Below are positions 1-64,000 of a stretch of DNA of 64,000 bases, piece after piece. The notes under the pieces are model-generated. The model had not been told where the DNA came from and ran no database searches. It saw only the letters and a list, made by a program, of their open reading frames with translations. Both the position numbers and the translations under genes were made by a program. Each line of letters opens with the position of its first letter. The stretch's first letter is position 1. This DNA is from Alligator mississippiensis. Its lineage: Eukaryota; Chordata; Crocodylia; Alligatoridae. Location: assembly GCF_030867095.1 (NCBI RefSeq), contig NC_081828.1, positions 210,868,978 to 210,932,977 on the forward strand, in the 5' to 3' direction.

Positions 1-2870
1 ACCAAGCACTGCAGTGTTCGAAAGGGCACGGCGTTAATTAACGAGCTCCATTGTTTTACATGAAACAAAGTTGCTGTCCAATTTTTATTGTAGGTGCTTA
101 TTTATTTATTAGCTAGATTAAAAAAGGTGCCGGGTGGCTTGCGGTAAAAGCCAAGATAACTCTTCTAAAAGCAGAATAAAAGAGGAAAATGAGAGAGCAT
201 CACCAACCAAACTCCCCGCCTCCCAAATTCAAGAACCGTCTGCCACCGCTCCACCCACCCTTTCCTGCTCTTCGGCCTCTCACCTAGGAGAGCATCCACC
301 CTACGCATCTCAACCACACTTCCCAACCCTTGGTCACTACCTCTTTAAATTAAAGCAAAAATGTTTCCCATGCCCCCTCCCCACTCCCTTAATATTGCTC
401 CCCAGCCTGTACCTCCCTCTCTCGTAGGGAGGACATGCCGTCCCCAAAAGCCACTCGAGCAGGCTGGGCCCTGCCACCTTCCAGCTCATGTGGTCAAGTG
501 GTGCCTGCCCTGGGGCTTGGTCCTTCCCCGCTCTGGGCTTGGCTTCCAGCGCGGGAAGGCATCCGGACCCTTGTTACCAAATTGTAGTTCAGCTTCTGGC
601 CTTGGGACAGAAATGTTAATATATTATCATTTCAGAAGTGTCACCTTTTCCCTGGGATGCTTGCCAAACCACCCAGACCCCTACTTGAGGGATGCTGCCT
701 TGCATCCAGCCCAGCCCGGCAGTGTTACCTGACAGCAGATAGCCCTGCTCTGAATATCACGCGACGGCGCTGGAGCTGGGGATCATGAATAATGCTGTCG
801 CTGAGAACCAGGCAAAGGATGGGGATGAAAATAACCTGTGATGGAGGGGGACAGTTTGGGGCAGATTCAGTGACTCTGGCATAAATCTGGAAAGAGTGGA
901 AATTTGGAATTTGGCCTGGCATGCTGCGTGCTGGCAAACCAGTTCATCTGCTGTGGAAACCAGTGGGGGATGGACCTGGGCCTAGTGAAATGAATGCGGA
1001 AAGGCCGTGCAAGTCTTAGCCATCAAACCAGACACTGGAACAAAGCCAAGGGAAAGAATTCAGCAGGTGTTTGATATGGTGCAGGTGTCCCACACTGGAG
1101 GCTGAAAAAGATCACAGTGAACCAGGGCAAGCCAGACAGATGTGCTTTAAACCCTTGTGATTTGCATCCTTGCTTGGACCTGCATCTCACCTTTCAGAGG
1201 GAGATGGAGATGGCTACATATTTATAGGCAGACCACCAAAGATACATCCAGCTCCTTGTTCTGCCGTACTCATTTCCATTTTCATGTCCTGGCTGATCAT
1301 GTAACATGCTGCTGTTGGTTTTAATCTGCTGATATCTCCCTGATCAGCAGATGGGGAAACGTTGCTCATTCATTTCCTTTTAATTCGGATACAGCTATGA
1401 AAAATGAACTCCAGTCTGCCAGCAAACCTACAGCTGCTTCAAAGTAGGTGTCATCTATGCCAGGCTAACCCCCAAGGCATCTTGCAGTCAAGGAGGGATT
1501 GAATTGAAACGGGATACAGTCCCCAGCACCGGAAAGTATCCAGAAGGCATCTGAGAGATTTAGAAAGAGCAAAAGCCATGATCAGTTGTACAGATCCAAG
1601 GTTTTGCAATTGTGAAATACTCGTGAACTGCAGCTAATGAGGAATTTCTGCCGCCAGTGCAGCACTGCAAACCCACAATGCATGGTGGGAAATGTGCACC
1701 TTCTCTTGAAGTCCCGGGCATTAACTATTGCTGGAGATGGAAAACTGCATTGGGTGGGTTATGATTAGTTTGTTTCCAGTTCCAAGCTAGAGGCTGCCTG
1801 GGGCTGCTTGACCTAGGTTTTTATTGGTACGCTTCTAACATATGGAGTTTAACATCCTACTTCTACCATCAAGGCAATGTCTTTGAAAGAGCTCAGTTTT
1901 CCTTTAGGGACCCAGAGAAGGGCCAAGTTTTAATAAATACTTAGCACTCTGTCCCCATCAGTATGACAGGTTTCTTTTTTTTCAAAGATCCCAGCAACCA
2001 GTATGTACATAGACCCATGCAAAGTAAAGCTAGATAAGACCATTTTAAATAGCCATCACTAGGGTAGGGAGCAGGCTTTATCTGCTTTTGGCCAAACTGG
2101 TGCAATGTCTCTCTTTAGGTAAGGCTGCAGTCTTGTTGCCTGTAAAATGAGAATAATGCTTTTTGGGATCAGGTGAAATTTGAAGGCACAAGGAGAGTTC
2201 TTGAAAGACTTCCAAGTGTTGGATGTTGATCTAGAAATAAGGAACATTTCCACCACATTTCCTCCTGGTTTGCAACTGCTAATCAAACTGGTCAATATTT
2301 TTTAATTCTGATGGAAAGCAAAGGCAAAACTGTCAAAAAGCATGATTTTGTCCCCTTTTTCTGTCCTACTTTTTGACCTGCTTATTTACAAGCGATTAGA
2401 GGCTCTCAGCCGAAAGGAGGTGTAGCTGTTCATTATTAGTGACTGGGGAAACGTATTTCCTCAGAAGGGAAGCCCAGTTTAACTGAGATGGAAATGATGT
2501 GTTGAATGAGAGGCTGGTTCTGGGTGTAACCCATAGACATTCAGACTTTGTGTTTGATGAATAAAGGATGTGAGTTTGTTATAGCTCCTGCTTAGGAAGG
2601 GCTTGTTCTTTAGCACAAGCTGTAGAGTCTACTACCTTCAGCTTTGGAGGTCCCCACTCTGGATACTAAAGATCAATGTCCTGACTCTCAAACAAGAATA
2701 TGCCATTATTTACCTTCATTTTGATAGCATCTAAAGCCTCCTAGCAAGGCTCAGGACCTCCAGTGGACTGGAGAAATTGAGGTTAGGTAGAATTACTATT
2801 AGTTGGAGGCATCATTGATTGAATAACCACAACCAAAGAGTAACTATAAATGGATTGATGTTCAAATAGC
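1..2870. other. Non-coding, no feature seen
   Basis: I see only short chance ORFs and no recognisable repeat, splice pattern or structured RNA. A TTTATTTATT-type AT run lies near 100. Confidence 0.4.
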
Positions 2871-2879
2871 AGGTGGTCT

Positions 2880-3095
2880 CAAATGGGGTTTCTTTCAGGC
2901 TCAGTGCTGCTTAGCATGTCCATGAATGCCCTGGATATGGCAGAGAGCTGCCTGATCCAGTTTGCAGGTGACACAGAAATGCAAGGGCTTGCAAAGCTTT
3001 TGCAGGATAAGAGCAGTATTCAAAAGGATCTGGATAAAGTAGAGAACTGGGCTAGAAGCAACATGGATTTCAACCAAGTTAGAACTAGGGAAGAA
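2880..3095 (+). mobile_element. CR1-like LINE fragment, reverse transcriptase
   Basis: A conceptual reading gives SGSVLLSMSMNALDM, FAGDTEM, then SIQKDLDKVENWARSNMDFN. This follows the CR1 order GVPQGSVLGP, FADDTK, LQADLDRLDKWAENN. The copy is short and strongly diverged, so it is old. Confidence 0.5.
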
Positions 3096-3162
3096 AAAGC
3101 AAATGCACGAGTATGGAGTAGGGCTGGGTGGTAGCACTAAAGAGAAGGATCTTTTGGATGAG

Positions 3163-3664
3163 GGGTCATCTACATGTGCACATTACTTGGAGTTGACTAA
3201 TTAGCTCTGCAGTAAAGCATCGCTGTCTACACGTGCACTTGTATTAGGGCACAGTAAATGAATCAACTCTACCGTAGGATAGCACTGTTTGGGACAAGTA
3301 CTATCCTATAGCAGAGGAGTTATGTGCACTTGAATGTATAGATGGTGAATGGGGCTGGCTGGGGCAGGAGGGTGCTGCAGTGCGGGGGCTGCCTGCCTGC
3401 CTAGCCCCACACTGTAGCACCCTCATGCCCCAGCCATCAGGCCTCTCCATGGCACACTGAGCTGGGGTGGAGCAACCCCAGGCTGATAGGCTGACCCCCC
3501 TCCCCAACCCCAGTCCCCTGCCAGCCTGGAGCTGCTCCATCCCAGCCAAACGTGCTGCAATCTGAGGCACGCATATAAATGCTGTGCCTGGAAGAAATAA
3601 ACTCCAGCGCAAATGTGCCAGAGTTTATTGCTATGTGCTAATTGCATGTGTAGATGCATCCAGG
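3163..3664 (+). mobile_element. TIR miniature element, family A
   Basis: The ends GGTCATCTACATGTGCACAT and, inverted, GGATGCATCTACACATGCAA form imperfect inverted repeats. The body is GC-rich and contains a hairpin around AGTACTATCC. A second copy in the opposite orientation lies at 32.65-33.12 kb. No transposase is present, so it is non-autonomous. The superfamily is not assigned. Confidence 0.55.
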
Positions 3665-4095
3665 AAGTAGCAATGTGTTGCTGTTGTGCAAAAAACCCCC
3701 TTAAATCATTTTTGGGCTGCATTAACAGACGTCTGTAAGGCAGGTCAGTTGATAGGACCACTCTTAGGTCTGGTTAGGCCTCCGCTGGCATGTTGTATAC
3801 AGTTCTGTACACTGCATTTTAGAGACAAGAGGGGGGGGCAGAGATGGATAAGGATGTAGAGAGCTACAAGCAAGTGACAGAGTATGCCCAGTGTGCTCTG
3901 CAGGAAGTGAGGTTGCACCGATACGTGTTTTCTGCCTTGGGGAGCACTGCAGAGGCCAACAGACCCTGGAGTGAAAGCCATTGTGTGGAAGCAAATCTCA
4001 CTGTACCTTCTCTGTATGGCACCGTTTCCTTTTACTGGCAGGCATCTGATATAGGAAAGTAGAAGTGATATGAAATAAATGCGGGGGAGGCTGGT
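3665..4095. other. Non-coding, no feature seen
   Basis: No gene or recognisable repeat was found apart from a short G run at 3,832. Confidence 0.3.
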
Positions 4096-4097
4096 GG

Positions 4098-4300
4098 TAA
4101 GGTCCAATAGCAGAGGCATTGACCTGAGAATCAGGCAGTCTGGGTTCTCTTCCTGTTTTGTGCTTTGTGGTTATGAATGAGTCACTGCGCCTCAGTTTCC
4201 TCATCCGTGAAGTGGGAATAACGATACCTTTTGTGAAATGCTTGGAGTACTACGGATGGAAAGAAGCATATAAGCTTCATCCCTTGTCCAGGGAAGTCCA
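4098..4300 (+). mobile_element. MIR-type SINE
   Basis: The order matches MIR: a tRNA-like head ending in CAGTCTGGGTTC, then GAGTCACTGCGCCTCAGTTT, then GTGAAGTGGGAATAACGATA. It is old and diverged. Confidence 0.6.
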
Positions 4301-5719
4301 TAAAAGTTCTTCCAGTGACTCCTGAGAAGTTGGATGAGGCTCTATATTTATGTTCATATAATAATCAGCTCTTGATTGCATCTTTTAATAAAACAGACAT
4401 TGCCAAAGGCTTTTTCCCCCTCCTTTGTTAGCAAAAAACATCCTTCTAAAGAGAAATCAAACAGAAATGTAATCTCCCAACTGTTTGCAAAAAAAAAAAA
4501 GAAAAGCGATTTAATCTTCTGTTATGGGGAACCAGATATGAAATAATAAATACATATGATGTCTACAGAGCAAAGCCCTGCTGGACTCTAATGCCCACGG
4601 ATTAATTGTACTAATTCCCTGGAATCAAGGGAAGCTGGTGAGCTATTTCATTCGACTTAATGTGGTTTGTTGCTTATGAAACCCCATCTTGATGCATGAA
4701 GGAAAAGTCTTTACATCACTTTGATCATGCAGATAGGAAAGGAACTAACCTCTCCAGGAACACTTGATCTTCCACACAGACCTGGGAATGTAATGGCTTT
4801 GCTTTGAATGGCAAGAAAGGAAGACACGAAAATAACCTCCTTGCCCATGTCGGATAGGTCTGTAGGGTTTCCAGAGTGTTCCTCAAGGTAGCATTTGGAA
4901 AGATACCTTTTCCCACCTCTCCACACACCACATCAAGAAGTGGGGCAGTGACATGCCCCACTTGAGACCTGTGTCTGGTGCTCATGGAGCAGCTTCACGG
5001 CCTCAGTTTTGCATTTGCCACATGTGTAATGGGAGCAGGTAAGCAAGCTTCCAGATGGTGCTGTCTGCGGCACTGTGCCTGCACAGCCATGCCATCTTTC
5101 TGGCTCAGATTTAGACACCGCTGCCAGATGGAGGGTGAAGGAGGAATTGCACTTTGCTGTAGATAAGTGCATAGCAGTTTGCACGCTTAATATCCGCACA
5201 AGACTCTGAATATGGTGCCCCTTGGGACCAGAGCCGAGCTCCAGCACACAGAGCATGCGTGGCCTAGTGAACAGGTCGTTGGACTGGCAGTCAGTAGTGC
5301 GATTGCAGGACTCTGTAGGTAAAGCAAATCTGAGAAAAGACTGCAAGGCTTCCTGGGCAATAAGTCCAGCCAGGCATCTTAGTTCCCAGAGGAGAATGGG
5401 CAGGTGAGGCATCTGACGCTCAGCTCCTATAGCAAAGACAAATTAATGCTGAACTGACTCGAGGCAAAACACTTTGGTTCACCCAAAGGCAAACTGACAA
5501 AGCATTAGCAAAACTGAATCTTTCTTTCTTCAAGTTTTTCCAAATTGAAACCTGCCATTTTGGTCAGCTTCCCTTTTCATCCCCCTCCCCACCAAAGTTC
5601 CCAACCTGGTCTAACATTGAATACTAATGTGTCCCTTCTTAGTTTGCTGATGATGACTAATCTGATCCTGTTCCAGATGTGCTGTGAAAGACTCCCACTG
5701 CTGTCACATGCTTATCAGT
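4301..5719. other. Non-coding with faint MIR-like pieces
   Basis: A(12) tracts lie near 4,490. Segments near 5,010-5,045 (CCTCAGTTTTGCATTTGCC) and 5,240-5,290 recall MIR but are too short to call. No gene is supported. Confidence 0.3.
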
Positions 5720-5957
5720 GGGTGCATCTATGCGCTTTAATACACAGTAGATTATTAAACTGCGCATTAAAGCAAAAAAACCAGTGATGTTATACTAATG
5801 CGCAGCAAAATAGTCTACTGTGCATTGTGTCACTAAAAAAGCATGTAAATGTGCTACTGTGCATTAGTGCAGCCTAATGTGCATTAATTTAGTACATAAA
5901 GGTACTAAATTAAATGCACATTAGAAAAGGCACATTAATGCACGTGTCGATGCACCC
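5720..5957. mobile_element. TIR miniature element, 238 bp
   Basis: The left end GGGTGCATCTATGCGCTTTA and the inverted right end GGGTGCATCGACACGTGCAT are inverted repeats. Inside is an 11-bp perfect stem, TAATTTAGTAC facing GTACTAAATTA, across a 6-nt loop. The ends resemble family A at 3.2 and 32.7 kb. No coding capacity is present. Confidence 0.6.
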
Positions 5958-6014
5958 TGTGTGGCATTAAAGAAAAACTGAGGAGTAAAATAATTGTGCT
6001 TCACACTTGCATCA

Positions 6015-6555
6015 AATATTAGCTATGTAGGGCTAGAAGGGCCCTCAGGAGGTCATCTACTCCAACCCCCTGCTCAGGGCAGGATCCTCCAGGTCTAAAC
6101 CGTCCTGGCCAAATGTTTTTTAACCTGCTCTTGAGATCTTCCAGGAAGAAGAGATTTCACAGCCTCTCTAGGGAATCTGTTCCTCCTAATATCCAATCTA
6201 AATCTCCCTATTTATAATGTAAGCCCACTGCTACTTGTTCTGTCCCTTAGGGACGTAGTGAATAATGGATTGCCATCCAGTTTACAAACACTGCTTTTGC
6301 ATTTCAAGACAGTTATCAAAACACCATCAGTTTTCTCTTGTTTAGGTGAAATAAGCCCTGTGCTTCCATGTTGCCTCATATATCATGTTTTCTAGGTGTC
6401 GAATGGCTTTTTCTTTTTTTTTTTTTGCGTTCCTCTGGACTCTTCCACTTTGTTCCCACCTCTTTCTCTTAAGCATGGTGCCCGAAACTGGACATAGTAC
6501 TCCAGATAAGGTCTCATCAAGTACTGAATAAAGTGAAAGAATTGCTTCCCATGAC
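6015..6555 (-). mobile_element. CR1 LINE 3' part
   Basis: Read on plus it begins GGGCTAGAAGGGCCCTCAGG and continues with the typical inverted CR1 tail and C-terminal ORF2 code (reading WEAILSLYSVLDETLSGVL and so on). It is truncated at its 5' side and interrupted in frame. Confidence 0.7.
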
Positions 6556-6790
6556 TTAGTCATAGAAAATGAGGGTTGGCAGGGACCTCAGGAGGTCACA
6601 TCTAGTCCAACCCCTACTCAAAGCAGGACCAGCCCCAACTACATCATCCCAGCCGAGGCTTAAAAACCTCCAAGGATGGAGATTTTGCCACCTCTTTAGG
6701 TAACCCATTCCAGTGCTTTATCACCTTGTGAGAAAGTTTTTCCTAATATCCAACCTAAACTTGCCTTGCTGCGACTTGGATATGACACTT
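6556..6790 (-). mobile_element. CR1 LINE 3' tail, second copy
   Basis: GGGTTGGCAGGGACCTCAGG, then AGTCCAACCCC and the conserved end of ORF2 on the minus strand. It lies directly next to another minus-strand CR1, a tandem of two separate insertions or one split copy. Confidence 0.7.
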
Positions 6791-6997
6791 TTATTAATAC
6801 CTCCCAGCATGCTATTAAAATACTCCTTTTGCAACAGTATTTCAGTGTTGATGCATTCAGTATGCAATCTCCTATAGTCCCCAGATCCTGTTCAACAGTA
6901 CTACAGCCTAGCCAATCCTCTCGTTTCATTTTTGTTCCTTCCTTGCATGGTCCTTGTCACCTGCAAAACAGCAGTACTACCATGGCACCATGAGCAA

Positions 6998-7078
6998 GTA
7001 TTAAACCCATTTTCCAGATTTGTAAACAGAGGCTCAGAGAGGTTGCATGATCTGCATGATCTGCTCAGGGTCACTATA
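6998..7078 (-). mobile_element. MIR-like SINE fragment
   Basis: CCATTTTCCAGATTTGTAAA and CAGAGGCTCAGAGAGGTTG are the inverted MIR core. The piece is short. Confidence 0.4.
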
Positions 7079-7079
7079 G

Positions 7080-7590
7080 TGAGCCTCCATTTGGCAAAAA
7101 GCTCTGTTCAGCTCTATTATCCAGGCAAAGACCCACAGGCCCACGTGCCTGTCTTCAAACCTCACTTCCCCCCATCTCAGTCCAGCTTAAGCCAACTAAA
7201 GTACGGCAATGAGATGGCACATATTAGTTTAGTAAAGCCTTTTATTCCAAAAATGAGAAGCAAATCAGAAGAATCCAGTAAAAATCTAGGCTAGAGGTAG
7301 ATAAGTACAAGGATCGCGTTGCGTGTCGCCCAGAGTATGCATGGAAGGAAATGAGTTGATTAAAAAGAATTACGGGAAAAACTTAATTTATTTATTTTTT
7401 TTTTATAAAAAGAAACCTAGGAAAGAACGACAAGTTAAGACCACCAACTCGTATGTTAGATTTTGGAGAGAAGAAGTGCGTTCCCAGGTGAGGTCCACAG
7501 TTCTCGCTAGTTCATTAATATTCTTCAGTGATACAATCTGGATTTTAATAAATAAAGACTTAAAAATGTATCAGGGAATTTGAACACCCT
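7080..7590. other. Non-coding, no feature seen
   Basis: AT-rich sequence with a T run at 7,395. No gene is supported. Confidence 0.3.
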
Positions 7591-7593
7591 CCT

Positions 7594-7594
<1 letters not shown>

Positions 7595-7624
<30 letters not shown>
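7595..7624. repeat. (AC)n microsatellite
   Basis: About 15 AC units without interruption. Confidence 0.95.
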
Positions 7625-7626
<2 letters not shown>

Positions 7627-9685
7627 TGAACTATACTGGCCTCTTCACAAAGCTGAAAATCTATCTCCCAGTCTCAGCCAACTTCACCTTTTCTTCAAGG
7701 GGCTTCTCTACACAAGGGTGGCAGCAGGTCCCGGGCAAACCAGGCCTCAGCATGCCCCACACACCGCTGAGGCTGCTCTCAAGTTCCCAATCTCCTGGGA
7801 ACCTGAAAGCAGTCACGGGGCCTAAGCCTGGAACAGCTTTGCCAACAAATATCCGGGTTGAGAGCATGCCTGTAGATGCTGATGGATGGGGCTTGCATGG
7901 CGTGGGATGTGCTTCGGCCTCTCCTGGCATATGCTCCTGCCCTGGTGTAGACATCTTCTTTCTGATACCAACAGGGCTAGCGATAATGCGGAGTAGTTCG
8001 TTAGCACTGCAAACCAAAAGAGCCTTTTCGGCAACGTTAGCAACGTTGCAGAGCTCGTCCCTCTTCTTCCTTTGCGTGCAGGCTGGTGACCTGTAAAAAG
8101 AAGGCTACGTTCTTGTGCGAACTACTGATCCTACAAACCATTCGCGGGAGGGCGAGCCTGTGCAACACAGGTGGGCCACTTTTGTAAGTCAAGGCACGGT
8201 GAGATCCTGCTGTCCTTTTCAGGAGCTCAAGAAGAGCAATCGATGCAAGTCGTGGTGGTTGCTAACCACTCCAGTGAATCTGTTCCCAGCAGCTGGGGAG
8301 TTTAGAAGACTATGACAGGTCTGATGTGTACGGATGCTATTTGGCAGGAGTGAGACCTTATTTTTGCTGTTGTCCTATTTACTAGAAGTCCTGTCTCTGG
8401 ATACTTTCACCTTACAGTGTTGCAACCTTGCATTCCTCCCTCCTCCCCCAAATAAAACTTATTTCTTTAGAACAAGGCCCATTTCTCAAATGTAGTTGCC
8501 AATGTGGCTTAAATGATCCCACAAACCTCACAGAAAGCTCTGAGCATACTCCTGCAGGTGTCTTTAAAAAATAGCCCTTCTGCTTTTGGTGGTGTTGCCA
8601 TCCCTAGCAACATTTGCAGGAAAACAGCCTCTTTGCTTTCTTAAGAATTCATCTGCTTCTGTTAATTCGTCCCTCCTGAAGTCACTTTTCTGGAGCTGAC
8701 AAAAAAAATCCCTCAACAGAGTTCACGAAGAGCTTTGTATGATTGGGTTTTTGTGATCGCTGACGTTTGGGAAGTGTCTGTTCCTTATTTGCATGCCTCA
8801 TGTTTGCAAACATTTGCTCTGCATCATTTGGTTTCTCTCCTGTTCGGAAACAAACTCGTTATTCTGATCAGAGGGCGCACGTTATCCCATGTGATTTGTG
8901 ATCAATCACACGCGCCAAATGAGCAGTTCCCAAACACTCTGTAACTCGATTATATTCGTGGCAACTGGGTAGTCTTTGCAAGATGCTAACCCAATTATAG
9001 AAGTCAGACTTCATTATAGAAGGGAAGAAAACAGGTTACAGTTTTTGGATAGCTTATTCCTACTGTTGTGGTGCCCAGAGATTTGGCTTAATAGGTAGGG
9101 GGATTGCTTACTGAGGCTCCAGGAGATATGAGATAACTCTGCATCTCTACATTACAAACTGAGAAGCACAATACAGCCAATCAAGTGTTTTTGGTTGAAG
9201 AATATTTGGCACAGAAAGTTGCTTTTACACCCCCCAAATTCTGGAAAACATCTTGTTGTTTCAATATGTTATATCTTTGCATGGATGTGTCAGGTGTTTT
9301 GGTTTCCATTGACACCCTTGGCTTGCTATCGAGACGTTCTGTTGCTAATTTCCCTGCGTTGGGACTGGATAAAAGGGAAGGGAATGATTTTTAAATTTAT
9401 TAGCAAGCTCTGGAATTAGGCGGACGTTGCACAGGCTACCAGGGAAAATCATTTAAAACCTGGCCTGGGGTATGTCCTTTTACAATGGACTGTTGACTAC
9501 AGCAATTAATAATTTCACCATCTTGAGTCCCCTGTGACGGCAGAGCTCTTTGCCACGGTTAGCAGAATAAAACTGACTTTTTGCAGAGGCTGAAAGAGCA
9601 GCATTAGCTACAGGCAGAAGGATGGCAGGTACCATAAGTCTACGAAGAAATCAAGGCTGCTAATACTAAGGAAGGAGACGTATCA
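7625..9685. other. Non-coding, no feature seen
   Basis: Only overlapping short ORFs without conserved motifs. No repeat is recognised. Confidence 0.35.
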
Positions 9686-9689
9686 TTGA

Positions 9690-9757
9690 GGCCTTGACCC
9701 TGCAAATGCTTTCATGCTTGTCTAACTCTTAAGCCCCTCTAAGATGGTTCATGTGCT
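9690..9757. repeat. Dispersed sauropsid repeat, family not assigned
   Basis: GACCCTGCAAATGCTTTCAT and CATGTGCTTAAAATG recall a widespread sauropsid repeat with TGCTTAA motifs. Similar pieces occur at 11.10-11.21 and 19.23-19.36 kb. Confidence 0.3.
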
Positions 9758-9769
9758 TAAAATGATGTT

Positions 9770-9850
9770 CGCCGCACAGCTGGACTGCTGGGGGTTGGAC
9801 AAGAAGACTTTAGAAGTCCCTTCCAACCATGGGATCCTGTGCTTCATGAT
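9770..9850 (+). mobile_element. CR1 LINE 3' tail fragment
   Basis: GGGGGTTGGACAAGAAGACT and AGTCCCTTCCAACC match the end of CR1. Confidence 0.6.
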
Positions 9851-11094
9851 GCTGGTATGATTTAGAAGGAATTTAAAGGAACATTTTAGGGATACCGGGA
9901 ACTCTCTTGGCATGTATGCAGCTGTGGAAGAGTGCCTGGAAGCAAATGTCCCTTGGGACATTCCCTCTAACCCCGTTGATGTGTGATGACTTCAGGAGGG
10001 GAGTATGTGAACTCTTAAGGAATAAAGATCCTGCCTCTCATGCAAGTCCTAACACTTTTAACATGAGACAGCAGAAGACAGGACTATTTCCCAAACCACC
10101 GTGACCTCTGCCACCATCTCCACTGCATGGGGGATGACGGTGAGAGCAGAATATCCATTGGGATGGCCCAAAGTTGACAAAAAGATGAGGAGTGCATCTG
10201 ATATACCACTGCTCCCTTCAGCCCAGAGTGGAAAGAAGCTCCTCCATGTTGCGGGGACTCAGTGGGTTTTCGTGGGCTCGTGTTCAGCTGAGACTGGAGC
10301 TAGGAAACACTGGCTTCACCTAGCAATCTCAGCAGCATTAATCCATAGGACTAGACGGCAATGGAAGGATAGGTGCTCAACAAGACCTGAAACCATGAAG
10401 GGGAAGAGCGCGGGGTGGGGATAAGCAACCCCTCCTTGCATATGCTCTGGGGTCGGCAGGCTGGGCAGCATCACTCCTGTAGGATTGCGCTGTTGGAACT
10501 ACAGGGTCACAGGACTGTGCCACGTATTTCCTTCTCCGAGGGGTTTTATGCATGTCAGTGCAATGCTAGGGTTAGGAATTCAAATGCAAGGCAGAGAAGA
10601 CAAGGTGCAGGGCCTTCCAGCAGCCCTAGCAATGCTCCCTTGAGTACACCCCATACTCAGTAAAATGACAGTAAAATGGCTAGGTGCAGGAGTGCCAGAG
10701 CTATGTTTAGGGTGGGAATCATGGAGCAGATGCTGCATGGTATCAGTTGGCTGGTTTCCAACAACATCATTCCACTCACTCATATATTGCTGCGGGTCTG
10801 AAGCATCTCGGGCCTGCTTTCCCCCTGCGTTACTCCAGGTTTACACCTTGGCACACCCCAGAAGTAACCTGGAAGAAGGCAGTGGTCAGACAGGCTGAGG
10901 AACAGCTGTTTCAATTCCTAACCATAGCATTGCGTGGAAGCTGTGTCTGCAGTGACCTGCCTTTATTAAAAAAAATAAAATAATGTCAGTGATCCCAGCG
11001 TGAAATAAAAACCACGCAGGAGTTTTTTTTAAAGTGTGATCATCGAGAGCATCAGACTTTGAAAAAAACACTGTCAGCTTCTAGCAGGTGCTCT
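9851..11094. other. Non-coding, no feature seen
   Basis: Short ORFs only. The segment lies downstream of the unit 1 polyadenylation candidate. Confidence 0.35.
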
Positions 11095-11215
11095 TTTTCC
11101 AGGGCCCCACTCCTGCAATGTGGTCCACACTTGAGAACATCTGCATCCCCTATAGAGCCTCACTAATTTCGATAGGGCTCTGCATGAGCCCCGGGTCCAC
11201 CCTTATGGGGTCCCT
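11095..11215. repeat. Dispersed sauropsid repeat, family not assigned
   Basis: CACTCCTGCAATGTGGTCC and ATAGGGCTCTGCATGAGC resemble the repeat at 9.69 and 19.23 kb. Confidence 0.3.
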
Positions 11216-11233
11216 TGGTGTTGTCGTCCTCTC

Positions 11234-11239
11234 TTTATT
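11234..11239 (-). terminator. Candidate polyadenylation signal for unit 1
   Basis: An AATAAA hexamer on the minus strand lies about 540 bp past the stop codon of the 924-aa ORF. It is the nearest such hexamer I found downstream. No clear GU-rich element follows, so the call is weak. Confidence 0.3.
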
Positions 11240-11777
11240 GCTCTGTGGAATGAAGGATGCAGAAGATGTTCTCCCAAAGTCTACCTGGGACTCAGGAGGG
11301 CAGGCTGAATATGAATTAGTGCTTCTGGTGTCCGCAGCTGAGTGCTAGGGTATGGGCTCTTATCCAGCTTCCACTGAAGCCCATGGGGAGAGTCAGTGTT
11401 GCTGACTCTCATAATATTTGGTGTTTTTCCCTCCCTTAAATCTCCAGCTCCTGGAGTCAAGTGCATATATCGGAAATCACAGATTTCATTAAAAAAAATA
11501 AGTCAGCTTCTCTCCCACGCGGGGGCAGAGAAAAATTGTAAGCACGATCCCCTGAAGGCTCCTAAGCCAGAAGGCAAATAAAGGCAACCCCCAGTACATT
11601 GTTCTTTCGTCCTGAAACCTTGTGGGTTGAAGCCAGCCGTGCCCTTGTTTTCAGGTTGGCTTGACTTTAGGTCGCTCTGGGTTGGCAGCGCCGGGAGTGG
11701 GCTCTGGGCTCCCTTTCCTGCATGAGCTACTGGATGACGTTTTTGTAAGCACATCTTGCTCTGCTAGGGACCAGTCA

Positions 11778-14552
11778 TCATGGGACCGGCAGGATCTCGT
11801 AGCCGTCTGCATTGACCTCCGTCTTCACCACGATGACGGGCCCGTTGTGCTCGCCCATCTGCTGCTCCCCGCCCGCGTTGGGCCTCTCTGCCGCATCCTT
11901 CCCATCCGCAGGAGGGTCCTTCTTCTTCAGGTGGTTCCTCTGGTGCCTCTTGAAGTGCCCCACCGTGGTGTAGCTCTGCCCACAGTCCGAGCAGATGAAG
12001 GGACCCCGGCGTGCATGGGTCAGCTGGTGCTTCGTGAGGTTGGCTTTCTGGGAGAAACTTTTGCTGCACTGGACACACTTAAACGGTGCCTCACCCGTGT
12101 GGATTCGCTGGTGGGTGATGAGGATCTCTTTCCTCTTGAAGTCCTTCCCGCAGGTGTCGCATTTAAAAGGCCGGTCCTCGGCATGGGAGGGCTGGTGCAG
12201 GAGCAGCTGGGCCCGGTCGGGGAAGACGTGCCCGCACTTGTTGCACCGGTTGGGCTCGTACTTGGTGTGGACCCGCTGGTGGGTGATGAGGGCGATTTCC
12301 TTGCGGAAGCCGCGGCCGCACACGGGGCAGGGGAACGGCCACTCCTCCCCGGGCTCAGCCTTGTAGTTCTCCCCGCACTTGGAGTACTTGTAGAGCTCCT
12401 GGGCTGGCTTGTGCTCCCGGGTGTGGACCCTCTGGTGGGTGGTGAGGGCGATCTTCTGGGTGAAAGCCCTCCCGCAGGCGGCACACTGGAAGGGACGCTC
12501 ACCCGTGTGCGTCCGGCGGTGCACGATGAGACGGGACTTGTCGATGAAGCTCTTGGGGCAGTCGGCGCACGGGAAAGGGCGCTCGCCTGTGTGGATGCGC
12601 CGGTGCACCACCAGCTGCGCCTTCTGCGTGAAGCTCTTCCCACACTCCTCACACCCGAAGGGCCTCTCGGCCGCGTGGAGCCGCTGGTGGCTGGCTAGGT
12701 TCTCCTTCGTGCTGAAGCATTTGCCGCACTGGCTGCACCCATGCTCCTTGCCGCCACTGTCCTCAGGGGTGCTCGCAGCCCGCTCGCCCTCAGGGTGCCC
12801 ATCCAGCTTGGCCCTCTCATGCACCCGGTGGTGCTTGACCAGCGCGATCTTCTGGCGAAAGCCTCTGCCGCAGACGGCGCAGGGGAAGGGGCGGTCCCCG
12901 GTGTGGATGCGCCGGTGCACGGTGAGCCGGGACTTGTCGATGAAGCGCTTGCCGCAGTCGGCACACGGGTAGGGCTTCTCACCCGTGTGGATGCGCTGGT
13001 GGGTGACCAGCTGGGTGCGCTGGGTGAAGCGCTTGCCGCACGGCCCGCACGCGTAGGGCTTCTCCCCGGTGTGGATGCGCTCGTGCTTGGTCAGCTCCCC
13101 CCGCTTGCTGAACGCCTTGCTGCAGACGCCGCACCGGTGCACCCGCTCCTCCGCGTGGGCCCGCTGGTGGTTGGCCAAGTTGCCTTTCTTCGTGAACGTC
13201 TTGCCGCACTGGGGACACGTGTAAACCTCGCCTTTCCGTGGCACCGCTGCGGAGGAGTCCACTTGGTGGCCACCACCTGCCCCATTTTCAGCAGGGGGCT
13301 TCCCTTCTGTGCCCCCGTGAGCTCCTGCCTCACTGGGGCTCCCCTTAAAAGCCCCCTTCTCCCTGTCATGGACCCTTTGGTGGGCTGTGAGGCCCACCTT
13401 CTGGCTAAAGCTCTTCCCACACTCGCTGCACGTGTGGGGCCCCTCACTTGAGTGGTGGCATTTCTGGTGCCGCAGCATCTCCCCTTTGCTGCTGAAGCTG
13501 TCCCCGCACTGGGCGCAGACATGGGCATGCACGCGGGCGTGGGTCCTCTGATGGCGGATGAGGTGGATCTTTTGGCGGAAGCCCTTCCGGCACTCGCTGC
13601 AGTGATACGGCTCCTCCCCAGTGTGGATTCGCTGGTGGGTCACCAGGATGGACTTCTTCTTGAACGCTTTCCGACACGTGCTGCACCGGAATATCCTCCC
13701 CCCGTCCGGCGTGGACTCGGGCACGATGAGCCGCGATGCGTCGCTGGCAAGGGACCCGGGACCGCTACGCCGGCATGCCCCGTCCCTGCTGTGCACCCTC
13801 TGATGTTTGATCAGGGTGATCTTCTGGCGGAAAGCCCTGGTGCAGAGCCCGCATTGGAAGGGGCGGTCGTCGGTGTGGATGCGGCAGTGGGCGACCAGCT
13901 GAGACTTGTCGGCGAAGCTCTTCTGGCAGCTGCCGCACGGATAGGGTTTCTCACCGGTGTGGATTCGGCGGTGGACGATGAGCTGCGACTTCTGGGTGAA
14001 GCTCTTCCCGCAGTCTGCGCAAGGATACGGCCTTTCTCCAGTGTGGATTCTCTGGTGCTCCTTCAGCTGTGACTTGGTGATGAACCTCTTGCCACAGTCG
14101 GTGCATGGGAAGGGTCTCTCCCCTGTGTGAGTCCTGAGATGCTTGGTGAGGTCCACCTTCATCTTAAAGCTCTTCTCACATTCAGGGCAGGAGTGGGGCT
14201 TCTCCTTCCTAGGGGCTTCCTGAGACACTGAGAGGTCTCCAGCTGGATTTTGGACGTCCTTGCTGCTCTCCTCTTCCATTTTCACGACCTGCTGGATCAT
14301 TGGCTGAGCTGCTGGGTCAATGCTTCTGTCCTGCTTGTGCCCATCTGCCAGCACCTCCTCCTTGTGGGTCTTTTGATGTGCGGCCAGAACACCCTTATGG
14401 TTAAAACTGTCCCCACAAATAGTGCAGGTGTACGACCTCTCCCGGGGGTGTCTGATCAGATCTTCCACCTCAGTGAGCTCCAGCTTAATCACCGTCGGGT
14501 TCTCCATCCTTTGGTTTCTTGGAAACTGGGCCTCAGCTGGCAGGGAGTTCAT
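11778..14552 (-). CDS. C2H2 zinc-finger protein, 24 fingers (unit 1)
   Basis: This is a probable nuclear sequence-specific DNA-binding regulator of 924 aa. Finger 1 lies near residue 42. Fingers 2-6 (about 120-260), 7-10 (292-405), 11-15 (451-591), 16-19 (614-726) and 20-24 (757-890) form blocks joined by TGEKPY/TGERPF-type links. A remnant at about 735-750 (YKYSKCGENY) has lost one Cys and both His. SUMO-type motifs are VIKLE (21-25), VVKME (89-93) and VVKTE near the C terminus. No KRAB, SCAN or BTB domain is present. The start is the first ATG after an in-frame TAA that touches it. The ORF sits in one exon whose acceptor is at 14,699. Base composition is GC-rich, as usual for finger exons. 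The family assignment is certain; the orthologue and the target DNA are unknown. Confidence 0.93.
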   Translation of the reverse strand: MNSLPAEAQFPRNQRMENPTVIKLELTEVEDLIRHPRERSYTCTICGDSFNHKGVLAAHQKTHKEEVLADGHKQDRSIDPAAQPMIQQVVKMEEESSKDVQNPAGDLSVSQEAPRKEKPHSCPECEKSFKMKVDLTKHLRTHTGERPFPCTDCGKRFITKSQLKEHQRIHTGERPYPCADCGKSFTQKSQLIVHRRIHTGEKPYPCGSCQKSFADKSQLVAHCRIHTDDRPFQCGLCTRAFRQKITLIKHQRVHSRDGACRRSGPGSLASDASRLIVPESTPDGGRIFRCSTCRKAFKKKSILVTHQRIHTGEEPYHCSECRKGFRQKIHLIRHQRTHARVHAHVCAQCGDSFSSKGEMLRHQKCHHSSEGPHTCSECGKSFSQKVGLTAHQRVHDREKGAFKGSPSEAGAHGGTEGKPPAENGAGGGHQVDSSAAVPRKGEVYTCPQCGKTFTKKGNLANHQRAHAEERVHRCGVCSKAFSKRGELTKHERIHTGEKPYACGPCGKRFTQRTQLVTHQRIHTGEKPYPCADCGKRFIDKSRLTVHRRIHTGDRPFPCAVCGRGFRQKIALVKHHRVHERAKLDGHPEGERAASTPEDSGGKEHGCSQCGKCFSTKENLASHQRLHAAERPFGCEECGKSFTQKAQLVVHRRIHTGERPFPCADCPKSFIDKSRLIVHRRTHTGERPFQCAACGRAFTQKIALTTHQRVHTREHKPAQELYKYSKCGENYKAEPGEEWPFPCPVCGRGFRKEIALITHQRVHTKYEPNRCNKCGHVFPDRAQLLLHQPSHAEDRPFKCDTCGKDFKRKEILITHQRIHTGEAPFKCVQCSKSFSQKANLTKHQLTHARRGPFICSDCGQSYTTVGHFKRHQRNHLKKKDPPADGKDAAERPNAGGEQQMGEHNGPVIVVKTEVNADGYEILPVP

Positions 14553-14684
14553 TTAAGGGTCTTTCTTACCGTGGCCTCCAACTCTCTTGGCCTGCCGTGG
14601 CTCGAAGGGGTTTGAGACCCAACTGAAGTGCCGACGTCGGTTTTCATTGCCCGCGTTTGGAGAACAGTTCTTGCTTCTTTTCAT
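14553..14684 (-). CDS. Upstream ORF abutting the zinc-finger start
   Basis: This is a 43-codon ORF in the leader of the unit 1 exon, beginning MKRSKNCSPNAGNENRRR and ending in TAA directly against the main ATG (TAAATG). It is in the same frame as the 924-aa ORF. It lies wholly downstream of the predicted acceptor at 14,699, so it would be in the mature leader. It could limit translation of the finger protein or feed reinitiation; stop read-through would add a basic N-terminal extension. Its translation is not shown, and the peptide matches no family I recognise. Confidence 0.5.
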   Translation of the reverse strand: MKRSKNCSPNAGNENRRRHFSWVSNPFEPRQAKRVGGHGKKDP

Positions 14685-14698
14685 GGATCCTTAAATCG

Positions 14699-14724
14699 CT
14701 GGGTGGAAAAAAAGAGAAAATCAG
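14699..14724 (-). other. Splice acceptor of the unit 1 finger exon
   Basis: Read on the minus strand, a pyrimidine tract (TTTTCTCTTTTTTTCC) is followed by ACCCAG, placing the exon start at 14,698. This leaves a leader of 146 nt before the main ATG. A strong donor-like GTAAGA at 14,569-14,564, just before the main ATG, could instead close this exon after 129 nt, so an extra splice form is possible. Confidence 0.6.
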
Positions 14725-16110
14725 TCAAATGCTGTTTCGAAGGCAGATGGGCGAAGAAGAGTCAGGGCTGTGGTTGTACATTTAGATCAGTATATTTAAT
14801 GAAGGAACCTGTTAGTTTTCAATTTGACTATAACTGAACTATTGCGAATAGTCGGGATCCTACGGGAGCGCTCGAACGGGCTTCTACTGCCCCAGTTTTT
14901 ATAGGAGGGAAATGCACAGGCTGCGATTTCTCTTGCTGTGCACTGCTATGACAGCGTTGTAGCCAAGCACTTGTTTCAAAGATGTAAGCACTGACCCCAC
15001 ACGGGCCCTTTGGGACGGTGATTGTGCAGGACCAAGCACTGCTACCTCAAGTCCCTCCGTACAGATGGGACGTGAGAGCGCTGCACCTGCACCTGCCCCC
15101 CACGCTGCAGACGGGAGTGGTGTCATGAGGCTGTTTGAGAGAGGAGGGCCGGGACGCACTGGGCTGCCCGTGCCCCTGGGACTAGCAGTCCTGCTGCATG
15201 CGTGGTGGTATGCAAAGGTGAAATAGGTAGCATGCAGCTGGATGGGCCAAAGGATTCACTTCCCAGGGGCCATAGGAGAGCATATGCTGTAAAACCCAGG
15301 TGAAGCTGCCTCCATGGAACAACTCCAGCTGTGTATGCCCCCCTCCTTGCTGAGCGACCCATTCTCTATTCACCTCTGCGTGACTATTCATCTGGCCGGC
15401 GGAGCAGCACAGAGGCCTGGGGAGGATTGCATGGCACGGCTTCCTCTTCATTAGCCTTCTTTCTCATCACATGCCACAGCAAGGAACCCAGCAGCAGCGT
15501 ATCTTAGTGGCAAGCATGCAAGACATGCTAGTCCAAATGGCCCCATGCCGCTTCTTCCAGTAAGTCATGGGAACGCTGCAGACCCCCGACCCTAGTAGAC
15601 CTGCGTGGCGTGATGAGCTTCATCTCAGAGGTCCCGTGCTTTTCGTCACACCCCTCTGCCTGCGAGTTTGTTTTTAATGCACACCAAAAACCCCCCGAAG
15701 ACTAGCAACAGCAGGCAGCAAGCGAGAGCAATGGCCAGAAGCCCGGGTCTGTCTCTCAGCTGCAAGCACAGCCCACAGTAAGCAGAAATGAAACTAGCAC
15801 TTACGCCCCCAATGTGCCCAGTCTGGCTAAAAGCAGCCTCCCAGCAGGCACCCAAGTGATTCAAAGCAAAGGTGGAGGAGTCTGGGGGGGCTGGGGTATC
15901 TGAGGGCCACTGGCTTCTCGGACACAGGGGATAGCTAATTCCTCCTCCCTCCTGCAAGCTAAGTGGGAAACTAAGCGAGGCTCAGACTTACCAGCTGATA
16001 AAAAAGACAGAGCCCAGACAGGGGATGGGGGAATGACCCCTTTCCCCCTCCCCTCCCTCTGCTGAGAGCAGGAGCTGGAGGAGTCATCCCATTCACCAGC
16101 AGTAGTAGGC
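14725..16110. other. Presumed intron of unit 1, part
   Basis: No exon, repeat or conserved motif is visible. It would lie inside the intron joining 17,975 to 14,699. Confidence 0.35.
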
Positions 16111-16126
16111 TCTTATCCTCTTAGAT

Positions 16127-16459
16127 CAGTGGTTCTCAATCTTTTCTAAAGCTGAAGTCTTCCTTCAAGAAATGCCAGCTCATAGCTTTCACCTGTTCAT
16201 TCACAGACATTTAGGGCCGGAAGGGACCTCGCGAGATCAGTTCTTGACTGTGGAGAGCGATTCGACTCAGAAAGACCCTGGCAGGGCACAATGTCGTGGA
16301 CACTATGGATTCCTACTTGAAATCTCGGAGTTCGTCTTGTGAATCAGGCGCAGGGGATTGCACACCTAATGGTGCTAATATTGTGCAGCACTCAGCGGCA
16401 CCCTTAAAAGGATCTCACGCCACCTCAGGGTGCTTCAGCACCCTCCTTGAGAATCACTG
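16127..16459. mobile_element. hAT miniature element
   Basis: The ends CAGTGGTTCTCAATC and, inverted, CAGTGATTCTCAAGG are hAT-type. The flanking octamers TCTTAGAT and GGCTAGAT share their last five bases, a worn target duplication. The body (CACTATGGATTCCTACTTGA, TAATGGTGCTAATATTG) recurs at 33.4 and 56.9 kb. A short CR1-tail-like piece (GGGCCGGAAGGGACCTC) lies inside at about 16,210. Confidence 0.65.
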
Positions 16460-16580
16460 GGCTAGATGCATCAGATACATTAGTGAAGGGAAACCAGCCC
16501 CTGCTGAACCAGGTGGGAACGATACCCTGGGAAGAGCCGCTCTTGCAGGCAGTGGGTTCAAGGAGGTGTCGGGGGGGGGG

Positions 16581-16876
16581 TGTCTACAGGTGCACATTTA
16601 ATGTGCATTAGCTCGATTTAAGGCACATCTACGTGTGCATGCCCTTAATGCACCTTAAAAATGGTGATTTAAGGCTATTCGAGCCTATATTTGATACGTG
16701 CATAAAGCAGGTATGAAATTTATGTGCGAATACCTAAATCGCATTAGTGAACAGGTAGATGCACTAATGTGCATTAATGCAGCATGTATCCATTGACTTG
16801 GGAGTAACGTGAGTCCCAAGTCTGTCTGCATACCCACGTTCATGTGCATTAGCATGTGCATGTGTGGACGCGCTCT
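16581..16876. mobile_element. TIR miniature element, family B
   Basis: The ends TGTCTACAGGTGCACATTTA and, inverted, GTCCACACATGCACATGC pair. It shares the core TTTGATA...GGTAT(G/C)AAATTTATG with the element at 34.0 kb. It is non-coding and the superfamily is not assigned. Confidence 0.5.
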
Positions 16877-17968
16877 GGAAGCCTAGCTGGGCACCTCACT
16901 CCTCAAGTGCCATATGGCCCTTAAAGTGCCACACTCCTTGGATCCCTTCTCTGGATGGTTCATATCTAAGACCATGAAGGAAGAGCCCTTCCCAGTCTGC
17001 ACTCCCAGCAGCCAGGCTCCCTCAGCTGGCTCCGCTGCAGAGCGCCAGCCGTCTCAGCTTCCCTCTCCCGGTCTTGTTTGATCACCTGGCGATAAGCCTC
17101 ATGCCACATAGGTCACTCCGTGGTGGAGCATTTGGGGACCTTTGCACAAGCATCTGGGATCCCGAGGCACTTCTCCAAAGCACGGGAGCCACCTTTGCCC
17201 TGCAAACTTGTGTTGTTTGTGGTCTGCTCCCCTCCACCCCAGAAGCAGCTGCATTTCACCAGCGCGGTGGGAGTTTAGTCTGGGAAGCATTTGTGGGGGC
17301 ACTAGGTGTTTGGAGCTCCATCCCCAGCGGCTGGATCACTCGCTCTGCTTTCTTGCTCACTGTGTGACTGCCCTGATCTCCCCTCTCGCTCACACTCACA
17401 CGCACCCACACAGCAGCTTCGGCAAAGCACGTCACCTTTGTCTGATGCCTGAGACTCCCTCCCTGCAGCCAGCGCTCGCAGGGCAGGGTGGAATTTCCCC
17501 AGAGCATCGTTTCAGACTGCCCTTCCAAGCTCAGTTTCCCTTGCTGTGCTTTTCTTTTTTTCTCTCCTTTTTTTTTTTAACCTACCCAAACCAACAGGAG
17601 GTTCTGCATTTTCACAGGGAAGCGGAGAGCTGGGAACCCCGGCTGTGATCGCTTGCAAAATCCCAGCAGCCGGGTAAGGGGACGGATTCCAAGCTGCAAA
17701 ATGTTTCTGCCTTAAAACCAACCTGTTTCAACACTGGTTTCACGGCAGCCACCAAAACTTCCAGCCATTTCCTGGTTCAGCCCGGTGCCTGTCCTGGGCT
17801 GCTGCAAACATGCACAGAAGTTTTCTGTGCGGGTCTCCCCAAAGATCTCAGAGTAGCCATGTCCTTACCTGCGTCTCCTTTCCTTCAGCGGGAAGGTTTG
17901 AATTCAGCGATTGTCATTGCCCAGATTTCCCCCTTTCCACACACTTTTGTCTCATCATCTTCTTCTCC
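16877..17968. other. Presumed intron of unit 1, upstream part
   Basis: Includes a pyrimidine tract at 17,545-17,580. ORFs here show no conserved domain. Confidence 0.3.
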
Positions 17969-17969
17969 C

Positions 17970-17975
17970 ACTTAC
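17970..17975 (-). other. Splice donor GTAAGT of the unit 1 first exon
   Basis: Minus-strand AGAGAA/GTAAGT lies immediately after the conserved block of the promoter module. Joined to the acceptor at 14,699 it would define an intron of about 3.3 kb. Confidence 0.45.
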
Positions 17976-18240
17976 TTCTCTAATGTCTGCTGTGCTGACT
18001 CACAGGAAGTCTGTGTCAGTGATGTAAAAACTACCGGGGGGAGGGAAATCGGAGAAAGAGGAGCTGATGCCAGGAGAAGAGGGGTTAGGAAGTGGGAAGA
18101 GCTGGCAGAATCTGAATGGGCTGCAATAGAGGCACGCCGCTTGGCCGGCCAGCCTGGGATGCCCCCTGGTACCACCGCCTCGCTCAGATGCTGCTCGCGG
18201 GGGGCATGCTCGCTGGCAAGGCCCTGCTGGGAGATGTAGT
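17976..18240 (-). promoter_or_regulatory. Promoter and first-exon module of unit 1
   Basis: On the minus strand a box ACTACATCTCCCAGCAGG (18,240-18,223) resembles the ZNF143/STAF (SBS) site ACTACAATTCCC, often found at vertebrate promoters. About 190 bp downstream is a block of about 50 bp (18,040-17,989) containing CCGGTAGTTTTTA, CACAGACTTCCT and TCAGCACAG. The same elements recur in the modules of units 2 and 3. The block runs into a consensus donor GTAAGT. The module is GC-rich and 3.4 kb upstream of the finger ORF on the same strand. Calling it the unit 1 promoter plus a non-coding first exon is inference. Confidence 0.55.
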
Positions 18241-18734
18241 CCTGATGAGGCAGGGAGCCCACCGCTTGCAGTTTTGCATTAGAGGCTTGGCAGCCTGTAT
18301 GGGAAGGGTCAGCCAGGCAGGAAGCGGGCTTAACCAGCTGCATTAGGAGCGCCCCAGGCCTGTTTCGGCTCCTGGAGCTGCATGCAAAAAAATGTATCCT
18401 GTATTGGCTTGTTGTTGCGGGGTCAGGTGCAGGGCTCGGGCTGGAAGGAGACTTGGCCCCTGCAAAAGGGGAGTTCTTGCAGCCCGAGGGCTGTGTCCTC
18501 ATGAGAGCAAGCCTTTGAAAGCTGCCTGGGTAAGGGGTGAAATAATAATGTTTGGCGCTTCTACAGGGCTTGAAGCACTTTGCAAAGGCGCATGGGGAAA
18601 GGTCGGTGAAGGGACATGAACAAGGTCAGCCAGTGAGTCAGTGGCAGAGCACAGATCCTCAGCCTCATCTGTGGGCAAGGCTTGTATCACGGGGCATTGT
18701 ATCACAGGTCATGGGTGTCTAGGAAATCATTTGA
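18241..18734. other. Upstream flank of unit 1 with MIR-like piece
   Basis: Around 18,560-18,655, GAAGCACTTTGCAAAGG and GTCAGCCAGTGAGTCAGTGG recall the inverted MIR core. Otherwise nothing is recognised. Confidence 0.35.
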
Positions 18735-19012
18735 CAGAGCAAGGAGCGACGGTCTGAAGTTGCAGCAAGGGACGTTTAGGTTGGATATTAGGAAAAACTT
18801 TCTCACTAGGAGAGTGGTGAGGCACTGAAACGGTTTACCCAGAGAGGTGGTGGGCTCTCCATGCTTGGAGGTTTTTAAGCCCTGGCTAGACAAAACCTTG
18901 GCTGGGATGATTTAGTTGGGGACAGTCCTGCTTTGAGCAGAGGGTTGGACTAGATGGGACCTCCTGCGGTCCCTTCCAACCCTCATTTTCTGTGATTATA
19001 TGATTTCCTGGC
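18735..19012 (+). mobile_element. CR1 LINE 3' end
   Basis: GTTTAGGTTGGATATTAGGA, then GGTGGTGGGCTCTCCATG and GGTTGGACTAGATGGGACC, ending TGTGATTATATGATT. This is the conserved end of ORF2 plus the CR1 tail. Confidence 0.8.
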
Positions 19013-19229
19013 AGTGACTAAGGGGACACAGCAGGGCAAGGGCAGAGCTGGGAATTGAACCCAGGTGTCCTGCAGGGTCACTTTGGAGGGTTTTCTATCT
19101 AGCCCCCTTACTTTCCTAGCAGGCAATATTGCTCCCTAAAAGCTTAATCCACCGAGTGGAATGACTGGTTGCCAAGGGCTTTGAATGAGCCCCAGGTGGA
19201 CGGGTTCAGGCACCCCTTCCTCACACAGG

Positions 19230-19365
19230 TGAGTGGGAGGCCGCACTCCTGCAAGACTTGTGCAGCTGCTGAACTTTACACCCAGGAGTAATCCCACTGA
19301 AAGCAACTGGGTTACTCAGATGTGTAAAGTCGAAGAACTGAGTCTGCGTGCAGGACTGGGGCTTG
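19230..19365. repeat. Dispersed sauropsid repeat, family not assigned
   Basis: CTGCTGAACTTTACACCCAG and AGTAATCCCACTGAAAGC are near-palindromic and recall a repeat seen in many sauropsid sequences. Confidence 0.35.
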
Positions 19366-19849
19366 CCACCGTCTCCCTGCAGGGGATGGGTCACCTGGAA
19401 GCCCCTTCCAACCTCCGATTGTAGGAGTCCTACAGCCCCGAATGCGGGACGGCGATGAAATCCTCCCTGAGAATCTCAGCTTTCATTAACTAATCAGTCT
19501 GTTTCTAGCTCTCATGGTTGCTGGGGCACGTAAAACAAGTGCAGCCACCAGCGGCACAGGGAAAGAACCCCTAATTATTCCTGTAGTGCCTTGAGATTTT
19601 TTTTGGATGATGGAAACAGATTATATACCAATTCCTGCCGGCGCCAAGAGGCCATTTGTGTAAGCGGTGCTCGCTGTGAGTCTGGGATGTATTATCAGGC
19701 CCTGCAGATCCAATTGTTGCAGGATGACTGGAAGGCAATGATTCACGGTGCTAATGTTAATATATGTGCCCGAGTGCATAAGGACAACTTTAATTTGTAG
19801 CCTGCTACCTCTGGCACTGCATCGGGAATCCTGGACTCTGGGTCTGCTA

Positions 19850-19985
19850 CTGGGCTTTCTTTTGTTTCCCTGTCTGTATATGGTGCATTATCTACCGTGC
19901 CTTCTGTATAATGGGAACAATGTTCCCAACCTTCTGGGTAAAGCACTTTGGGATCTACAGGTGAAAAATGCTAAGATTTTTATTG
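19850..19985 (+). mobile_element. MIR-like SINE tail
   Basis: CTGTATAATGGGAACAATG followed by AAAGCACTTTGGGATCTACA resembles the 3' part of MIR-type SINEs. Confidence 0.45.
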
Positions 19986-20994
19986 CTCATTTCTATTGAT
20001 TCCAGATGCCACCAAGAGTTTTACCGAGTCTGTTGTAGTCCCTGGTGGCGGGATTGCTCTTGCAGCCCAGACATCTCTTGTCTGCTTGCTGCTAATTTTT
20101 TCAATGCCGGTGATGTCAGGAGGCTGGAGGGAAAGAAGGAGATCGCTTTTCCGAGCCGGGGCATTGCAACAAGCATAGCCTCTCACTCCAGGGACCAGCT
20201 CCTAGCACTATCGTTTGCGCTCCTCATTTGTGAATGATTTCCTCTATATAAAAAGCTTTTGCCAAAGTTTTCTTTTCCCCGCTTAAGTCCCCAATGATTC
20301 GATCACGCTTTCTAGAATTAGTTAAAAGACAAACAGATCCCTGAATCTTCTTTACTAGGATGAAATCATGCCTAGCAGATGATTCCAGGATCTTTGGGGA
20401 ACGATGTTTTTGCTTTTGGAGGAACAGACTGGGAATCGCTGAGTTGGGCACGGGCACGAGCGTCTCATGCGATCTTGCGTGGAGCCAGTTCTGTACCGCA
20501 GGTTCCCCATCCTTAAAATTGGGCTAACATTCCCAAGTCTTCATTGCAGGTCTACAAAACTGGTTTAGAAGGACACTCTTGTCATTAGCTGATTTTTGAA
20601 GAATTGCTCAAATCAGCCTAAAGCCTGTCTTTTCCTTTTGACCACAAAACCAGCTTTCTCGGCCTGCCTGTATTTTGTACTCAACTCTGCCAGTGTCTCC
20701 TCTTTAGCCTATTCCTCCCCCTCTCCCCTTGCCCGTAGTATGACTTTATTAGTCCTCATTTTCATTAAAAATTACCCATTGGGATCCACATAATCAAATA
20801 CTTTGCTGAAGTCAGATAGATGAGCTCTACTTGCTGTCTGCTCTACTTAAGTCAGACAGATGAGCTCTACCTCTATCTAGAAAATCAGGTGTTTTACCAA
20901 GGAAGGCATCAGTTTGCCACGATCTACCTTTGGTAAACCCAAAGTTGTATTTTACTCAGTTTTCCATGTGCTCAGTAGTGCTTTCAGTAGTGCC
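19986..20994. other. Non-coding, no firm feature
   Basis: A short direct repeat (GTCAGAYAGATGAGCTCTAC) occurs near 20,809 and 20,853. The stretch 20,780-21,000 may be an old LINE piece, but I cannot place it. Confidence 0.3.
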
Positions 20995-21250
20995 AGCACT
21001 TAAAGATGAAGGGGCTTAAAGTTGAAGGCTCCCGGCTAGGGGGGTCTTGCCCCTCTGCTCAGAGTCAGACCGATCACCATCGTTGGGGTCAGGGAGGAAT
21101 TTTACCCCATGGTTGGATTCGTTAGAGGGTAGATTATGGATCTGTATGGGAGGGTTTGGATAGGGAGGATCCTACCTCCGGCACGGGGTTGGACTAGATG
21201 ACTCTGGAGGTCCCATCCAGCCCCACTTCTCTGATTCTGTGATTCTAGTA
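20995..21250 (+). mobile_element. CR1 LINE 3' end, second subfamily
   Basis: GGTCAGGGAGGAATTTTACC, then GGTTGGACTAGATGACTCTG and the tail TCTGATTCTGTGATTC. The first half matches the minus-strand piece at 54.1 kb. Confidence 0.75.
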
Positions 21251-23290
21251 CATTTATTTCCCTTCCAATATGGAAAGATATGTTTCAGCACAAGAAGCAT
21301 AAAACATCTTTATACTCTAGTGACTTAATTCTCAAAGGGCCTTGACTTTACCAGTATTGTTAAAATGCTGCAAAGTGAATAAAGGAAATTGGGAATAATC
21401 ATTTTGAAACTTTTTTTTTTTTTTAATTCCGGAAGTAGAGTGTTTTGAGCGGAGGTTTACTAACACAGGGCAGTCAGACAGGGACAAGGGTTGTGGCAAG
21501 GCTGGTACGAATCAATATAATGTAACCCATTTTCCAGATCTGTTTGGAAAAACTGCATTGTCGGTTGTGTCTTCCTGTCTCAACATCCAGTGATAAGGCA
21601 GTGAGCCTCCTAAATCGGACACACAGAGCCACATTGCTTGTCCTGCGAGTTTTGCAAGGTATTTGAATGCCCAGGCAGGGCAGAGGGGTTATAATTGGGG
21701 GAGGCATCATTTTAGTCCCACTGCCAGCTTTGCAGAGGATGATGCCCAGTGGAATGGGTACGAGGGCAATTAAAAAGTGGTTCAGTCCCAGCTCTGTCCT
21801 AGGCACCCCCCACTACCCATCTGGATTTGGGAATGAGCAGGGGATTTTTGAAGGTGGTTTTTGACACAACCACATTGCCTGGGGCAGGGACGGGCATCTG
21901 CAGCATGGGTCCCACGAGTGGCACAGGCAGCTTCTGTGTGGCACTGGCAGATTGGGGAGGTGGCGCAGCAGCAGACGGGGCAGGGAGCAGAAAGCAAAGC
22001 AGCAGATGGAGTAGGAAGCACAAAGCAAAATGCAGAGCAGCAGGGAAAAGGGATCAAAGTGGCACTTGCAAAGAGCGCTGGGCTAAATTGTAACATGCCT
22101 GCCAGGAAGGTTGGTCCTCACTGGCCTGGCTCTGCAGGGGCCCACAGAAATTTTCCGGGGTGCTGAGAAACCCCCTGATAAGAGGGTGGAACTGCTAGGA
22201 AAGGGAGTCCAAAGGTATTAAATACAGAGGTGGGAAAGATGGGGAGGTTGCAGGGGGAACTGCTGCAAGGACGAACGGTTTCTGCTGCCTGCTTCAGGGA
22301 CAGTATTGGCTTTGCTTTGTGAGCGGACTTGCAGAATAAAAGACGCCCTGCAGCCAAGGGCTGATATGGTGTAGCACTGCCTTTTCTCTCCCTGCACTGA
22401 TGAGATGCATATTTGCATATGCCAATAAACAAATGACATGCCTACTAAGGAAACTGGGATGGTGAGGGTGGAGCAATGGGAAGGCAAGCTGTTTTCAGAC
22501 CCCACTGGAAAGCAGCTGCCGGGTTGGAGCAGGTGGCACGGCATTAAGAAGGAGGGGTTCCAGCCACACGACCTTGGAGGCTGCCCCTTGTGCTAGTGGT
22601 GACCCCTTCCTGTCCTCAAAGGAGGCAAGGCCCCAGGAAGTGTGGGGCAGGGGCTGTGGGATCCTGCCTACCTAGCCAGCGCCTTCTCCAGTCTTGATCC
22701 CCACCTTTGCAATCCAGGCAGCCAAGGAATCCACCAGACGGAGGTGTTTTCTCATTGTCAGACTTTGACGCCTTCAGAAGAAGTGGCCTGTGCGCCTGTC
22801 TGCAAGCAGCAGGTTGTGTCTCTCCCCCAGCTCGAACACCGCCCGCTCAGGCGCTTTGCAGACATCGCATGAAGCACGAGGGCATCGGCTGCTGGGGGGG
22901 CTCTGGCAGCCGGCAGGTGTGAGAGTGTCTTGGTGCCCACAGCAGTCGTGCACCGGTTCTGCTCCTTCAAAGAGGACTGAGAGCCCGAGCCCTGCTCCTG
23001 TCCCTTTCCCCTCCTCTTCTTCCTCTCCCGGGTGCTCTTGCAAACCTCCCAACCAAAGCAGTCGACCCCTTATTGGATTTTATAACAGTGCAAGGGGAGG
23101 AAAAAACCCATCACACGCACAAATGGAAAGACCCAGCCAGAGGTCTTTATCCTCCACGCGACCTTCAGTTATTTTCTACACCAGGACCGAGGCTATGATT
23201 GTGCCACAGCTATTTTTCATAAATCTCATAGAGTTGGGGCAGAAAGGGCAGCGTCCAGGGGAAACGTTACCAGGCTTGTTTCCAGCCGCC
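21251..23290. other. Non-coding, no feature seen
   Basis: A T/A homopolymer tract lies at 21,411. GC-rich purine runs lie at 21.95-22.06 kb. No gene is supported. Confidence 0.3.
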
Positions 23291-23594
23291 AGCTCCTAAT
23301 CTCACCAAGTGTATCGTCCTACTCTGGACCTCCCGTTGTTACCAAATTTGCCCATTACTTTGGGGTGTGCTCATTTATTAGGGATAGTTTCTAGGGTCTT
23401 GGTGATTCTGTCAAAGTGCTGCTTGTGTTACTATACGGAGCTGTATTTCTCCCTTCTGCAAGCCCTCAACCCCAATGGAGCTATCTTGCAGGACTCAGTC
23501 TCAATGGGACTGGGTTCCTCCAGTCACCAAATCAGTCATACACACAAACACACACAAATTAACGTGACACGCCTGATCTGGCCGGGCTGATCAG

Positions 23595-23770
23595 CATGGA
23601 CAGGCTGACACCCTCATATGCCAAGAATCAGTTCATAAGAGCAACAATAAAATGCAGTCAGACACAAGCACACCGGTGAACAGAATCCCTCTGAATCCGG
23701 CTGGGTGTCCAGCTGACACCCTCATGGGCCAGCATTCAGTTCATAAGGGCACGTCTGAGCCAAACTGGGT
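23595..23770. repeat. Imperfect direct repeat, about 120 bp period
   Basis: GCTGACACCCTCAT followed by AAT/ATTCAGTTCATAAG occurs at about 23,605 and again at about 23,723. Confidence 0.55.
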
Positions 23771-24275
23771 CAATCAGCCTGTACAAGCTGATCCCCTTAT
23801 GTGTTTCAAACTCAGCACGTCCCAATCTTTGGCCTCTTGATGAGCAGACCCCACAATAATTTAGGCTTCACAGGGATCTTTAGCATAGGTAAAAGAAGCG
23901 TTGCTGCAGAGCACAGGAGGAAAAAGAAGCAGAGAAGGAAAAAATATACCCAATTACTACTAGTTTGCCTATAAAAGTTATTTATTGCTAAGCATATGAA
24001 ATATATATAGTACTAGTAGTAATAGACATGCAAAAGAAAAACAAACACAAACAATGACAATACTACCCTGGTTTCACTAAGTATTTGGGGAAACTCAGCT
24101 CAAGTAATACAGTGCAAGTTCAGAAGTTTATGCCTAGACAGACGAGAGAGAACGCTGGGGTCTCACCTAGTCCACGGTACTCAGGCTGCAAAGCTGACAG
24201 GCACAGTCCGTAGCACAATCCTTGAAGGGAGATGATCTGTTCTTCCAGCGTCCCAAGAATGACAGGGGATGGTGT
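23771..24275. other. Non-coding, AT-rich
   Basis: Contains TATATATAG near 24,003 and A-rich runs. No recognised gene. The wider 23.3-25.1 kb segment has an interspersed-element look, but I could not assign a family. Confidence 0.25.
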
Positions 24276-24288
24276 CAGCACAGGAGTT

Positions 24289-24419
24289 TTCTTCTTCTTT
24301 CCTTTTCTCCCTCTTTCCTCCTGCTTCTTCTTTTTCTTTCTCTTTCTTCTTTTTCTTTTTTTTTTCCTCTTTCCTCCTGCTTCTTCCTTTTCTTTCTTTC
24401 TCTTTTTTTTTTTCCTCTT
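24289..24419. repeat. Long polypyrimidine tract
   Basis: About 130 nt, almost all C and T, with the motif CTCTTTCCTCCTGCTTCTTC present twice (about 24,311 and 24,367). Confidence 0.9.
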
Positions 24420-25375
24420 AAGCACACACACTTACAGATTTTTATACCCTCAGTTCAGCTGCTTCAAAGCACCCTCAGTAGTGTAAATCATTGTCTTTTC
24501 TATTGACAAGGGGTTATCTGGTTTGGACCATCTCAGGAAACTGATTGATAATCAGGAAACACTTAAGATTAGGGAGTAACCCAAATACTTGGGAGCCAGC
24601 TTGAGATTCCCATGGATGGCAGATATCCTGATGGGATATCTCATGGTTTCTTCAGGAACAATAGATAGCTTGCAGCATCAGGATTTTGGATTTTTACTTG
24701 TTGTGCACAAGCCTCAGCTTAGCATGACTTTTCCAGATTTTACTATAGTCTTTTAACAGACTTAAAGCAATTATTGGGGTGCTCATAACCTTTTGTGGAG
24801 AGGACTCCCACCAGTCGTCTCGGGAAAGATACGACAACACCTGGGATTAGGGCTCCAGCAGGCTGGATGCTGTGATGAACCCTTAACCATTGTTCCAGTG
24901 TTGCCCGTACCCCCTCGGACTCGGTCTCTTGCCTCAGCATTCCCTAACCCGGCAACCGAGTTTTAGTTAATCAAGTTTAAAGAGGCCTCCCATAGTGGGA
25001 CCGGGGAATGTACGGCCCGAGATGCCTATTAAACTTAGAGCTGTGTGTGTGTGTGTCTGGGGGGAGAAAAGTCCTTAGCAAATCCAGATTAGAACTGGTC
25101 TGATAAATGCTGAGCTGGGTGTGTGTGAACATGGGTTGATTAACATTGGAAGCACAGATTCCCCATCATGCAGCGCTCTCCTGCTTCTCTGGTCCCAGAA
25201 TTCACTGCAGTCTCTGCTTCAGGCTTTCTGTTCTCCATCTCTCATGTAAATGAATGGTCATCTGGTTCCATCTCAGATGCAGATGAGACCGAGGGCAGTT
25301 GTTCACTCTTATCGCCCTTATCTGGAGAGTTTTAGGTGCGTCTCTCACTGCATCTTAATCAGTTTCGTTTAGGTA
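24420..25375. other. Non-coding, no firm feature
   Basis: Includes a short (TG)n at 25,042. Nothing else is recognised. Confidence 0.25.
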
Positions 25376-25426
25376 GGGGGGGGGGGGGGGTGAGTCCTTG
25401 TGAGTCAGACAGACTGCATCCTGTGC

Positions 25427-25700
25427 CAGGGTTGCCCAAGAACACAGAGCTGAGGCGTAACACCGACCCCTCCGTTCACCAGACCCACCACCCTCATCCC
25501 CAGCTCTGCCCAGTCCAGGATGCAAACTGCATGCAGCTTGGGTCCTGGACGGCCAGAGCGGGTGCTGGATCTGTGATGGTGGGAGAGAGCTATAGGTCTG
25601 ATCTGGCCAGCAGGGCTGCCCCTGCATCATTCCTCGGGTGTGTGAATTGGTCCGGCATCACTCATCCGGCCCGTGGGATAGATGTGTTGGACACCCCTAC
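25427..25700 (-). mobile_element. hAT-like miniature element
   Basis: The left end CAGGGTTGCCCAAG and the inverted right end TAGGGGTGTCCAAC are hAT-like inverted ends. The right part has GGCCGGACCAATTC-type sequence on the minus strand. No clear target duplication is seen. It lies just downstream of the unit 2 pseudogene. Confidence 0.45.
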
Positions 25701-25739
25701 TACAGGGGCACCTGTATGATCTCACACATCACAACGAGA

Positions 25740-26830
25740 TTCTCCACCGCCACCGTGGTGTACGGCCTGGCCTCGGCGCATAACGCCCAGTGCTGGTTGA
25801 GGCTGGACTTGCAGGTGAAGCTCTTCCCGCACCGGAGGCAGACCTAGGGTCTCTCTCCAGCGTGGCCCAGCTGGTGCCTCCTCAGGTGCCCGAGGGCACC
25901 GTAGCTCTCCCCACATTGGGTGCAGATGAAGGGGCGCTGGCGGGCGCGGATGAGCCGGTGCCTGGCGAGGTTGGCCTTCTGGCAGAAGACCTCGCTGCAC
26001 TGCGAGCACGGGCAGAGCTTTTCTTGGGTGTGGACCCACTGGTGCATGAGGAGGGTGAAACCCCTTCTGCAGTCCAGGCAGGCAAACAGCGTGTGCCCAC
26101 CTGTGTGCTGGGAGCTGGGACTTGTCGGCAAAGCGCTTGGGGCAGTGGGCACGCAGGTGCAGGTGCGCTGGTGGGCGAGGACGTCGGCTCTCTGTGCAAA
26201 GCACTTGCTGCATGTGGCGCATGGGTATGGCCTCTCGCCCGTGTGCGTCTGCTTGTGCTGGGCCAGCTGGGACCTCTTGAAGAAGCGCTTGGGGCAGCAG
26301 CCACTCGCCCCGGTGTCTGCGCTGGTGCTTGCTGAGGTTGTCTTTCCTGCTGAAGCCCTTCCCGCAGTCGGGGCAGACGTGTGCCATCCTTCTCCTCAAG
26401 CCTCCCCTGGTGCTGGAGGGAGCTCCTTGCCAGCTTTCCTCCTCTACTTCATGTTGCACTTGTGTTTCTCCTAGGCTGGCCAGGTGCCTCAGACCCTCGT
26501 CTCATCAGGGGCCTTGGCTGGACCATGACACCTCCTGACCCGTTTTAGGGGTGGCCTCTTGTCACATCTCCCTGGCCCCCGGCTTCTGGGACGGGCTGTC
26601 TCCTGTGGGTCCTCGGATGGGCCGTGAGATTCCCTCCCGAATAAAGCATCTCGCACATTTAGCACACGCGTGCACTCTTTGTTCCCTGTCCACGGTGCCA
26701 GAGCTCTTCTTCTCTCCATCACACCCACCTGGTGGGGGTGTCAAACCTCTCTTCTGCTCACGTCTTTCCCTACCGTTGGAGCAAGCGCCTGGTCTTTCTG
26801 TTGCCTCCAGTTGTGCATTTTCCATTGCAG
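25740..26830 (-). pseudogene. Broken C2H2 zinc-finger gene (unit 2)
   Basis: Remnants of about nine fingers lie in shifting frames. A finger near 26,670 (HACAKCARCF) has lost its His residues. HVCPDCGKGFSRKDNLSKH near 26,380 is intact. A frame change follows it, and a further open stretch runs from about 26,300 to 25,844. Inside that stretch one finger (CPKRFADKSQLPAH, near 26,120) is readable only in another frame. Other fingers have lost residues (RRGFTLLMHQWVH is shortened) or zinc ligands (second His changed to Cys or Arg). A TAG replaces the linker before the last finger (VCLRCGKSFTCKSSL). The order KANLxxH, PFICxxCGxSY, GHxxRHQ matches fingers 23-24 of unit 1, so this is a paralogue. 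It is almost certainly not a working gene. Confidence 0.85.
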
Positions 26831-26834
26831 CAAT

Positions 26835-28275
26835 GCCCTCCCTCCCATTTGCTACACAGATAGCATAGCTTTGCTCTCAGCTTTGCCTGGACGCCAGGCT
26901 GGGCTGGATGCTTCGCTGGCAGGGAGTAGCTTGGTCACATGTGTTTTCTGCCAGGTTGTCTTCTTCGTTGGCCTCTTCCTCACTCGTGGAGGTTTTCAGC
27001 TGGCCTTGGTGTACTCTCACTTCTCCTTCCATGTTTCATTTCCCAGTTGGGTACCTATTTTTGGCATGTTCCTCTCAATGCTTCTCCTTATTTTTTTTTT
27101 TTTTAATCTTTAGGCTTTAATCTGTTAGATGAATAACAAAATACAATTGGTTCAGAGGCTGCTGACCAAGAATAGTCCATATTTAGAAACCTGGGGTTGG
27201 GGGAACATCTCAGAGTAGTCATAAATGAAGAGCAGTAGCTGGAGCCACCCCCATGTAGATGAGGACTAGGCGTCAGGACTCCCGGCTCCTCTTTGCAACT
27301 TTGCTGCTCACTTGCTTTGTGCTGTGCAGGTCACTTCTCTTCTTGCTGCCTTTGCTTCCCTCTCCAGAGCAGAAACAAGGCAGAGAGAAGAGGGGGGAAA
27401 GGTGGTATTTATCATAATTTGCAGATTAGGAACTGAATCAAAGAAAGATTAAGGATGAAATCTGGGCCCCTTTGAAGTTAATGGGAGCTTTGCAGCTGTT
27501 GTCAATGGAGTCGCCATTTCCCCTCTATACGGCTTGCCCAGTCGCAAGCAAAGTCTAGGAACCGAGAGCTGAACTAGGATCCCTACAGCCCAGCAAAACC
27601 ATATCCCGCTATAATATGAGTGGTCTCAAAAGACATTTGTTCATGTTTTATTGAGTCCTTCAACATTTCACACTCAGCCCAAAAGTGCCTGGAGTTTGCA
27701 AGCTGTAACAGTGCAGCAGAAGAGGCAGCCTGTATTTCACAGGATTACCTCGGTCCCAGACAAACCTGTTGTTCTTTGCTATATAATTAACATTACCAAG
27801 CTTTGCCTAGTTCTTTCTGGGGCTGATTTTCTTTTTTTTAATTTGCTGACCTGGATAACACACTTGGCTAACAGCCAGCTTCTTTCTTCTTTCCTGTCGC
27901 CCCCCCTGTACACGGAAATGGGCACCGGTATTCACACCAGAGAGCAGTTGTTCCTCCTGTCTGCTCACCCATTTTCCATATCAAATGCTTTGGACGGGTT
28001 TAAAGCCCAATATTTAAAGCAAACCTATTTGAATAGTTCATGCTTCTGGTGTGTTGTGTGAATCAGCGAATCAAAAAAAACATCACTCTCAGGTTCACTT
28101 GAGACAAAACCAAGCAAAACAACAAAAAACAACCCCTTATTCCCCATGAAAGAGATAGAGGGGAAAGTGTTTCCAAATTTCATTTTTACATGTGCTATAC
28201 CATTATCATGCAAAGGTAATAAAATGAAACTATTTTGTCTTGGTATCTCTTGAATTTATTTTTTTGAAAGTATTC
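26835..28275. other. Non-coding, presumed unit 2 intron side
   Basis: GATGAAATCTGGGCCCCTTT near 27,447 recalls a dispersed sauropsid repeat. No exon is seen. Confidence 0.3.
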
Positions 28276-28276
28276 C

Positions 28277-28306
28277 TCCCCCCCACCCCACCCCACCCCA
28301 CCCCAC
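28277..28306. repeat. (CCCCA)n tract
   Basis: A C7 run followed by five CCCCA-type units. The minus strand is G-rich. Confidence 0.9.
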
Positions 28307-29748
28307 TTTTAGCTAAAGTTGTTAGTGAATTCACAGTCAATTTGGTATTTCAGATCTGAAATGGCATTTTTACTGAATTGAATATTGGCTAACGCTATTT
28401 TTATCTGCTTCTGATTTAACGCCCAGCTAACACCAGTGAAGCATTCAGTCCTTGGACTTTCAGGGACTTTTTGCATTTTGAAAGCAATTGTGACTAGCCC
28501 CTATATGGTTTTAAAGGAGTGGAAACAGGATTAAATTGCTATTTGAAGGGAAAATACTTTAGCCTCAGCCTGTGGGTGAAAGTACCATTCCAACACCCTG
28601 CTAAACTGTCATGACTGATGTCTGGGGAGGGGAAATATCCATGGCAGGTATCCCACGTGCAAGCCCAGAGCCTTGGGGTTCAGATGCCCCCTAGTCTCGC
28701 TTGTCCCTAGCCAAAAGGCAATAGGAGCAAGCTAAAGGGAGAGCTCAAGAGCAATCTCCCGTCACCATAAATTGTGTAGCCAAGATCCTCTCATTGGGGG
28801 GCTCTAGTAGACTGTCACAGGGGTGCCTGCCCACCGCGCAATGGGCAGGTCTCCACCCTCAACTGCACCAGGCTGGGAAGAAGGGGATCTCCCCTGCCAG
28901 GTATGAAAAACCACCTGGACCGAAACCATCATCATGGTATCTCCCCTGCCAGGTAATGGGGCATTGCATGGCCTGACTCTATGGGTTAGGCTGCTCTGCA
29001 CTACCCCTCCTGTGAATCCTGCCTCTCAAACCAATGCAGCCGGCAAGAAGAGGAGAGCCTCTCTACCTCTAAGCTTTACCCCTCTAGGCTGCCAGTACAG
29101 CGGCGTGGCCAGAGGATACATCTCCTCTGATGATTCCTAACTGAGGTCTGGTCCTTAAGGCCCATTTGCAGCTGATGTAACAGAGGTGCTTGCTGTGGTT
29201 TTCGCTGCTGATGCAACAAAAAGCAAGCTGAAAATACACAGGGCACAGCTGGGCTTTATATGCAAACACACCCGGGCAAACTCCATATATACATACGGCT
29301 GCTCTGACCGGCTCTTTGAAGCTTCTCCCGTCTAGAAGACAGCGAGCTGCTGGAAAGGGGCTCGCAGACAATTTAAAAGGACACAATCCTATTCTTACAT
29401 GCTACAATACTCCTTGTCTATACCCAAGTTTCTAAGTGGAAAACAAGGCTCTTGCCTTGCAAATGTGTATGCACATACTTACCGTTACCACTACAGGTAC
29501 AGACATTATATTTTTACCAGTATAGGTGATCAGAAACTGGCCTGCATCCATAACAGAACAGAAGTTCAGCACACATTGACTGGTTTAAAAATGGTGGAAC
29601 CTGGTCCAAGATTTGCAATCCACCCCCTCCAAGGGCAAACGTATGTTGTGTTCACTACCAATCTAAACTACGTTGCTTATAGAAAACCATGCGACTCCGC
29701 TTGATTCTGCCTTGGGCTTTTTGAATGTCTGTACCTAGCCTAGGCAGA
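28307..29748. other. Non-coding, no feature seen
   Basis: A direct repeat ATCTCCCCTGCCAGGTA occurs at about 28,888 and 28,940. Nothing else is recognised. Confidence 0.3.
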
Positions 29749-29749
29749 C

Positions 29750-30295
29750 AAGGTTATTTGGGTAAATGTGCTATCTTTTATTGGACCAAATGAATAGTTG
29801 GAAAAATTGTTCTTTGCTAGCTTTTGGGGATAGGCGCCCTTCCTCAGGCATAGGAGTCTGCTGATCTGTGCCTTCTCTGTAGTGTCCAAATACAGGCTTA
29901 AACCAATATGCAAAGAACAGGCCTGTGAAAATGCAAATGCATGACAGGGAAGATCAGAGGGGATAGGAGTTAATAGGTGTGAGACCGGTTGAGGGGAGAG
30001 GGGGACCAAAGGAATGTCGACAGGTGATAAAATGCATCTGGGACAGTCTAAAGATGTCACCCGGGATTATCAGATGGCAGGCAGGTTTTATAATGTGCCA
30101 TAAATCCAATGTCTATAGTTAGTCCCTGGTTTTTTATATCCAGTAGATTTGTGAAGTGAAGTTCGTAGGCTCATCTATGAAAGGTGCTTTGTAAGTTCCC
30201 TTTGAGGATCAGAACTGAGAGACTGGCGAGAGAGCGGTTGTCTTGTGAGAAGTGTGCGCCCCCAGGTAAGTGGGTATTTTTGTCTTTCTACCTAG
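29750..30295 (-). mobile_element. Penelope-like retroelement remnant with GIY-YIG code
   Basis: On the minus strand 30,295-30,190 reads like the end of the Penelope-like GIY-YIG endonuclease region (KDKNTHLPGGAHFSQ, then SLSVLILKGNLQSTF). Further along, 29,860-29,755 carries the typical tail with AAAGC, TAGTTGG and TTGGTCCAATAAAAGA-type words. The copy is partial, diverged and inactive. Related tails lie at 45.5, 59.9 and 61.9 kb. Confidence 0.6.
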
Positions 30296-30546
30296 CCTAG
30301 GAGCAGCTACATTGATTTCAGGATCAGGGCCTTAAGGGCCAACTCTGACAGCTGCAGAGAAAAGCTGCTGCTCATGATAATTAATAGCAATCAATGAGCA
30401 CTGAAGCTGTATTCAAGCATGCCAATACGCTGTTACCATTAAAAATGTTCCTTGTTTTAAAATCCAGATACTTTGTCTTACTGACATTTGTGCAGATACA
30501 ACCCCTGTAAATACAATATAGCCCTGCAGGTGAACCTTCAAGGGCT

Positions 30547-30595
30547 TGCACGCACGCACGCACACACGCATGCACGCATGCACGCATACGCATGC
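30547..30595. repeat. Alternating purine-pyrimidine repeat
   Basis: A run of 49 nt made of CGCA, CACA and TGCA units alternates pyrimidine and purine without a break. Confidence 0.9.
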
Positions 30596-31680
30596 CAGTA
30601 TACAGCTGTCTGGACATGCCAGTATAACTATGCCAATATAAGTCCCTTTGTGGACACCCTTATTCTGGAATAAAAGCAACTTCATTATAAAGTGATGTCT
30701 GGCATACTTACAGCAGCATAATTGTGTCGCTTCACGATGTATATTCCACTTTCCCCAAGTGAACAAGCATGAAAAGTTGGAGAAATCCTATAAATCAACG
30801 GGATTTCTCCTTTTGTTAATGTTTGGCAGGCTGTTAGCTGTTTTCCTGAATCAGGACATGTATGAAAATTATGACACAAATATCCAACCTTAGTAATAAT
30901 ACTTTACTCATCCAATGAGCTGAGGACATACAAACACAGTGACACTAAACTTGAGAAAACACAGTAGCTGCATGGAGTGAAACAGTGCATTAATGGATCT
31001 GTGCTGTCAGCAGAGAGAAACTGAGATTGCTAAGAAAAATACATGCACCCGTGCATCCCTCCTACAATAAGCTGCAGTGCTGAAGATGGACCGGGCCCAT
31101 TCAGTTCATGCAGTTTGAAAATTGAACATAGAAAGCTGATTTCCTTCACCACAGGGGAATGCTAACATGGCAGATGTTAAACAGAAAAAAGCTGGAAAAC
31201 ATTAAAAAAGAGTCAATCCCTTGCAAGTGAGCAAATATCATCATTTCTCTTGGCAATCTTGTGGTCGTGGAAAAACTGTCCACAGCAAGCTTCCAGACAT
31301 ATGCGAAGTGGCACTAAATTCAGTAGTTGATTCTGATGGCAAATACCCAAGAGAGATTTAGCCACAGTTTCTAGGCATGCACTATTCTGTTGATCAGCGA
31401 TTTCAAGCCTGGATATATCCACATAGCAAAAAATCTTTCACTTTTTCTGTCTTTGTGCATTGAAACGGCCGTGTAAACAGACAAGATGCTCACTGCCCTC
31501 AGCTCAGCTAAGGGGAAATACTGGCTCCAGGCATTTACCTTTTATTCTTTCAGAATTAGCAAGTGGAGGGCTTTTCAGGTACCTTGGCAGCAAAAGCAAT
31601 GCAGACCTGGCTTTTCCTCACACATAAAGACGGACGCCAACATATGTTGTCTGTCCTGCCAGTTCTGCATCCCCCAGTGT
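30596..31680. other. Non-coding, presumed unit 2 intron
   Basis: No exon or repeat is recognised. Confidence 0.3.
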
Positions 31681-31963
31681 CTGTGGTGCTGAGTAACGAG
31701 AAGTCTGTGCCAACACTATAAAAACTACCGGGAAAAAGGTAAAACACAAGGCAGAGGAACAAAGCCAGCATGCCAGGGGGGAGAGGGAATGGGTGCTGGA
31801 GTCTGCGGGGTCTGTACAGTGGCTGGGCCCACAGGGCCATTGGCACTGCCAGACAGCATCTATTCGGAGGGTGCCAGGGCAGGAGGTAACCCAACGGCAG
31901 ATGCACAGAGCCCGCTGGAGCGGAGCGAGCTTGGCTTGGTGGTACCTGGTTGGGAATTGCAGT
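31681..31963 (-). promoter_or_regulatory. Decayed promoter module of unit 2
   Basis: The module shares CCGGTAGTTTTTA, CACAGACTTC and TCAGCACC with the modules at 18.0 and 44.2 kb. Its SBS-like box reads ACTGCAATTCCCAACCAGG (31,963-31,945), with the central A changed. After the conserved block there is no GTAAGT or GCAAGT at the matching place. It lies 4.9 kb upstream of the finger pseudogene on the same strand. I infer it was the promoter of that gene. Confidence 0.45.
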
Positions 31964-32648
31964 CATTAGGAAGCAGCAGCCAGGCACTGCCCTTTAAACT
32001 GCCCGGGATGCTGCTTCTGGATCCCTCCCTGCTCCCCTTTTAATAGGATGCTAGGGAAGGAAGCAATCTCCCTGGAGCACCAGGCAAAGAGATTACCGCA
32101 CAGCAGCGGGAGTGATTTGCCCTGCAGCACTTCCCCTGTGCAAATGTGAAGCAGAGGAGGGGGCTTTGAGGGAGGGGAGTCAGGGACCTCATCCCTAGCC
32201 TGGCAGTATAGAGTTAACCCTTTTGGCATTGGGAGAGGCACAGCTGGCTGCAGTGAGGGCAAAGGCAGGTGACTGCCTGGGAGTCTGTATTATGGCAGGC
32301 TCTGGATTTAGCATGAGGGCGGCTGGATTAGGGGTTGGTGTGTTGGGCAGAGGCATTGGCATGTGCAAGGGAAGCCGAAGGGGCTGTGTGAGCAACCGGC
32401 TGGAGACTTTGTCAGGGAGAGCCAGGCATTCTGGGGCTGCGTTGCAAGGAACAGAGGATGAATGCTTTTTGATTACCTTAAATTAGAAACAACATAATGT
32501 GGGAAGGACGATGGTCACCTGATGGGGTTTGCCTTCCCAAGAAGGGGAAGCTCATCAGTGAATGGCAGGTCGACCACCTTGCATTTACTGCAGGGTAATA
32601 GTGTATACACAGATGCTTAATTCAGAATAGCAGATGCACCGTAAGTCC
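31964..32648. other. Upstream flank of unit 2
   Basis: No motif is recognised beyond the module itself. Confidence 0.3.
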
Positions 32649-32653
32649 ACACT

Positions 32654-33124
32654 GGGTGCACCTACACTTGTTATTAATGCAATGCAATAAACTCTGGTAT
32701 AGTTTGCACCAGAGTTGGCTGCTCCTGGGCACAGTGTCTACATGTGCACCTGGGACCGCAGCGCTTTGAGCTGGGCTGGAGCAGTCCCGGGCTGGCAGTG
32801 GGCATGGGGGTTCAGCCCTGGGCCCCAGGTGGTGGCATTGGACAGTGGAGGGGCTGGCTGGGGCATGACAGTTGGGTACTACAGGGTACTACAGTTTTGG
32901 GGCTAGGTGGCAGACAGTACCCACACTGTAGCACCCTTGTGCCCCCAGTTCCAGTCAGTGTGCACCTGTATTTCAGTGCACTTAAGTACTCTGCTGTGAG
33001 ATAGTACTGTCAGAGACGGTACTATCTTATGGCGGAGTTAATTTACTGCGCCCTGAGACTGGTGCACGTATAGACTGTGACACTTTACTGAGGAGCTAGT
33101 TAAATGCACATATAGATGCACCCA
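32654..33124 (-). mobile_element. TIR miniature element, family A, inverted copy
   Basis: The left end GGGTGCACCTACAC and the inverted right end GGGTGCATCTATATGTGC pair. The order of internal blocks is the reverse of the 3.2 kb copy (ATAAACTCTGG first, TAGTACTGTC hairpin last). The 13-bp stem AGATAGTACTGTC faces GACGGTACTATCT with one mismatch. Confidence 0.6.
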
Positions 33125-33364
33125 CTATAGCTTTTCTCTCAATAACTTGCTCATATGCTCACACTCTATCCTTGTTTTGTGTTGTCGTACAGATAACATT
33201 TGTATAGATAAATAATTTGTACAGATAAAAAAAGTACCAGTCCATTTGAAAATATGTTAATGCTGGATTTTCAAAGCTCTTGATGCAAGACCTAGAGCTC
33301 TGCTCCATGTTGCTTGGTTTTTAACTACAGAAAAATGCTAGAGAAATTCTTGTTGCAAAGAACT

Positions 33365-33545
33365 CAGAAAGCCCATATCAGGGCAAGATGTTTTTGACAC
33401 TATGGATTCCTCTGGGAAATATCTGGGTTTATCTTGAGGATCATGTGTAGGTGTTGGAACACTTAATGGTGCTAATATTGCACCCCCCCCTTAAAAAGAT
33501 AGTGTGAAACCCCAGGGTCCATGATACCCCGGTTGAGAATCACTG
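33365..33545. mobile_element. hAT miniature element, left-truncated
   Basis: ACACTATGGATTCC, TTAATGGTGCTAATATTG and the end GGTTGAGAATCACTG match the element at 16.1-16.5 kb. Confidence 0.6.
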
Positions 33546-33587
33546 CTTTAGAGCTACAGCAAGACATCTGAATATCACCCCTTCTCC

Positions 33588-33612
33588 CCCCAGCTCCAGC
33601 TCCAGCTCCAAC
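33588..33612. repeat. (AGCTCC)n short repeat
   Basis: Three to four units. Confidence 0.8.
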
Positions 33613-34005
33613 AGGGACAAGGGAGACCATTTCCTTATAAATAACTAACACTAAACGTTGCAAGGTGTCCTATCAGCTTCCACATAGCAGTTATTCCTAT
33701 TACAGCAGGGTAACTCAACACACATCATCTATAGTTAATATAAATTGTAAATGGTTTTTGTGCTGTGTATTATGTTCTGTTGGGTAGGGTAGAATGCAAA
33801 TAACGTGTACATGTAGTCTATATGATATATATTAGAAAGTAATCCTTTTCATCCGCACGTGACAACCGGGTTGACTCTCACTGCTTAGACCTGAAGGAAA
33901 ATGTCTTGCATTCAAAAACTTGTCTAACTCTATCTCAGCTGTATAGCTGTTCTGATAAAAGAGATCACCCCCTAAGAATTCCTTGCAATTTTAATTGAGA
34001 CACTG

Positions 34006-34378
34006 AAGGCATGTCTACAAGTGCACATTTATGCTCAGTAACTGAAATTACGGCACAGTACAGGCATGTGTCTGCATGTGCACACCCATACTGCTCAGTA
34101 AATATGGTGACTTATGCCAGCTTGAGCGTAAATTTGATATCTGTATCATGCAGGTATCAAATTTATGCCGGATTAGTTACTGTATAGATGTCTTACTGTA
34201 TAGTAACTCTGTGTGTGTGGACTAACTTGGTCTAACTTTAGTCCTAAGTCAGTCCACATACAGCGTTAATGCACTTTAATGCCTGCATGTACAGACACCG
34301 GCCTATTCCCACTTACTGCGCAGTAATTTACTGCACAGTACATTTAAGCTGGTGTAAATGCACATGTAGACATGCCTT
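34006..34378. mobile_element. TIR miniature element, family B, 373 bp
   Basis: The left end AAGGCATGTCTACAAGTGCA and the inverted right end AAGGCATGTCTACATGTGCA are almost identical over about 25 bp. The core TTTGATATCTGTATCATGC, GGTATCAAATTTATG matches the 16.6 kb copy. It is non-coding. Confidence 0.75.
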
Positions 34379-34569
34379 GAAAGTGTGCAAACTGAGGAAG
34401 TCTGATCAGTCTTAATGCTGATCTCACTTGCAGTCTTACTCTGTATTCTCCCTCACATTTTTTCTCTTAACTTATGTGTTGTTCTCCCCAGACGTGCTCA
34501 TTAAGAGCTGCTAGGTACTGTCATGATGCCTTACCCTGATACCCTCTGATCCTTTCTTTAACCCAAAGG

Positions 34570-34862
34570 CTCCTTGCAGGCTGGATCCAATACGATGTAT
34601 GAGGGCTGCTGCAGTGGCCACTGTGATGGTGACGGCCATAAGGGGGCTGGCGGTGGGGGTGTGGGTGCTTGCCCTAGCAGCGGCAGAGGCAGGGTGGTGT
34701 GGGGTCCAGCAGTAGCAGGAGGGTAGCGTCCAATGGGGGCGTCACCAATGACCATTCCCAACGCGGGCACAAGGTCCAACTTCCAGTGCCCTCTGGTCAC
34801 CCGGGAGGCCTAATAGAGAGGATCCCAGAGCCAGATCCAGCTTGCGGGCTGTATGTTTGACA
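34570..34862 (-). mobile_element. hAT-like miniature element
   Basis: On the minus strand it starts CAGGGGTGTCAAACATACAG, then CCCGCAAGCTGGATCTGG, a common hAT end. The opposite end is unclear. Confidence 0.45.
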
Positions 34863-34874
34863 CCCCTGCTGTAA

Positions 34875-36385
34875 CCAGTCACCAATCGTGCAGACCAGTG
34901 CTTCCATTCCAGGACTCTGCCTTGCGGACCCAAGTACCTGTTGCTGGGAGTTGCTGTCACATGAATCCCTGGGAAAGACTGCACCTCCCAGGAGAGAACT
35001 GCAGGTTCGCAAGCTGTTCCCCATCCGTGCAACTGGAGACACCCCCATTGCCAATGCTGATCCGACCGCTTTCATTTTCCCAGGTAATCTCATTAAATAC
35101 CCTTATGCTCTCCCCGATTCCAACCTGCTCTTCCTCCTCCCTCTTCACACTAACCTTTGTTTCACCTTGTTTTCCCCAGTAGCTTTTACAGCCCTTAGAG
35201 CCAGCACAACAGGCATGAGATGACAGAGGGAGCTGAGAAAGAGGCAGAGACAGGTGGATGGAGCCAGGGGCCACATTACAAGTAATGTGATCTGAGCCGC
35301 TTTCAGGATAGAAAGAGGGAAAACAGAGCTTGCCGTGGCACTTGTTCAGGTCAGTGACTTTCAAAGGAACTTGCTGGTTATTTGTTCACCGAGGACTGGG
35401 TTATAGGACCTCCTAGGTGCATTTAAAAAGCACTGTGAAGCGTGTTATGGGAGCATTGTTTTACTTTCAAGTGAGACATTGTGCACTGTGTATATGCGGT
35501 AGTACATACACAAATACCAGACTTTTGAATGCTATATGTTTCCCTAGGGCTTTCTGGATATGGCTGGATGCAGATCTAGTAGAAAAGAAGTCCTACCAAA
35601 CTGGAGAGATTGGCACAAGGAAATATGCTTGGGATAGTTCTCAGCATTTAATACCCAGTGTATGCATATAAGCACGTGAGCAGAGGACTATGAGGTGAGT
35701 TATGGTACAGTAAAATAAGGTGTAAACTTGCAGCATGTCATATTCTCCATGACAAATGCCTGGGTGCACTTTTACTTCTCCTGCAGTGGATGGAAGGGAC
35801 TTTGGATATTGCTGTTTCTCCCCTCTTCGCTCTATCCAGGTCGTGCAACATGCTGTTGCCAAGCTTGCTGCTCTTATTGTCCCCATATGTACCATTGATT
35901 CATCAAGTCTAACCAGTTAAAATGCCAAGCAGCCAAACCCCATCTGGGAATACATGACACCTCTGGAAAGAAGGCTGTATGCTCCTCATGGCCATAATGT
36001 ACCTGCCCAAACCTGCAACTTCTGAAGGTTTCTCTATACAACCTTGATTTTCCACTGCTTACATCAGTTTTGCTCTGCAGTAGCTCCACTAGCTTCAGTA
36101 GTTACTCCCAATGTATATTCATGAAGCTGAGTACAGACCCTGGGGGCACCCGATGACATGGGTGACTGGTGCCTTCTGAGTCTGGGGGGCACCAGATCAC
36201 TGATGGGGGGTGAGGGTCCCCCAGAGGCTGATTGCCGACCGGGGTGGGGGGAGCGGGGTCCGGCGAAACCGCGGCTGGTGCTCCCAGGGGGCGCACAGCC
36301 AATCTCAGGGGGTGCACGTGCACCCGTGTGCACTCCCTACGCATTGCCACTGCCCAATGAAATGAGCAGGCACAGAGCAAGTGTA
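34875..36385. other. Non-coding, no firm feature
   Basis: A GC-rich stretch at 36,140-36,340 contains the palindrome GGGTGCACGTGCACCC. No gene is supported. Confidence 0.3.
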
Positions 36386-36389
36386 TGGA

Positions 36390-36865
36390 AGTGCTTTTTA
36401 CGCAGCACATAATTAACCTGAAGAACTCACTGCCATAGGATGTACATGGAAGGGTTCAGGGAGGGATTAGGCACATTGACGAGGGGCAGGTCCAGGAAGG
36501 GCTATTAAATACAGCAGTGAGGGATGAGGGGGATATGTCCAGGGATGGATGACTCTGCACATGTCCTATTTCTGAGTCCTCTAAAGCAGTGGTTTTCAAC
36601 CTGTGGTCTGTAAACCCCTGGGGGTCCACTGACTACGTCTAAGGGGTCTGCAAAAGATGGCTATGATCAATCAAAAGTATGTGAATACCCACACTTGCAA
36701 CTCAAAGGGGTCTGCACTCCCATTCAAACATTTTTAGAGGTCTGCAAATGAAACAAGTCCCACTGCCCTAAAGCATCTGCCACTTGTCACTGTTGGAGAG
36801 AGACCAGGCTAGATGAGCTTTGGGGCTGATTGAGTGGGACTGTCCTTATGGAAATGAGCATCTAG
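36390..36865 (+). mobile_element. CR1/L3-type LINE 3' UTR, split by a hAT
   Basis: GAACTCACTGCCATAGGATG and GGATTAGGCACATTGACG precede the break. CACTGTTGGAGAGAGACCAG, GGCTAGATGAGC and TCCTTATGG follow it. Removing 36,587-36,773 joins the two halves cleanly. Confidence 0.6.
36587..36765. mobile_element. hAT miniature element with target duplication
   Basis: It starts CAGTGGTTTTCAACCTGTGG and ends CCCACTG. The flanks CTCTAAAG and CCCTAAAG match at 7 of 8 bases. It is inserted in a CR1-type tail. Confidence 0.7.
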
Positions 36866-39800
36866 TCTTTGTTAATTCTCTGAACTAAGCATCTTGGTGA
36901 AATGAGATTAATTTGGCTTTGCCTATAATGAATGTAGCATGTGCGGGGAGACAGGACACTGACTTGGACTCTAAACACCCAGATAGTTGGGCAACGTCAA
37001 ATAACTTTTGTTGTGAACTGCAAGTTGCATTGCTAAAAAAGTACCGTGATTTTTTGTGTGTTTGCTCTATATTGTCGTGACAGGACTTCCCCTGTGACGA
37101 GCCAGCTAGACCTCAAGGGTGACCTATAGCAAATAAAGGAGGAAGTTAAAACTTGAGGCCATGAGCATCTGACGCTATCAGCCACAGTGCAGTCTGCTGT
37201 TACTGCAGTGAGAGGGGATATAAGGCCGACTTGCTGTAGGTACCAGGGAATTTATCCCTTCAGCTAGGTCCTTGAAAAGGTTCTCCCAGCCTGGCAGATC
37301 CTCAAGGTACCAAGGGGACGCTATTCATCCCCTCACCATCCCCCCTGGAGACCTTGTTCATGGCATGTCCATAGAAGAAGCTTCCATGAGGTCTTGGGGA
37401 ATAGCAAACAGTGACTTTTATGTGGCCTTTCCCATCAGTCAATCTCCAAATATTTTACAAAGGAGGTCAGCATTGCTGAGCAATGGGGATGAGCAGAGGG
37501 CTCCAAGTCTGGGTCTCCTGAGTGCTAGTCTAGGACCTCGGGCGTTGCATCATATTAGCTATGCGTCCGCAGTGCTGTCTGTCTCGGCGTGCTTACTGAC
37601 ATATGCTCAGGTGGCTATGTTGTCTCATTACAGGGATTTGCTCCATGCGGTGTAGAAACGAGTGGATGGGGGTGATGCCTGGGGCAAAGCACGAAGGACG
37701 TGTCAATGTTGTATTCATCAGGTGTTGCATTGTGGGAACTGGGAGGTATGGCTCCCTGAGCATTGGCTACAATGAGTATTGGTCAGTGCTGCCAAACAGC
37801 GGAGACTTTCTTTTTCCCAAATACTTTAATGAGATGTAACAATCAATCAGCACTGATTTTTGCCCCTCGCACTGAACGCTGTACGCTCTCCTTGCTCTGT
37901 GATACTAGGCTCAGTTACATCTGAGAAAGCTGACTGGCTGCTCAAGGGCAGCGTATTGTCCTGGCTCTTTTAGTGATGCTCAGACTGCAAATGTCAAGCA
38001 CAGCTGCCTCCTCCTGGGTAAAAGCATTTGCCTACAAATCTAGTCTAATGGTAAGGAAGCAATTGCATTCAGACATTCAGGGGATAATGCACCTCCCTGC
38101 TATATGGCCCATCCCGGACAGGCCTAGTGTATTGTTTTGGATGCCCTGCCTGGCTCCACCATGTTGTTTTAATGCAACACAGTCTCCACGCTCATGAAGC
38201 TTGATGGTCTACCCAAGTTGCCTTCACTCCCCCTTCTTGTGGACCTTTCCACGACACACAAAGTGGGTGCTACCACGCAGGAAACACACAGATACACCAT
38301 ATCTCCTAAGCAGCTTCCACATGCATGGTCCTTATAGACACCCCAGGCAGCAATTAAAGTTGTTTTCCCCTGTACAATGGCCAACATGAATACCCACTTG
38401 GACTCGGTTGCCCCTGAAAAAGAATATAAAAGCCACAATGTGTGCAACACTCCTTGGGGAAGGGTGATTTCATTTGAGACACAAAAGCAGAGGTAGAACT
38501 AACAGCTAATAACCCGAGACACTTCTTGATTCGACGCTCAGACTCCTACAACTATGACAGCTACCTGGTGAACCTGAATGCACACCCCTGATCTGCAGCC
38601 TATGTATAGTCATGTAACAACATTGCTAAAAACTCTTTGGGTGGTCGGTCTCAGAGTATGGCCCCAATGGTCCCTGGTTCTGGTCAGGCTGGGTTTTTAT
38701 TAAGTCTCCTATGAGTCCACCACATTAAAAATCCCTTGTTTTAGGGAGTATACCCCATTATTAAAAAAAAAAAAAATCAGCTAAGAGCAGTAAAGAGTGG
38801 TGAGCTCTGAATATGCCCCGAAGAACCTAGCAGCTGCCATCACGCAAGCAAAACCAAACCACATCTACCCACAAGATAAAGGGTTTTGGGTTGTCTGCTC
38901 CGTAGTTTCCAGTCCATGCAGTCTGCTGCCAAGTTGCAATGCTTTTGATTGCTTGTATCAAGTCCCTAAATAATGCCCAGTAAATCCCAAACCCCGTCGA
39001 GTGTTTCTCAGTCACATTAAAGGGGAAAAAAATAGGTAGTAAGGATCAAGAATTGCATTGCTCATCAGCTCCTTATCCTTGTCTGCTGGAGCTGGGGATG
39101 TCTCTGCAGCATCTCATGTTCTTAAAGGCAGCTTCTGCTAGTCACAAATACCAAAAGCTTCCCTTGTATATGCCCAAGCAATGCGATATAGGCCCCGTAT
39201 AACAGAGCAGAATTTGTTCACCGTCAGCCAAGCTTTTGAAAATGGACACTGATTTTGCATATCTCAGTTTTAGCTACTCGGCTCAAGACCTCTTTTTTGC
39301 CCCGAGCATGACTTGGGGTACCCAGTGCTGAAAATGTTGGCCTACGTGTGTGTGCTGTGCTTTACCCTGCACCTGAATCTCCAAGCTAGCTTTTGATACA
39401 GCTTTTGTTTCAACGGGACTAATGCCCGTGTCAATAAAATTACAGGAGTGAGTCTCATTTCTAAGATCACAGCTTGACTGAGAAATCGCCAACTATAAAT
39501 AAAGACTTTCATTTGCTGTTGGATAGATCCGGCCTATACAAGCTGGAGTAGCTTTTGGAGTCATTTGGGCATAATTCGACCTTCTCAAAAAGTGCAAATC
39601 TCCCATTAAGGGTGCTGCTTATCCCTACATCTCAAAGCGCTTTCCAAAGGAGGTTGGCATCACCTTATGTCTGGGGAAACTGGCCTAAGGTCATCCAGAA
39701 ACCCCACTGCTGCACTGGGACTTGGCCCAGGGTGTCCCCAGTCCCAGCTTGATGCTTTGCTCAGCAAGCCGAGCGTCTCCCTTTGCTAACATCAGCAGAA

Positions 39801-39870
39801 AGTCTGCACAAGTGAGGGCAGCAGGATTCAGTCCTTACTCTTCACCTTCCCGTGCCAGCTTTCCTCCCGT
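36866..39870. other. Non-coding, 3' side of unit 3, faint SINE pieces
   Basis: Segments at 37,430-37,540 and 39,620-39,740 recall SINE/MIR tails (CTCAAAGCGCTTTCCAAAGG). An A(14) run lies at 38,761. No exon is seen. Confidence 0.3.
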
Positions 39871-39878
39871 ATGGAGCC

Positions 39879-41843
39879 TCACCCGGAGACATTCAAGCTG
39901 TCCTCGCTTTTCACGGCAGTGAGCGGTCTCTGCTCCAGGTGGGTGGGATGGTGGTTGCTCGTGCTTTTGGCTGCGCCAAGACCTTCTCCGCGTCTCGCTC
40001 GCACACTGGGCTCCTCCCTCAGGTGGATTTTCTGGTGCCTCCTGAGATATTTCTTCAGCCTGTAGCGCTTCCCACACACCTGGCACTTGTAGGCCCCTCC
40101 TCTGGAGTGAAGCGCTTGGTGTTTAATGAGGTGGCGCTTTTGAGGGAAGCACTTCCCGCACTTGGTGCACTTGCACGGGCCCATCCTGATGTGGATGGAC
40201 TGGTGGCGGAAGAGGTTGGCTTTCTGATTGAAGGTCTTCTCGCACTCGGGACACTTGTATGGTTCCTCCTTGGTGTGGATCCTCTGGTGCCGGACGAGGT
40301 TGGACCTCTGAGTGAAGCTCTTCCCGCAGTCCGTGCATTTGAACGGCTCGCTCATGTGGATCCTCTGGTGCCTGACGAGCTTCCGGTTCATGCGGAAGCT
40401 CTCCCCGCACTCGCTGCACTTATACGGCCCCTCGCTGGTGTGGATCTTCCGGTGTCTGGTGAGGTTTGACTTCTGGTTGAAGCTTTTCCCGCAGTCAGGG
40501 CATGGAAAGATCCTTTCCTCTTTGGGAGCGTCGGTCTTGATCAAGGGACTTTTCTTGCTTTTAGCTTTGGCCTCCTGACTCTCCTTAACTGTACTGGGAG
40601 ACCCTCCTTTGCTGGGTTGCTGGCATTTCTTTTGCTTTTTCTTTGGGCTGCAGCTTTCCCCACTTCCAGCATCCATCCCGGGTTCTTCCTTGATCTGGAT
40701 TCTCTGGATGGTGCTCTTCTGACCGAAGGGGCTGGTGCGGTCTGCGCTCTCCTGAGGTTCGTCCTTAATGTGGGGCTCCTTGTACGTTGTGAGGTTGCTG
40801 ATCTGGGCATCGCTCCCCGCACGTTCATGATCTGCATCCGTTTCCTTCTTAACCTTGATTCCCGGGGGACTAATGAGAGGTATCTTTGGATCGAACTGGC
40901 TTTCCCCATCGGTGCTTTCCTGCGGTTCCTGCTTAATGAAAGAGATCTGATGTGCTAGCAGAGGGACGTTGGCCTCCTCTTCAGTGGACGCATCTGGTTC
41001 CTCCTTTGCCCGGATGTCCCAAGGGATCTTTGGACTGCACCGGTTTCTGTATTCAATCGTTCCTGGGATCCCATCTCCTGAAGGAGGTCCTTGCACTGGA
41101 GTATTCTCCATCGGGTTAAAACTGTCCCCAGCTTTGAAGGCCACATCTGGTTCCTCTTTAATCTGGATGACCCGGACAGACATGCCATTTGCGTGCCTGC
41201 TAGCACCGGATGGCCTCTGCTTGGCGTGGTTTTTTTGGTGGACATTAAAGTACCTCTTGGTGCTTAGGCTTTTCCCACACTCCGTACAGATGAATGGGCC
41301 TCCTCGAAGGTGAACCTTTTGGTGGGCCACCAAGGTGGCACTCTGTCCAAAGCACCGGCCACAGTCGGTGCATTTAAATGGCTTCTCCCGCTTGTGGATT
41401 TCCTTGTGGGCTGTCAGGGTCCCCTTCTTCACAAAGCTCTTCCCACAGTCCGTGCATGCGTACGGCCTCTTCTCTTTGTGGGTCCTCATGTGGATGTTGA
41501 AGTAGATCTTGGTGCTGAGGTTCTTCCCGCAATGGGGGCAGAGGTACGGCCCGCCCTTTGCATGCGTCTTGCGGTGAGCGGCCAGGCAGATCTCCAGCCT
41601 GAAGCACCGGCCACATTCATGGCACTGGAATGGCCTCACTCCCGTGTGGATGCTCTGGTGGGTCGCCAGGTGTCCCCTCGTCGTGAAGCGCCTGCCGCAG
41701 TCCCCACACGTGTGCAGCTCTTCGGCCGTGTGGATCCGCTGGTGCCTTTTGAGGTTCCCGTTCTTGCTGAAGCTCTTGCCACATTCTGGGCACAGGTGCG
41801 TCTTCTGCACCGTGCGCTTGGCCGGCCTGGCCAGATCCTTCAT
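39879..41843 (-). CDS. C2H2 zinc-finger protein with SUMO-motif linker (unit 3)
   Basis: This is a probable nuclear DNA-binding regulator of 654 aa with 13 fingers in two blocks: 1-7 (about 17-210) and 8-13 (about 440-607). The linker of about 225 aa carries IQIKEEPD, IRAKEEPD, FIKQEPQE, IKVKKETD, HIKDEPQE and IQIKEEPG, and the tail has AVKSED. Five of the six linker motifs and the tail fit the SUMO consensus (hydrophobic-K-x-E); most also fit the I/V-K-x-E-P synergy-control motif known to restrain activators. A lysine-rich run (PKKKQKK) near residue 400 may be a nuclear signal. Fingers 4 and 7 have Leu where the core Phe is normal (CGKNLSTK, CGKSLSTK), and fingers 2-4 look duplicated as 5-7. 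The ATG follows an in-frame TGA at about 41,884 and has A at -3. No KRAB, SCAN or BTB domain is present. The orthologue is not recognised. Confidence 0.93.
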   Translation of the reverse strand: MKDLARPAKRTVQKTHLCPECGKSFSKNGNLKRHQRIHTAEELHTCGDCGRRFTTRGHLATHQSIHTGVRPFQCHECGRCFRLEICLAAHRKTHAKGGPYLCPHCGKNLSTKIYFNIHMRTHKEKRPYACTDCGKSFVKKGTLTAHKEIHKREKPFKCTDCGRCFGQSATLVAHQKVHLRGGPFICTECGKSLSTKRYFNVHQKNHAKQRPSGASRHANGMSVRVIQIKEEPDVAFKAGDSFNPMENTPVQGPPSGDGIPGTIEYRNRCSPKIPWDIRAKEEPDASTEEEANVPLLAHQISFIKQEPQESTDGESQFDPKIPLISPPGIKVKKETDADHERAGSDAQISNLTTYKEPHIKDEPQESADRTSPFGQKSTIQRIQIKEEPGMDAGSGESCSPKKKQKKCQQPSKGGSPSTVKESQEAKAKSKKSPLIKTDAPKEERIFPCPDCGKSFNQKSNLTRHRKIHTSEGPYKCSECGESFRMNRKLVRHQRIHMSEPFKCTDCGKSFTQRSNLVRHQRIHTKEEPYKCPECEKTFNQKANLFRHQSIHIRMGPCKCTKCGKCFPQKRHLIKHQALHSRGGAYKCQVCGKRYRLKKYLRRHQKIHLREEPSVRARRGEGLGAAKSTSNHHPTHLEQRPLTAVKSEDSLNVSG

Positions 41844-41910
41844 GGTGTCAGTGGTTGGTGTGCGGACACGATCCCTTTGTCAGGGGGACCCCTCGTTCGC
41901 ACGGCGGCTG

Positions 41911-41940
41911 CTAAAGGAGCCGGCAGGAAGAAAGGAGCCG
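41911..41940 (-). other. Splice acceptor of the unit 3 finger exon
   Basis: The minus strand shows CTCCTTTCTTCC, then GGCTCCTTTAG with the exon starting at 41,910. A CTAAT branch-point-like element lies about 45 bp further upstream. The leader to the ATG would be 67 nt and contains no other ATG. Confidence 0.45.
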
Positions 41941-42730
41941 TGGTGTTACAGGGGTGGGTGATTAGGAAGGCAGGCAAAGAGAAGCTGTAGGAGCCATCAG
42001 GATGCGGTAGCAGAAGGACAGCTGATGTCCCATAGCTTTGTGGATGGAGAGGAGAAATTGCCGGTGTTCGGAGACTCAGATACTGGGGTCGTGTGTGGGG
42101 CAAAGTAGTGCCGTTTCCTCCCTAGCTGGCATTTTACCACCGCGTCTTCTTCTAACGCAACATGGGGCCACTCTCTTCACATTCATAACTCCATTCCCAG
42201 ACTGTTTCTCGAGGGGCTCCTGTACATCATATCCCTGCTGAGACTTCTCAGTCAGTCCTGGGCCTTAGTGTCCTGCATTAAAATAGAAAAGAAGTCAAGA
42301 TATTATTCCTTCTGTTACTGATGTTGTTTTTTCATGTGAGAAGAATAGCTGCAGGCTTGAAGCACGGGGAACCAAACCGGGGACCTTCTGCGCTGCAAGC
42401 ATGAGCTATCATAGCTCCTGTTAAAGTTTCCAGAGGTGGGGTGGAAACACTCATGTCCGTTGTGGACCAGATGTATAGGGGGATCTGTCAAGCACTCCCG
42501 CTCTCTCTTTCTCTTGCATGCTTACTCATTTCCTCTTTCCTGGTAGCTTTTGTCAAAATGATTTACAAACACTAGTGAATTAAGCAAGTCCAACAGAATC
42601 GATTCTGACCAAGGCCATTATTCAGACATGAAGAAAAAGGTGCAGGGAGGCCAAAACATGAAAAAAATTAGGACAAAATCCAAGTTGACAACACACGCAG
42701 AACTCAATCCAAGCACTGCTCATGGGCAGA
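41941..42730. other. Presumed intron of unit 3
   Basis: Pyrimidine-rich near 42,500. No exon is seen. Confidence 0.3.
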
Positions 42731-42734
42731 TCGG

Positions 42735-42835
42735 AGAGTGCTTTGGAAGGCAGAGCCTGTATTTCCATTGTGCAGATGGGGAAACTGAGGCACGGTGAGA
42801 TTGAATGACTCAGTCAGGGCCCTATAATGAGTCAG
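42735..42835 (-). mobile_element. MIR-type SINE fragment
   Basis: CAGATGGGGAAACTGAGGCA and TGAATGACTCAGTCAGG are the inverted MIR core. Confidence 0.55.
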
Positions 42836-44138
42836 GGGTGCAGCCCATGCAACATGGCTGGGACGTAGTGCTACAGGAACATGGAGAAAATCATTTCCTA
42901 GGATGTCTATGAGTCCCACCTGGGAAGGAAATGTGGAGGTGGTAGTGAGGAAGGTGGGGTTACTGGAAGATGCTGTTGCTGCGGGTAGAGGATACTGGGA
43001 AATGCTCTTAAGCAGGGTTCAGGTGGCTGGGGGGAGGCTGTGGCTGAGTTTATGGGTTAGGATTGTGGAGGGGTTTAAGGCAACAATCTTCTTGGTACAT
43101 GAATGCTTGGAAAGCCTGGGGTAAGCAGGGTATATAAATAATACCTAGATACAGCAATCCCAGCGCAGCTGGAGCACACCTGTGGGGGGACGAGGTGCTA
43201 GCACACAGCGCTCAGATACAGAGGATCTGTAGGTAACAAGACAGACGGGTACAGCAGAAGAAAACTATTTTTGACACTGCTGCATTGAATGTCATTTTGC
43301 CTCTAGGTACATAGGCTCAGCACCCACTTAAACCAGTGAGATCCACCACTTGCACATGGTATAGCAGCATTTTTCTCTGTTAATTGCTTCAAATATGCTA
43401 TGGAGTAACAAGGTCATGGAGAAGAGGTTTCCCTTTAATCAGAGGAAGAAACAACAATGATCAAAGTCATGGCCTGATGTCAGTGTGTAGAAGGCCTGTA
43501 TTATTTCTAAGCAGAACAGCAACGGCGGGAGCCTGACTGTGATTAGCATGATACCTATTAGAAATGGGTGCTTTAATTTACTAGCCAAAGGCATAACAGT
43601 ACCCAGGGGCTGGAAAGGAAGTCGGTGAAGTTTCAAAGCATATTTTTAACAGCAGAACGACCAGCGATGCCAGGCAGGTCTCCATCAGTGGGAATCATTC
43701 AGGCAAGACGGACTCTCTTTGTCAGACAGATTGCTGTGGATCAAACACATGTGATTTGGCAAGAACCACTGGGAAGGATGCCACCGCCACTGTGTTATAC
43801 GGGAAGTCAGACTCTCTTCTGACATTACGATCTATGCAAATCTCTGTTGTTCAGCATGTTGCCGGCAGTGTTTCAGCCGCTTCCTCCTTATGCCAAGTGC
43901 GATTTATTGAATCCACATCGGCTCAAAACCATGCTACATTTTCTAGCATGCAGGGATCCTACGGGACCCCGCTGAACCAGGCAGGGAAGAATCAGATCCC
44001 GGGGACTGTTATCGCTGGGGTTGTTATGCAAAGTACAGGCACGAGAGGGTTGAAAAAGGCCTTACCTGAGCAATCCATGCCTCCAGGCAGGATTTCCGTC
44101 CTCCCTGGCAGTCCAAAAATGTTTGCGACTTGGCTACA
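42836..44138. other. Presumed intron of unit 3, upstream part
   Basis: No recognised feature. Confidence 0.3.
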
Positions 44139-44144
44139 ACTTGC
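44139..44144 (-). other. Possible GC-type splice donor of unit 3
   Basis: CTGCAAA/GCAAGT sits where unit 1 has AGAGAA/GTAAGT, so the donor may be of the rare GC-AG class. Another donor nearby is possible. Confidence 0.3.
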
Positions 44145-44460
44145 TTTGCAGTCGCATCTGTGCTGACCTAAAGGAAGTCTGTGGCCAGTGCAGTGAGAGC
44201 TACCGGAGGAAGGGTGAACGAAACAAAGACAGGAGCGAAGGCTGCGTGCACAGGGGGAGCAGAGGAGGGGATGCGGGAAGCAGGCAGAGCTGCAAGGGCT
44301 AGGGATGCTGCTGGGATAAGGGCAGCAGGCGCGGGGGTGCGGTGGGGAAGAGAGGCACCAAAAATGCCACCGAGCTGCCTTTCTTGGGCACCGTTAGATC
44401 CGGGATTGCTTCTTCTCTTGGAATGGTCTCAAGCTCGCATTGCCTTCTGGGAATTGTAGT
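44145..44460 (-). promoter_or_regulatory. Promoter and first-exon module of unit 3
   Basis: On the minus strand ACTACAATTCCCAGAAGG (44,460-44,443) is a near-ideal ZNF143/SBS-type box. About 240 bp downstream is the conserved block (44,205-44,157) with CCGGTAG, CACAGACTTCCT and TCAGCACAG, shared with the modules of units 1 and 2. The module is 2.3 kb upstream of the 654-aa ORF on the same strand. The role as promoter plus non-coding first exon is inferred from position and from the three-way similarity. Confidence 0.55.
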
Positions 44461-45395
44461 GCTCACCACCCAGGACAAGCTCTCCCTCCTCTGTGCTGGA
44501 TGAAATTTGAATTGCTGGACCAAAGCAACCCGCACAAGGCCCAGTGGCCTGCTGGAGAAAGGCTCCTTTTGTCCAGAGTTAGGAGGTGGCTCCCGGGGTC
44601 ACAGGTCGCAGTCGGGGAATGGATGAACGGCGGGACAAACCGGAGTATTTTACACCTTGCCAGCAGCTCCCAAGATCCCAGAGGGGAAATAAGCATCAAG
44701 TCATTTGTTGCTGCATCACCAAAGCGGTGGGACTCTTTGATTGCCTTGCAGAGGCAGATGAAGAAGTATTCTGCTGATTTTGCAGAGGAGGAAACTGAGG
44801 CACCGGCTTGGTGAGGGTCAGATCCTGCAGCATACTGAGCACCACCTGCTGACTGTGGGCGATGAGACCGATCCGCGCTGCTGGATCGCGGCATTGAGGC
44901 AGGACCTCGCTAAAAGCCATGGGTGCGGTGGGGGCTATGAGAAACGCTGATTATTTCCACCAGCAGCATCTCCTTTGCTACAGGGACCTTGCAGTCTCCT
45001 CGAAGTCACGTCTCGAAGAGCCTGTGCTGGGACACCGTGCTTGTCATTGTAATTAATGAGCCGGGAGCATGGCTGCCCTCCGCTCCACGCCAGGTCTCGG
45101 ATGTTATTCAGTCATCAGTTTCATAATTGGAAGAAAATAGGCCGGGGTAATTGGAGGTTGCTAATATCTCACTGGCCTGTAGCCGATGACTCTATTAACC
45201 CCAGCTACGACACTTGGAAAAACATCATTTGGGATGGTAGATTACATAGGAAACAAAGACATGCTGTTACTAATATCACATATGTAAACTGTGGGACATG
45301 CATATGAAGATGGAAGCCGACACACACGATACACATGACATTTGGGGGCGAATGCCTTGTCACTTCGGCAACACCTCCAGCATTACCAGCTACGA
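44461..45395. other. Upstream flank of unit 3
   Basis: A short MIR-like core (GAGGAAACTGAGGCAC) lies at 44,787. Nothing else is recognised. Confidence 0.3.
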
Positions 45396-45397
45396 TC

Positions 45398-45492
45398 TCA
45401 AAGTGTTTTGCATGTGGGTGAAGCATAATTATCCCCATTTTACAAGCAGGGAAATTGAGGCACAAACAAGTTGAGTGATTTGACCAAGGTCG
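45398..45492 (-). mobile_element. MIR/L2-like fragment
   Basis: ATTATCCCCATTTTACAAGC and GGGAAATTGAGGCACAAAC. Confidence 0.5.
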
Positions 45493-45494
45493 GA

Positions 45495-45560
45495 AGGGTG
45501 TTTGTACCCGAAAGCTTGCAAAGAAGAATTTTTCCAACTATTTGAGTTGGTCTAATAAAA
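45495..45560 (+). mobile_element. Penelope-like tail fragment
   Basis: CCCGAAAGCTTGCAAAG, then CAACTATTTGAGTTGGTCT and AATAAAAG. This is the plus-strand counterpart of the tail at 29.8 kb. Confidence 0.45.
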
Positions 45561-45779
45561 GGGCCCCACTCAACTTACCCCTGCTCCGCACAACTGTCCC
45601 TCATTGCGGGCACCTGGATGTAGCCCTTGCCCCTTCCCTCCCCCCATGGACTGACCTGCTGGGCTGGGGCATGTGAGTACATGCACACAGGCACGCAGCC
45701 CCCCGCCCCAGCCTTGGATCGACTCCAAGAGGCTCTGAGATTTACTGGTGGATCTTGATCTACCGGTTAGTGACCACTG
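45561..45779 (-). mobile_element. hAT-like miniature element, one end clear
   Basis: On the minus strand it begins CAGTGGTCACTAACCGGTAG, ATCAAGATCCACCAG. The other end is not resolved and abuts the Penelope-like tail. Confidence 0.45.
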
Positions 45780-47815
45780 CTCGATAGTATAGACAAGCCC
45801 TGATTTTTGCTAGCCGTGCCTGCTTGCTTGAGGGCACTCGTGTGGCAGAGCATCTCAGTTGGGATGGAGCTGTATGCATTGTGCTGCTGCACAAAGTCTC
45901 TACAGCTGTGGATCTTAGTACCTAATTTCACGTGCGGAGCAAGACAGTGGGCAAACTTTCTATGGGGTGATGGAGAAAGATGCATTTCAGATCATTTCCC
46001 TCCTGGCCTCGCTAGCCCAAGCATATTCATCAACTTGACTTTCAAATGAAGTCGGCCTTTCTGAAGTAATTACCAAGTAGCCTTGGGCCGTGGCGCTCTG
46101 CTGCCATTACTCATTGACTACCCGGGGTCTCCAGTGGTTCCCCCACCGTGGCTTGGCAGCTCATTTGCATAACAAGTCACCTGAAAAATGAAAGCCAGAT
46201 CCTCAGCCATCTCCACCACCTCGGCTTGGCTCAAAGCAGCTTCATTTTACTGGAGCTGCAGCTGATTTCTACCAGCCCCGGATCTGGCCTGGATCTGCAA
46301 GTGGGTTTGCAAAGTATTAGTGATGCTAATTGAATCTCTTTAGCTTTCTGGGGACAAAGCCGCTCAGCTCTCCCTGCTTCTGCCTGGTCCCTTTCCAGCA
46401 GTCCCCCTCTCCTGCAATCTTGCCCGGTCCTGATGAAATGGCTTTGTTGTCTTTGCACTTTAGTGAGCATTGATAACAACAACTTTGACGAGATTATCAC
46501 GGCTTTGGTGTTTGCACATGAAATGAGGTGGGTTTTATTTCCCCCTCCCCTGGACCTCAACTGCAGCTCCATGTTGATGGTTTTTGGGGGATCTGTTAGT
46601 GCAGCGTTGAGCCCAGATCTCTGGACTGCGGTCTTTAGATGCTACTCCAATGCAAAAAATGACACCACCCTATACCGAAACTCAGGGATTGGCATCTGAT
46701 TGCTTCGGCTGGATTAAAAAGGGAGCTATGGAGGCTGGTTGCTGTTATGTTTATTATTTGGGCGGTGCTGGCGTTTTTGGCTGGGTGCACGCTACTGAAT
46801 GCAGCAGACTCTATTCAACAGCAGCCCAGAACGGCTCGTTTCCAAAGGGAAGGTGATCGGTAGACGCTGTTATACTAAACACAATAACTGGGACTTTGGC
46901 ACCAGAACAGGCCACTCGATGCCAGTGAAAACTCTTTGCACTCTTGAGCTTGCTGCAAAGCCACATTGCTCCAGCAGATTCATTTTGCAAACTGGGGATG
47001 TCCGCATCTTCCACGTTGGCTGTAGTAAAGGGCCCCTTCTGAGAGGGAGGGCAGGGGAAACCCTATATTCACATTCAGAGGAAACCTTGTTTCTTTATGC
47101 AGGGGGGTATCTTTAGCCACATCCTTTTCCGTGTGATGCAGTGATCACCAGGTCTTTCTGTGGCATCTGTTGCTTGAGATAGTGCATGGGGGTCTCTCTA
47201 AACACACCTGGAGGAAGAAATAGTTTGCAAGACTGGGGCTGAAGGGATCTGAGGTCCATTTCTGACTCTGCCACTTGCTTCTTATGTGATCTGGATCAAG
47301 TCACTTGTGAGCAGATCCTTTGTGGGTGTTGGATGCCATAGCTACAGTGATATCACTGGATCTATGGTGCCGTACCCTTGCTAGGGATCTATCCTTTTGT
47401 CTCCTTGTGCCTCATCTAAAATGAGGCCAACTATGCAAGCTTTGGCGATGTAGACCATAACCTTCCTGGGGCAGAAACCCTCTGCTACTATGAAGGCTAC
47501 GATGGGGTTTAGATCTCAGTTGAGGTTTCCAGGTGCTAAATAATTACAAGTGAAGGAACCGGGGCACACTCCTGTGACTGTACCAGGCTCTGAACATTGC
47601 TTTGAGGCAAAAACTGCAATGAACTTAATTCATCACAGTGCTGAGAGCGCTGGGTTTGATAGCCAGGGAGAGCAACTATTTGGCATTTGGGCAGAGGGTA
47701 AAATGAGTGAAGCTTGCATTCAGTGGGGCACTGGGAGGGCAGTTGGTATCAAGAAAATACATTATCTGTAGAGTAAAATAGAGCTCTAGCCATGGCCCAT
47801 TGCACCGTGCCTTCT
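45780..47815. other. Non-coding with a faint MIR piece
   Basis: CTGACTCTGCCACTTGCTTC at 47,263 is MIR-like. No gene is supported. Confidence 0.3.
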
Positions 47816-47817
47816 TA

Positions 47818-47955
47818 GATTCATAAATTCATAGAGGCTAGGGTTGAAAGGGACCTCAACAGATCATCGAGTCCGACCCCCTGCCCTGGGCAGGAATGAG
47901 TGCTGGGGTCCGATGACCCCAGGCAGATGTCTATCCAGCCTTAAAGAACTCAGCT
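47818..47955 (-). mobile_element. CR1 LINE 3' tail
   Basis: GGTTGAAAGGGACCTCAACA, GATCATCGAGTCCGACCC, ending near CTATCCAGCC. It is the same subfamily as the nested minus-strand CR1 at 57.8 kb. Confidence 0.75.
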
Positions 47956-48093
47956 GAAGTTTTGGCTATCGCTAACTAGCAATCGTCAACAGGTAACAAA
48001 TATAACCAGGAATATCAAGGTTGAATTTAGTGTTACATCATTAGCACAGTACAGATCATTCAATACATAAACACGCTGTTTGAATATCAGGTT

Positions 48094-48475
48094 CAGTGCT
48101 CAAGCTTTTGGCCCTGAGGGCCAGATGAGTTGCATGGGGCTGGTCTGCAGGCTGGATCAGATCCTAAACACCTGGATTGGGCTCTGTGACGCTTCAGCTG
48201 GTCTCTGTGAAACAGGCTGAAGCCCTGGGTCCTATGCTGCCTCCACCCAGCCCTGTGATTAGGTCTAGCACCACTTCTGCTCAGCCCCATGTGCTGGGAT
48301 TGGGCCCTGAGACTCATCATTGCCTCTGCCCAGCCCTGTGTGCCAGGATCAGGCCCTGTGATGCCCTGCACACCTGGTCTAGCAGACAGGGCCGTGGTCT
48401 TGTGGGGTGTCTTGTGGGCTGGATGACAGCGCGGGGGCTGGATCCGGCTGGCAAGCCAGGGGTGGAGCACCCCTG
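48094..48475 (-). mobile_element. hAT-like miniature element with inner tandem repeat
   Basis: On the minus strand it begins CAGGGGTGCTCCACCCCTGG; the plus end is CAGTGCTCAAGC. Inside, CAGCCC(T/C)(G/A)TG and GATC/TTGGGCCCTGTGA-like words recur about every 55 bp. Confidence 0.5.
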
Positions 48476-49500
48476 TTCAAGATGTTTAAACACAGGCCAC
48501 TTTTACTTTAATTTGTAAAAGTATGGTTTTCTATTGACAAACTATCTACTAAAGGTGGGAGTAAAGGAGTTTCTCCCTGGACTAAAGCAGTGAGCCAATA
48601 AAAAAAACAGAGAAAAAGAAAATTTGAAACCCAAACTGAAAAATGTCATTTTTCCCCGCCCCTTGGTTACTCCTTGTATGCTCCAGGTTAAAGCAACAGC
48701 CACCCATCATCTCACTGTTTCCTCTATGCTTCTGGGTCATCAGGCACATCTCTGCAGATACCAGCCACTCCAGCTCTTTCTATATTATTATTTGTCCATG
48801 AACAGCTAAATCCTTTTGCTGTTAGTCAGTCAAGGCAAGTTGACAGGTGAAAGAAGGCAAGATTTGCCTTGCGGTCATCTGTTCCAGCACCCCGCCATGC
48901 AGTTGCAGAGAAGGGTTCAAGCCTTCTTGCCATTACTTTTCGTCCTTCAAAGTCTGGAAATAATCTTCCAAAGGTGAGCATATACAGTGTTTGCAGGCAG
49001 CCTGAAGCAACAGCTCAGAGAAGCACGAACCGCTTCAGCAAATGGGCACGTTCACTCTGAAGTGTAATGATGAGAGTTACGAAGAGTAAGTAGAGCTGCC
49101 CCGGAGGAGGCTGGAAGGAGGTCCAGGCACGAAACAGCTCGACTGCCCCTTGGTAATGCAAAACCCCCCGATATAAGGGCGTTTGCAACATTTTTGTCAG
49201 GTCTTTTTCATGGAAGCCCCTCAGTCAAATGGTTTTCCAGGGTTTGCCACCAACTCTTCTCTGCCTCCTAGCTAGGCACATGGGTTTCAAATGCAACTGG
49301 CTATTTATTGGAGCTGTTTAAAAAGCAATGTCAGCTATAGCCTAAATCTGGAGCCGCCAGCTGCTGATCCATCTCTGTGCCTTTCAGCAGACGTTGGCCA
49401 CCTTTAAGAACCGTGGGCTACCATCCATCGCGATCCAGCAAAGCTGTGGGCTGAGCCCCCCTGTCTTACCCCGGCTCTCCTGGCTTGGGCTGAGACTCCT
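48476..49500. other. Non-coding, no feature seen
   Basis: No gene or repeat is recognised. Confidence 0.3.
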
Positions 49501-49504
49501 TGCA

Positions 49505-49622
49505 CCCCACTACTGCAGCCTCTGCTTACTGCCCTCACCAGTTGCCTCTGATTTTCATTGCCAGTGGCAGTGAGTAGCCCCAGATTTGCTGGCAAGGGTA
49601 AGCAGAGGCAGCAGTAGTGGGG
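49505..49622. repeat. 25-bp near-perfect inverted repeat
   Basis: Arms at 49,505-49,529 and 49,598-49,622 pair at 24 of 25 bases around a 68-bp spacer. Confidence 0.85.
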
Positions 49623-50955
49623 CAAGAGAACAACCTTTGGTGCAGAGCAGGAGGGGCTGGGACAGCCGTCTGCTGCCCACGGTGCAGGGATCTCTTTGTA
49701 GGCCAGCTCCAGACTGCAGGCTGTAGGTTGTCACCTGCCTTACGGTGCAACACCTCCCTTTGGTGCAGGTCTGGGGGGGGTCCTCTACTGTGGGTTTTGC
49801 TGGCAGGAGGTTGTGTAACCCACCCTGCTATAGGCTAGTGTGAGCATTTCTGTAATAACCCCCATGCTTCAGGGCATAAGCCAACCTCAGTCTAAAAGGG
49901 ATCAGGATCTAACCTAGTTTGGATATTATAAGTCTTTTGTATAGCGATAAGGATATTCTAGAGTTATTCTAAAAGTACAAGTTTATAAATAATAGCATTC
50001 GCCTGTCACTGGGGACTGCAGAGTATCTCAAACTTTTCCTTTTCTTGGTGTTGAAGGCAGGATACTATATACACGGTATATAAAAATATCCTTGTTTGAT
50101 TGGACCAAGAGGCTTACACAGTATACGTGGGAGCTAAATGTGACCCAGGCCGTGTTGGGTGACAGCGGTTCACGGGCAACCCACGTTCAGAGATGAAGAA
50201 AGACATCCTTGCCACGTTTCACAGGGGAAACGTTCACAACAGTTCAATGAACCGTGCCCTGCCGTGCTGCACCTTGCTCTGCAGAGTGCCCGGGAGATCA
50301 GGGGTCGGTGGGATACAGCTGGTAACAAGCGGCCAGGAGAGCTTCCAGGCTGCGGAGTCTGTATCAGACACTTTGTGCAGATGTATTTGGGGCTGGCTTT
50401 GCGTCCTGCACACAGAACAAATGTCAGATGGATCCCAGAGGGATTTCAGCTGCTTCACTAAGTGCTCGGTTGCTTTTATTAATTTAGGAAAGGATGTTGA
50501 GAGAGAAGCAAACTTAATAAAGGAGAAGAAAGTATTTAGATGAAAGGCAATTTATTCTGCTATTTTCCCCCTGCCCTTTTCCCAGTTGCTATTGAAGATC
50601 TAATTAGGAAGAAAAGCTGTTTCTTCCCCCACCTGGCACCTCCTACATCATGGCATCCTTTTGCCTTGGATGCCATTGGATGTGACTGCAATTTCTGCTA
50701 CTTCGGAAGAGCTGTTCAGGTAGTATAACCCATGAAAGAGTTTCAACATGACTGATCTCAGCTAGACGTGGCTAAATTCAGAGTCAATTCAAGAGAGCTC
50801 TCAGATCCCAGATTTCTACTGCATGGCTCAAGAAGAGCTTATTAGCAAAAAGGACCGGTAACCATCAAGGGCTGTCGCAATCTGAGTCTGTGTGTGTGTG
50901 AGCGAGGAGCGAGGTGGGTATCTCCGTCCACTTGCTGAAGGCTGGGGGTCTGAGA
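49623..50955. other. Non-coding, no feature seen
   Basis: A TATATAC-rich spot lies near 50,065. No gene is supported. Confidence 0.3.
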
Positions 50956-50957
50956 GG

Positions 50958-51140
50958 AAGACACTTTGGTTTAGTGGACAGGGCACTGGCTTGGGCCTGA
51001 GGAGATGGGGCAAATCCCAGCTCTGCCACTGGTTTCCTGGGTGACCTTGGGCACATCACTTTCCCCCATATATATAACCAGGGTCTTAACACCCGGCTCC
51101 ACTGAAAAGAGCTGGGAGGTGTACGGAGAACTGCCATGCC
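50958..51140 (+). mobile_element. MIR-type SINE
   Basis: TTTAGTGGACAGGGCACTGG, CCCAGCTCTGCCACTGG and GTGACCTTGGGCACATCAC are in MIR order. Confidence 0.7.
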
Positions 51141-51524
51141 ACAGCCGGGTGTTACTATTGACGTGGTTGGACAAGGTGACCCTGTGACCCCTTCTCCTCC
51201 TTGGCCTGTGCCAGGATGCACCTGCGACCAGGGCTGAAGGCACATGGAGGAGTGACATGGGTGCTCTGTAGGCTACGAATGGCAGGATCAGGCCCAAAAT
51301 GCCTCAGTGAAGGACTCCAGTCTACCCTGCACTTTGCAACCAGTAGCTGAGGGGAATGGAAATGGTTTTAAAGGGCAGAAACTTGGATAAAGAGAAACTG
51401 TAGTCAGGTTTAAAGAGCAGCAGCACATGCTGCAGAGAGACATGAAATGGGAGTGCCCTTCTGCCCTAATGCAGGGCACCTGGGAGAAACCAGATCACAA
51501 AAGGGAGGGGTAATATAGTTGTCT

Positions 51525-51615
51525 CAGGTTATGGAAGGGGAAACTGAGGCATTAAGTATGTGAGTGACCTGCATGAGGTCACAGAGCCAGCCAGTGGTGG
51601 AGCAGGGAACGGAGG
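51525..51615 (-). mobile_element. MIR-type SINE fragment
   Basis: GGGGAAACTGAGGCATTAAG, then GAGGTCACAGAGCCAGCC. Confidence 0.6.
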
Positions 51616-52628
51616 GCCAACCAGCGGTGGGGAGTAAATCAAGAGAGCCCAGTCAACGTCACTGGAGATTTACCTTAGCTTAAGACCTGACTTATCCCCC
51701 TCGACGGGGCTTTTTTCCTCTCCTTACACAAGCATCTCACTGCCAGGAGCGTCTCTCCAGCTCAGGTGTTGTGCGCAAGCGCATGGAGCCATGTATCTGC
51801 AAGCAACTTCTGCATCTAAAAGGGAATGAATGATCAGCCCCTTCTCCCCCCACCCTGCTCCGGTGTATCATTCACTGCGCTAGTCCAGGGCAATAAACCA
51901 GTCCCCCGGTGACCTGTCACAGGTCCTCTTCTTCTGAGATGATTGACCAGGCTGTAATATGGTGCTGGGGACCAGGTTACCCAGAAGACCTGCATCCCAC
52001 AATAGGCCATGAACCCTGTTATATTTTGCAGATGCTTTCTTGTGTTTTCTTGTTCTGTTGGGACACATCTGGGGAACCAGCATTGTCTTGCGTCCATTTG
52101 TGGATCATGTCGTGCTGTCTGTATGGGTTTGGAGATGGCTAGCAATGGCTCAAGGGCAGACAGACCAGAGCTTGCTGGAGAGTGGTGTTGAGCATGCTGG
52201 TGGGCGGTGGGGGAGCTGGCTGGAAGGAGTTCGGCAGGTAGCTGTGAGCTAGGAAGGGGCAGGGACACCCCAGCAGTCAGGGCTGGTAGAAATCAGCAGG
52301 AAGGCTGCAACCTGGTGATGCTGGCAAGACTCAAGCAGGCTAAAGCGTGGCTAAAGGAAGGGCTCTTGTTTTCCGTTTCCCGATGTATTCCCAGTTTTGC
52401 TTGTGCCATCCTTTTAGCCTGTGTAATAAACCTCTTTTGTTGCTTGGCTCCTTACAGATCGCCTGTGGAAGGAGTGATTTATAAGCGAGTGATTTTCCAG
52501 GCTAGCTCTCTCCATGGAGAGGGGGACCCAAAAGAAATTATTTCCTGGCCAAGCAGGGTGGCTGCCTGGGCTCTGGGGGGGTCCTGCAGCTGGGCTTGTG
52601 ACACTGGTGCAGTGTCAAGAGCCTTTGC
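51616..52628. other. Non-coding, unassigned repeat-like sequence
   Basis: 52.33-52.63 kb has a repetitive look, with a polyadenylation-like AATAAAC, but no family could be named. No gene is supported. Confidence 0.25.
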
Positions 52629-52636
52629 CCTGGGGA

Positions 52637-52804
52637 TAGGGTGGCCATTATAGAGGACAGTCCGGTTGTCTTCTGTCCTCTATTGATATGAAACTGGACT
52701 GTCCTCTATGATGAGAAAAACAGAGGACATAAAAGTGTCTGGTTTTGTATCAATAGAGGACAGAGGAGCAGAAAACCAGACTGTCCTCTATGATGGCCAC
52801 CCTA
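52637..52804. mobile_element. 168-bp hAT miniature, near palindromic
   Basis: The ends TAGGGTGGCCATTATAGAGG and, inverted, TAGGGTGGCCATCATAGAGG pair. The flanks CCTGGGGA and CGTGGGGA match at 7 of 8. The two halves fold back over most of the length. Confidence 0.8.
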
Positions 52805-53109
52805 CGTGGGGAGCAGAGGAGTGCTGTCATGCATTGCAGAGACAGTCGCAGTTGATTCAATGAGCCCGTCCAACGGGAGTGATTCTAGTTACTTGATCCT
52901 GGTGCCATGCCTCTGGGCTCAAGCTGACTTCCCAGCCCAGCTTTTGCCTTTCCAGTACACCCCCTTACATGGGCAGCTCAAGAACAAGAGTCATCTTTCT
53001 CATCTCTTTCCTCCCAAAGTCATCCTTCAGGGCTCCCCATCCACAACCTTGCTGTCCTAGAATCATAAATGGAAAAGGCAACTTTTTAAACCAGCCCAGA
53101 GCTCTTCAA

Positions 53110-53235
53110 TGTATTTGGCCTCCTAATGCATCTTTGAGGTGGGGCAGAGCTGTTATCCCCACTATACAGATGGGGGCAATGAGGGAGAGAGAGGTTAAAT
53201 GAATTCCCCAAGGTAGTTTGTGGCAGAGCAGGGGT
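53110..53235 (-). mobile_element. MIR-like SINE fragment
   Basis: TTATCCCCACTATACAGATG, AGAGAGGTTAAATGAATTCC. Confidence 0.5.
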
Positions 53236-53244
53236 TTTCCATAG

Positions 53245-53345
53245 AGAAGCAGAGGTTGGAAGGGAGCTCCAGAGGTCATCTAGTTCAATCCCCTCAATGA
53301 GGCCGGGTCATTCCTATCCAAACCATTTTACACAATCCATCATCT
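53245..53345 (-). mobile_element. CR1 LINE 3' tail fragment
   Basis: AGGTTGGAAGGGAGCTCCAG, AGGTCATCTAGTTCAATCCC. Confidence 0.6.
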
Positions 53346-53349
53346 CAAC

Positions 53350-54080
53350 TCTACGTAAGACTACTGTTAACCCTGACACAACACAGACCTAACACCTGAA
53401 CCTGCCTGTGGGAGGCTGGGTGGCAGAGGCCTGCAGCAGACTGCACACATTCAGCGTTAGCACGGGCTACGGCCCAGCTGCAGGCAGCTGGAAATGATTA
53501 CAGGCTGCCTAGGAGGACTGGGTCAGCTGAGAAAGATAGTTAGCTGGCCACAGGAATTCAACAGGCTCCCAGGGAAAGAAGCCATGTGGAAAGGAGAGAG
53601 ACTCTCAGCCAGGTGCCAGGATAGTGGTGGCAGAACTGAACCAGGCTGCTTCTTGTGGTCTGAAAAGAGACCCAAGGCTGTGAGGCTGGAAGCAGCTGCA
53701 TCACCACAGGGCTGCAGTCAGAGCCTGGTTGTGGAGGAAGAAGACTGCAGCGTGGAGGAAGCAGCAGTGAACTGGAGGCATCTTCTCAGGGCTAGAGGAG
53801 ACTCAGGACTGTGAGTGCGCCCTGTCTGGACTATATTAAGTTATGCTGTTGGATGCTGATTTATGTTGGTGATGGTTTCTGAGAGGCAAGTGTGTCTAGG
53901 AAATAAAGAACTGTGCAAAGTTTAAAGGCTTTTGAGCTGCACCTGCTGCATGGCCACAAGTAAAGCAGGAGAACCACAGCAGCCAGTGTCCTGTTTCTAT
54001 GAAATGTTGTCAATGTACACTCAGAAGATCCTGGGTAGGGGCCATGCTACAGAGGAAGGCAAAAATCCCCCACAGTCCAT
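53350..54080. other. Non-coding, purine-rich, unassigned
   Basis: GAGGAAG-type runs and AATAAAG at 53,902. No domain is found in the plus-strand ORF here. Confidence 0.25.
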
Positions 54081-54084
54081 ATCA

Positions 54085-54185
54085 ATCTGACCATGGGGTA
54101 AAATTCCTTCCTGACCCCAAATGTGGTGACCGGTCTGACCTGGAGTGGAGGGGCAAGACCCTCTAGCCAGGAGCCTCTAGCTTCA
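54085..54185 (-). mobile_element. CR1 LINE 3' UTR fragment
   Basis: GGGGTAAAATTCCTTCCTGA and GGGGCAAGACCCTCTAGCC are the inverse of the start of the copy at 21.0 kb. Confidence 0.6.
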
Positions 54186-54344
54186 GGTCCCAGCAGGAGC
54201 ATTGGGTACAGCCCAGTCCTAATCCCCAGCCTTGGCTGTGGCCAACACTCAATGCCTTTGAAAGAGTCTTAAAGACACCCTGATGCATGTAGTGGAAACT
54301 GGGGTGGGAGGGGGACACCAGCAAAGCCCAGAAGCCTGAGAAAC

Positions 54345-55075
54345 AGCCATACGGCCCTACTGACTTGAATTCGTTCAGATCCAACAAAAGCTCTCTGACT
54401 GTCTCTTTTATGATCTCCTCCTTCCGCTTGCCCCCTTCCTTACCCACATCATCCTTATTAGGTGTCTGGCTGCAGATTCATATTTTTGTGAAGACTGAGG
54501 CAAAGTAGCTGTTGAGCAGCTCTGCCTTCTTGGTATCTTTGGCTAGGAGCTCGCCCTGGCTTGCTAGCAGAGGACCCATGGCTTCCTTGGTCCTCCCTTT
54601 CCAGTCAACATACTTATAGACCCTCTTCTTGTCTTCAACCTCTTTTTGCCAGGCACAGTTCATTCTTTCTTTCCCTTCCTGATCTCGTCCCTCCAGGCTC
54701 TTGCTATTTCCTGGTATGTGCCCTTGGTGACCTGCCTATTCTTCCATTGCCTGTATGCTTTTCCTTTTGCATCTGACACATTTTAGAAGCTGCTTGTGCA
54801 GCCACGGGGGTCTCTTGCCCTTCTTGTGCTTGAACTCAGGTCTTCCAACACCAAGTGCATCACCAGGACCTCTAGGTCACATCTCTTCTCTGAGCACCAA
54901 GGCTGGGTCTGTCCCCAAAAAAAGTTGCCTGTGATTCATTCAGGCTCAGAGCTGCTGACTCGGCAGGGGGACCATTTACTCCCTCTCTCCAGCTGCTCTG
55001 AGCATCCCAGTTCATTTTCCTGCCAACCCAGGGTCGCTTCTCTACTGTATTCTTCCTAACTTGCCCAGTCAAATG
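54345..55075 (-). mobile_element. CR1 LINE, pre-RT and early RT region
   Basis: A conceptual reading gives QWKNRQVTKGTYQEIARAW, then EVEDKKRVYKYVDWKGRTKE, LLNSYFASVFTKI and, in another frame, IIKETVRELLLDLNEFKSVG. This is the segment before the RT core, corresponding to the linker seen in the nested copies. Confidence 0.75.
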
Positions 55076-55079
55076 TTAC

Positions 55080-55366
55080 GTCTTGATATTACTGCTAATG
55101 TCACCGTGCCGCAGGCTAATTTCCCGTGCAAAATATCACCGTGCTGCAGCAGGTGTTGCAGGGGCAACGCAGTTCACGTGTCTTGCTTTGGGTCCAGTGT
55201 GATGAACTCAAGTCTCAGATTTGTACCACTGATCAGCCTAAAGTTGAACAATTATCTGGTTATTTGGCCTGGGTAGCTAAAGGCAGTCAGATATGAGGCA
55301 AGCTGCATCACTCCCTTGTGTGTTATTGATCATTGACATTGGATAATCCAATTAGCATGATGAGCC
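55080..55366. other. Non-coding, no feature seen
   Basis: No gene or repeat is recognised. Confidence 0.3.
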
Positions 55367-55374
55367 ATCTAGAC

Positions 55375-55895
55375 CAGAGGTCAGTGGTCTTTGGCACGTG
55401 TGCTAGAGCATGGCATGTGAAGGCATTTTGCTTGGCATGTGTGCCTTGGGGCAGATGGCGGCGCTGCCACAAGCATAGGGCCCCTTGCAGTTCCTCTGCC
55501 ATCTGCCCCAGGTGCACATGCATCCGCCGCTGGTAACAAGCTGAGCCGGGGCTCTGCGGACCCTGGTGCAGCTTCCCCGCCACCTGCCAAAAGCAGCCTG
55601 GGATCTGGAGCAGGTGGAAGGGGCCTGTCCAGAGCCTGGGCCGGCCGTGGCAGGCAGCCTGGAAGCTGCAAGCAGCTGCACCCAGGTCCGCAGAGCCCTG
55701 GCCTGGCTCATTGCTGGTGGTAGGTACATGCACAACTTGGGGTGGACGGTGGGGAGGAGGTTGGGACTGCACTGCCACAATAAGGATCAGGCTCCTCATA
55801 GCTCTCCCGCCATCCGCCCCGGGCATGCCAACACCTTTCAAGTGGCGGTTGCAGGTGTTTTTGGCACTCTGTGCAAAAAATGGTGCCGAGCCCTG
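55375..55895. mobile_element. hAT miniature element, 521 bp
   Basis: It starts CAGAGGTCAGTGGTCTTTGG and ends TGGTGCCGAGCCCTG. The flanks ATCTAGAC and ATCTAGGC match at 7 of 8. The interior is GC-rich and has mirror-like halves (GCAGATGGCGG, CCATCTGCCCC). It contains long chance ORFs on both strands. Confidence 0.75.
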
Positions 55896-55903
55896 ATCTA
55901 GGC

Positions 55904-56725
55904 CTGGGTGGACCTTTGACCTTGACTGTGGAGGAGCTCTGAAAGCTGCAGGGTTTGGATCACGGAGGCAGAATGTCCTTGCACCTGGCTCGTCAAGATG
56001 CCTTACTATCAAGGCGTTATTCTTTGCTATGTAATTTCCATTTCCCCTTTCTTTCCTGGTCCCTGATCATCTCCACTGTCCTTCCTCAGCCCCTTCTGTT
56101 TTTGCTACAGTGGCCCTGAGCAAAGGGGACCTCATTTTTCCTCAAAGACGCTAAATATCATAAAATGGGGGAAATAGAGACCCTCTTTTGGTGGCTATTT
56201 ATTCTTTCAAAGGGACTTTTTATCTACTGAGAATACAACTCACCTGCTGTGTCGGGGGCAGTCCAGGAGAACTCGGTTATCAAAGATGGAGAAAATAATT
56301 TGCCAATTGGACTAATTTAAGGCTGAGAAAGTCCTGGTTCTTTTTAGCTGAATCAAAGTCTTCCACTCTTGCATTTACGTTTCAAAGCACCATCATCGCC
56401 CGTGTTTGTTGTCTGCTGTAGGACCGTACTTCAGGCTGAAAAAGCCTTTGGACTGGAGAGAAATCTTCAAATGAAATGATTGAAGGAGACAAGAGGCTGC
56501 TACATCTGTGCTGAGAGTCCTAATTTGAATGAGGCTACATGCAATCCTTTTAAGTTGAACCCACACATCCTGAGCAGCTGACACGTTTCCAGCAATGTAG
56601 CTATTCTTCCACAAGGAGATACCCAGAGCTCACGTTTGCACGGATGAAATGCTGAGTGTTGATCCCGCAGGAGTGCAATGCAGACAGGCGTCGTGATGGA
56701 GCTAACTAGGCAGGGCAGGGCGGAC
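55904..56725. other. Non-coding, no feature seen
   Basis: No gene or repeat is recognised. Confidence 0.3.
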
Positions 56726-56984
56726 CCTTAGAGCAGTTGTTCATAACCTTTTTTAGACTTAAGGCACCCTTGTTAGCCTCCAGGCGCCCCTCCGAAAATA
56801 CCAGCTCATTTTTTGACTATGGAAAAAGAATAGAGCAATTCTTCTGTTGAAAATAAGCTCAGGAAGACCACAAGGCAGGATGTTTTTGACACCATGGATT
56901 CCTACTTGAAATCTCTAGGTTTATCCCATGAGTCACGTGTCGTGTACCAGTGGCTGCCTATGCGCGTTCTCAGGAGTCGGGGGG

Positions 56985-57587
56985 CAGGGGTTTTAATTAG
57001 AGTGGGCATTTATGCACCTACTTTTTTGTCCCATGATGTGCTGGAGATCTGGTGGGTTGGAGCAGACTCGATCAAGTGAGTCTGCTCTACTTGCGAGCAG
57101 ACCCGATTACTGCACTGCGTCACGGCCAGTTGCCTAAGCGGGGAAATGTGTGTCGGTGCGCAGAAAATCACGGCGGTCCGCTTTTGAACTAAAACACTTT
57201 CGATGTCTTTTAGTTCAAAAGTGCACCACCACCATTTTCTCAATGTTGAAGCACGTTTCACCACTTATACAACTGCACGCGCTGGGTGCATTTAAAAGCA
57301 TTGGATGGTGGCACAAGCATGTGTACAAATGCCCAGTGGTGCCCGGACAGCCTCTTTAATTAAAACAGCTCACTGTCATGTGTAATAAACCCCCCACACA
57401 TGTAAAAATGGCCATGGGATGCTTCACCTAAAGCTCATTCATCAAGGTTTAGATCAAATGCCCCTGTGGCCATTTTAAAACTCGTAGGGGTTAATTCACA
57501 TGACAATGAGGTGATGCTGGACTGTTCTAATTAGAACATGGAGCACAGTTGATTAATCAAGTCTGCTCCAATGTGTTCTAATTAGAA
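56985..57587. mobile_element. Cluster of foldback miniatures
   Basis: Three foldbacks are visible. One is centred at about 57,210 with CTTTTGAACTAAAA facing TTTTAGTTCAAAAG and arms of about 90 bp. One spans 57,355-57,535 with TTTAATTAAAACAG facing CTGTTCTAATTAGA. One is an imperfect 64-bp palindrome centred on GATTAATC (57,550). The word CTAATTAGAA ends several of them. No coding capacity is present. Confidence 0.6.
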
Positions 57588-57589
57588 TG

Positions 57590-59778
57590 CGAACAAGGAC
57601 ATAGGAAGCAAAAAGAAGGTGCAGGGTAACATAAGGCCCCTTCAGGATGACCTAGGGAAGTTCGTAACAGGGTAGCCAAAGCAGAGCTTCTAAATGATTT
57701 CTTTGCATCCATGTTCCTGGACATGAATACAAATATGTATCCCATTGGGACCTTAGGTAAGACCAGTATAGATACCAACCCACCAACTTATAGATTCCTA
57801 GATGTTAGGGTCGGAAGGGACCTCAATAGATCATCGAGTCCGACCCCCTGCATGGGCAGGAAAGAGTGCTGGGTCTAGATGACCCCAGCCAGGTGCCTAT
57901 CCAACCTCCTCTTGAAGACCCCCAGGGTAGGGGAGAGCACCACCTCCCTTGGGAGCCCGTTCCAGACCTTGGCCACTCGAACTGTGAAGAAGTTCTTCCT
58001 AATGTCCAGTCTAAATCTGCTCTCTGCTAGCTTGTGGCCATTATTTCTTGTAACCCCCGGGGGCGCCTTGGTGAATAAAACCTCACCAATTCCCTTCTGT
58101 GCCCCTGTGATGAACTTATAGGCAGCCACAAGGTCGCCTCTCAACCTTCTCTTGTGGAGGCTGAAGAGGTCCAGGTGCCCCAGTCTCTCCTCATAGGGCT
58201 TGGTCTGCAGGCCCTTAACCATACGAGTGGCCCTTCTCTGGACCCTCTCCAGGTTATCCACATCCCTCTTGAAGTGCAGCACCCAAACCTGCACACAATA
58301 TTCCAGCTGCGGTCTGACCAGCGCCCGACAGAGGGGAAGTATCACCTCCTTGGCTCTGTTCGTCATGCATCTGCTGATGCACGATAAAGTGCCATTGGCT
58401 TTTCTGATGGCTTCGTCACACTGCCGGCTCATGTTCATCTTGGAGTCCACTAGGACTCCAAGATCCCTTTCCACTTCTGTGCCACCCAGCAGGTCATTCC
58501 CTAGGCTGTAGGTGTGCTGGACATTTTTCCTCCCTAGGTGCAGCACTTTGCATTTCTCCTTGTTGAACTGCATCCTGTTGTTTTCTGCCCACTTGTCCAG
58601 CCTATCCAGGTCTGCCTGCAGCTGTTCCCTGCCCTCCGGCGTGTCCACTTCTTCCCATAGCTTTGTGTCATCTACAAACTTGGACAGAGTACACTTCATT
58701 CCCTCGTCCAAGTCATTGATGAAGGCATTGAAGAGTATTGGTCCAAGGACCAAGCCCTGCGGGACCCCACTACCCATGAGCTTTTGCCCATTCAGTAGCG
58801 GTCCTATTCCACCCTGTGCCTTTCTTTTACTCCCTATATATCTGAAAAACAACTTTTTGTTATCCTTAACTTGGGATGCCTTCCTCAGCTCCATGGTAGC
58901 TTTGGCCTTTCTAACTGCCTCCTTACAACTGCGAGCTGAGGAAGTATACTCCTCTTTAGTAATCTCTCTCTGTTTCCACTGCTTATATGCCCCCCTTTTT
59001 GCCCTTAGGCTGCTCTGGATTTCTCTGGTCAGCCAGGGAAGCCTCTTGGTCCCTTTCCCCCCCCCTTTCCTCCACATTGGGATCGTCTCCCTCTGTGCCC
59101 AAAGGCTTTAACTTGTTCAAGCTGACCTAGTAAAGGGGCACCTGGAGAGGTTGAATGTATTTAAGTCAACAGGTCCTGATGATCTTCACCCTAGGGTACT
59201 TAGGGAATTAGCTGGAGTCATAGTGGAGCCACTGGCACAACTGTTTGAGGGCTCGTGGTGCTCAGGACAGGTCCCGGAGGATTGGAAAAGGGCCAATGTG
59301 GTCCCTATTTTCAAGAAGGGAAGGAAGGAGGAACCAGGTAACTATAGGCCTGTTAGTCTCACCTCTATCCTTGGCAAGACCTTTGAGAAAATTGTTAAGG
59401 ATCATTCCCCTTTCAGCAAGAGGAGGCTGAGAGGTGATCTCGTGGCTGCCTACAAACTCATCAGGAGGGGGCAGCAAGAAATAGGGGATACAATATTTAC
59501 TGGGGCACCTGTTGGGGCAACTAGAAATAATGGCCACAAACTGGAAGAGAGCGAATTCAGATTGGACACCAGGAAAAAATCCTTTACAGTGAGGGTTGCC
59601 GAAATATGGAATAAGCTTCCAGGGGAGGCGGTGCTCTCCCCTCCCTTGGAGGTGTTTAAAAGGAGACTGGACAGACACCTGGCTGGGGTCGTCTGACCCC
59701 AGTGCTCATTCCTGCCCAGGGCAGGGGGTCGGACTCAATGATCTAACATCTTCCGACCCTAACATCTATGAAACTATG
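57590..59778 (+). mobile_element. CR1 LINE, plus strand, interrupted and internally deleted
   Basis: The first part (57,590-57,785) reads KKVQGNIRPLQDDLGKFV and, one frame on, AKAELLNDFFASMFLDM. The second part (from 59,110) resumes LVQADLVKGHLERLNVFKST, GPDDLHPRVLRELAG, EDWKRANVVPIFKKG and NYRPVSLTS. It then jumps at KDHSPFSKRRLRGD to the C terminus (WNKLPGEAVLSP, RRLDRHLAGVV) and the CR1 tail. Most of the RT palm, including the catalytic Asp motif, is missing. The two halves are separated by the minus-strand CR1. Confidence 0.8.
57786..59108 (-). mobile_element. CR1 LINE, minus strand, with open 400-codon ORF
   Basis: The ORF (59,077-57,875) reads LPWLTREIQSSLRAKRGAYK, GIGPLLNGQ, then directly SGVPQGLVLGPILFNAFIND, SKFVDDTKLWE, DRLDKWAENNRMQFNKEKCK, and ends RRLDRHLAGVI. 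The first RT motifs between LLNGQ and SGVPQG are gone, yet the frame stays open. The catalytic box is FVDD rather than the usual FADD. The 3' tail ends at about 57,786. AACTT occurs at 57,785-57,789 and 59,109-59,113, a possible target duplication. Confidence 0.85.
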
Positions 59779-59867
59779 GGCACGTGTACAGGCAGCCAGT
59801 GTTCATATTGCATGGTGCCCTTAAAAGGATCTCCCAGCCCCCGAGGGTGAGAATCACTACCTTAGAG

Positions 59868-60030
59868 ACTAACTGGGTTAGAGAAAGTTCAGCTTTCATA
59901 GGCAGCAATCTACTTTGTCATGATTGAGTAGGTTGTTGCCTATGAAAGCACATGCTGCTCCACACCAGTTATCTCTAAGGTGTCCCCCTGCCCTACCTTC
60001 TGCCTTACTTCAGACTAGCACGGCAAGCAC
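59868..60030. mobile_element. Inverted pair of retroelement tails, Penelope-like
   Basis: CTTTCATAGGCAGCAATCTAC and GTAGGTTGTTGCCTATGAAAG face each other. They are followed by CCAGTTATCTCTAAGGTG and CAGACTAGCACGGC, words of a common sauropsid tail. Family assignment is tentative. Confidence 0.35.
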
Positions 60031-60638
60031 CATGAGCAAACGAGGAGGAACACTGAAAGCTGTTTTTCTTTAGAGTAAATTCTATAATTGTATATCAGCA
60101 AAGAATGGCTGAAAAGTTCCCTTGTCTCAGTATAATGTGGCTGTTTATTGTATTGATGCAGTGCATTGTGATGCAGATTACAATTACACTTATTGGGTAA
60201 AAGCTGCTGCAAAGGTTCCAGCTGTTTGTGTTTTTCACAGACTCGCCTGCCATGACGTGCTGCTTTTCATACCCTGTGGGAGGTAAGTAATCGGGCACGT
60301 TCCTGCATTGTGTATGGTGCCAGGTAAAGAAGATGCCCTCCGGAGCTTAGTTGGTGTATTAGGACTTTATTCTAGCCAGCCAGTTACCCTTAGAGCCTAT
60401 AACAAACCACTAGGCAGTTTTGACTCTAACCAGCAGAGGGCATTATGAGCGAATGTTAAAAATCATATAGTTATTTATATGGCTTTGTATAGCTGGAAGA
60501 GAATATAGTCCCCCATGCATACATGGGCACATATATACAACATGCAGTTAGTCATGCAGCTGTTAGCCTGGGCCACAGGGGGTTAAAATGTCCAGTGCCA
60601 TGCTGTATTAAAGAAAAGAGCAGTTCTTGGACTTTTTT
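60031..60638. other. Non-coding, AT-rich
   Basis: No gene or repeat is recognised. Confidence 0.3.
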
Positions 60639-60639
60639 A

Positions 60640-60775
60640 AGACCTGGGCAGACAAAGCCTTGGCTGGGATGATGTATTTGGGGTTGGTCCTGCTTTGAGC
60701 CGGGGGTTGGACTAGGTGTGACCTCCTGAGGTCCCTTCAACCGTCATTTTCTAGGAGTCTGTGATTTTAAGAGAG
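60640..60775 (+). mobile_element. CR1 LINE 3' tail
   Basis: CCTTGGCTGGGATGATGTAT, GGGTTGGACTAGGTGTGACC, GGTCCCTTCAACC, TCTGTGATTTT. Confidence 0.75.
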
Positions 60776-61875
60776 GTAAGACCTCCGCATCGTGGTAACT
60801 ACATTGGCACAGCTGTAAGGTGGCAAGTTGTACAGGTCTTGTTCTTGCTCTGAATTTACGCCAAAGGCTGCCCCTATTCAGTCCAGCAGTCAATGGACAT
60901 CTGAGCCAAAGGAAGCTGGATGTGACGATAGCCACACCACTCCCTTGTGTGTTGCTGGCTGCAGAAACTGGTGTGGCTTAACCATGCATGCCCAATGGGC
61001 TTCAAGACTCAGGTGGATCCTTGACCTATGAGATCTGTAGACCAGGTGTGCTCTGTGTGACAGGTGAGCTAATAGCTGCTAAATACTGGGACTTCAGCAA
61101 CCAGCAATAGCTGAGGGGAAGCAAGAGTTAGGAGGGAGGGAGCCAGCCTTGCTCAGACACTGCCGTGGCAATAAGCAGTTCTGAGAAGGGGCGCTCTACT
61201 AGTAACTCTAGCTGCAGCCAACGAAGGTGATGGCTTTGACCCATCTCCAGAGGATCAACAGCGGCAGAACAAACCTAAATCAAGGAGATTCCTGAGTCTT
61301 TGAATGGCCAAAATCAGCTCATCTGGGCATCGGCCTCTGGGACAGATTCCTCCCCAACTGTGGTTCTTACAAGGGCTGACTCCTTAGTGGCTGCCGACAT
61401 TTTTGGTGACCGCTGCAGAGATGTTGGTTGTGGGTGATACATAATCATCGCCTGTTCCTTATTCATGGGCTCCCTGCTGCTGCAGTGCCAGGGAGCAGGG
61501 AAGTGGGATTTCACTGATAACCTATTGTGCTGCTCTCGAAATATTGTGTATCTTTCCGGGGATGAATTGTTCTCAGCTGCTGATGGCAAAATCCAGATGG
61601 ATATTAGCTTGCAGCCATTACTATTCACCATGGGGGTATTATCTGATGCGACTTGTATGGCCAGACTCCATATTCATGCAGGGCTAACATGCCGGCTGAA
61701 CTTTAAAGAGATGTTTTGATTCATGATAAAGACATGGGAAGCCATTCCTGTTCCAGGCTCCATCCGCCTTTCTGCTATAGAGCATGACAACAGACCTACT
61801 TCCAGTGGTCAGCAAACAGCTCTCTTCTGTAGCTCAGTTGGGACCCTACAGCTGTCCCAGCTCTGTGTTCCTGCG
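60776..61875. other. Non-coding, no feature seen
   Basis: No gene or repeat is recognised. Confidence 0.3.
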
Positions 61876-61877
61876 TT

Positions 61878-61985
61878 TTTGGTTGTAGCCATGCTGGTCT
61901 AAGGACATAGGCAGGCACGGTTTTTTAGTAGTATAAAAGATATCCCATCTACTCAAAAAACCTTGCCAGCTCTGTGGGCACTCCA
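61878..61985 (-). mobile_element. Penelope-like tail fragment with hairpin
   Basis: GGTTGTAGCCATGCTGGTCT and TATAAAAGATATC are words of the sauropsid Penelope-like tail. GGTTTTTTAGTAG faces CTACTCAAAAAACC. Confidence 0.45.
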
Positions 61986-61999
61986 ATTAGAAGGTGAGG

Positions 62000-62905
62000 A
62001 CATGAGAAGAACCATACTGACTCAGCTCTATGGTCCATCTAGCTGAGCATCCTGTCTCCAACAGTGGCAGTAGTGGATACTTTGGAGGGAGAGCATACAA
62101 GCAAGGTATATATAGAGTGCTCCATCCTGTCCTACTTTCCCTGGTATCCACCAGCATTGGTTTAGAGATGAATCCCTGACTGTGCTATTTGATAGCTATT
62201 AATGGATCTATCATCCATGAATTTGTCTAGTCCCTTTCTGAACCTGCCTATACTGTCTGCCTCATTAACATCCACAATTTAATTGCATGCTGTGTTTAAA
62301 AAAAAAAAAAAAAAAAAGAGCATGGGAGTTAAGGGCACAACTTCTGAATCAGAACTTCCTAGACCCGAAATGTTGGGGTTGCAAGTGGGAGAGGAACAGT
62401 GGAAACACCCTGGTCATCCCCCTTTCCACATCAGCTCTCTGCCCCTGTGTGACATGGGGACACTGGGCAAGATGGACCTATGGTCTGACCCAGTAAATGG
62501 GTTCTTGTTAGTTTTAAACCTGTCTCCTGCTAATTTCAGCAGATGGCCCCAAGATATATCATTCTAGGACTTGCTGAATAGCCATCCCCTATTCATTTGG
62601 TCCACAGCCTTCATGGTTTTATAGACTTCTATCATATTCCCCACAGCCTTCTCCCTAGGAGTCCTTTTTGGTCTACCTTGGCATGGCAACCACTCCTTAC
62701 CCCGATCATCTGGGCTACCCTTCTCTGTAGCTTGTCTGATTCTACGACATCCTTTTAGAGATGCGGAGACCAGTGCTGCGCACAGTATTTGAGATGTGGG
62801 GCACCCCACGGATGTGTATAGTGGCAAGATGATGTTTCCCATTCTGTTTCCATTCAAAATGATGCCCAACATTGGATGAGCCTTTTTAGGTGCACCCAAC
62901 ATGGG
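62000..62905 (-). mobile_element. CR1/L3-type LINE, split by another insertion
   Basis: TGGTCCATCTAGCTGAGCAT and TCCCTTTCTGAACCTGCC lie left of the break. TTTTAAACCTGTCTCCTGC, CATATTCCCCACAGCCTTCT and TGCGCACAGTATTTGAGATG lie right of it. All read as one inverted CR1/L3 3' region. Confidence 0.65.
62298..62512 (+). mobile_element. CR1/L3 tail inserted in another CR1/L3
   Basis: An A(19) run, then sequence ending GATGGACCTATGGTCTGACC and CAGTAAATGGGTTCTTGTTA. This is the plus-strand tail form, opposite to its host element. Confidence 0.5.
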
Positions 62906-63514
62906 GCTGGGCTGGGTGCTGGCTTACCAGGACTAAAGTGGGTGCCTAGGGACACCTACAAAATGAGAGCTTTGTTGTAGTAGATACTGCCCCAACACAC
63001 AGCAGGGCAGGGACAGAGTGGGAGTAGATTCCCGGACCTCTGAGGATGCAAATGCACGTGCTCTGGTGTCATCTGTGTTTGCCATGGTATAAATGTGGAA
63101 CAGATGTGCAACACATAACCTGATGTAACTGGTGTAAGTTGCTCCACTGCCCCTTGGGAAGTCCGACATGACTGCCTAGTGTTAGCTAGACCAGCACATG
63201 GGTCCTGTGTCCACAACTAGTCCGCTTCCTCCCTTTGGTCAATGCAAAGAGATTATTTCTGGCCCTCCTCCCTGGCCAGGCATTGTGAGACAGTCATTTG
63301 TTCCAGACACCTGCTTACCTTCCCCTGGGGCACAGACAGGCTGTACGTTACACCAGGGTGAATCTGTTGCGTGGCTGCACTCTTGAGGAATAGCACTACC
63401 TCTCCTATACATTTTAGTGATGGGATAAAGATAAAGCAGCGATAAAGAGCACGCTCTTTCAGGACTTCCTGACCAGTACTAACTTTCCCAAGTGCCTGGT
63501 TGCCCTTCAGAGTC
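62906..63514. other. Non-coding, no feature seen
   Basis: No gene or repeat is recognised. Confidence 0.3.
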
Positions 63515-63706
63515 TGGGACAGACCTGGCATAACTGATTTGGGTCAAACCGGTTTAAACCTGATACTACATTCAACCAGGTTTATCTCAGACCGGTTTCA
63601 GCCATTTTCAAACTGGTTTGTGTGCACTGAATGCCTGTTCTGTTACAGGTCTCAACCCGTTCCTGATCACTTAAACTGGTTTAAGTGTAACATCTGGCCC
63701 TAGCCC
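63515..63706. repeat. AACCGGTT-rich miniature or tandem element
   Basis: AAACCGGTTTAAACC (63,546), ACCGGTTTC (63,591), AAACTGGTTTG and TAAACTGGTTTAAG recur every 40-60 bp. The outer parts are weakly inverted (GGGTCAAACCGGTTT; inverted right TTACACTTAAACCAGTTT). Confidence 0.45.
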
Positions 63707-64000
63707 AGTAGGATTCTCACCTTGTTCCTTTCTGAAGCTTGCCCATCAAATATGGCAGAGCTAAGCAGCTGCACTTGGGAAGGGGCCACGTCACACCTGC
63801 CAGCAGCCTCCCCCTTGCTTGGCTGTGTCAGGACTGTCTCGTGCCTTCTTCCCGGCCTGTTCTTGCAGGGTGTTCAGCCTGTACCTGTGCTATTTGGTGC
63901 GACTGGAGTGTCTGCGAAAGGGTGGGATCACTCCTTGCATTTTAATACAGGACTGAGGTTGTGTGTCTGGGTTTGTCTTTTCAGAGGGAGCCTGGAGATT

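Follow-up and report, generated by a model that had tools for sequence, protein, structure and literature searches.

Three zinc-finger loci lie side by side on one strand of an alligator contig, which raises the question of whether they descend from one tandemly duplicated gene and whether the middle one is dead. We analysed a window of 64,000 nt from Alligator mississippiensis (GCF_030867095.1, NC_081828.1, forward strand, 210,868,978-210,932,977); positions below count from its first letter. A first-pass annotation had described three minus-strand finger loci, each with an upstream module, and coordinates, block, box and alignments all confirmed this description.

Layout of the array

The three C2H2 loci occupy 11.8-14.6 kb (unit 1), 25.8-26.4 kb (unit 2) and 39.9-41.8 kb (unit 3), with modules upstream at 18.0-18.2, 31.7-32.0 and 44.1-44.5 kb, respectively, and all three run from high to low coordinates in the window. 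They have the features of tandem duplicates, being adjacent, on one strand and joined by common non-coding sequence specific to the array. A pattern scan of the flanking 100 kb on either side revealed no finger array and 4 isolated single finger-pattern matches, 2/4 with internal stops, which ruled out that the array is part of a large local finger cluster. Many finger matches are present elsewhere in the genome (C1, C2, C7, C11, C15, and C5 beyond 219 Mb). Gene identity was not obtained for the flanking open frames. Dispersed repeats are found inside the array, for example at 16.3-16.9 vs 33.4-34.3 kb, out of register.

A module found only in the array

Each unit carries a conserved module built around a core block:

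17984..18123, minus strand: conserved module of unit 1, whose core block CCGGTAG..CACAGACTTC..TCAGCAC spans 18037-17992
31678..31814, minus strand: conserved module of unit 2, whose core block spans 31731-31686
44134..44300, minus strand: conserved module of unit 3, whose core block spans 44206-44160

On the minus strand, CACAGACTTC lies at 18015-18006, 31709-31700 and 44183-44174, the three copies present in the window and the surrounding 200 kb. In every unit CCGGTAG stands 15-16 nt before it and TCAGCAC 7 nt after it. The copies are 13,694 and 12,474 nt apart, in agreement with the earlier estimate of about 13.7 and 12.5 kb.

Searching the 2.35-Gb genome for CCGGTAG-N14-17-CACAGACTTC returned 3 matches, all in the array, on one strand and within 26 kb; the reversed-pattern control gave 4 matches genome-wide. 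A genome-wide search with the block 32-mer, allowing <=3 mismatches, recovered units 1 and 2 only (control, 0). Unit 3 was missed because its block has a 1-nt insertion, and no further genomic copy with up to 3 mismatches was found. A 451-nt query from the unit 3 module had a single match, itself, in a search that skips very common words, and the module was not found in nine other finger loci, each with only ~1.5 kb of flank.

We aligned the modules pairwise under two scoring schemes, using as controls 300 dinucleotide shuffles per pair and genomic 800-nt segments (127-157 per pair). Under the first scheme the scores were 50 for units 1 and 2, 57 for units 1 and 3, and 43 for units 2 and 3 (largest shuffles 32, 37 and 39); under the second they were 36, 39 and 31 (largest shuffles 19, 19 and 20). 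The genomic segments reached a maximum of 30 and 19. Thus, local alignment among the three modules goes beyond chance, with every pair above all 300 shuffles in both schemes. By BLAST at E<=1, the module (~140-170 nt) was the sole in-register match in non-finger DNA; spacers and introns yielded none, and the pair of modules from units 2 and 3 was not recovered. The block contains a GGAA-type core, which we take to be ETS-like. To our knowledge, the ~50-nt block resembles no known general promoter box.

SBS/M4 boxes upstream of the block

Boxes were scanned for with ACTACAWYTCCCAGMAKGC, which we take to be the SBS consensus:

18222..18240, minus strand: unit 1 SBS/M4 box, ACTACATCTCCCAGCAGGG, 1 mismatch to the SBS consensus
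31945..31963, minus strand: unit 2 worn SBS/M4 box, ACTGCAATTCCCAACCAGG, 5 mismatches
44442..44460, minus strand: unit 3 SBS/M4 box, ACTACAATTCCCAGAAGGC, 0 mismatches to the SBS consensus

The 19-nt box lies upstream of CACAGACTTC by 225 nt in unit 1, 254 nt in unit 2 and 277 nt in unit 3. M4 (ACTAYRNNNCCCR) is described in PMC5006282 as a promoter element to which ZNF143 and THAP11-HCFC1 bind. Units 1 and 3 carry full M4 matches (at 18240 and 44460, the only two in the window) and are predicted to be bound, while unit 2 departs from M4 in having ACTGCA instead of ACTAYR. The unit 2 box keeps the ZNF143 core TGGGA, and its THAP11 half-box has changed from ACTACA to ACTGCA. A five-mismatch box is expected by chance 0.009 times per 61-nt slot and ~0.03 times over the 210 positions actually scanned. 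The plus strand has a further SBS match at 43933, with 3 mismatches; in shuffles, matches with <=3 mismatches average 0.27. The similarity of box regions was equalled in 2/500 shuffles for units 1 and 3 and again in 2/500 for units 1 and 2. Counting against our model, the box regions of units 2 and 3 are not alike (91/500 shuffles as good).

Exact SBS sites number 125 genome-wide, vs none with the reversed control. The 100/125 sites listed, which stop short of the C11 and C15 clusters, do not support the box as a distinctive sign of finger clusters; two of them are within ~0.2 Mb of finger genes (C7 1.27 Mb, C5 219.16 Mb).

Predicted first exon and splice sites

Splice sites were scored with splice weights and ranked among the 6,509 GT sites and 9,655 AG sites of the window, and several strong matches were seen:

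17867..17868, minus strand: unit 1 likely exon-1 donor CAG/GTAAGG, score 7.43, tied rank 6/6,509
31537..31538, minus strand: unit 2 best post-block donor AAG/GTAAAT, score 4.66, rank 56/6,509
44064..44065, minus strand: unit 3 likely exon-1 donor CAG/GTAAGG, score 7.43, tied rank 6/6,509
14569..14698, minus strand: predicted start of the downstream exon in unit 1, with an acceptor of rank 3/9,655 before 14698
41910..42272, minus strand: candidate acceptors of the unit 3 downstream exon(s), one before 42272 of rank 8/9,655 and one before 41910 of rank 304

Since the best donors lie past the block, 118-171 nt beyond the start of CACAGACTTC (118-147 nt in units 1 and 3), the core block is probably within a predicted 5'-UTR exon. 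A donor inside the block was rejected as the main exon-1 donor, with scores of 2.77 (unit 1) and 1.7 (unit 3) vs 7.43 further on. Unit 1 has an additional donor (score 4.25) 40 nt past the start of CACAGACTTC. The two candidate acceptors of unit 3 would allow more than one exon structure, which counts against our model. A putative ~130-nt second exon is alike in units 1 and 3 to a degree that 7/500 shuffles equalled. Contrary to our model, the exon-1 sequence past the block is not alike between units (31, 264 and 56 of 500 shuffles did equally well). An internal donor of fair strength in unit 1, CACG/GTAAGA at 14569 (score 4.64), is unexplained.

Finger frames and their kinship

Units 1 and 3 each have tandem fingers in one open frame, as in polydactyl C2H2 genes, and unit 2 does not:

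11778..14552, minus strand: open frame with the unit 1 fingers, 24 C2H2 matches in 924 aa, ATG at 14552
39879..41843, minus strand: open frame with the unit 3 fingers, 13 C2H2 matches, ATG at 41843

Both frames matched Pfam PF00096 (E 1.1e-121 for unit 1 and 1.4e-73 for unit 3), and among solved structures 18 sequences reached E<=1e-20; these are finger proteins, with ZNF568, PRDM9 and CTCF as examples. Unit 1 has 3 psi-K-x-E SUMO-like sites. The fingers of unit 3 fall into groups of 7 and 6, with 5/6 of its psi-K-x-E sites between the groups, and its short linkers are canonical by a strict pattern in 0/11 cases. No KRAB, SCAN or BTB domain was detected in the finger frames or in 68/73 upstream minus-strand frames of at least 35 aa in units 1 and 3, the five that overlap finger exons having been excluded from the domain search.

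K/R occupies helix +1 in 22/24 fingers of unit 1, 9/13 of unit 3 and 2/3 of unit 2, compared with 19/179 in nine other finger genes. Similarly, 'GP' linkers make up 2/18 in unit 1 and 5/11 in unit 3 vs 1/165 in the nine genes. When eleven proteins were compared, the unit 2 finger pair before the TAG had its best match in the unit 1 end pair (169; next 137). Other results run against our model: the sole short linker of unit 2 is not of the GP type (0/1), and the unit 1 end pair scored 159 with unit 3 vs 152 with the best of the nine other finger genes. In a whole-protein search with unit 3 (67/2,231 candidates scored), other contigs matched better than unit 1, with 54 match rows elsewhere (rows, not genes) preceding the first unit 1 row, which is row 56; units 2 and 3 were absent among the matches listed for the unit 1 protein. 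In these comparisons the whole proteins of units 1 and 3 do not group together. The duplication is old, because spacers and introns have no in-register match at E<=1 and the unit 3 protein is closer to other contigs.

It is conceivable that ordinary genes of the large finger family were simply set side by side and that their modules are alike through convergence of SBS/ETS-type promoters, as the generality of the box and the failure of whole-finger similarity to group units 1 and 3 might suggest. However, the block was not found elsewhere in the genome and is like no general box known to us, the module alignment spans 140-170 nt, and the same unusual kinds of linker and helix residue recur in unit 1 and unit 3 fingers. 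We consider convergence unlikely.

Decay of unit 2

25760..26381, minus strand: remnants of the unit 2 fingers, with frame shifts near 26300, 26150 and 26090 and an in-frame TAG near 25845

The middle finger gene is broken, in line with the proposal that it is dead: frame shifts and the in-frame TAG interrupt it, its four C2H2 pattern matches are spread across two frames at 26375-25778, and one finger has a 4-residue loss. With a broken frame and a module kept ~5 kb upstream, unit 2 is a putative unprocessed pseudogene. By eye, a further possible remnant lies near 26680-26600.

The first-pass annotation had also taken the worn box, donor and finger frame of unit 2 as three signs of the same loss. 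This is too strong, because the core block is no more diverged in unit 2 than in unit 3 (10 vs 11 private changes; 3 in unit 1), the box keeps TGGGA, and the donor, whose place had not been stated, is weaker (4.66 vs 7.43) and not lost. The broken frame stands; box and donor are weakened only. A block no more diverged than that of unit 3 is odd for a long-dead gene and counts against our model.

Alternatively, unit 2 could have been re-used, with its module starting a non-coding transcript or providing units 1 and 3 with an enhancer or insulator. A block that opens with 14 letters identical to unit 1 and is no more diverged than that of unit 3, the kept TGGGA core and the usable donor (rank 56/6,509) would agree with such a role. 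Nevertheless, 5/19 box positions are changed, with ACTACA replaced by ACTGCA, ACTTCC in the block has become ACTTCT, and the box-to-block stretch has more private changes in unit 2 (29) than in unit 3 (20). Furthermore, a recent death of unit 2 would look much alike, and re-use seems improbable to us.

Proposed history of the array

We favour, with a probability of about 0.72, an old and isolated tandem finger family without detectable KRAB, evolving by birth and death, in which the promoter/5'-UTR exon outlasted introns and spacers. Common ancestry is argued by a module found only in the array in 2.35 Gb, by the same strand and order in each unit, and by the odd finger traits of units 1 and 3. 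The tandem duplication proposed earlier holds as common ancestry of old date; the reading of three signs of one loss does not hold.

From the sequence, we infer start sites, splicing, factor binding, selection and order of loss as follows. An ancestral C2H2 gene without detectable KRAB, with an SBS/M4 promoter and a non-coding exon 1, would have undergone two ancient tandem duplications. In each unit transcription would most likely start at most ~200 nt downstream of the SBS box, itself predicted to be bound by ZNF143 and/or THAP11-HCFC1, and the module of ~140-170 nt would be transcribed as 5'-UTR. In units 1 and 3 the GTAAGG donor would be joined to an exon holding the entire finger frame. 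Selection may have retained the promoter/5'-UTR module; over the same time the fingers diversified, and introns and spacers would have drifted past recognition. The reading frame of unit 2 would have been lost later, its half-box and donor weakened and not erased.

Finger arrays mutate and recombine fast, and kinship within clusters is therefore hard to read. Here a short array-only module ties together three diverged genes where whole-protein comparison fails, which points to first-exon modules as markers of family membership in old zinc-finger clusters and makes the array a small, testable case of promoter sequence outlasting a gene.

We give little credence to a reading in which the ~50-nt block, and not the SBS box, would be the array's own control element, a target common to all units that the finger proteins encoded by units 1 and 3 may themselves bind, with dead unit 2 as a surviving third target copy. 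If such self-regulation were true, gene loss would leave a working regulatory site in a finger array.

That the modules derive from a dispersed element, a transposon or repeat landed upstream of each finger gene by chance, is hardly credible and was already made unlikely by the genome-wide block searches: other repeats occur in the array, and repeats can carry M4-like boxes (a near-identical pair outside the window, in L009 and L017), but the three-copy genome count, all in the array on the gene strand, and the self-only match of the unit 3 query in a search that skips very common words led us to reject dispersed repeats, and the block-to-SBS distance is similar in each unit.

Comparison with known systems

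Clustered C2H2/KRAB-ZNF genes evolving by birth and death are described in a study of human 8q24.3 (PMC2865497) and a mammal-wide survey (PMC2443715), and the alligator genes are likewise clustered, with copies lost. Unlike the clusters as described there, the array is an isolated trio, no KRAB exon was detected in the frames searched, and much of its kinship signal lies in the promoter/5'-UTR module and not in the fingers. The 8q24.3 promoters, for which PMC2865497 reports ETS-family and Ikaros sites, are CpG-island-like, whereas the alligator modules are not. In V1R receptors, another gene family, promoter regions are also conserved among local duplicates within tandem subfamilies, over ~1 kb (PMC1955453) compared with 140-170 nt here. 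Finally, a reported finger gene is built like the predicted alligator units, with a non-coding first exon that includes a conserved non-coding stretch past the start; its element holds SBS sites, whereas the alligator SBS boxes stand 225-277 nt upstream of the block.

Three finger loci on the minus strand

We searched 2.35 Gb of genome in 195 contigs, with the window at C5:210,868,978-210,932,977. A pattern scan found C2H2 fingers of the window on the minus strand only, in three places:

14426-11931, minus strand: unit 1 fingers, 24 pattern matches; open frame of 924 aa from the ATG at 14552
26375-25778, minus strand: unit 2 fingers, four pattern matches in two frames
41792-40023, minus strand: unit 3 fingers, 13 pattern matches; open frame from the ATG at 41843

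The frame of unit 2 is visibly broken: it shifts near 26300, 26150 and 26090, a TAG lies near 25845, and one finger has lost four residues. The first-pass annotation had described three minus-strand finger loci with a broken middle member, and the 24, 4 and 13 matches bear this out. The same scan of 100 kb on each side of the window revealed no finger array, just four scattered lone matches, two of them interrupted by stops. Domain searches of the finger frames, and of 68 of the 73 frames listed upstream in units 1 and 3 (the other five overlap the finger exons), gave no KRAB, SCAN or BTB domain.

When the unit 3 protein was searched against the genome (415 matches, 67 of 2,231 candidates scored), its best match elsewhere among the candidates scored was on contig C11 (51% identity, 168 bits), and unit 1 first appeared at row 56 with 122 bits, rows being stretches rather than genes. 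The best match elsewhere among those listed for the unit 1 protein was on contig C2 (217 bits), and units 2 and 3 were absent from that list. Whole-finger similarity therefore does not unite the trio; finer traits do so in part. Lysine or arginine occupies helix position +1 in 22/24, 2/3 and 9/13 fingers of units 1, 2 and 3, compared to 19/179 in nine other finger genes, with 17 of those 19 cases coming from two genes. 'GP' linkers number 2/18, 0/1 and 5/11, compared to 1/165. Because the comparison genes (L026-L034) are the best unit 3 matches elsewhere, we would expect the contrast to be understated. The finger pair ahead of the TAG in unit 2 best matches the end pair of unit 1 (169; next, 137), which in turn scores 159 with unit 3 versus 152 with the best other gene, a small margin.

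Within unit 1, repeated multi-finger blocks at 14068-12415, ~73-74% alike in DNA (e.g., 12820-13096 with 13792-14068), are a sign of within-gene duplication. In unit 3 (41843-39879), none of 11 short linkers fits the strict TGE[KR]P pattern, and five of six psi-K-x-E SUMO-like sites fall in a ~240-residue spacer between two finger groups, traits unusual for a DNA-binding finger array. Within the window, CpG-island-like composition marks the unit 1 and unit 3 finger exons (11950-14150, 40100-40600, 41450-41950); the promoter modules and unit 2 are without it.

A conserved module upstream of each locus

The core block consists of CCGGTAG, CACAGACTTC and TCAGCAC. Within 264 kb, each finger locus has a single upstream copy of CACAGACTTC, three in all, and every copy has CCGGTAG 15 or 16 nt ahead of it and TCAGCAC 7 nt behind. 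Successive modules lie 13,694 and 12,474 nt apart, in agreement with the ~13.7 and 12.5 kb of the first-pass annotation. Genome-wide, CCGGTAG N14-17 CACAGACTTC gave three matches, all in the three units, and four in the reversed control; a 32-mer allowing up to 3 mismatches found units 1 and 2 and nothing else (control, 0), missing unit 3 because of its one extra base. We found no other copy of the module in the genome, and our search of the open-licence literature found no description of the block or the array.

Local alignment of the modules, a check that the annotation had named, placed every pair of 800-nt stretches above the best of 300 dinucleotide shuffles under two scoring schemes, most narrowly for units 2 and 3 (43 versus 39; second scheme, 31 versus 20). 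With fingers masked and E<=1, BLAST gave in-register hits for unit 1 with unit 2 (18123-17984, 64.8% over 142) and with unit 3 (18122-17965, 66.1% over 171), and no module hit between units 2 and 3. Units 1 and 2 also give two stronger but out-of-register hits (16.3-16.9 and 33.4-34.3 kb), apparently a dispersed repeat, while the other hits between units (E 0.31 to 0.84) are chance-like. For the box regions, shuffles as good numbered 2/500 (units 1 and 3), 2/500 (units 1 and 2) and 91/500 (units 2 and 3); for the post-block stretches, 31, 264 and 56 of 500. Taken together, BLAST and the shuffle tests on pieces indicate that the ancestral signal has dwindled to ~150 nt plus the box.

The SBS/M4 box

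Using a 19-place SBS consensus, we found minus-strand boxes at 44460-44442 in unit 3 (0 mismatches) and 18240-18222 in unit 1 (1 mismatch), besides a plus-strand match at 43933 (3 mismatches); the shuffle mean for matches with up to 3 mismatches was 0.27. Over the 210 positions scanned upstream of the unit 2 block, the best box (31963-31945) has 5 mismatches, with a chance expectation of 0.009 per 61-nt slot or ~0.03 over all 210. The distances from box to CACAGACTTC are 225, 254 and 277 nt in units 1, 2 and 3. The M4 motif, given as ACTAYRNNNCCCR in PMC5006282, occurs in the window in units 1 and 3 only. Unit 2 keeps TGGGA, the core assigned to ZNF143 fingers 5 and 6 in PMC11118474, and reads ACTGCA, so its THAP11 module is lost. 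The shared box of the first-pass annotation holds for units 1 and 3, and its worn copy in unit 2 is a five-mismatch form.

The 19-mer had 125 exact matches genome-wide versus 0 in the reversed control, and is therefore a common element. Two of the 100 places listed, which stop before the finger clusters of contigs C11 and C15, lie within ~0.2 Mb of finger genes. Two near-identical GTGGACTACAAATCCCAGAGGCACCTGGAA stretches in opposite orientation, ~59 and 22 kb away from the window (L009 near position 630, L017 near position 2357), seem to be an M4-like box riding on a repeat.

Wear of unit 2

Private changes in units 1, 2 and 3 number 3, 10 and 11 in the core block, 5, 23 and 21 in the box region (alignment A1), and 12, 29 and 20 between box and block. 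The core block therefore shows no more wear in unit 2 than in unit 3, and the box-block stretch somewhat more. Unit 2 has specifically lost the ACTACA half-box and the ACTTCC core (now ACTTCT), and its donor is weaker. Of the box, donor and fingers of unit 2 that had been called worn together, the fingers are so, and the half-box and donor are weakened. The pattern fits either recent death or some remaining use.

Predicted exon structure

Splice sites were scored with splice weights and ranked among the 6,509 GT and 9,655 AG sites of the window. The GT inside the block, one possible place for the donor that the first-pass annotation named without a position, scored 2.77 (unit 1) and 1.7 (unit 3). 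CAG/GTAAGG, 147 nt (unit 1) and 118 nt (unit 3) past the CACAGACTTC start, scored 7.43 (tied rank 6); unit 1 has a further candidate at 40 nt (4.25), and the best unit 2 candidate, AAG/GTAAAT at 171 nt, scored 4.66 (rank 56). Because stronger donors sit beyond it, the block is most probably part of a non-coding first exon. Candidate acceptors are 14698 in unit 1 (rank 3, 146 nt ahead of the ATG) and 42272 (rank 8) and 41910 (rank 304) in unit 3.

The stretches 14698-14569 and 42272-42138, ~130 nt each, follow a strong acceptor, end at GT and are weakly alike (7/500 shuffles as good); they may be a relic second exon. In units 1 and 3 the ATG of the finger frame meets an upstream frame's stop codon (14685-14553; 41843), with TAA/ATG and ATGA in unit 1, and ATGA in unit 3 provided that it splices at the 41910 acceptor, an arrangement like that of termination-reinitiation.

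A model for the array

We favor, with a probability of about 0.7, an old tandem trio in which selection would have kept an ancestral SBS promoter and 5'-UTR exon while the spacers drifted. A factor would bind the SBS box, transcription would start downstream of it and run through the block, and the RNA would be spliced to the finger exon; the coding part of unit 2 has died. The sequence, the failure to find another copy and the broken frame of unit 2 are observed, and starts, splicing, binding and selection are inferred. Related cases come from four papers: the human ZNF30 start shifts upon ZNF143 degradation (PMC11118474), ETS and Ikaros sites are common to human 8q24.3 finger promoters (PMC2865497), PMC2443715 argues for a model of birth and death with tandem duplication, and V1R promoters are conserved among local duplicates (PMC1955453).

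Other sequence features

The window carries reverse-transcriptase frames (Pfam RVT_1), which we take to be CR1; CR1-like remnants at 57790-59777 lie in two opposite orientations. An inverted pair (3198-3663 / 33102-32652, 66% over 492 nt) is likely a dispersed repeat. Another dispersed repeat lies out of register in units 1 and 2 (16265-16863, 33318-34290) and again at 56810-56925. Self-complementary stretches at 52637-52804, 59859-59981, 57525-57587 and 25500-25562 resemble small palindromic transposons.
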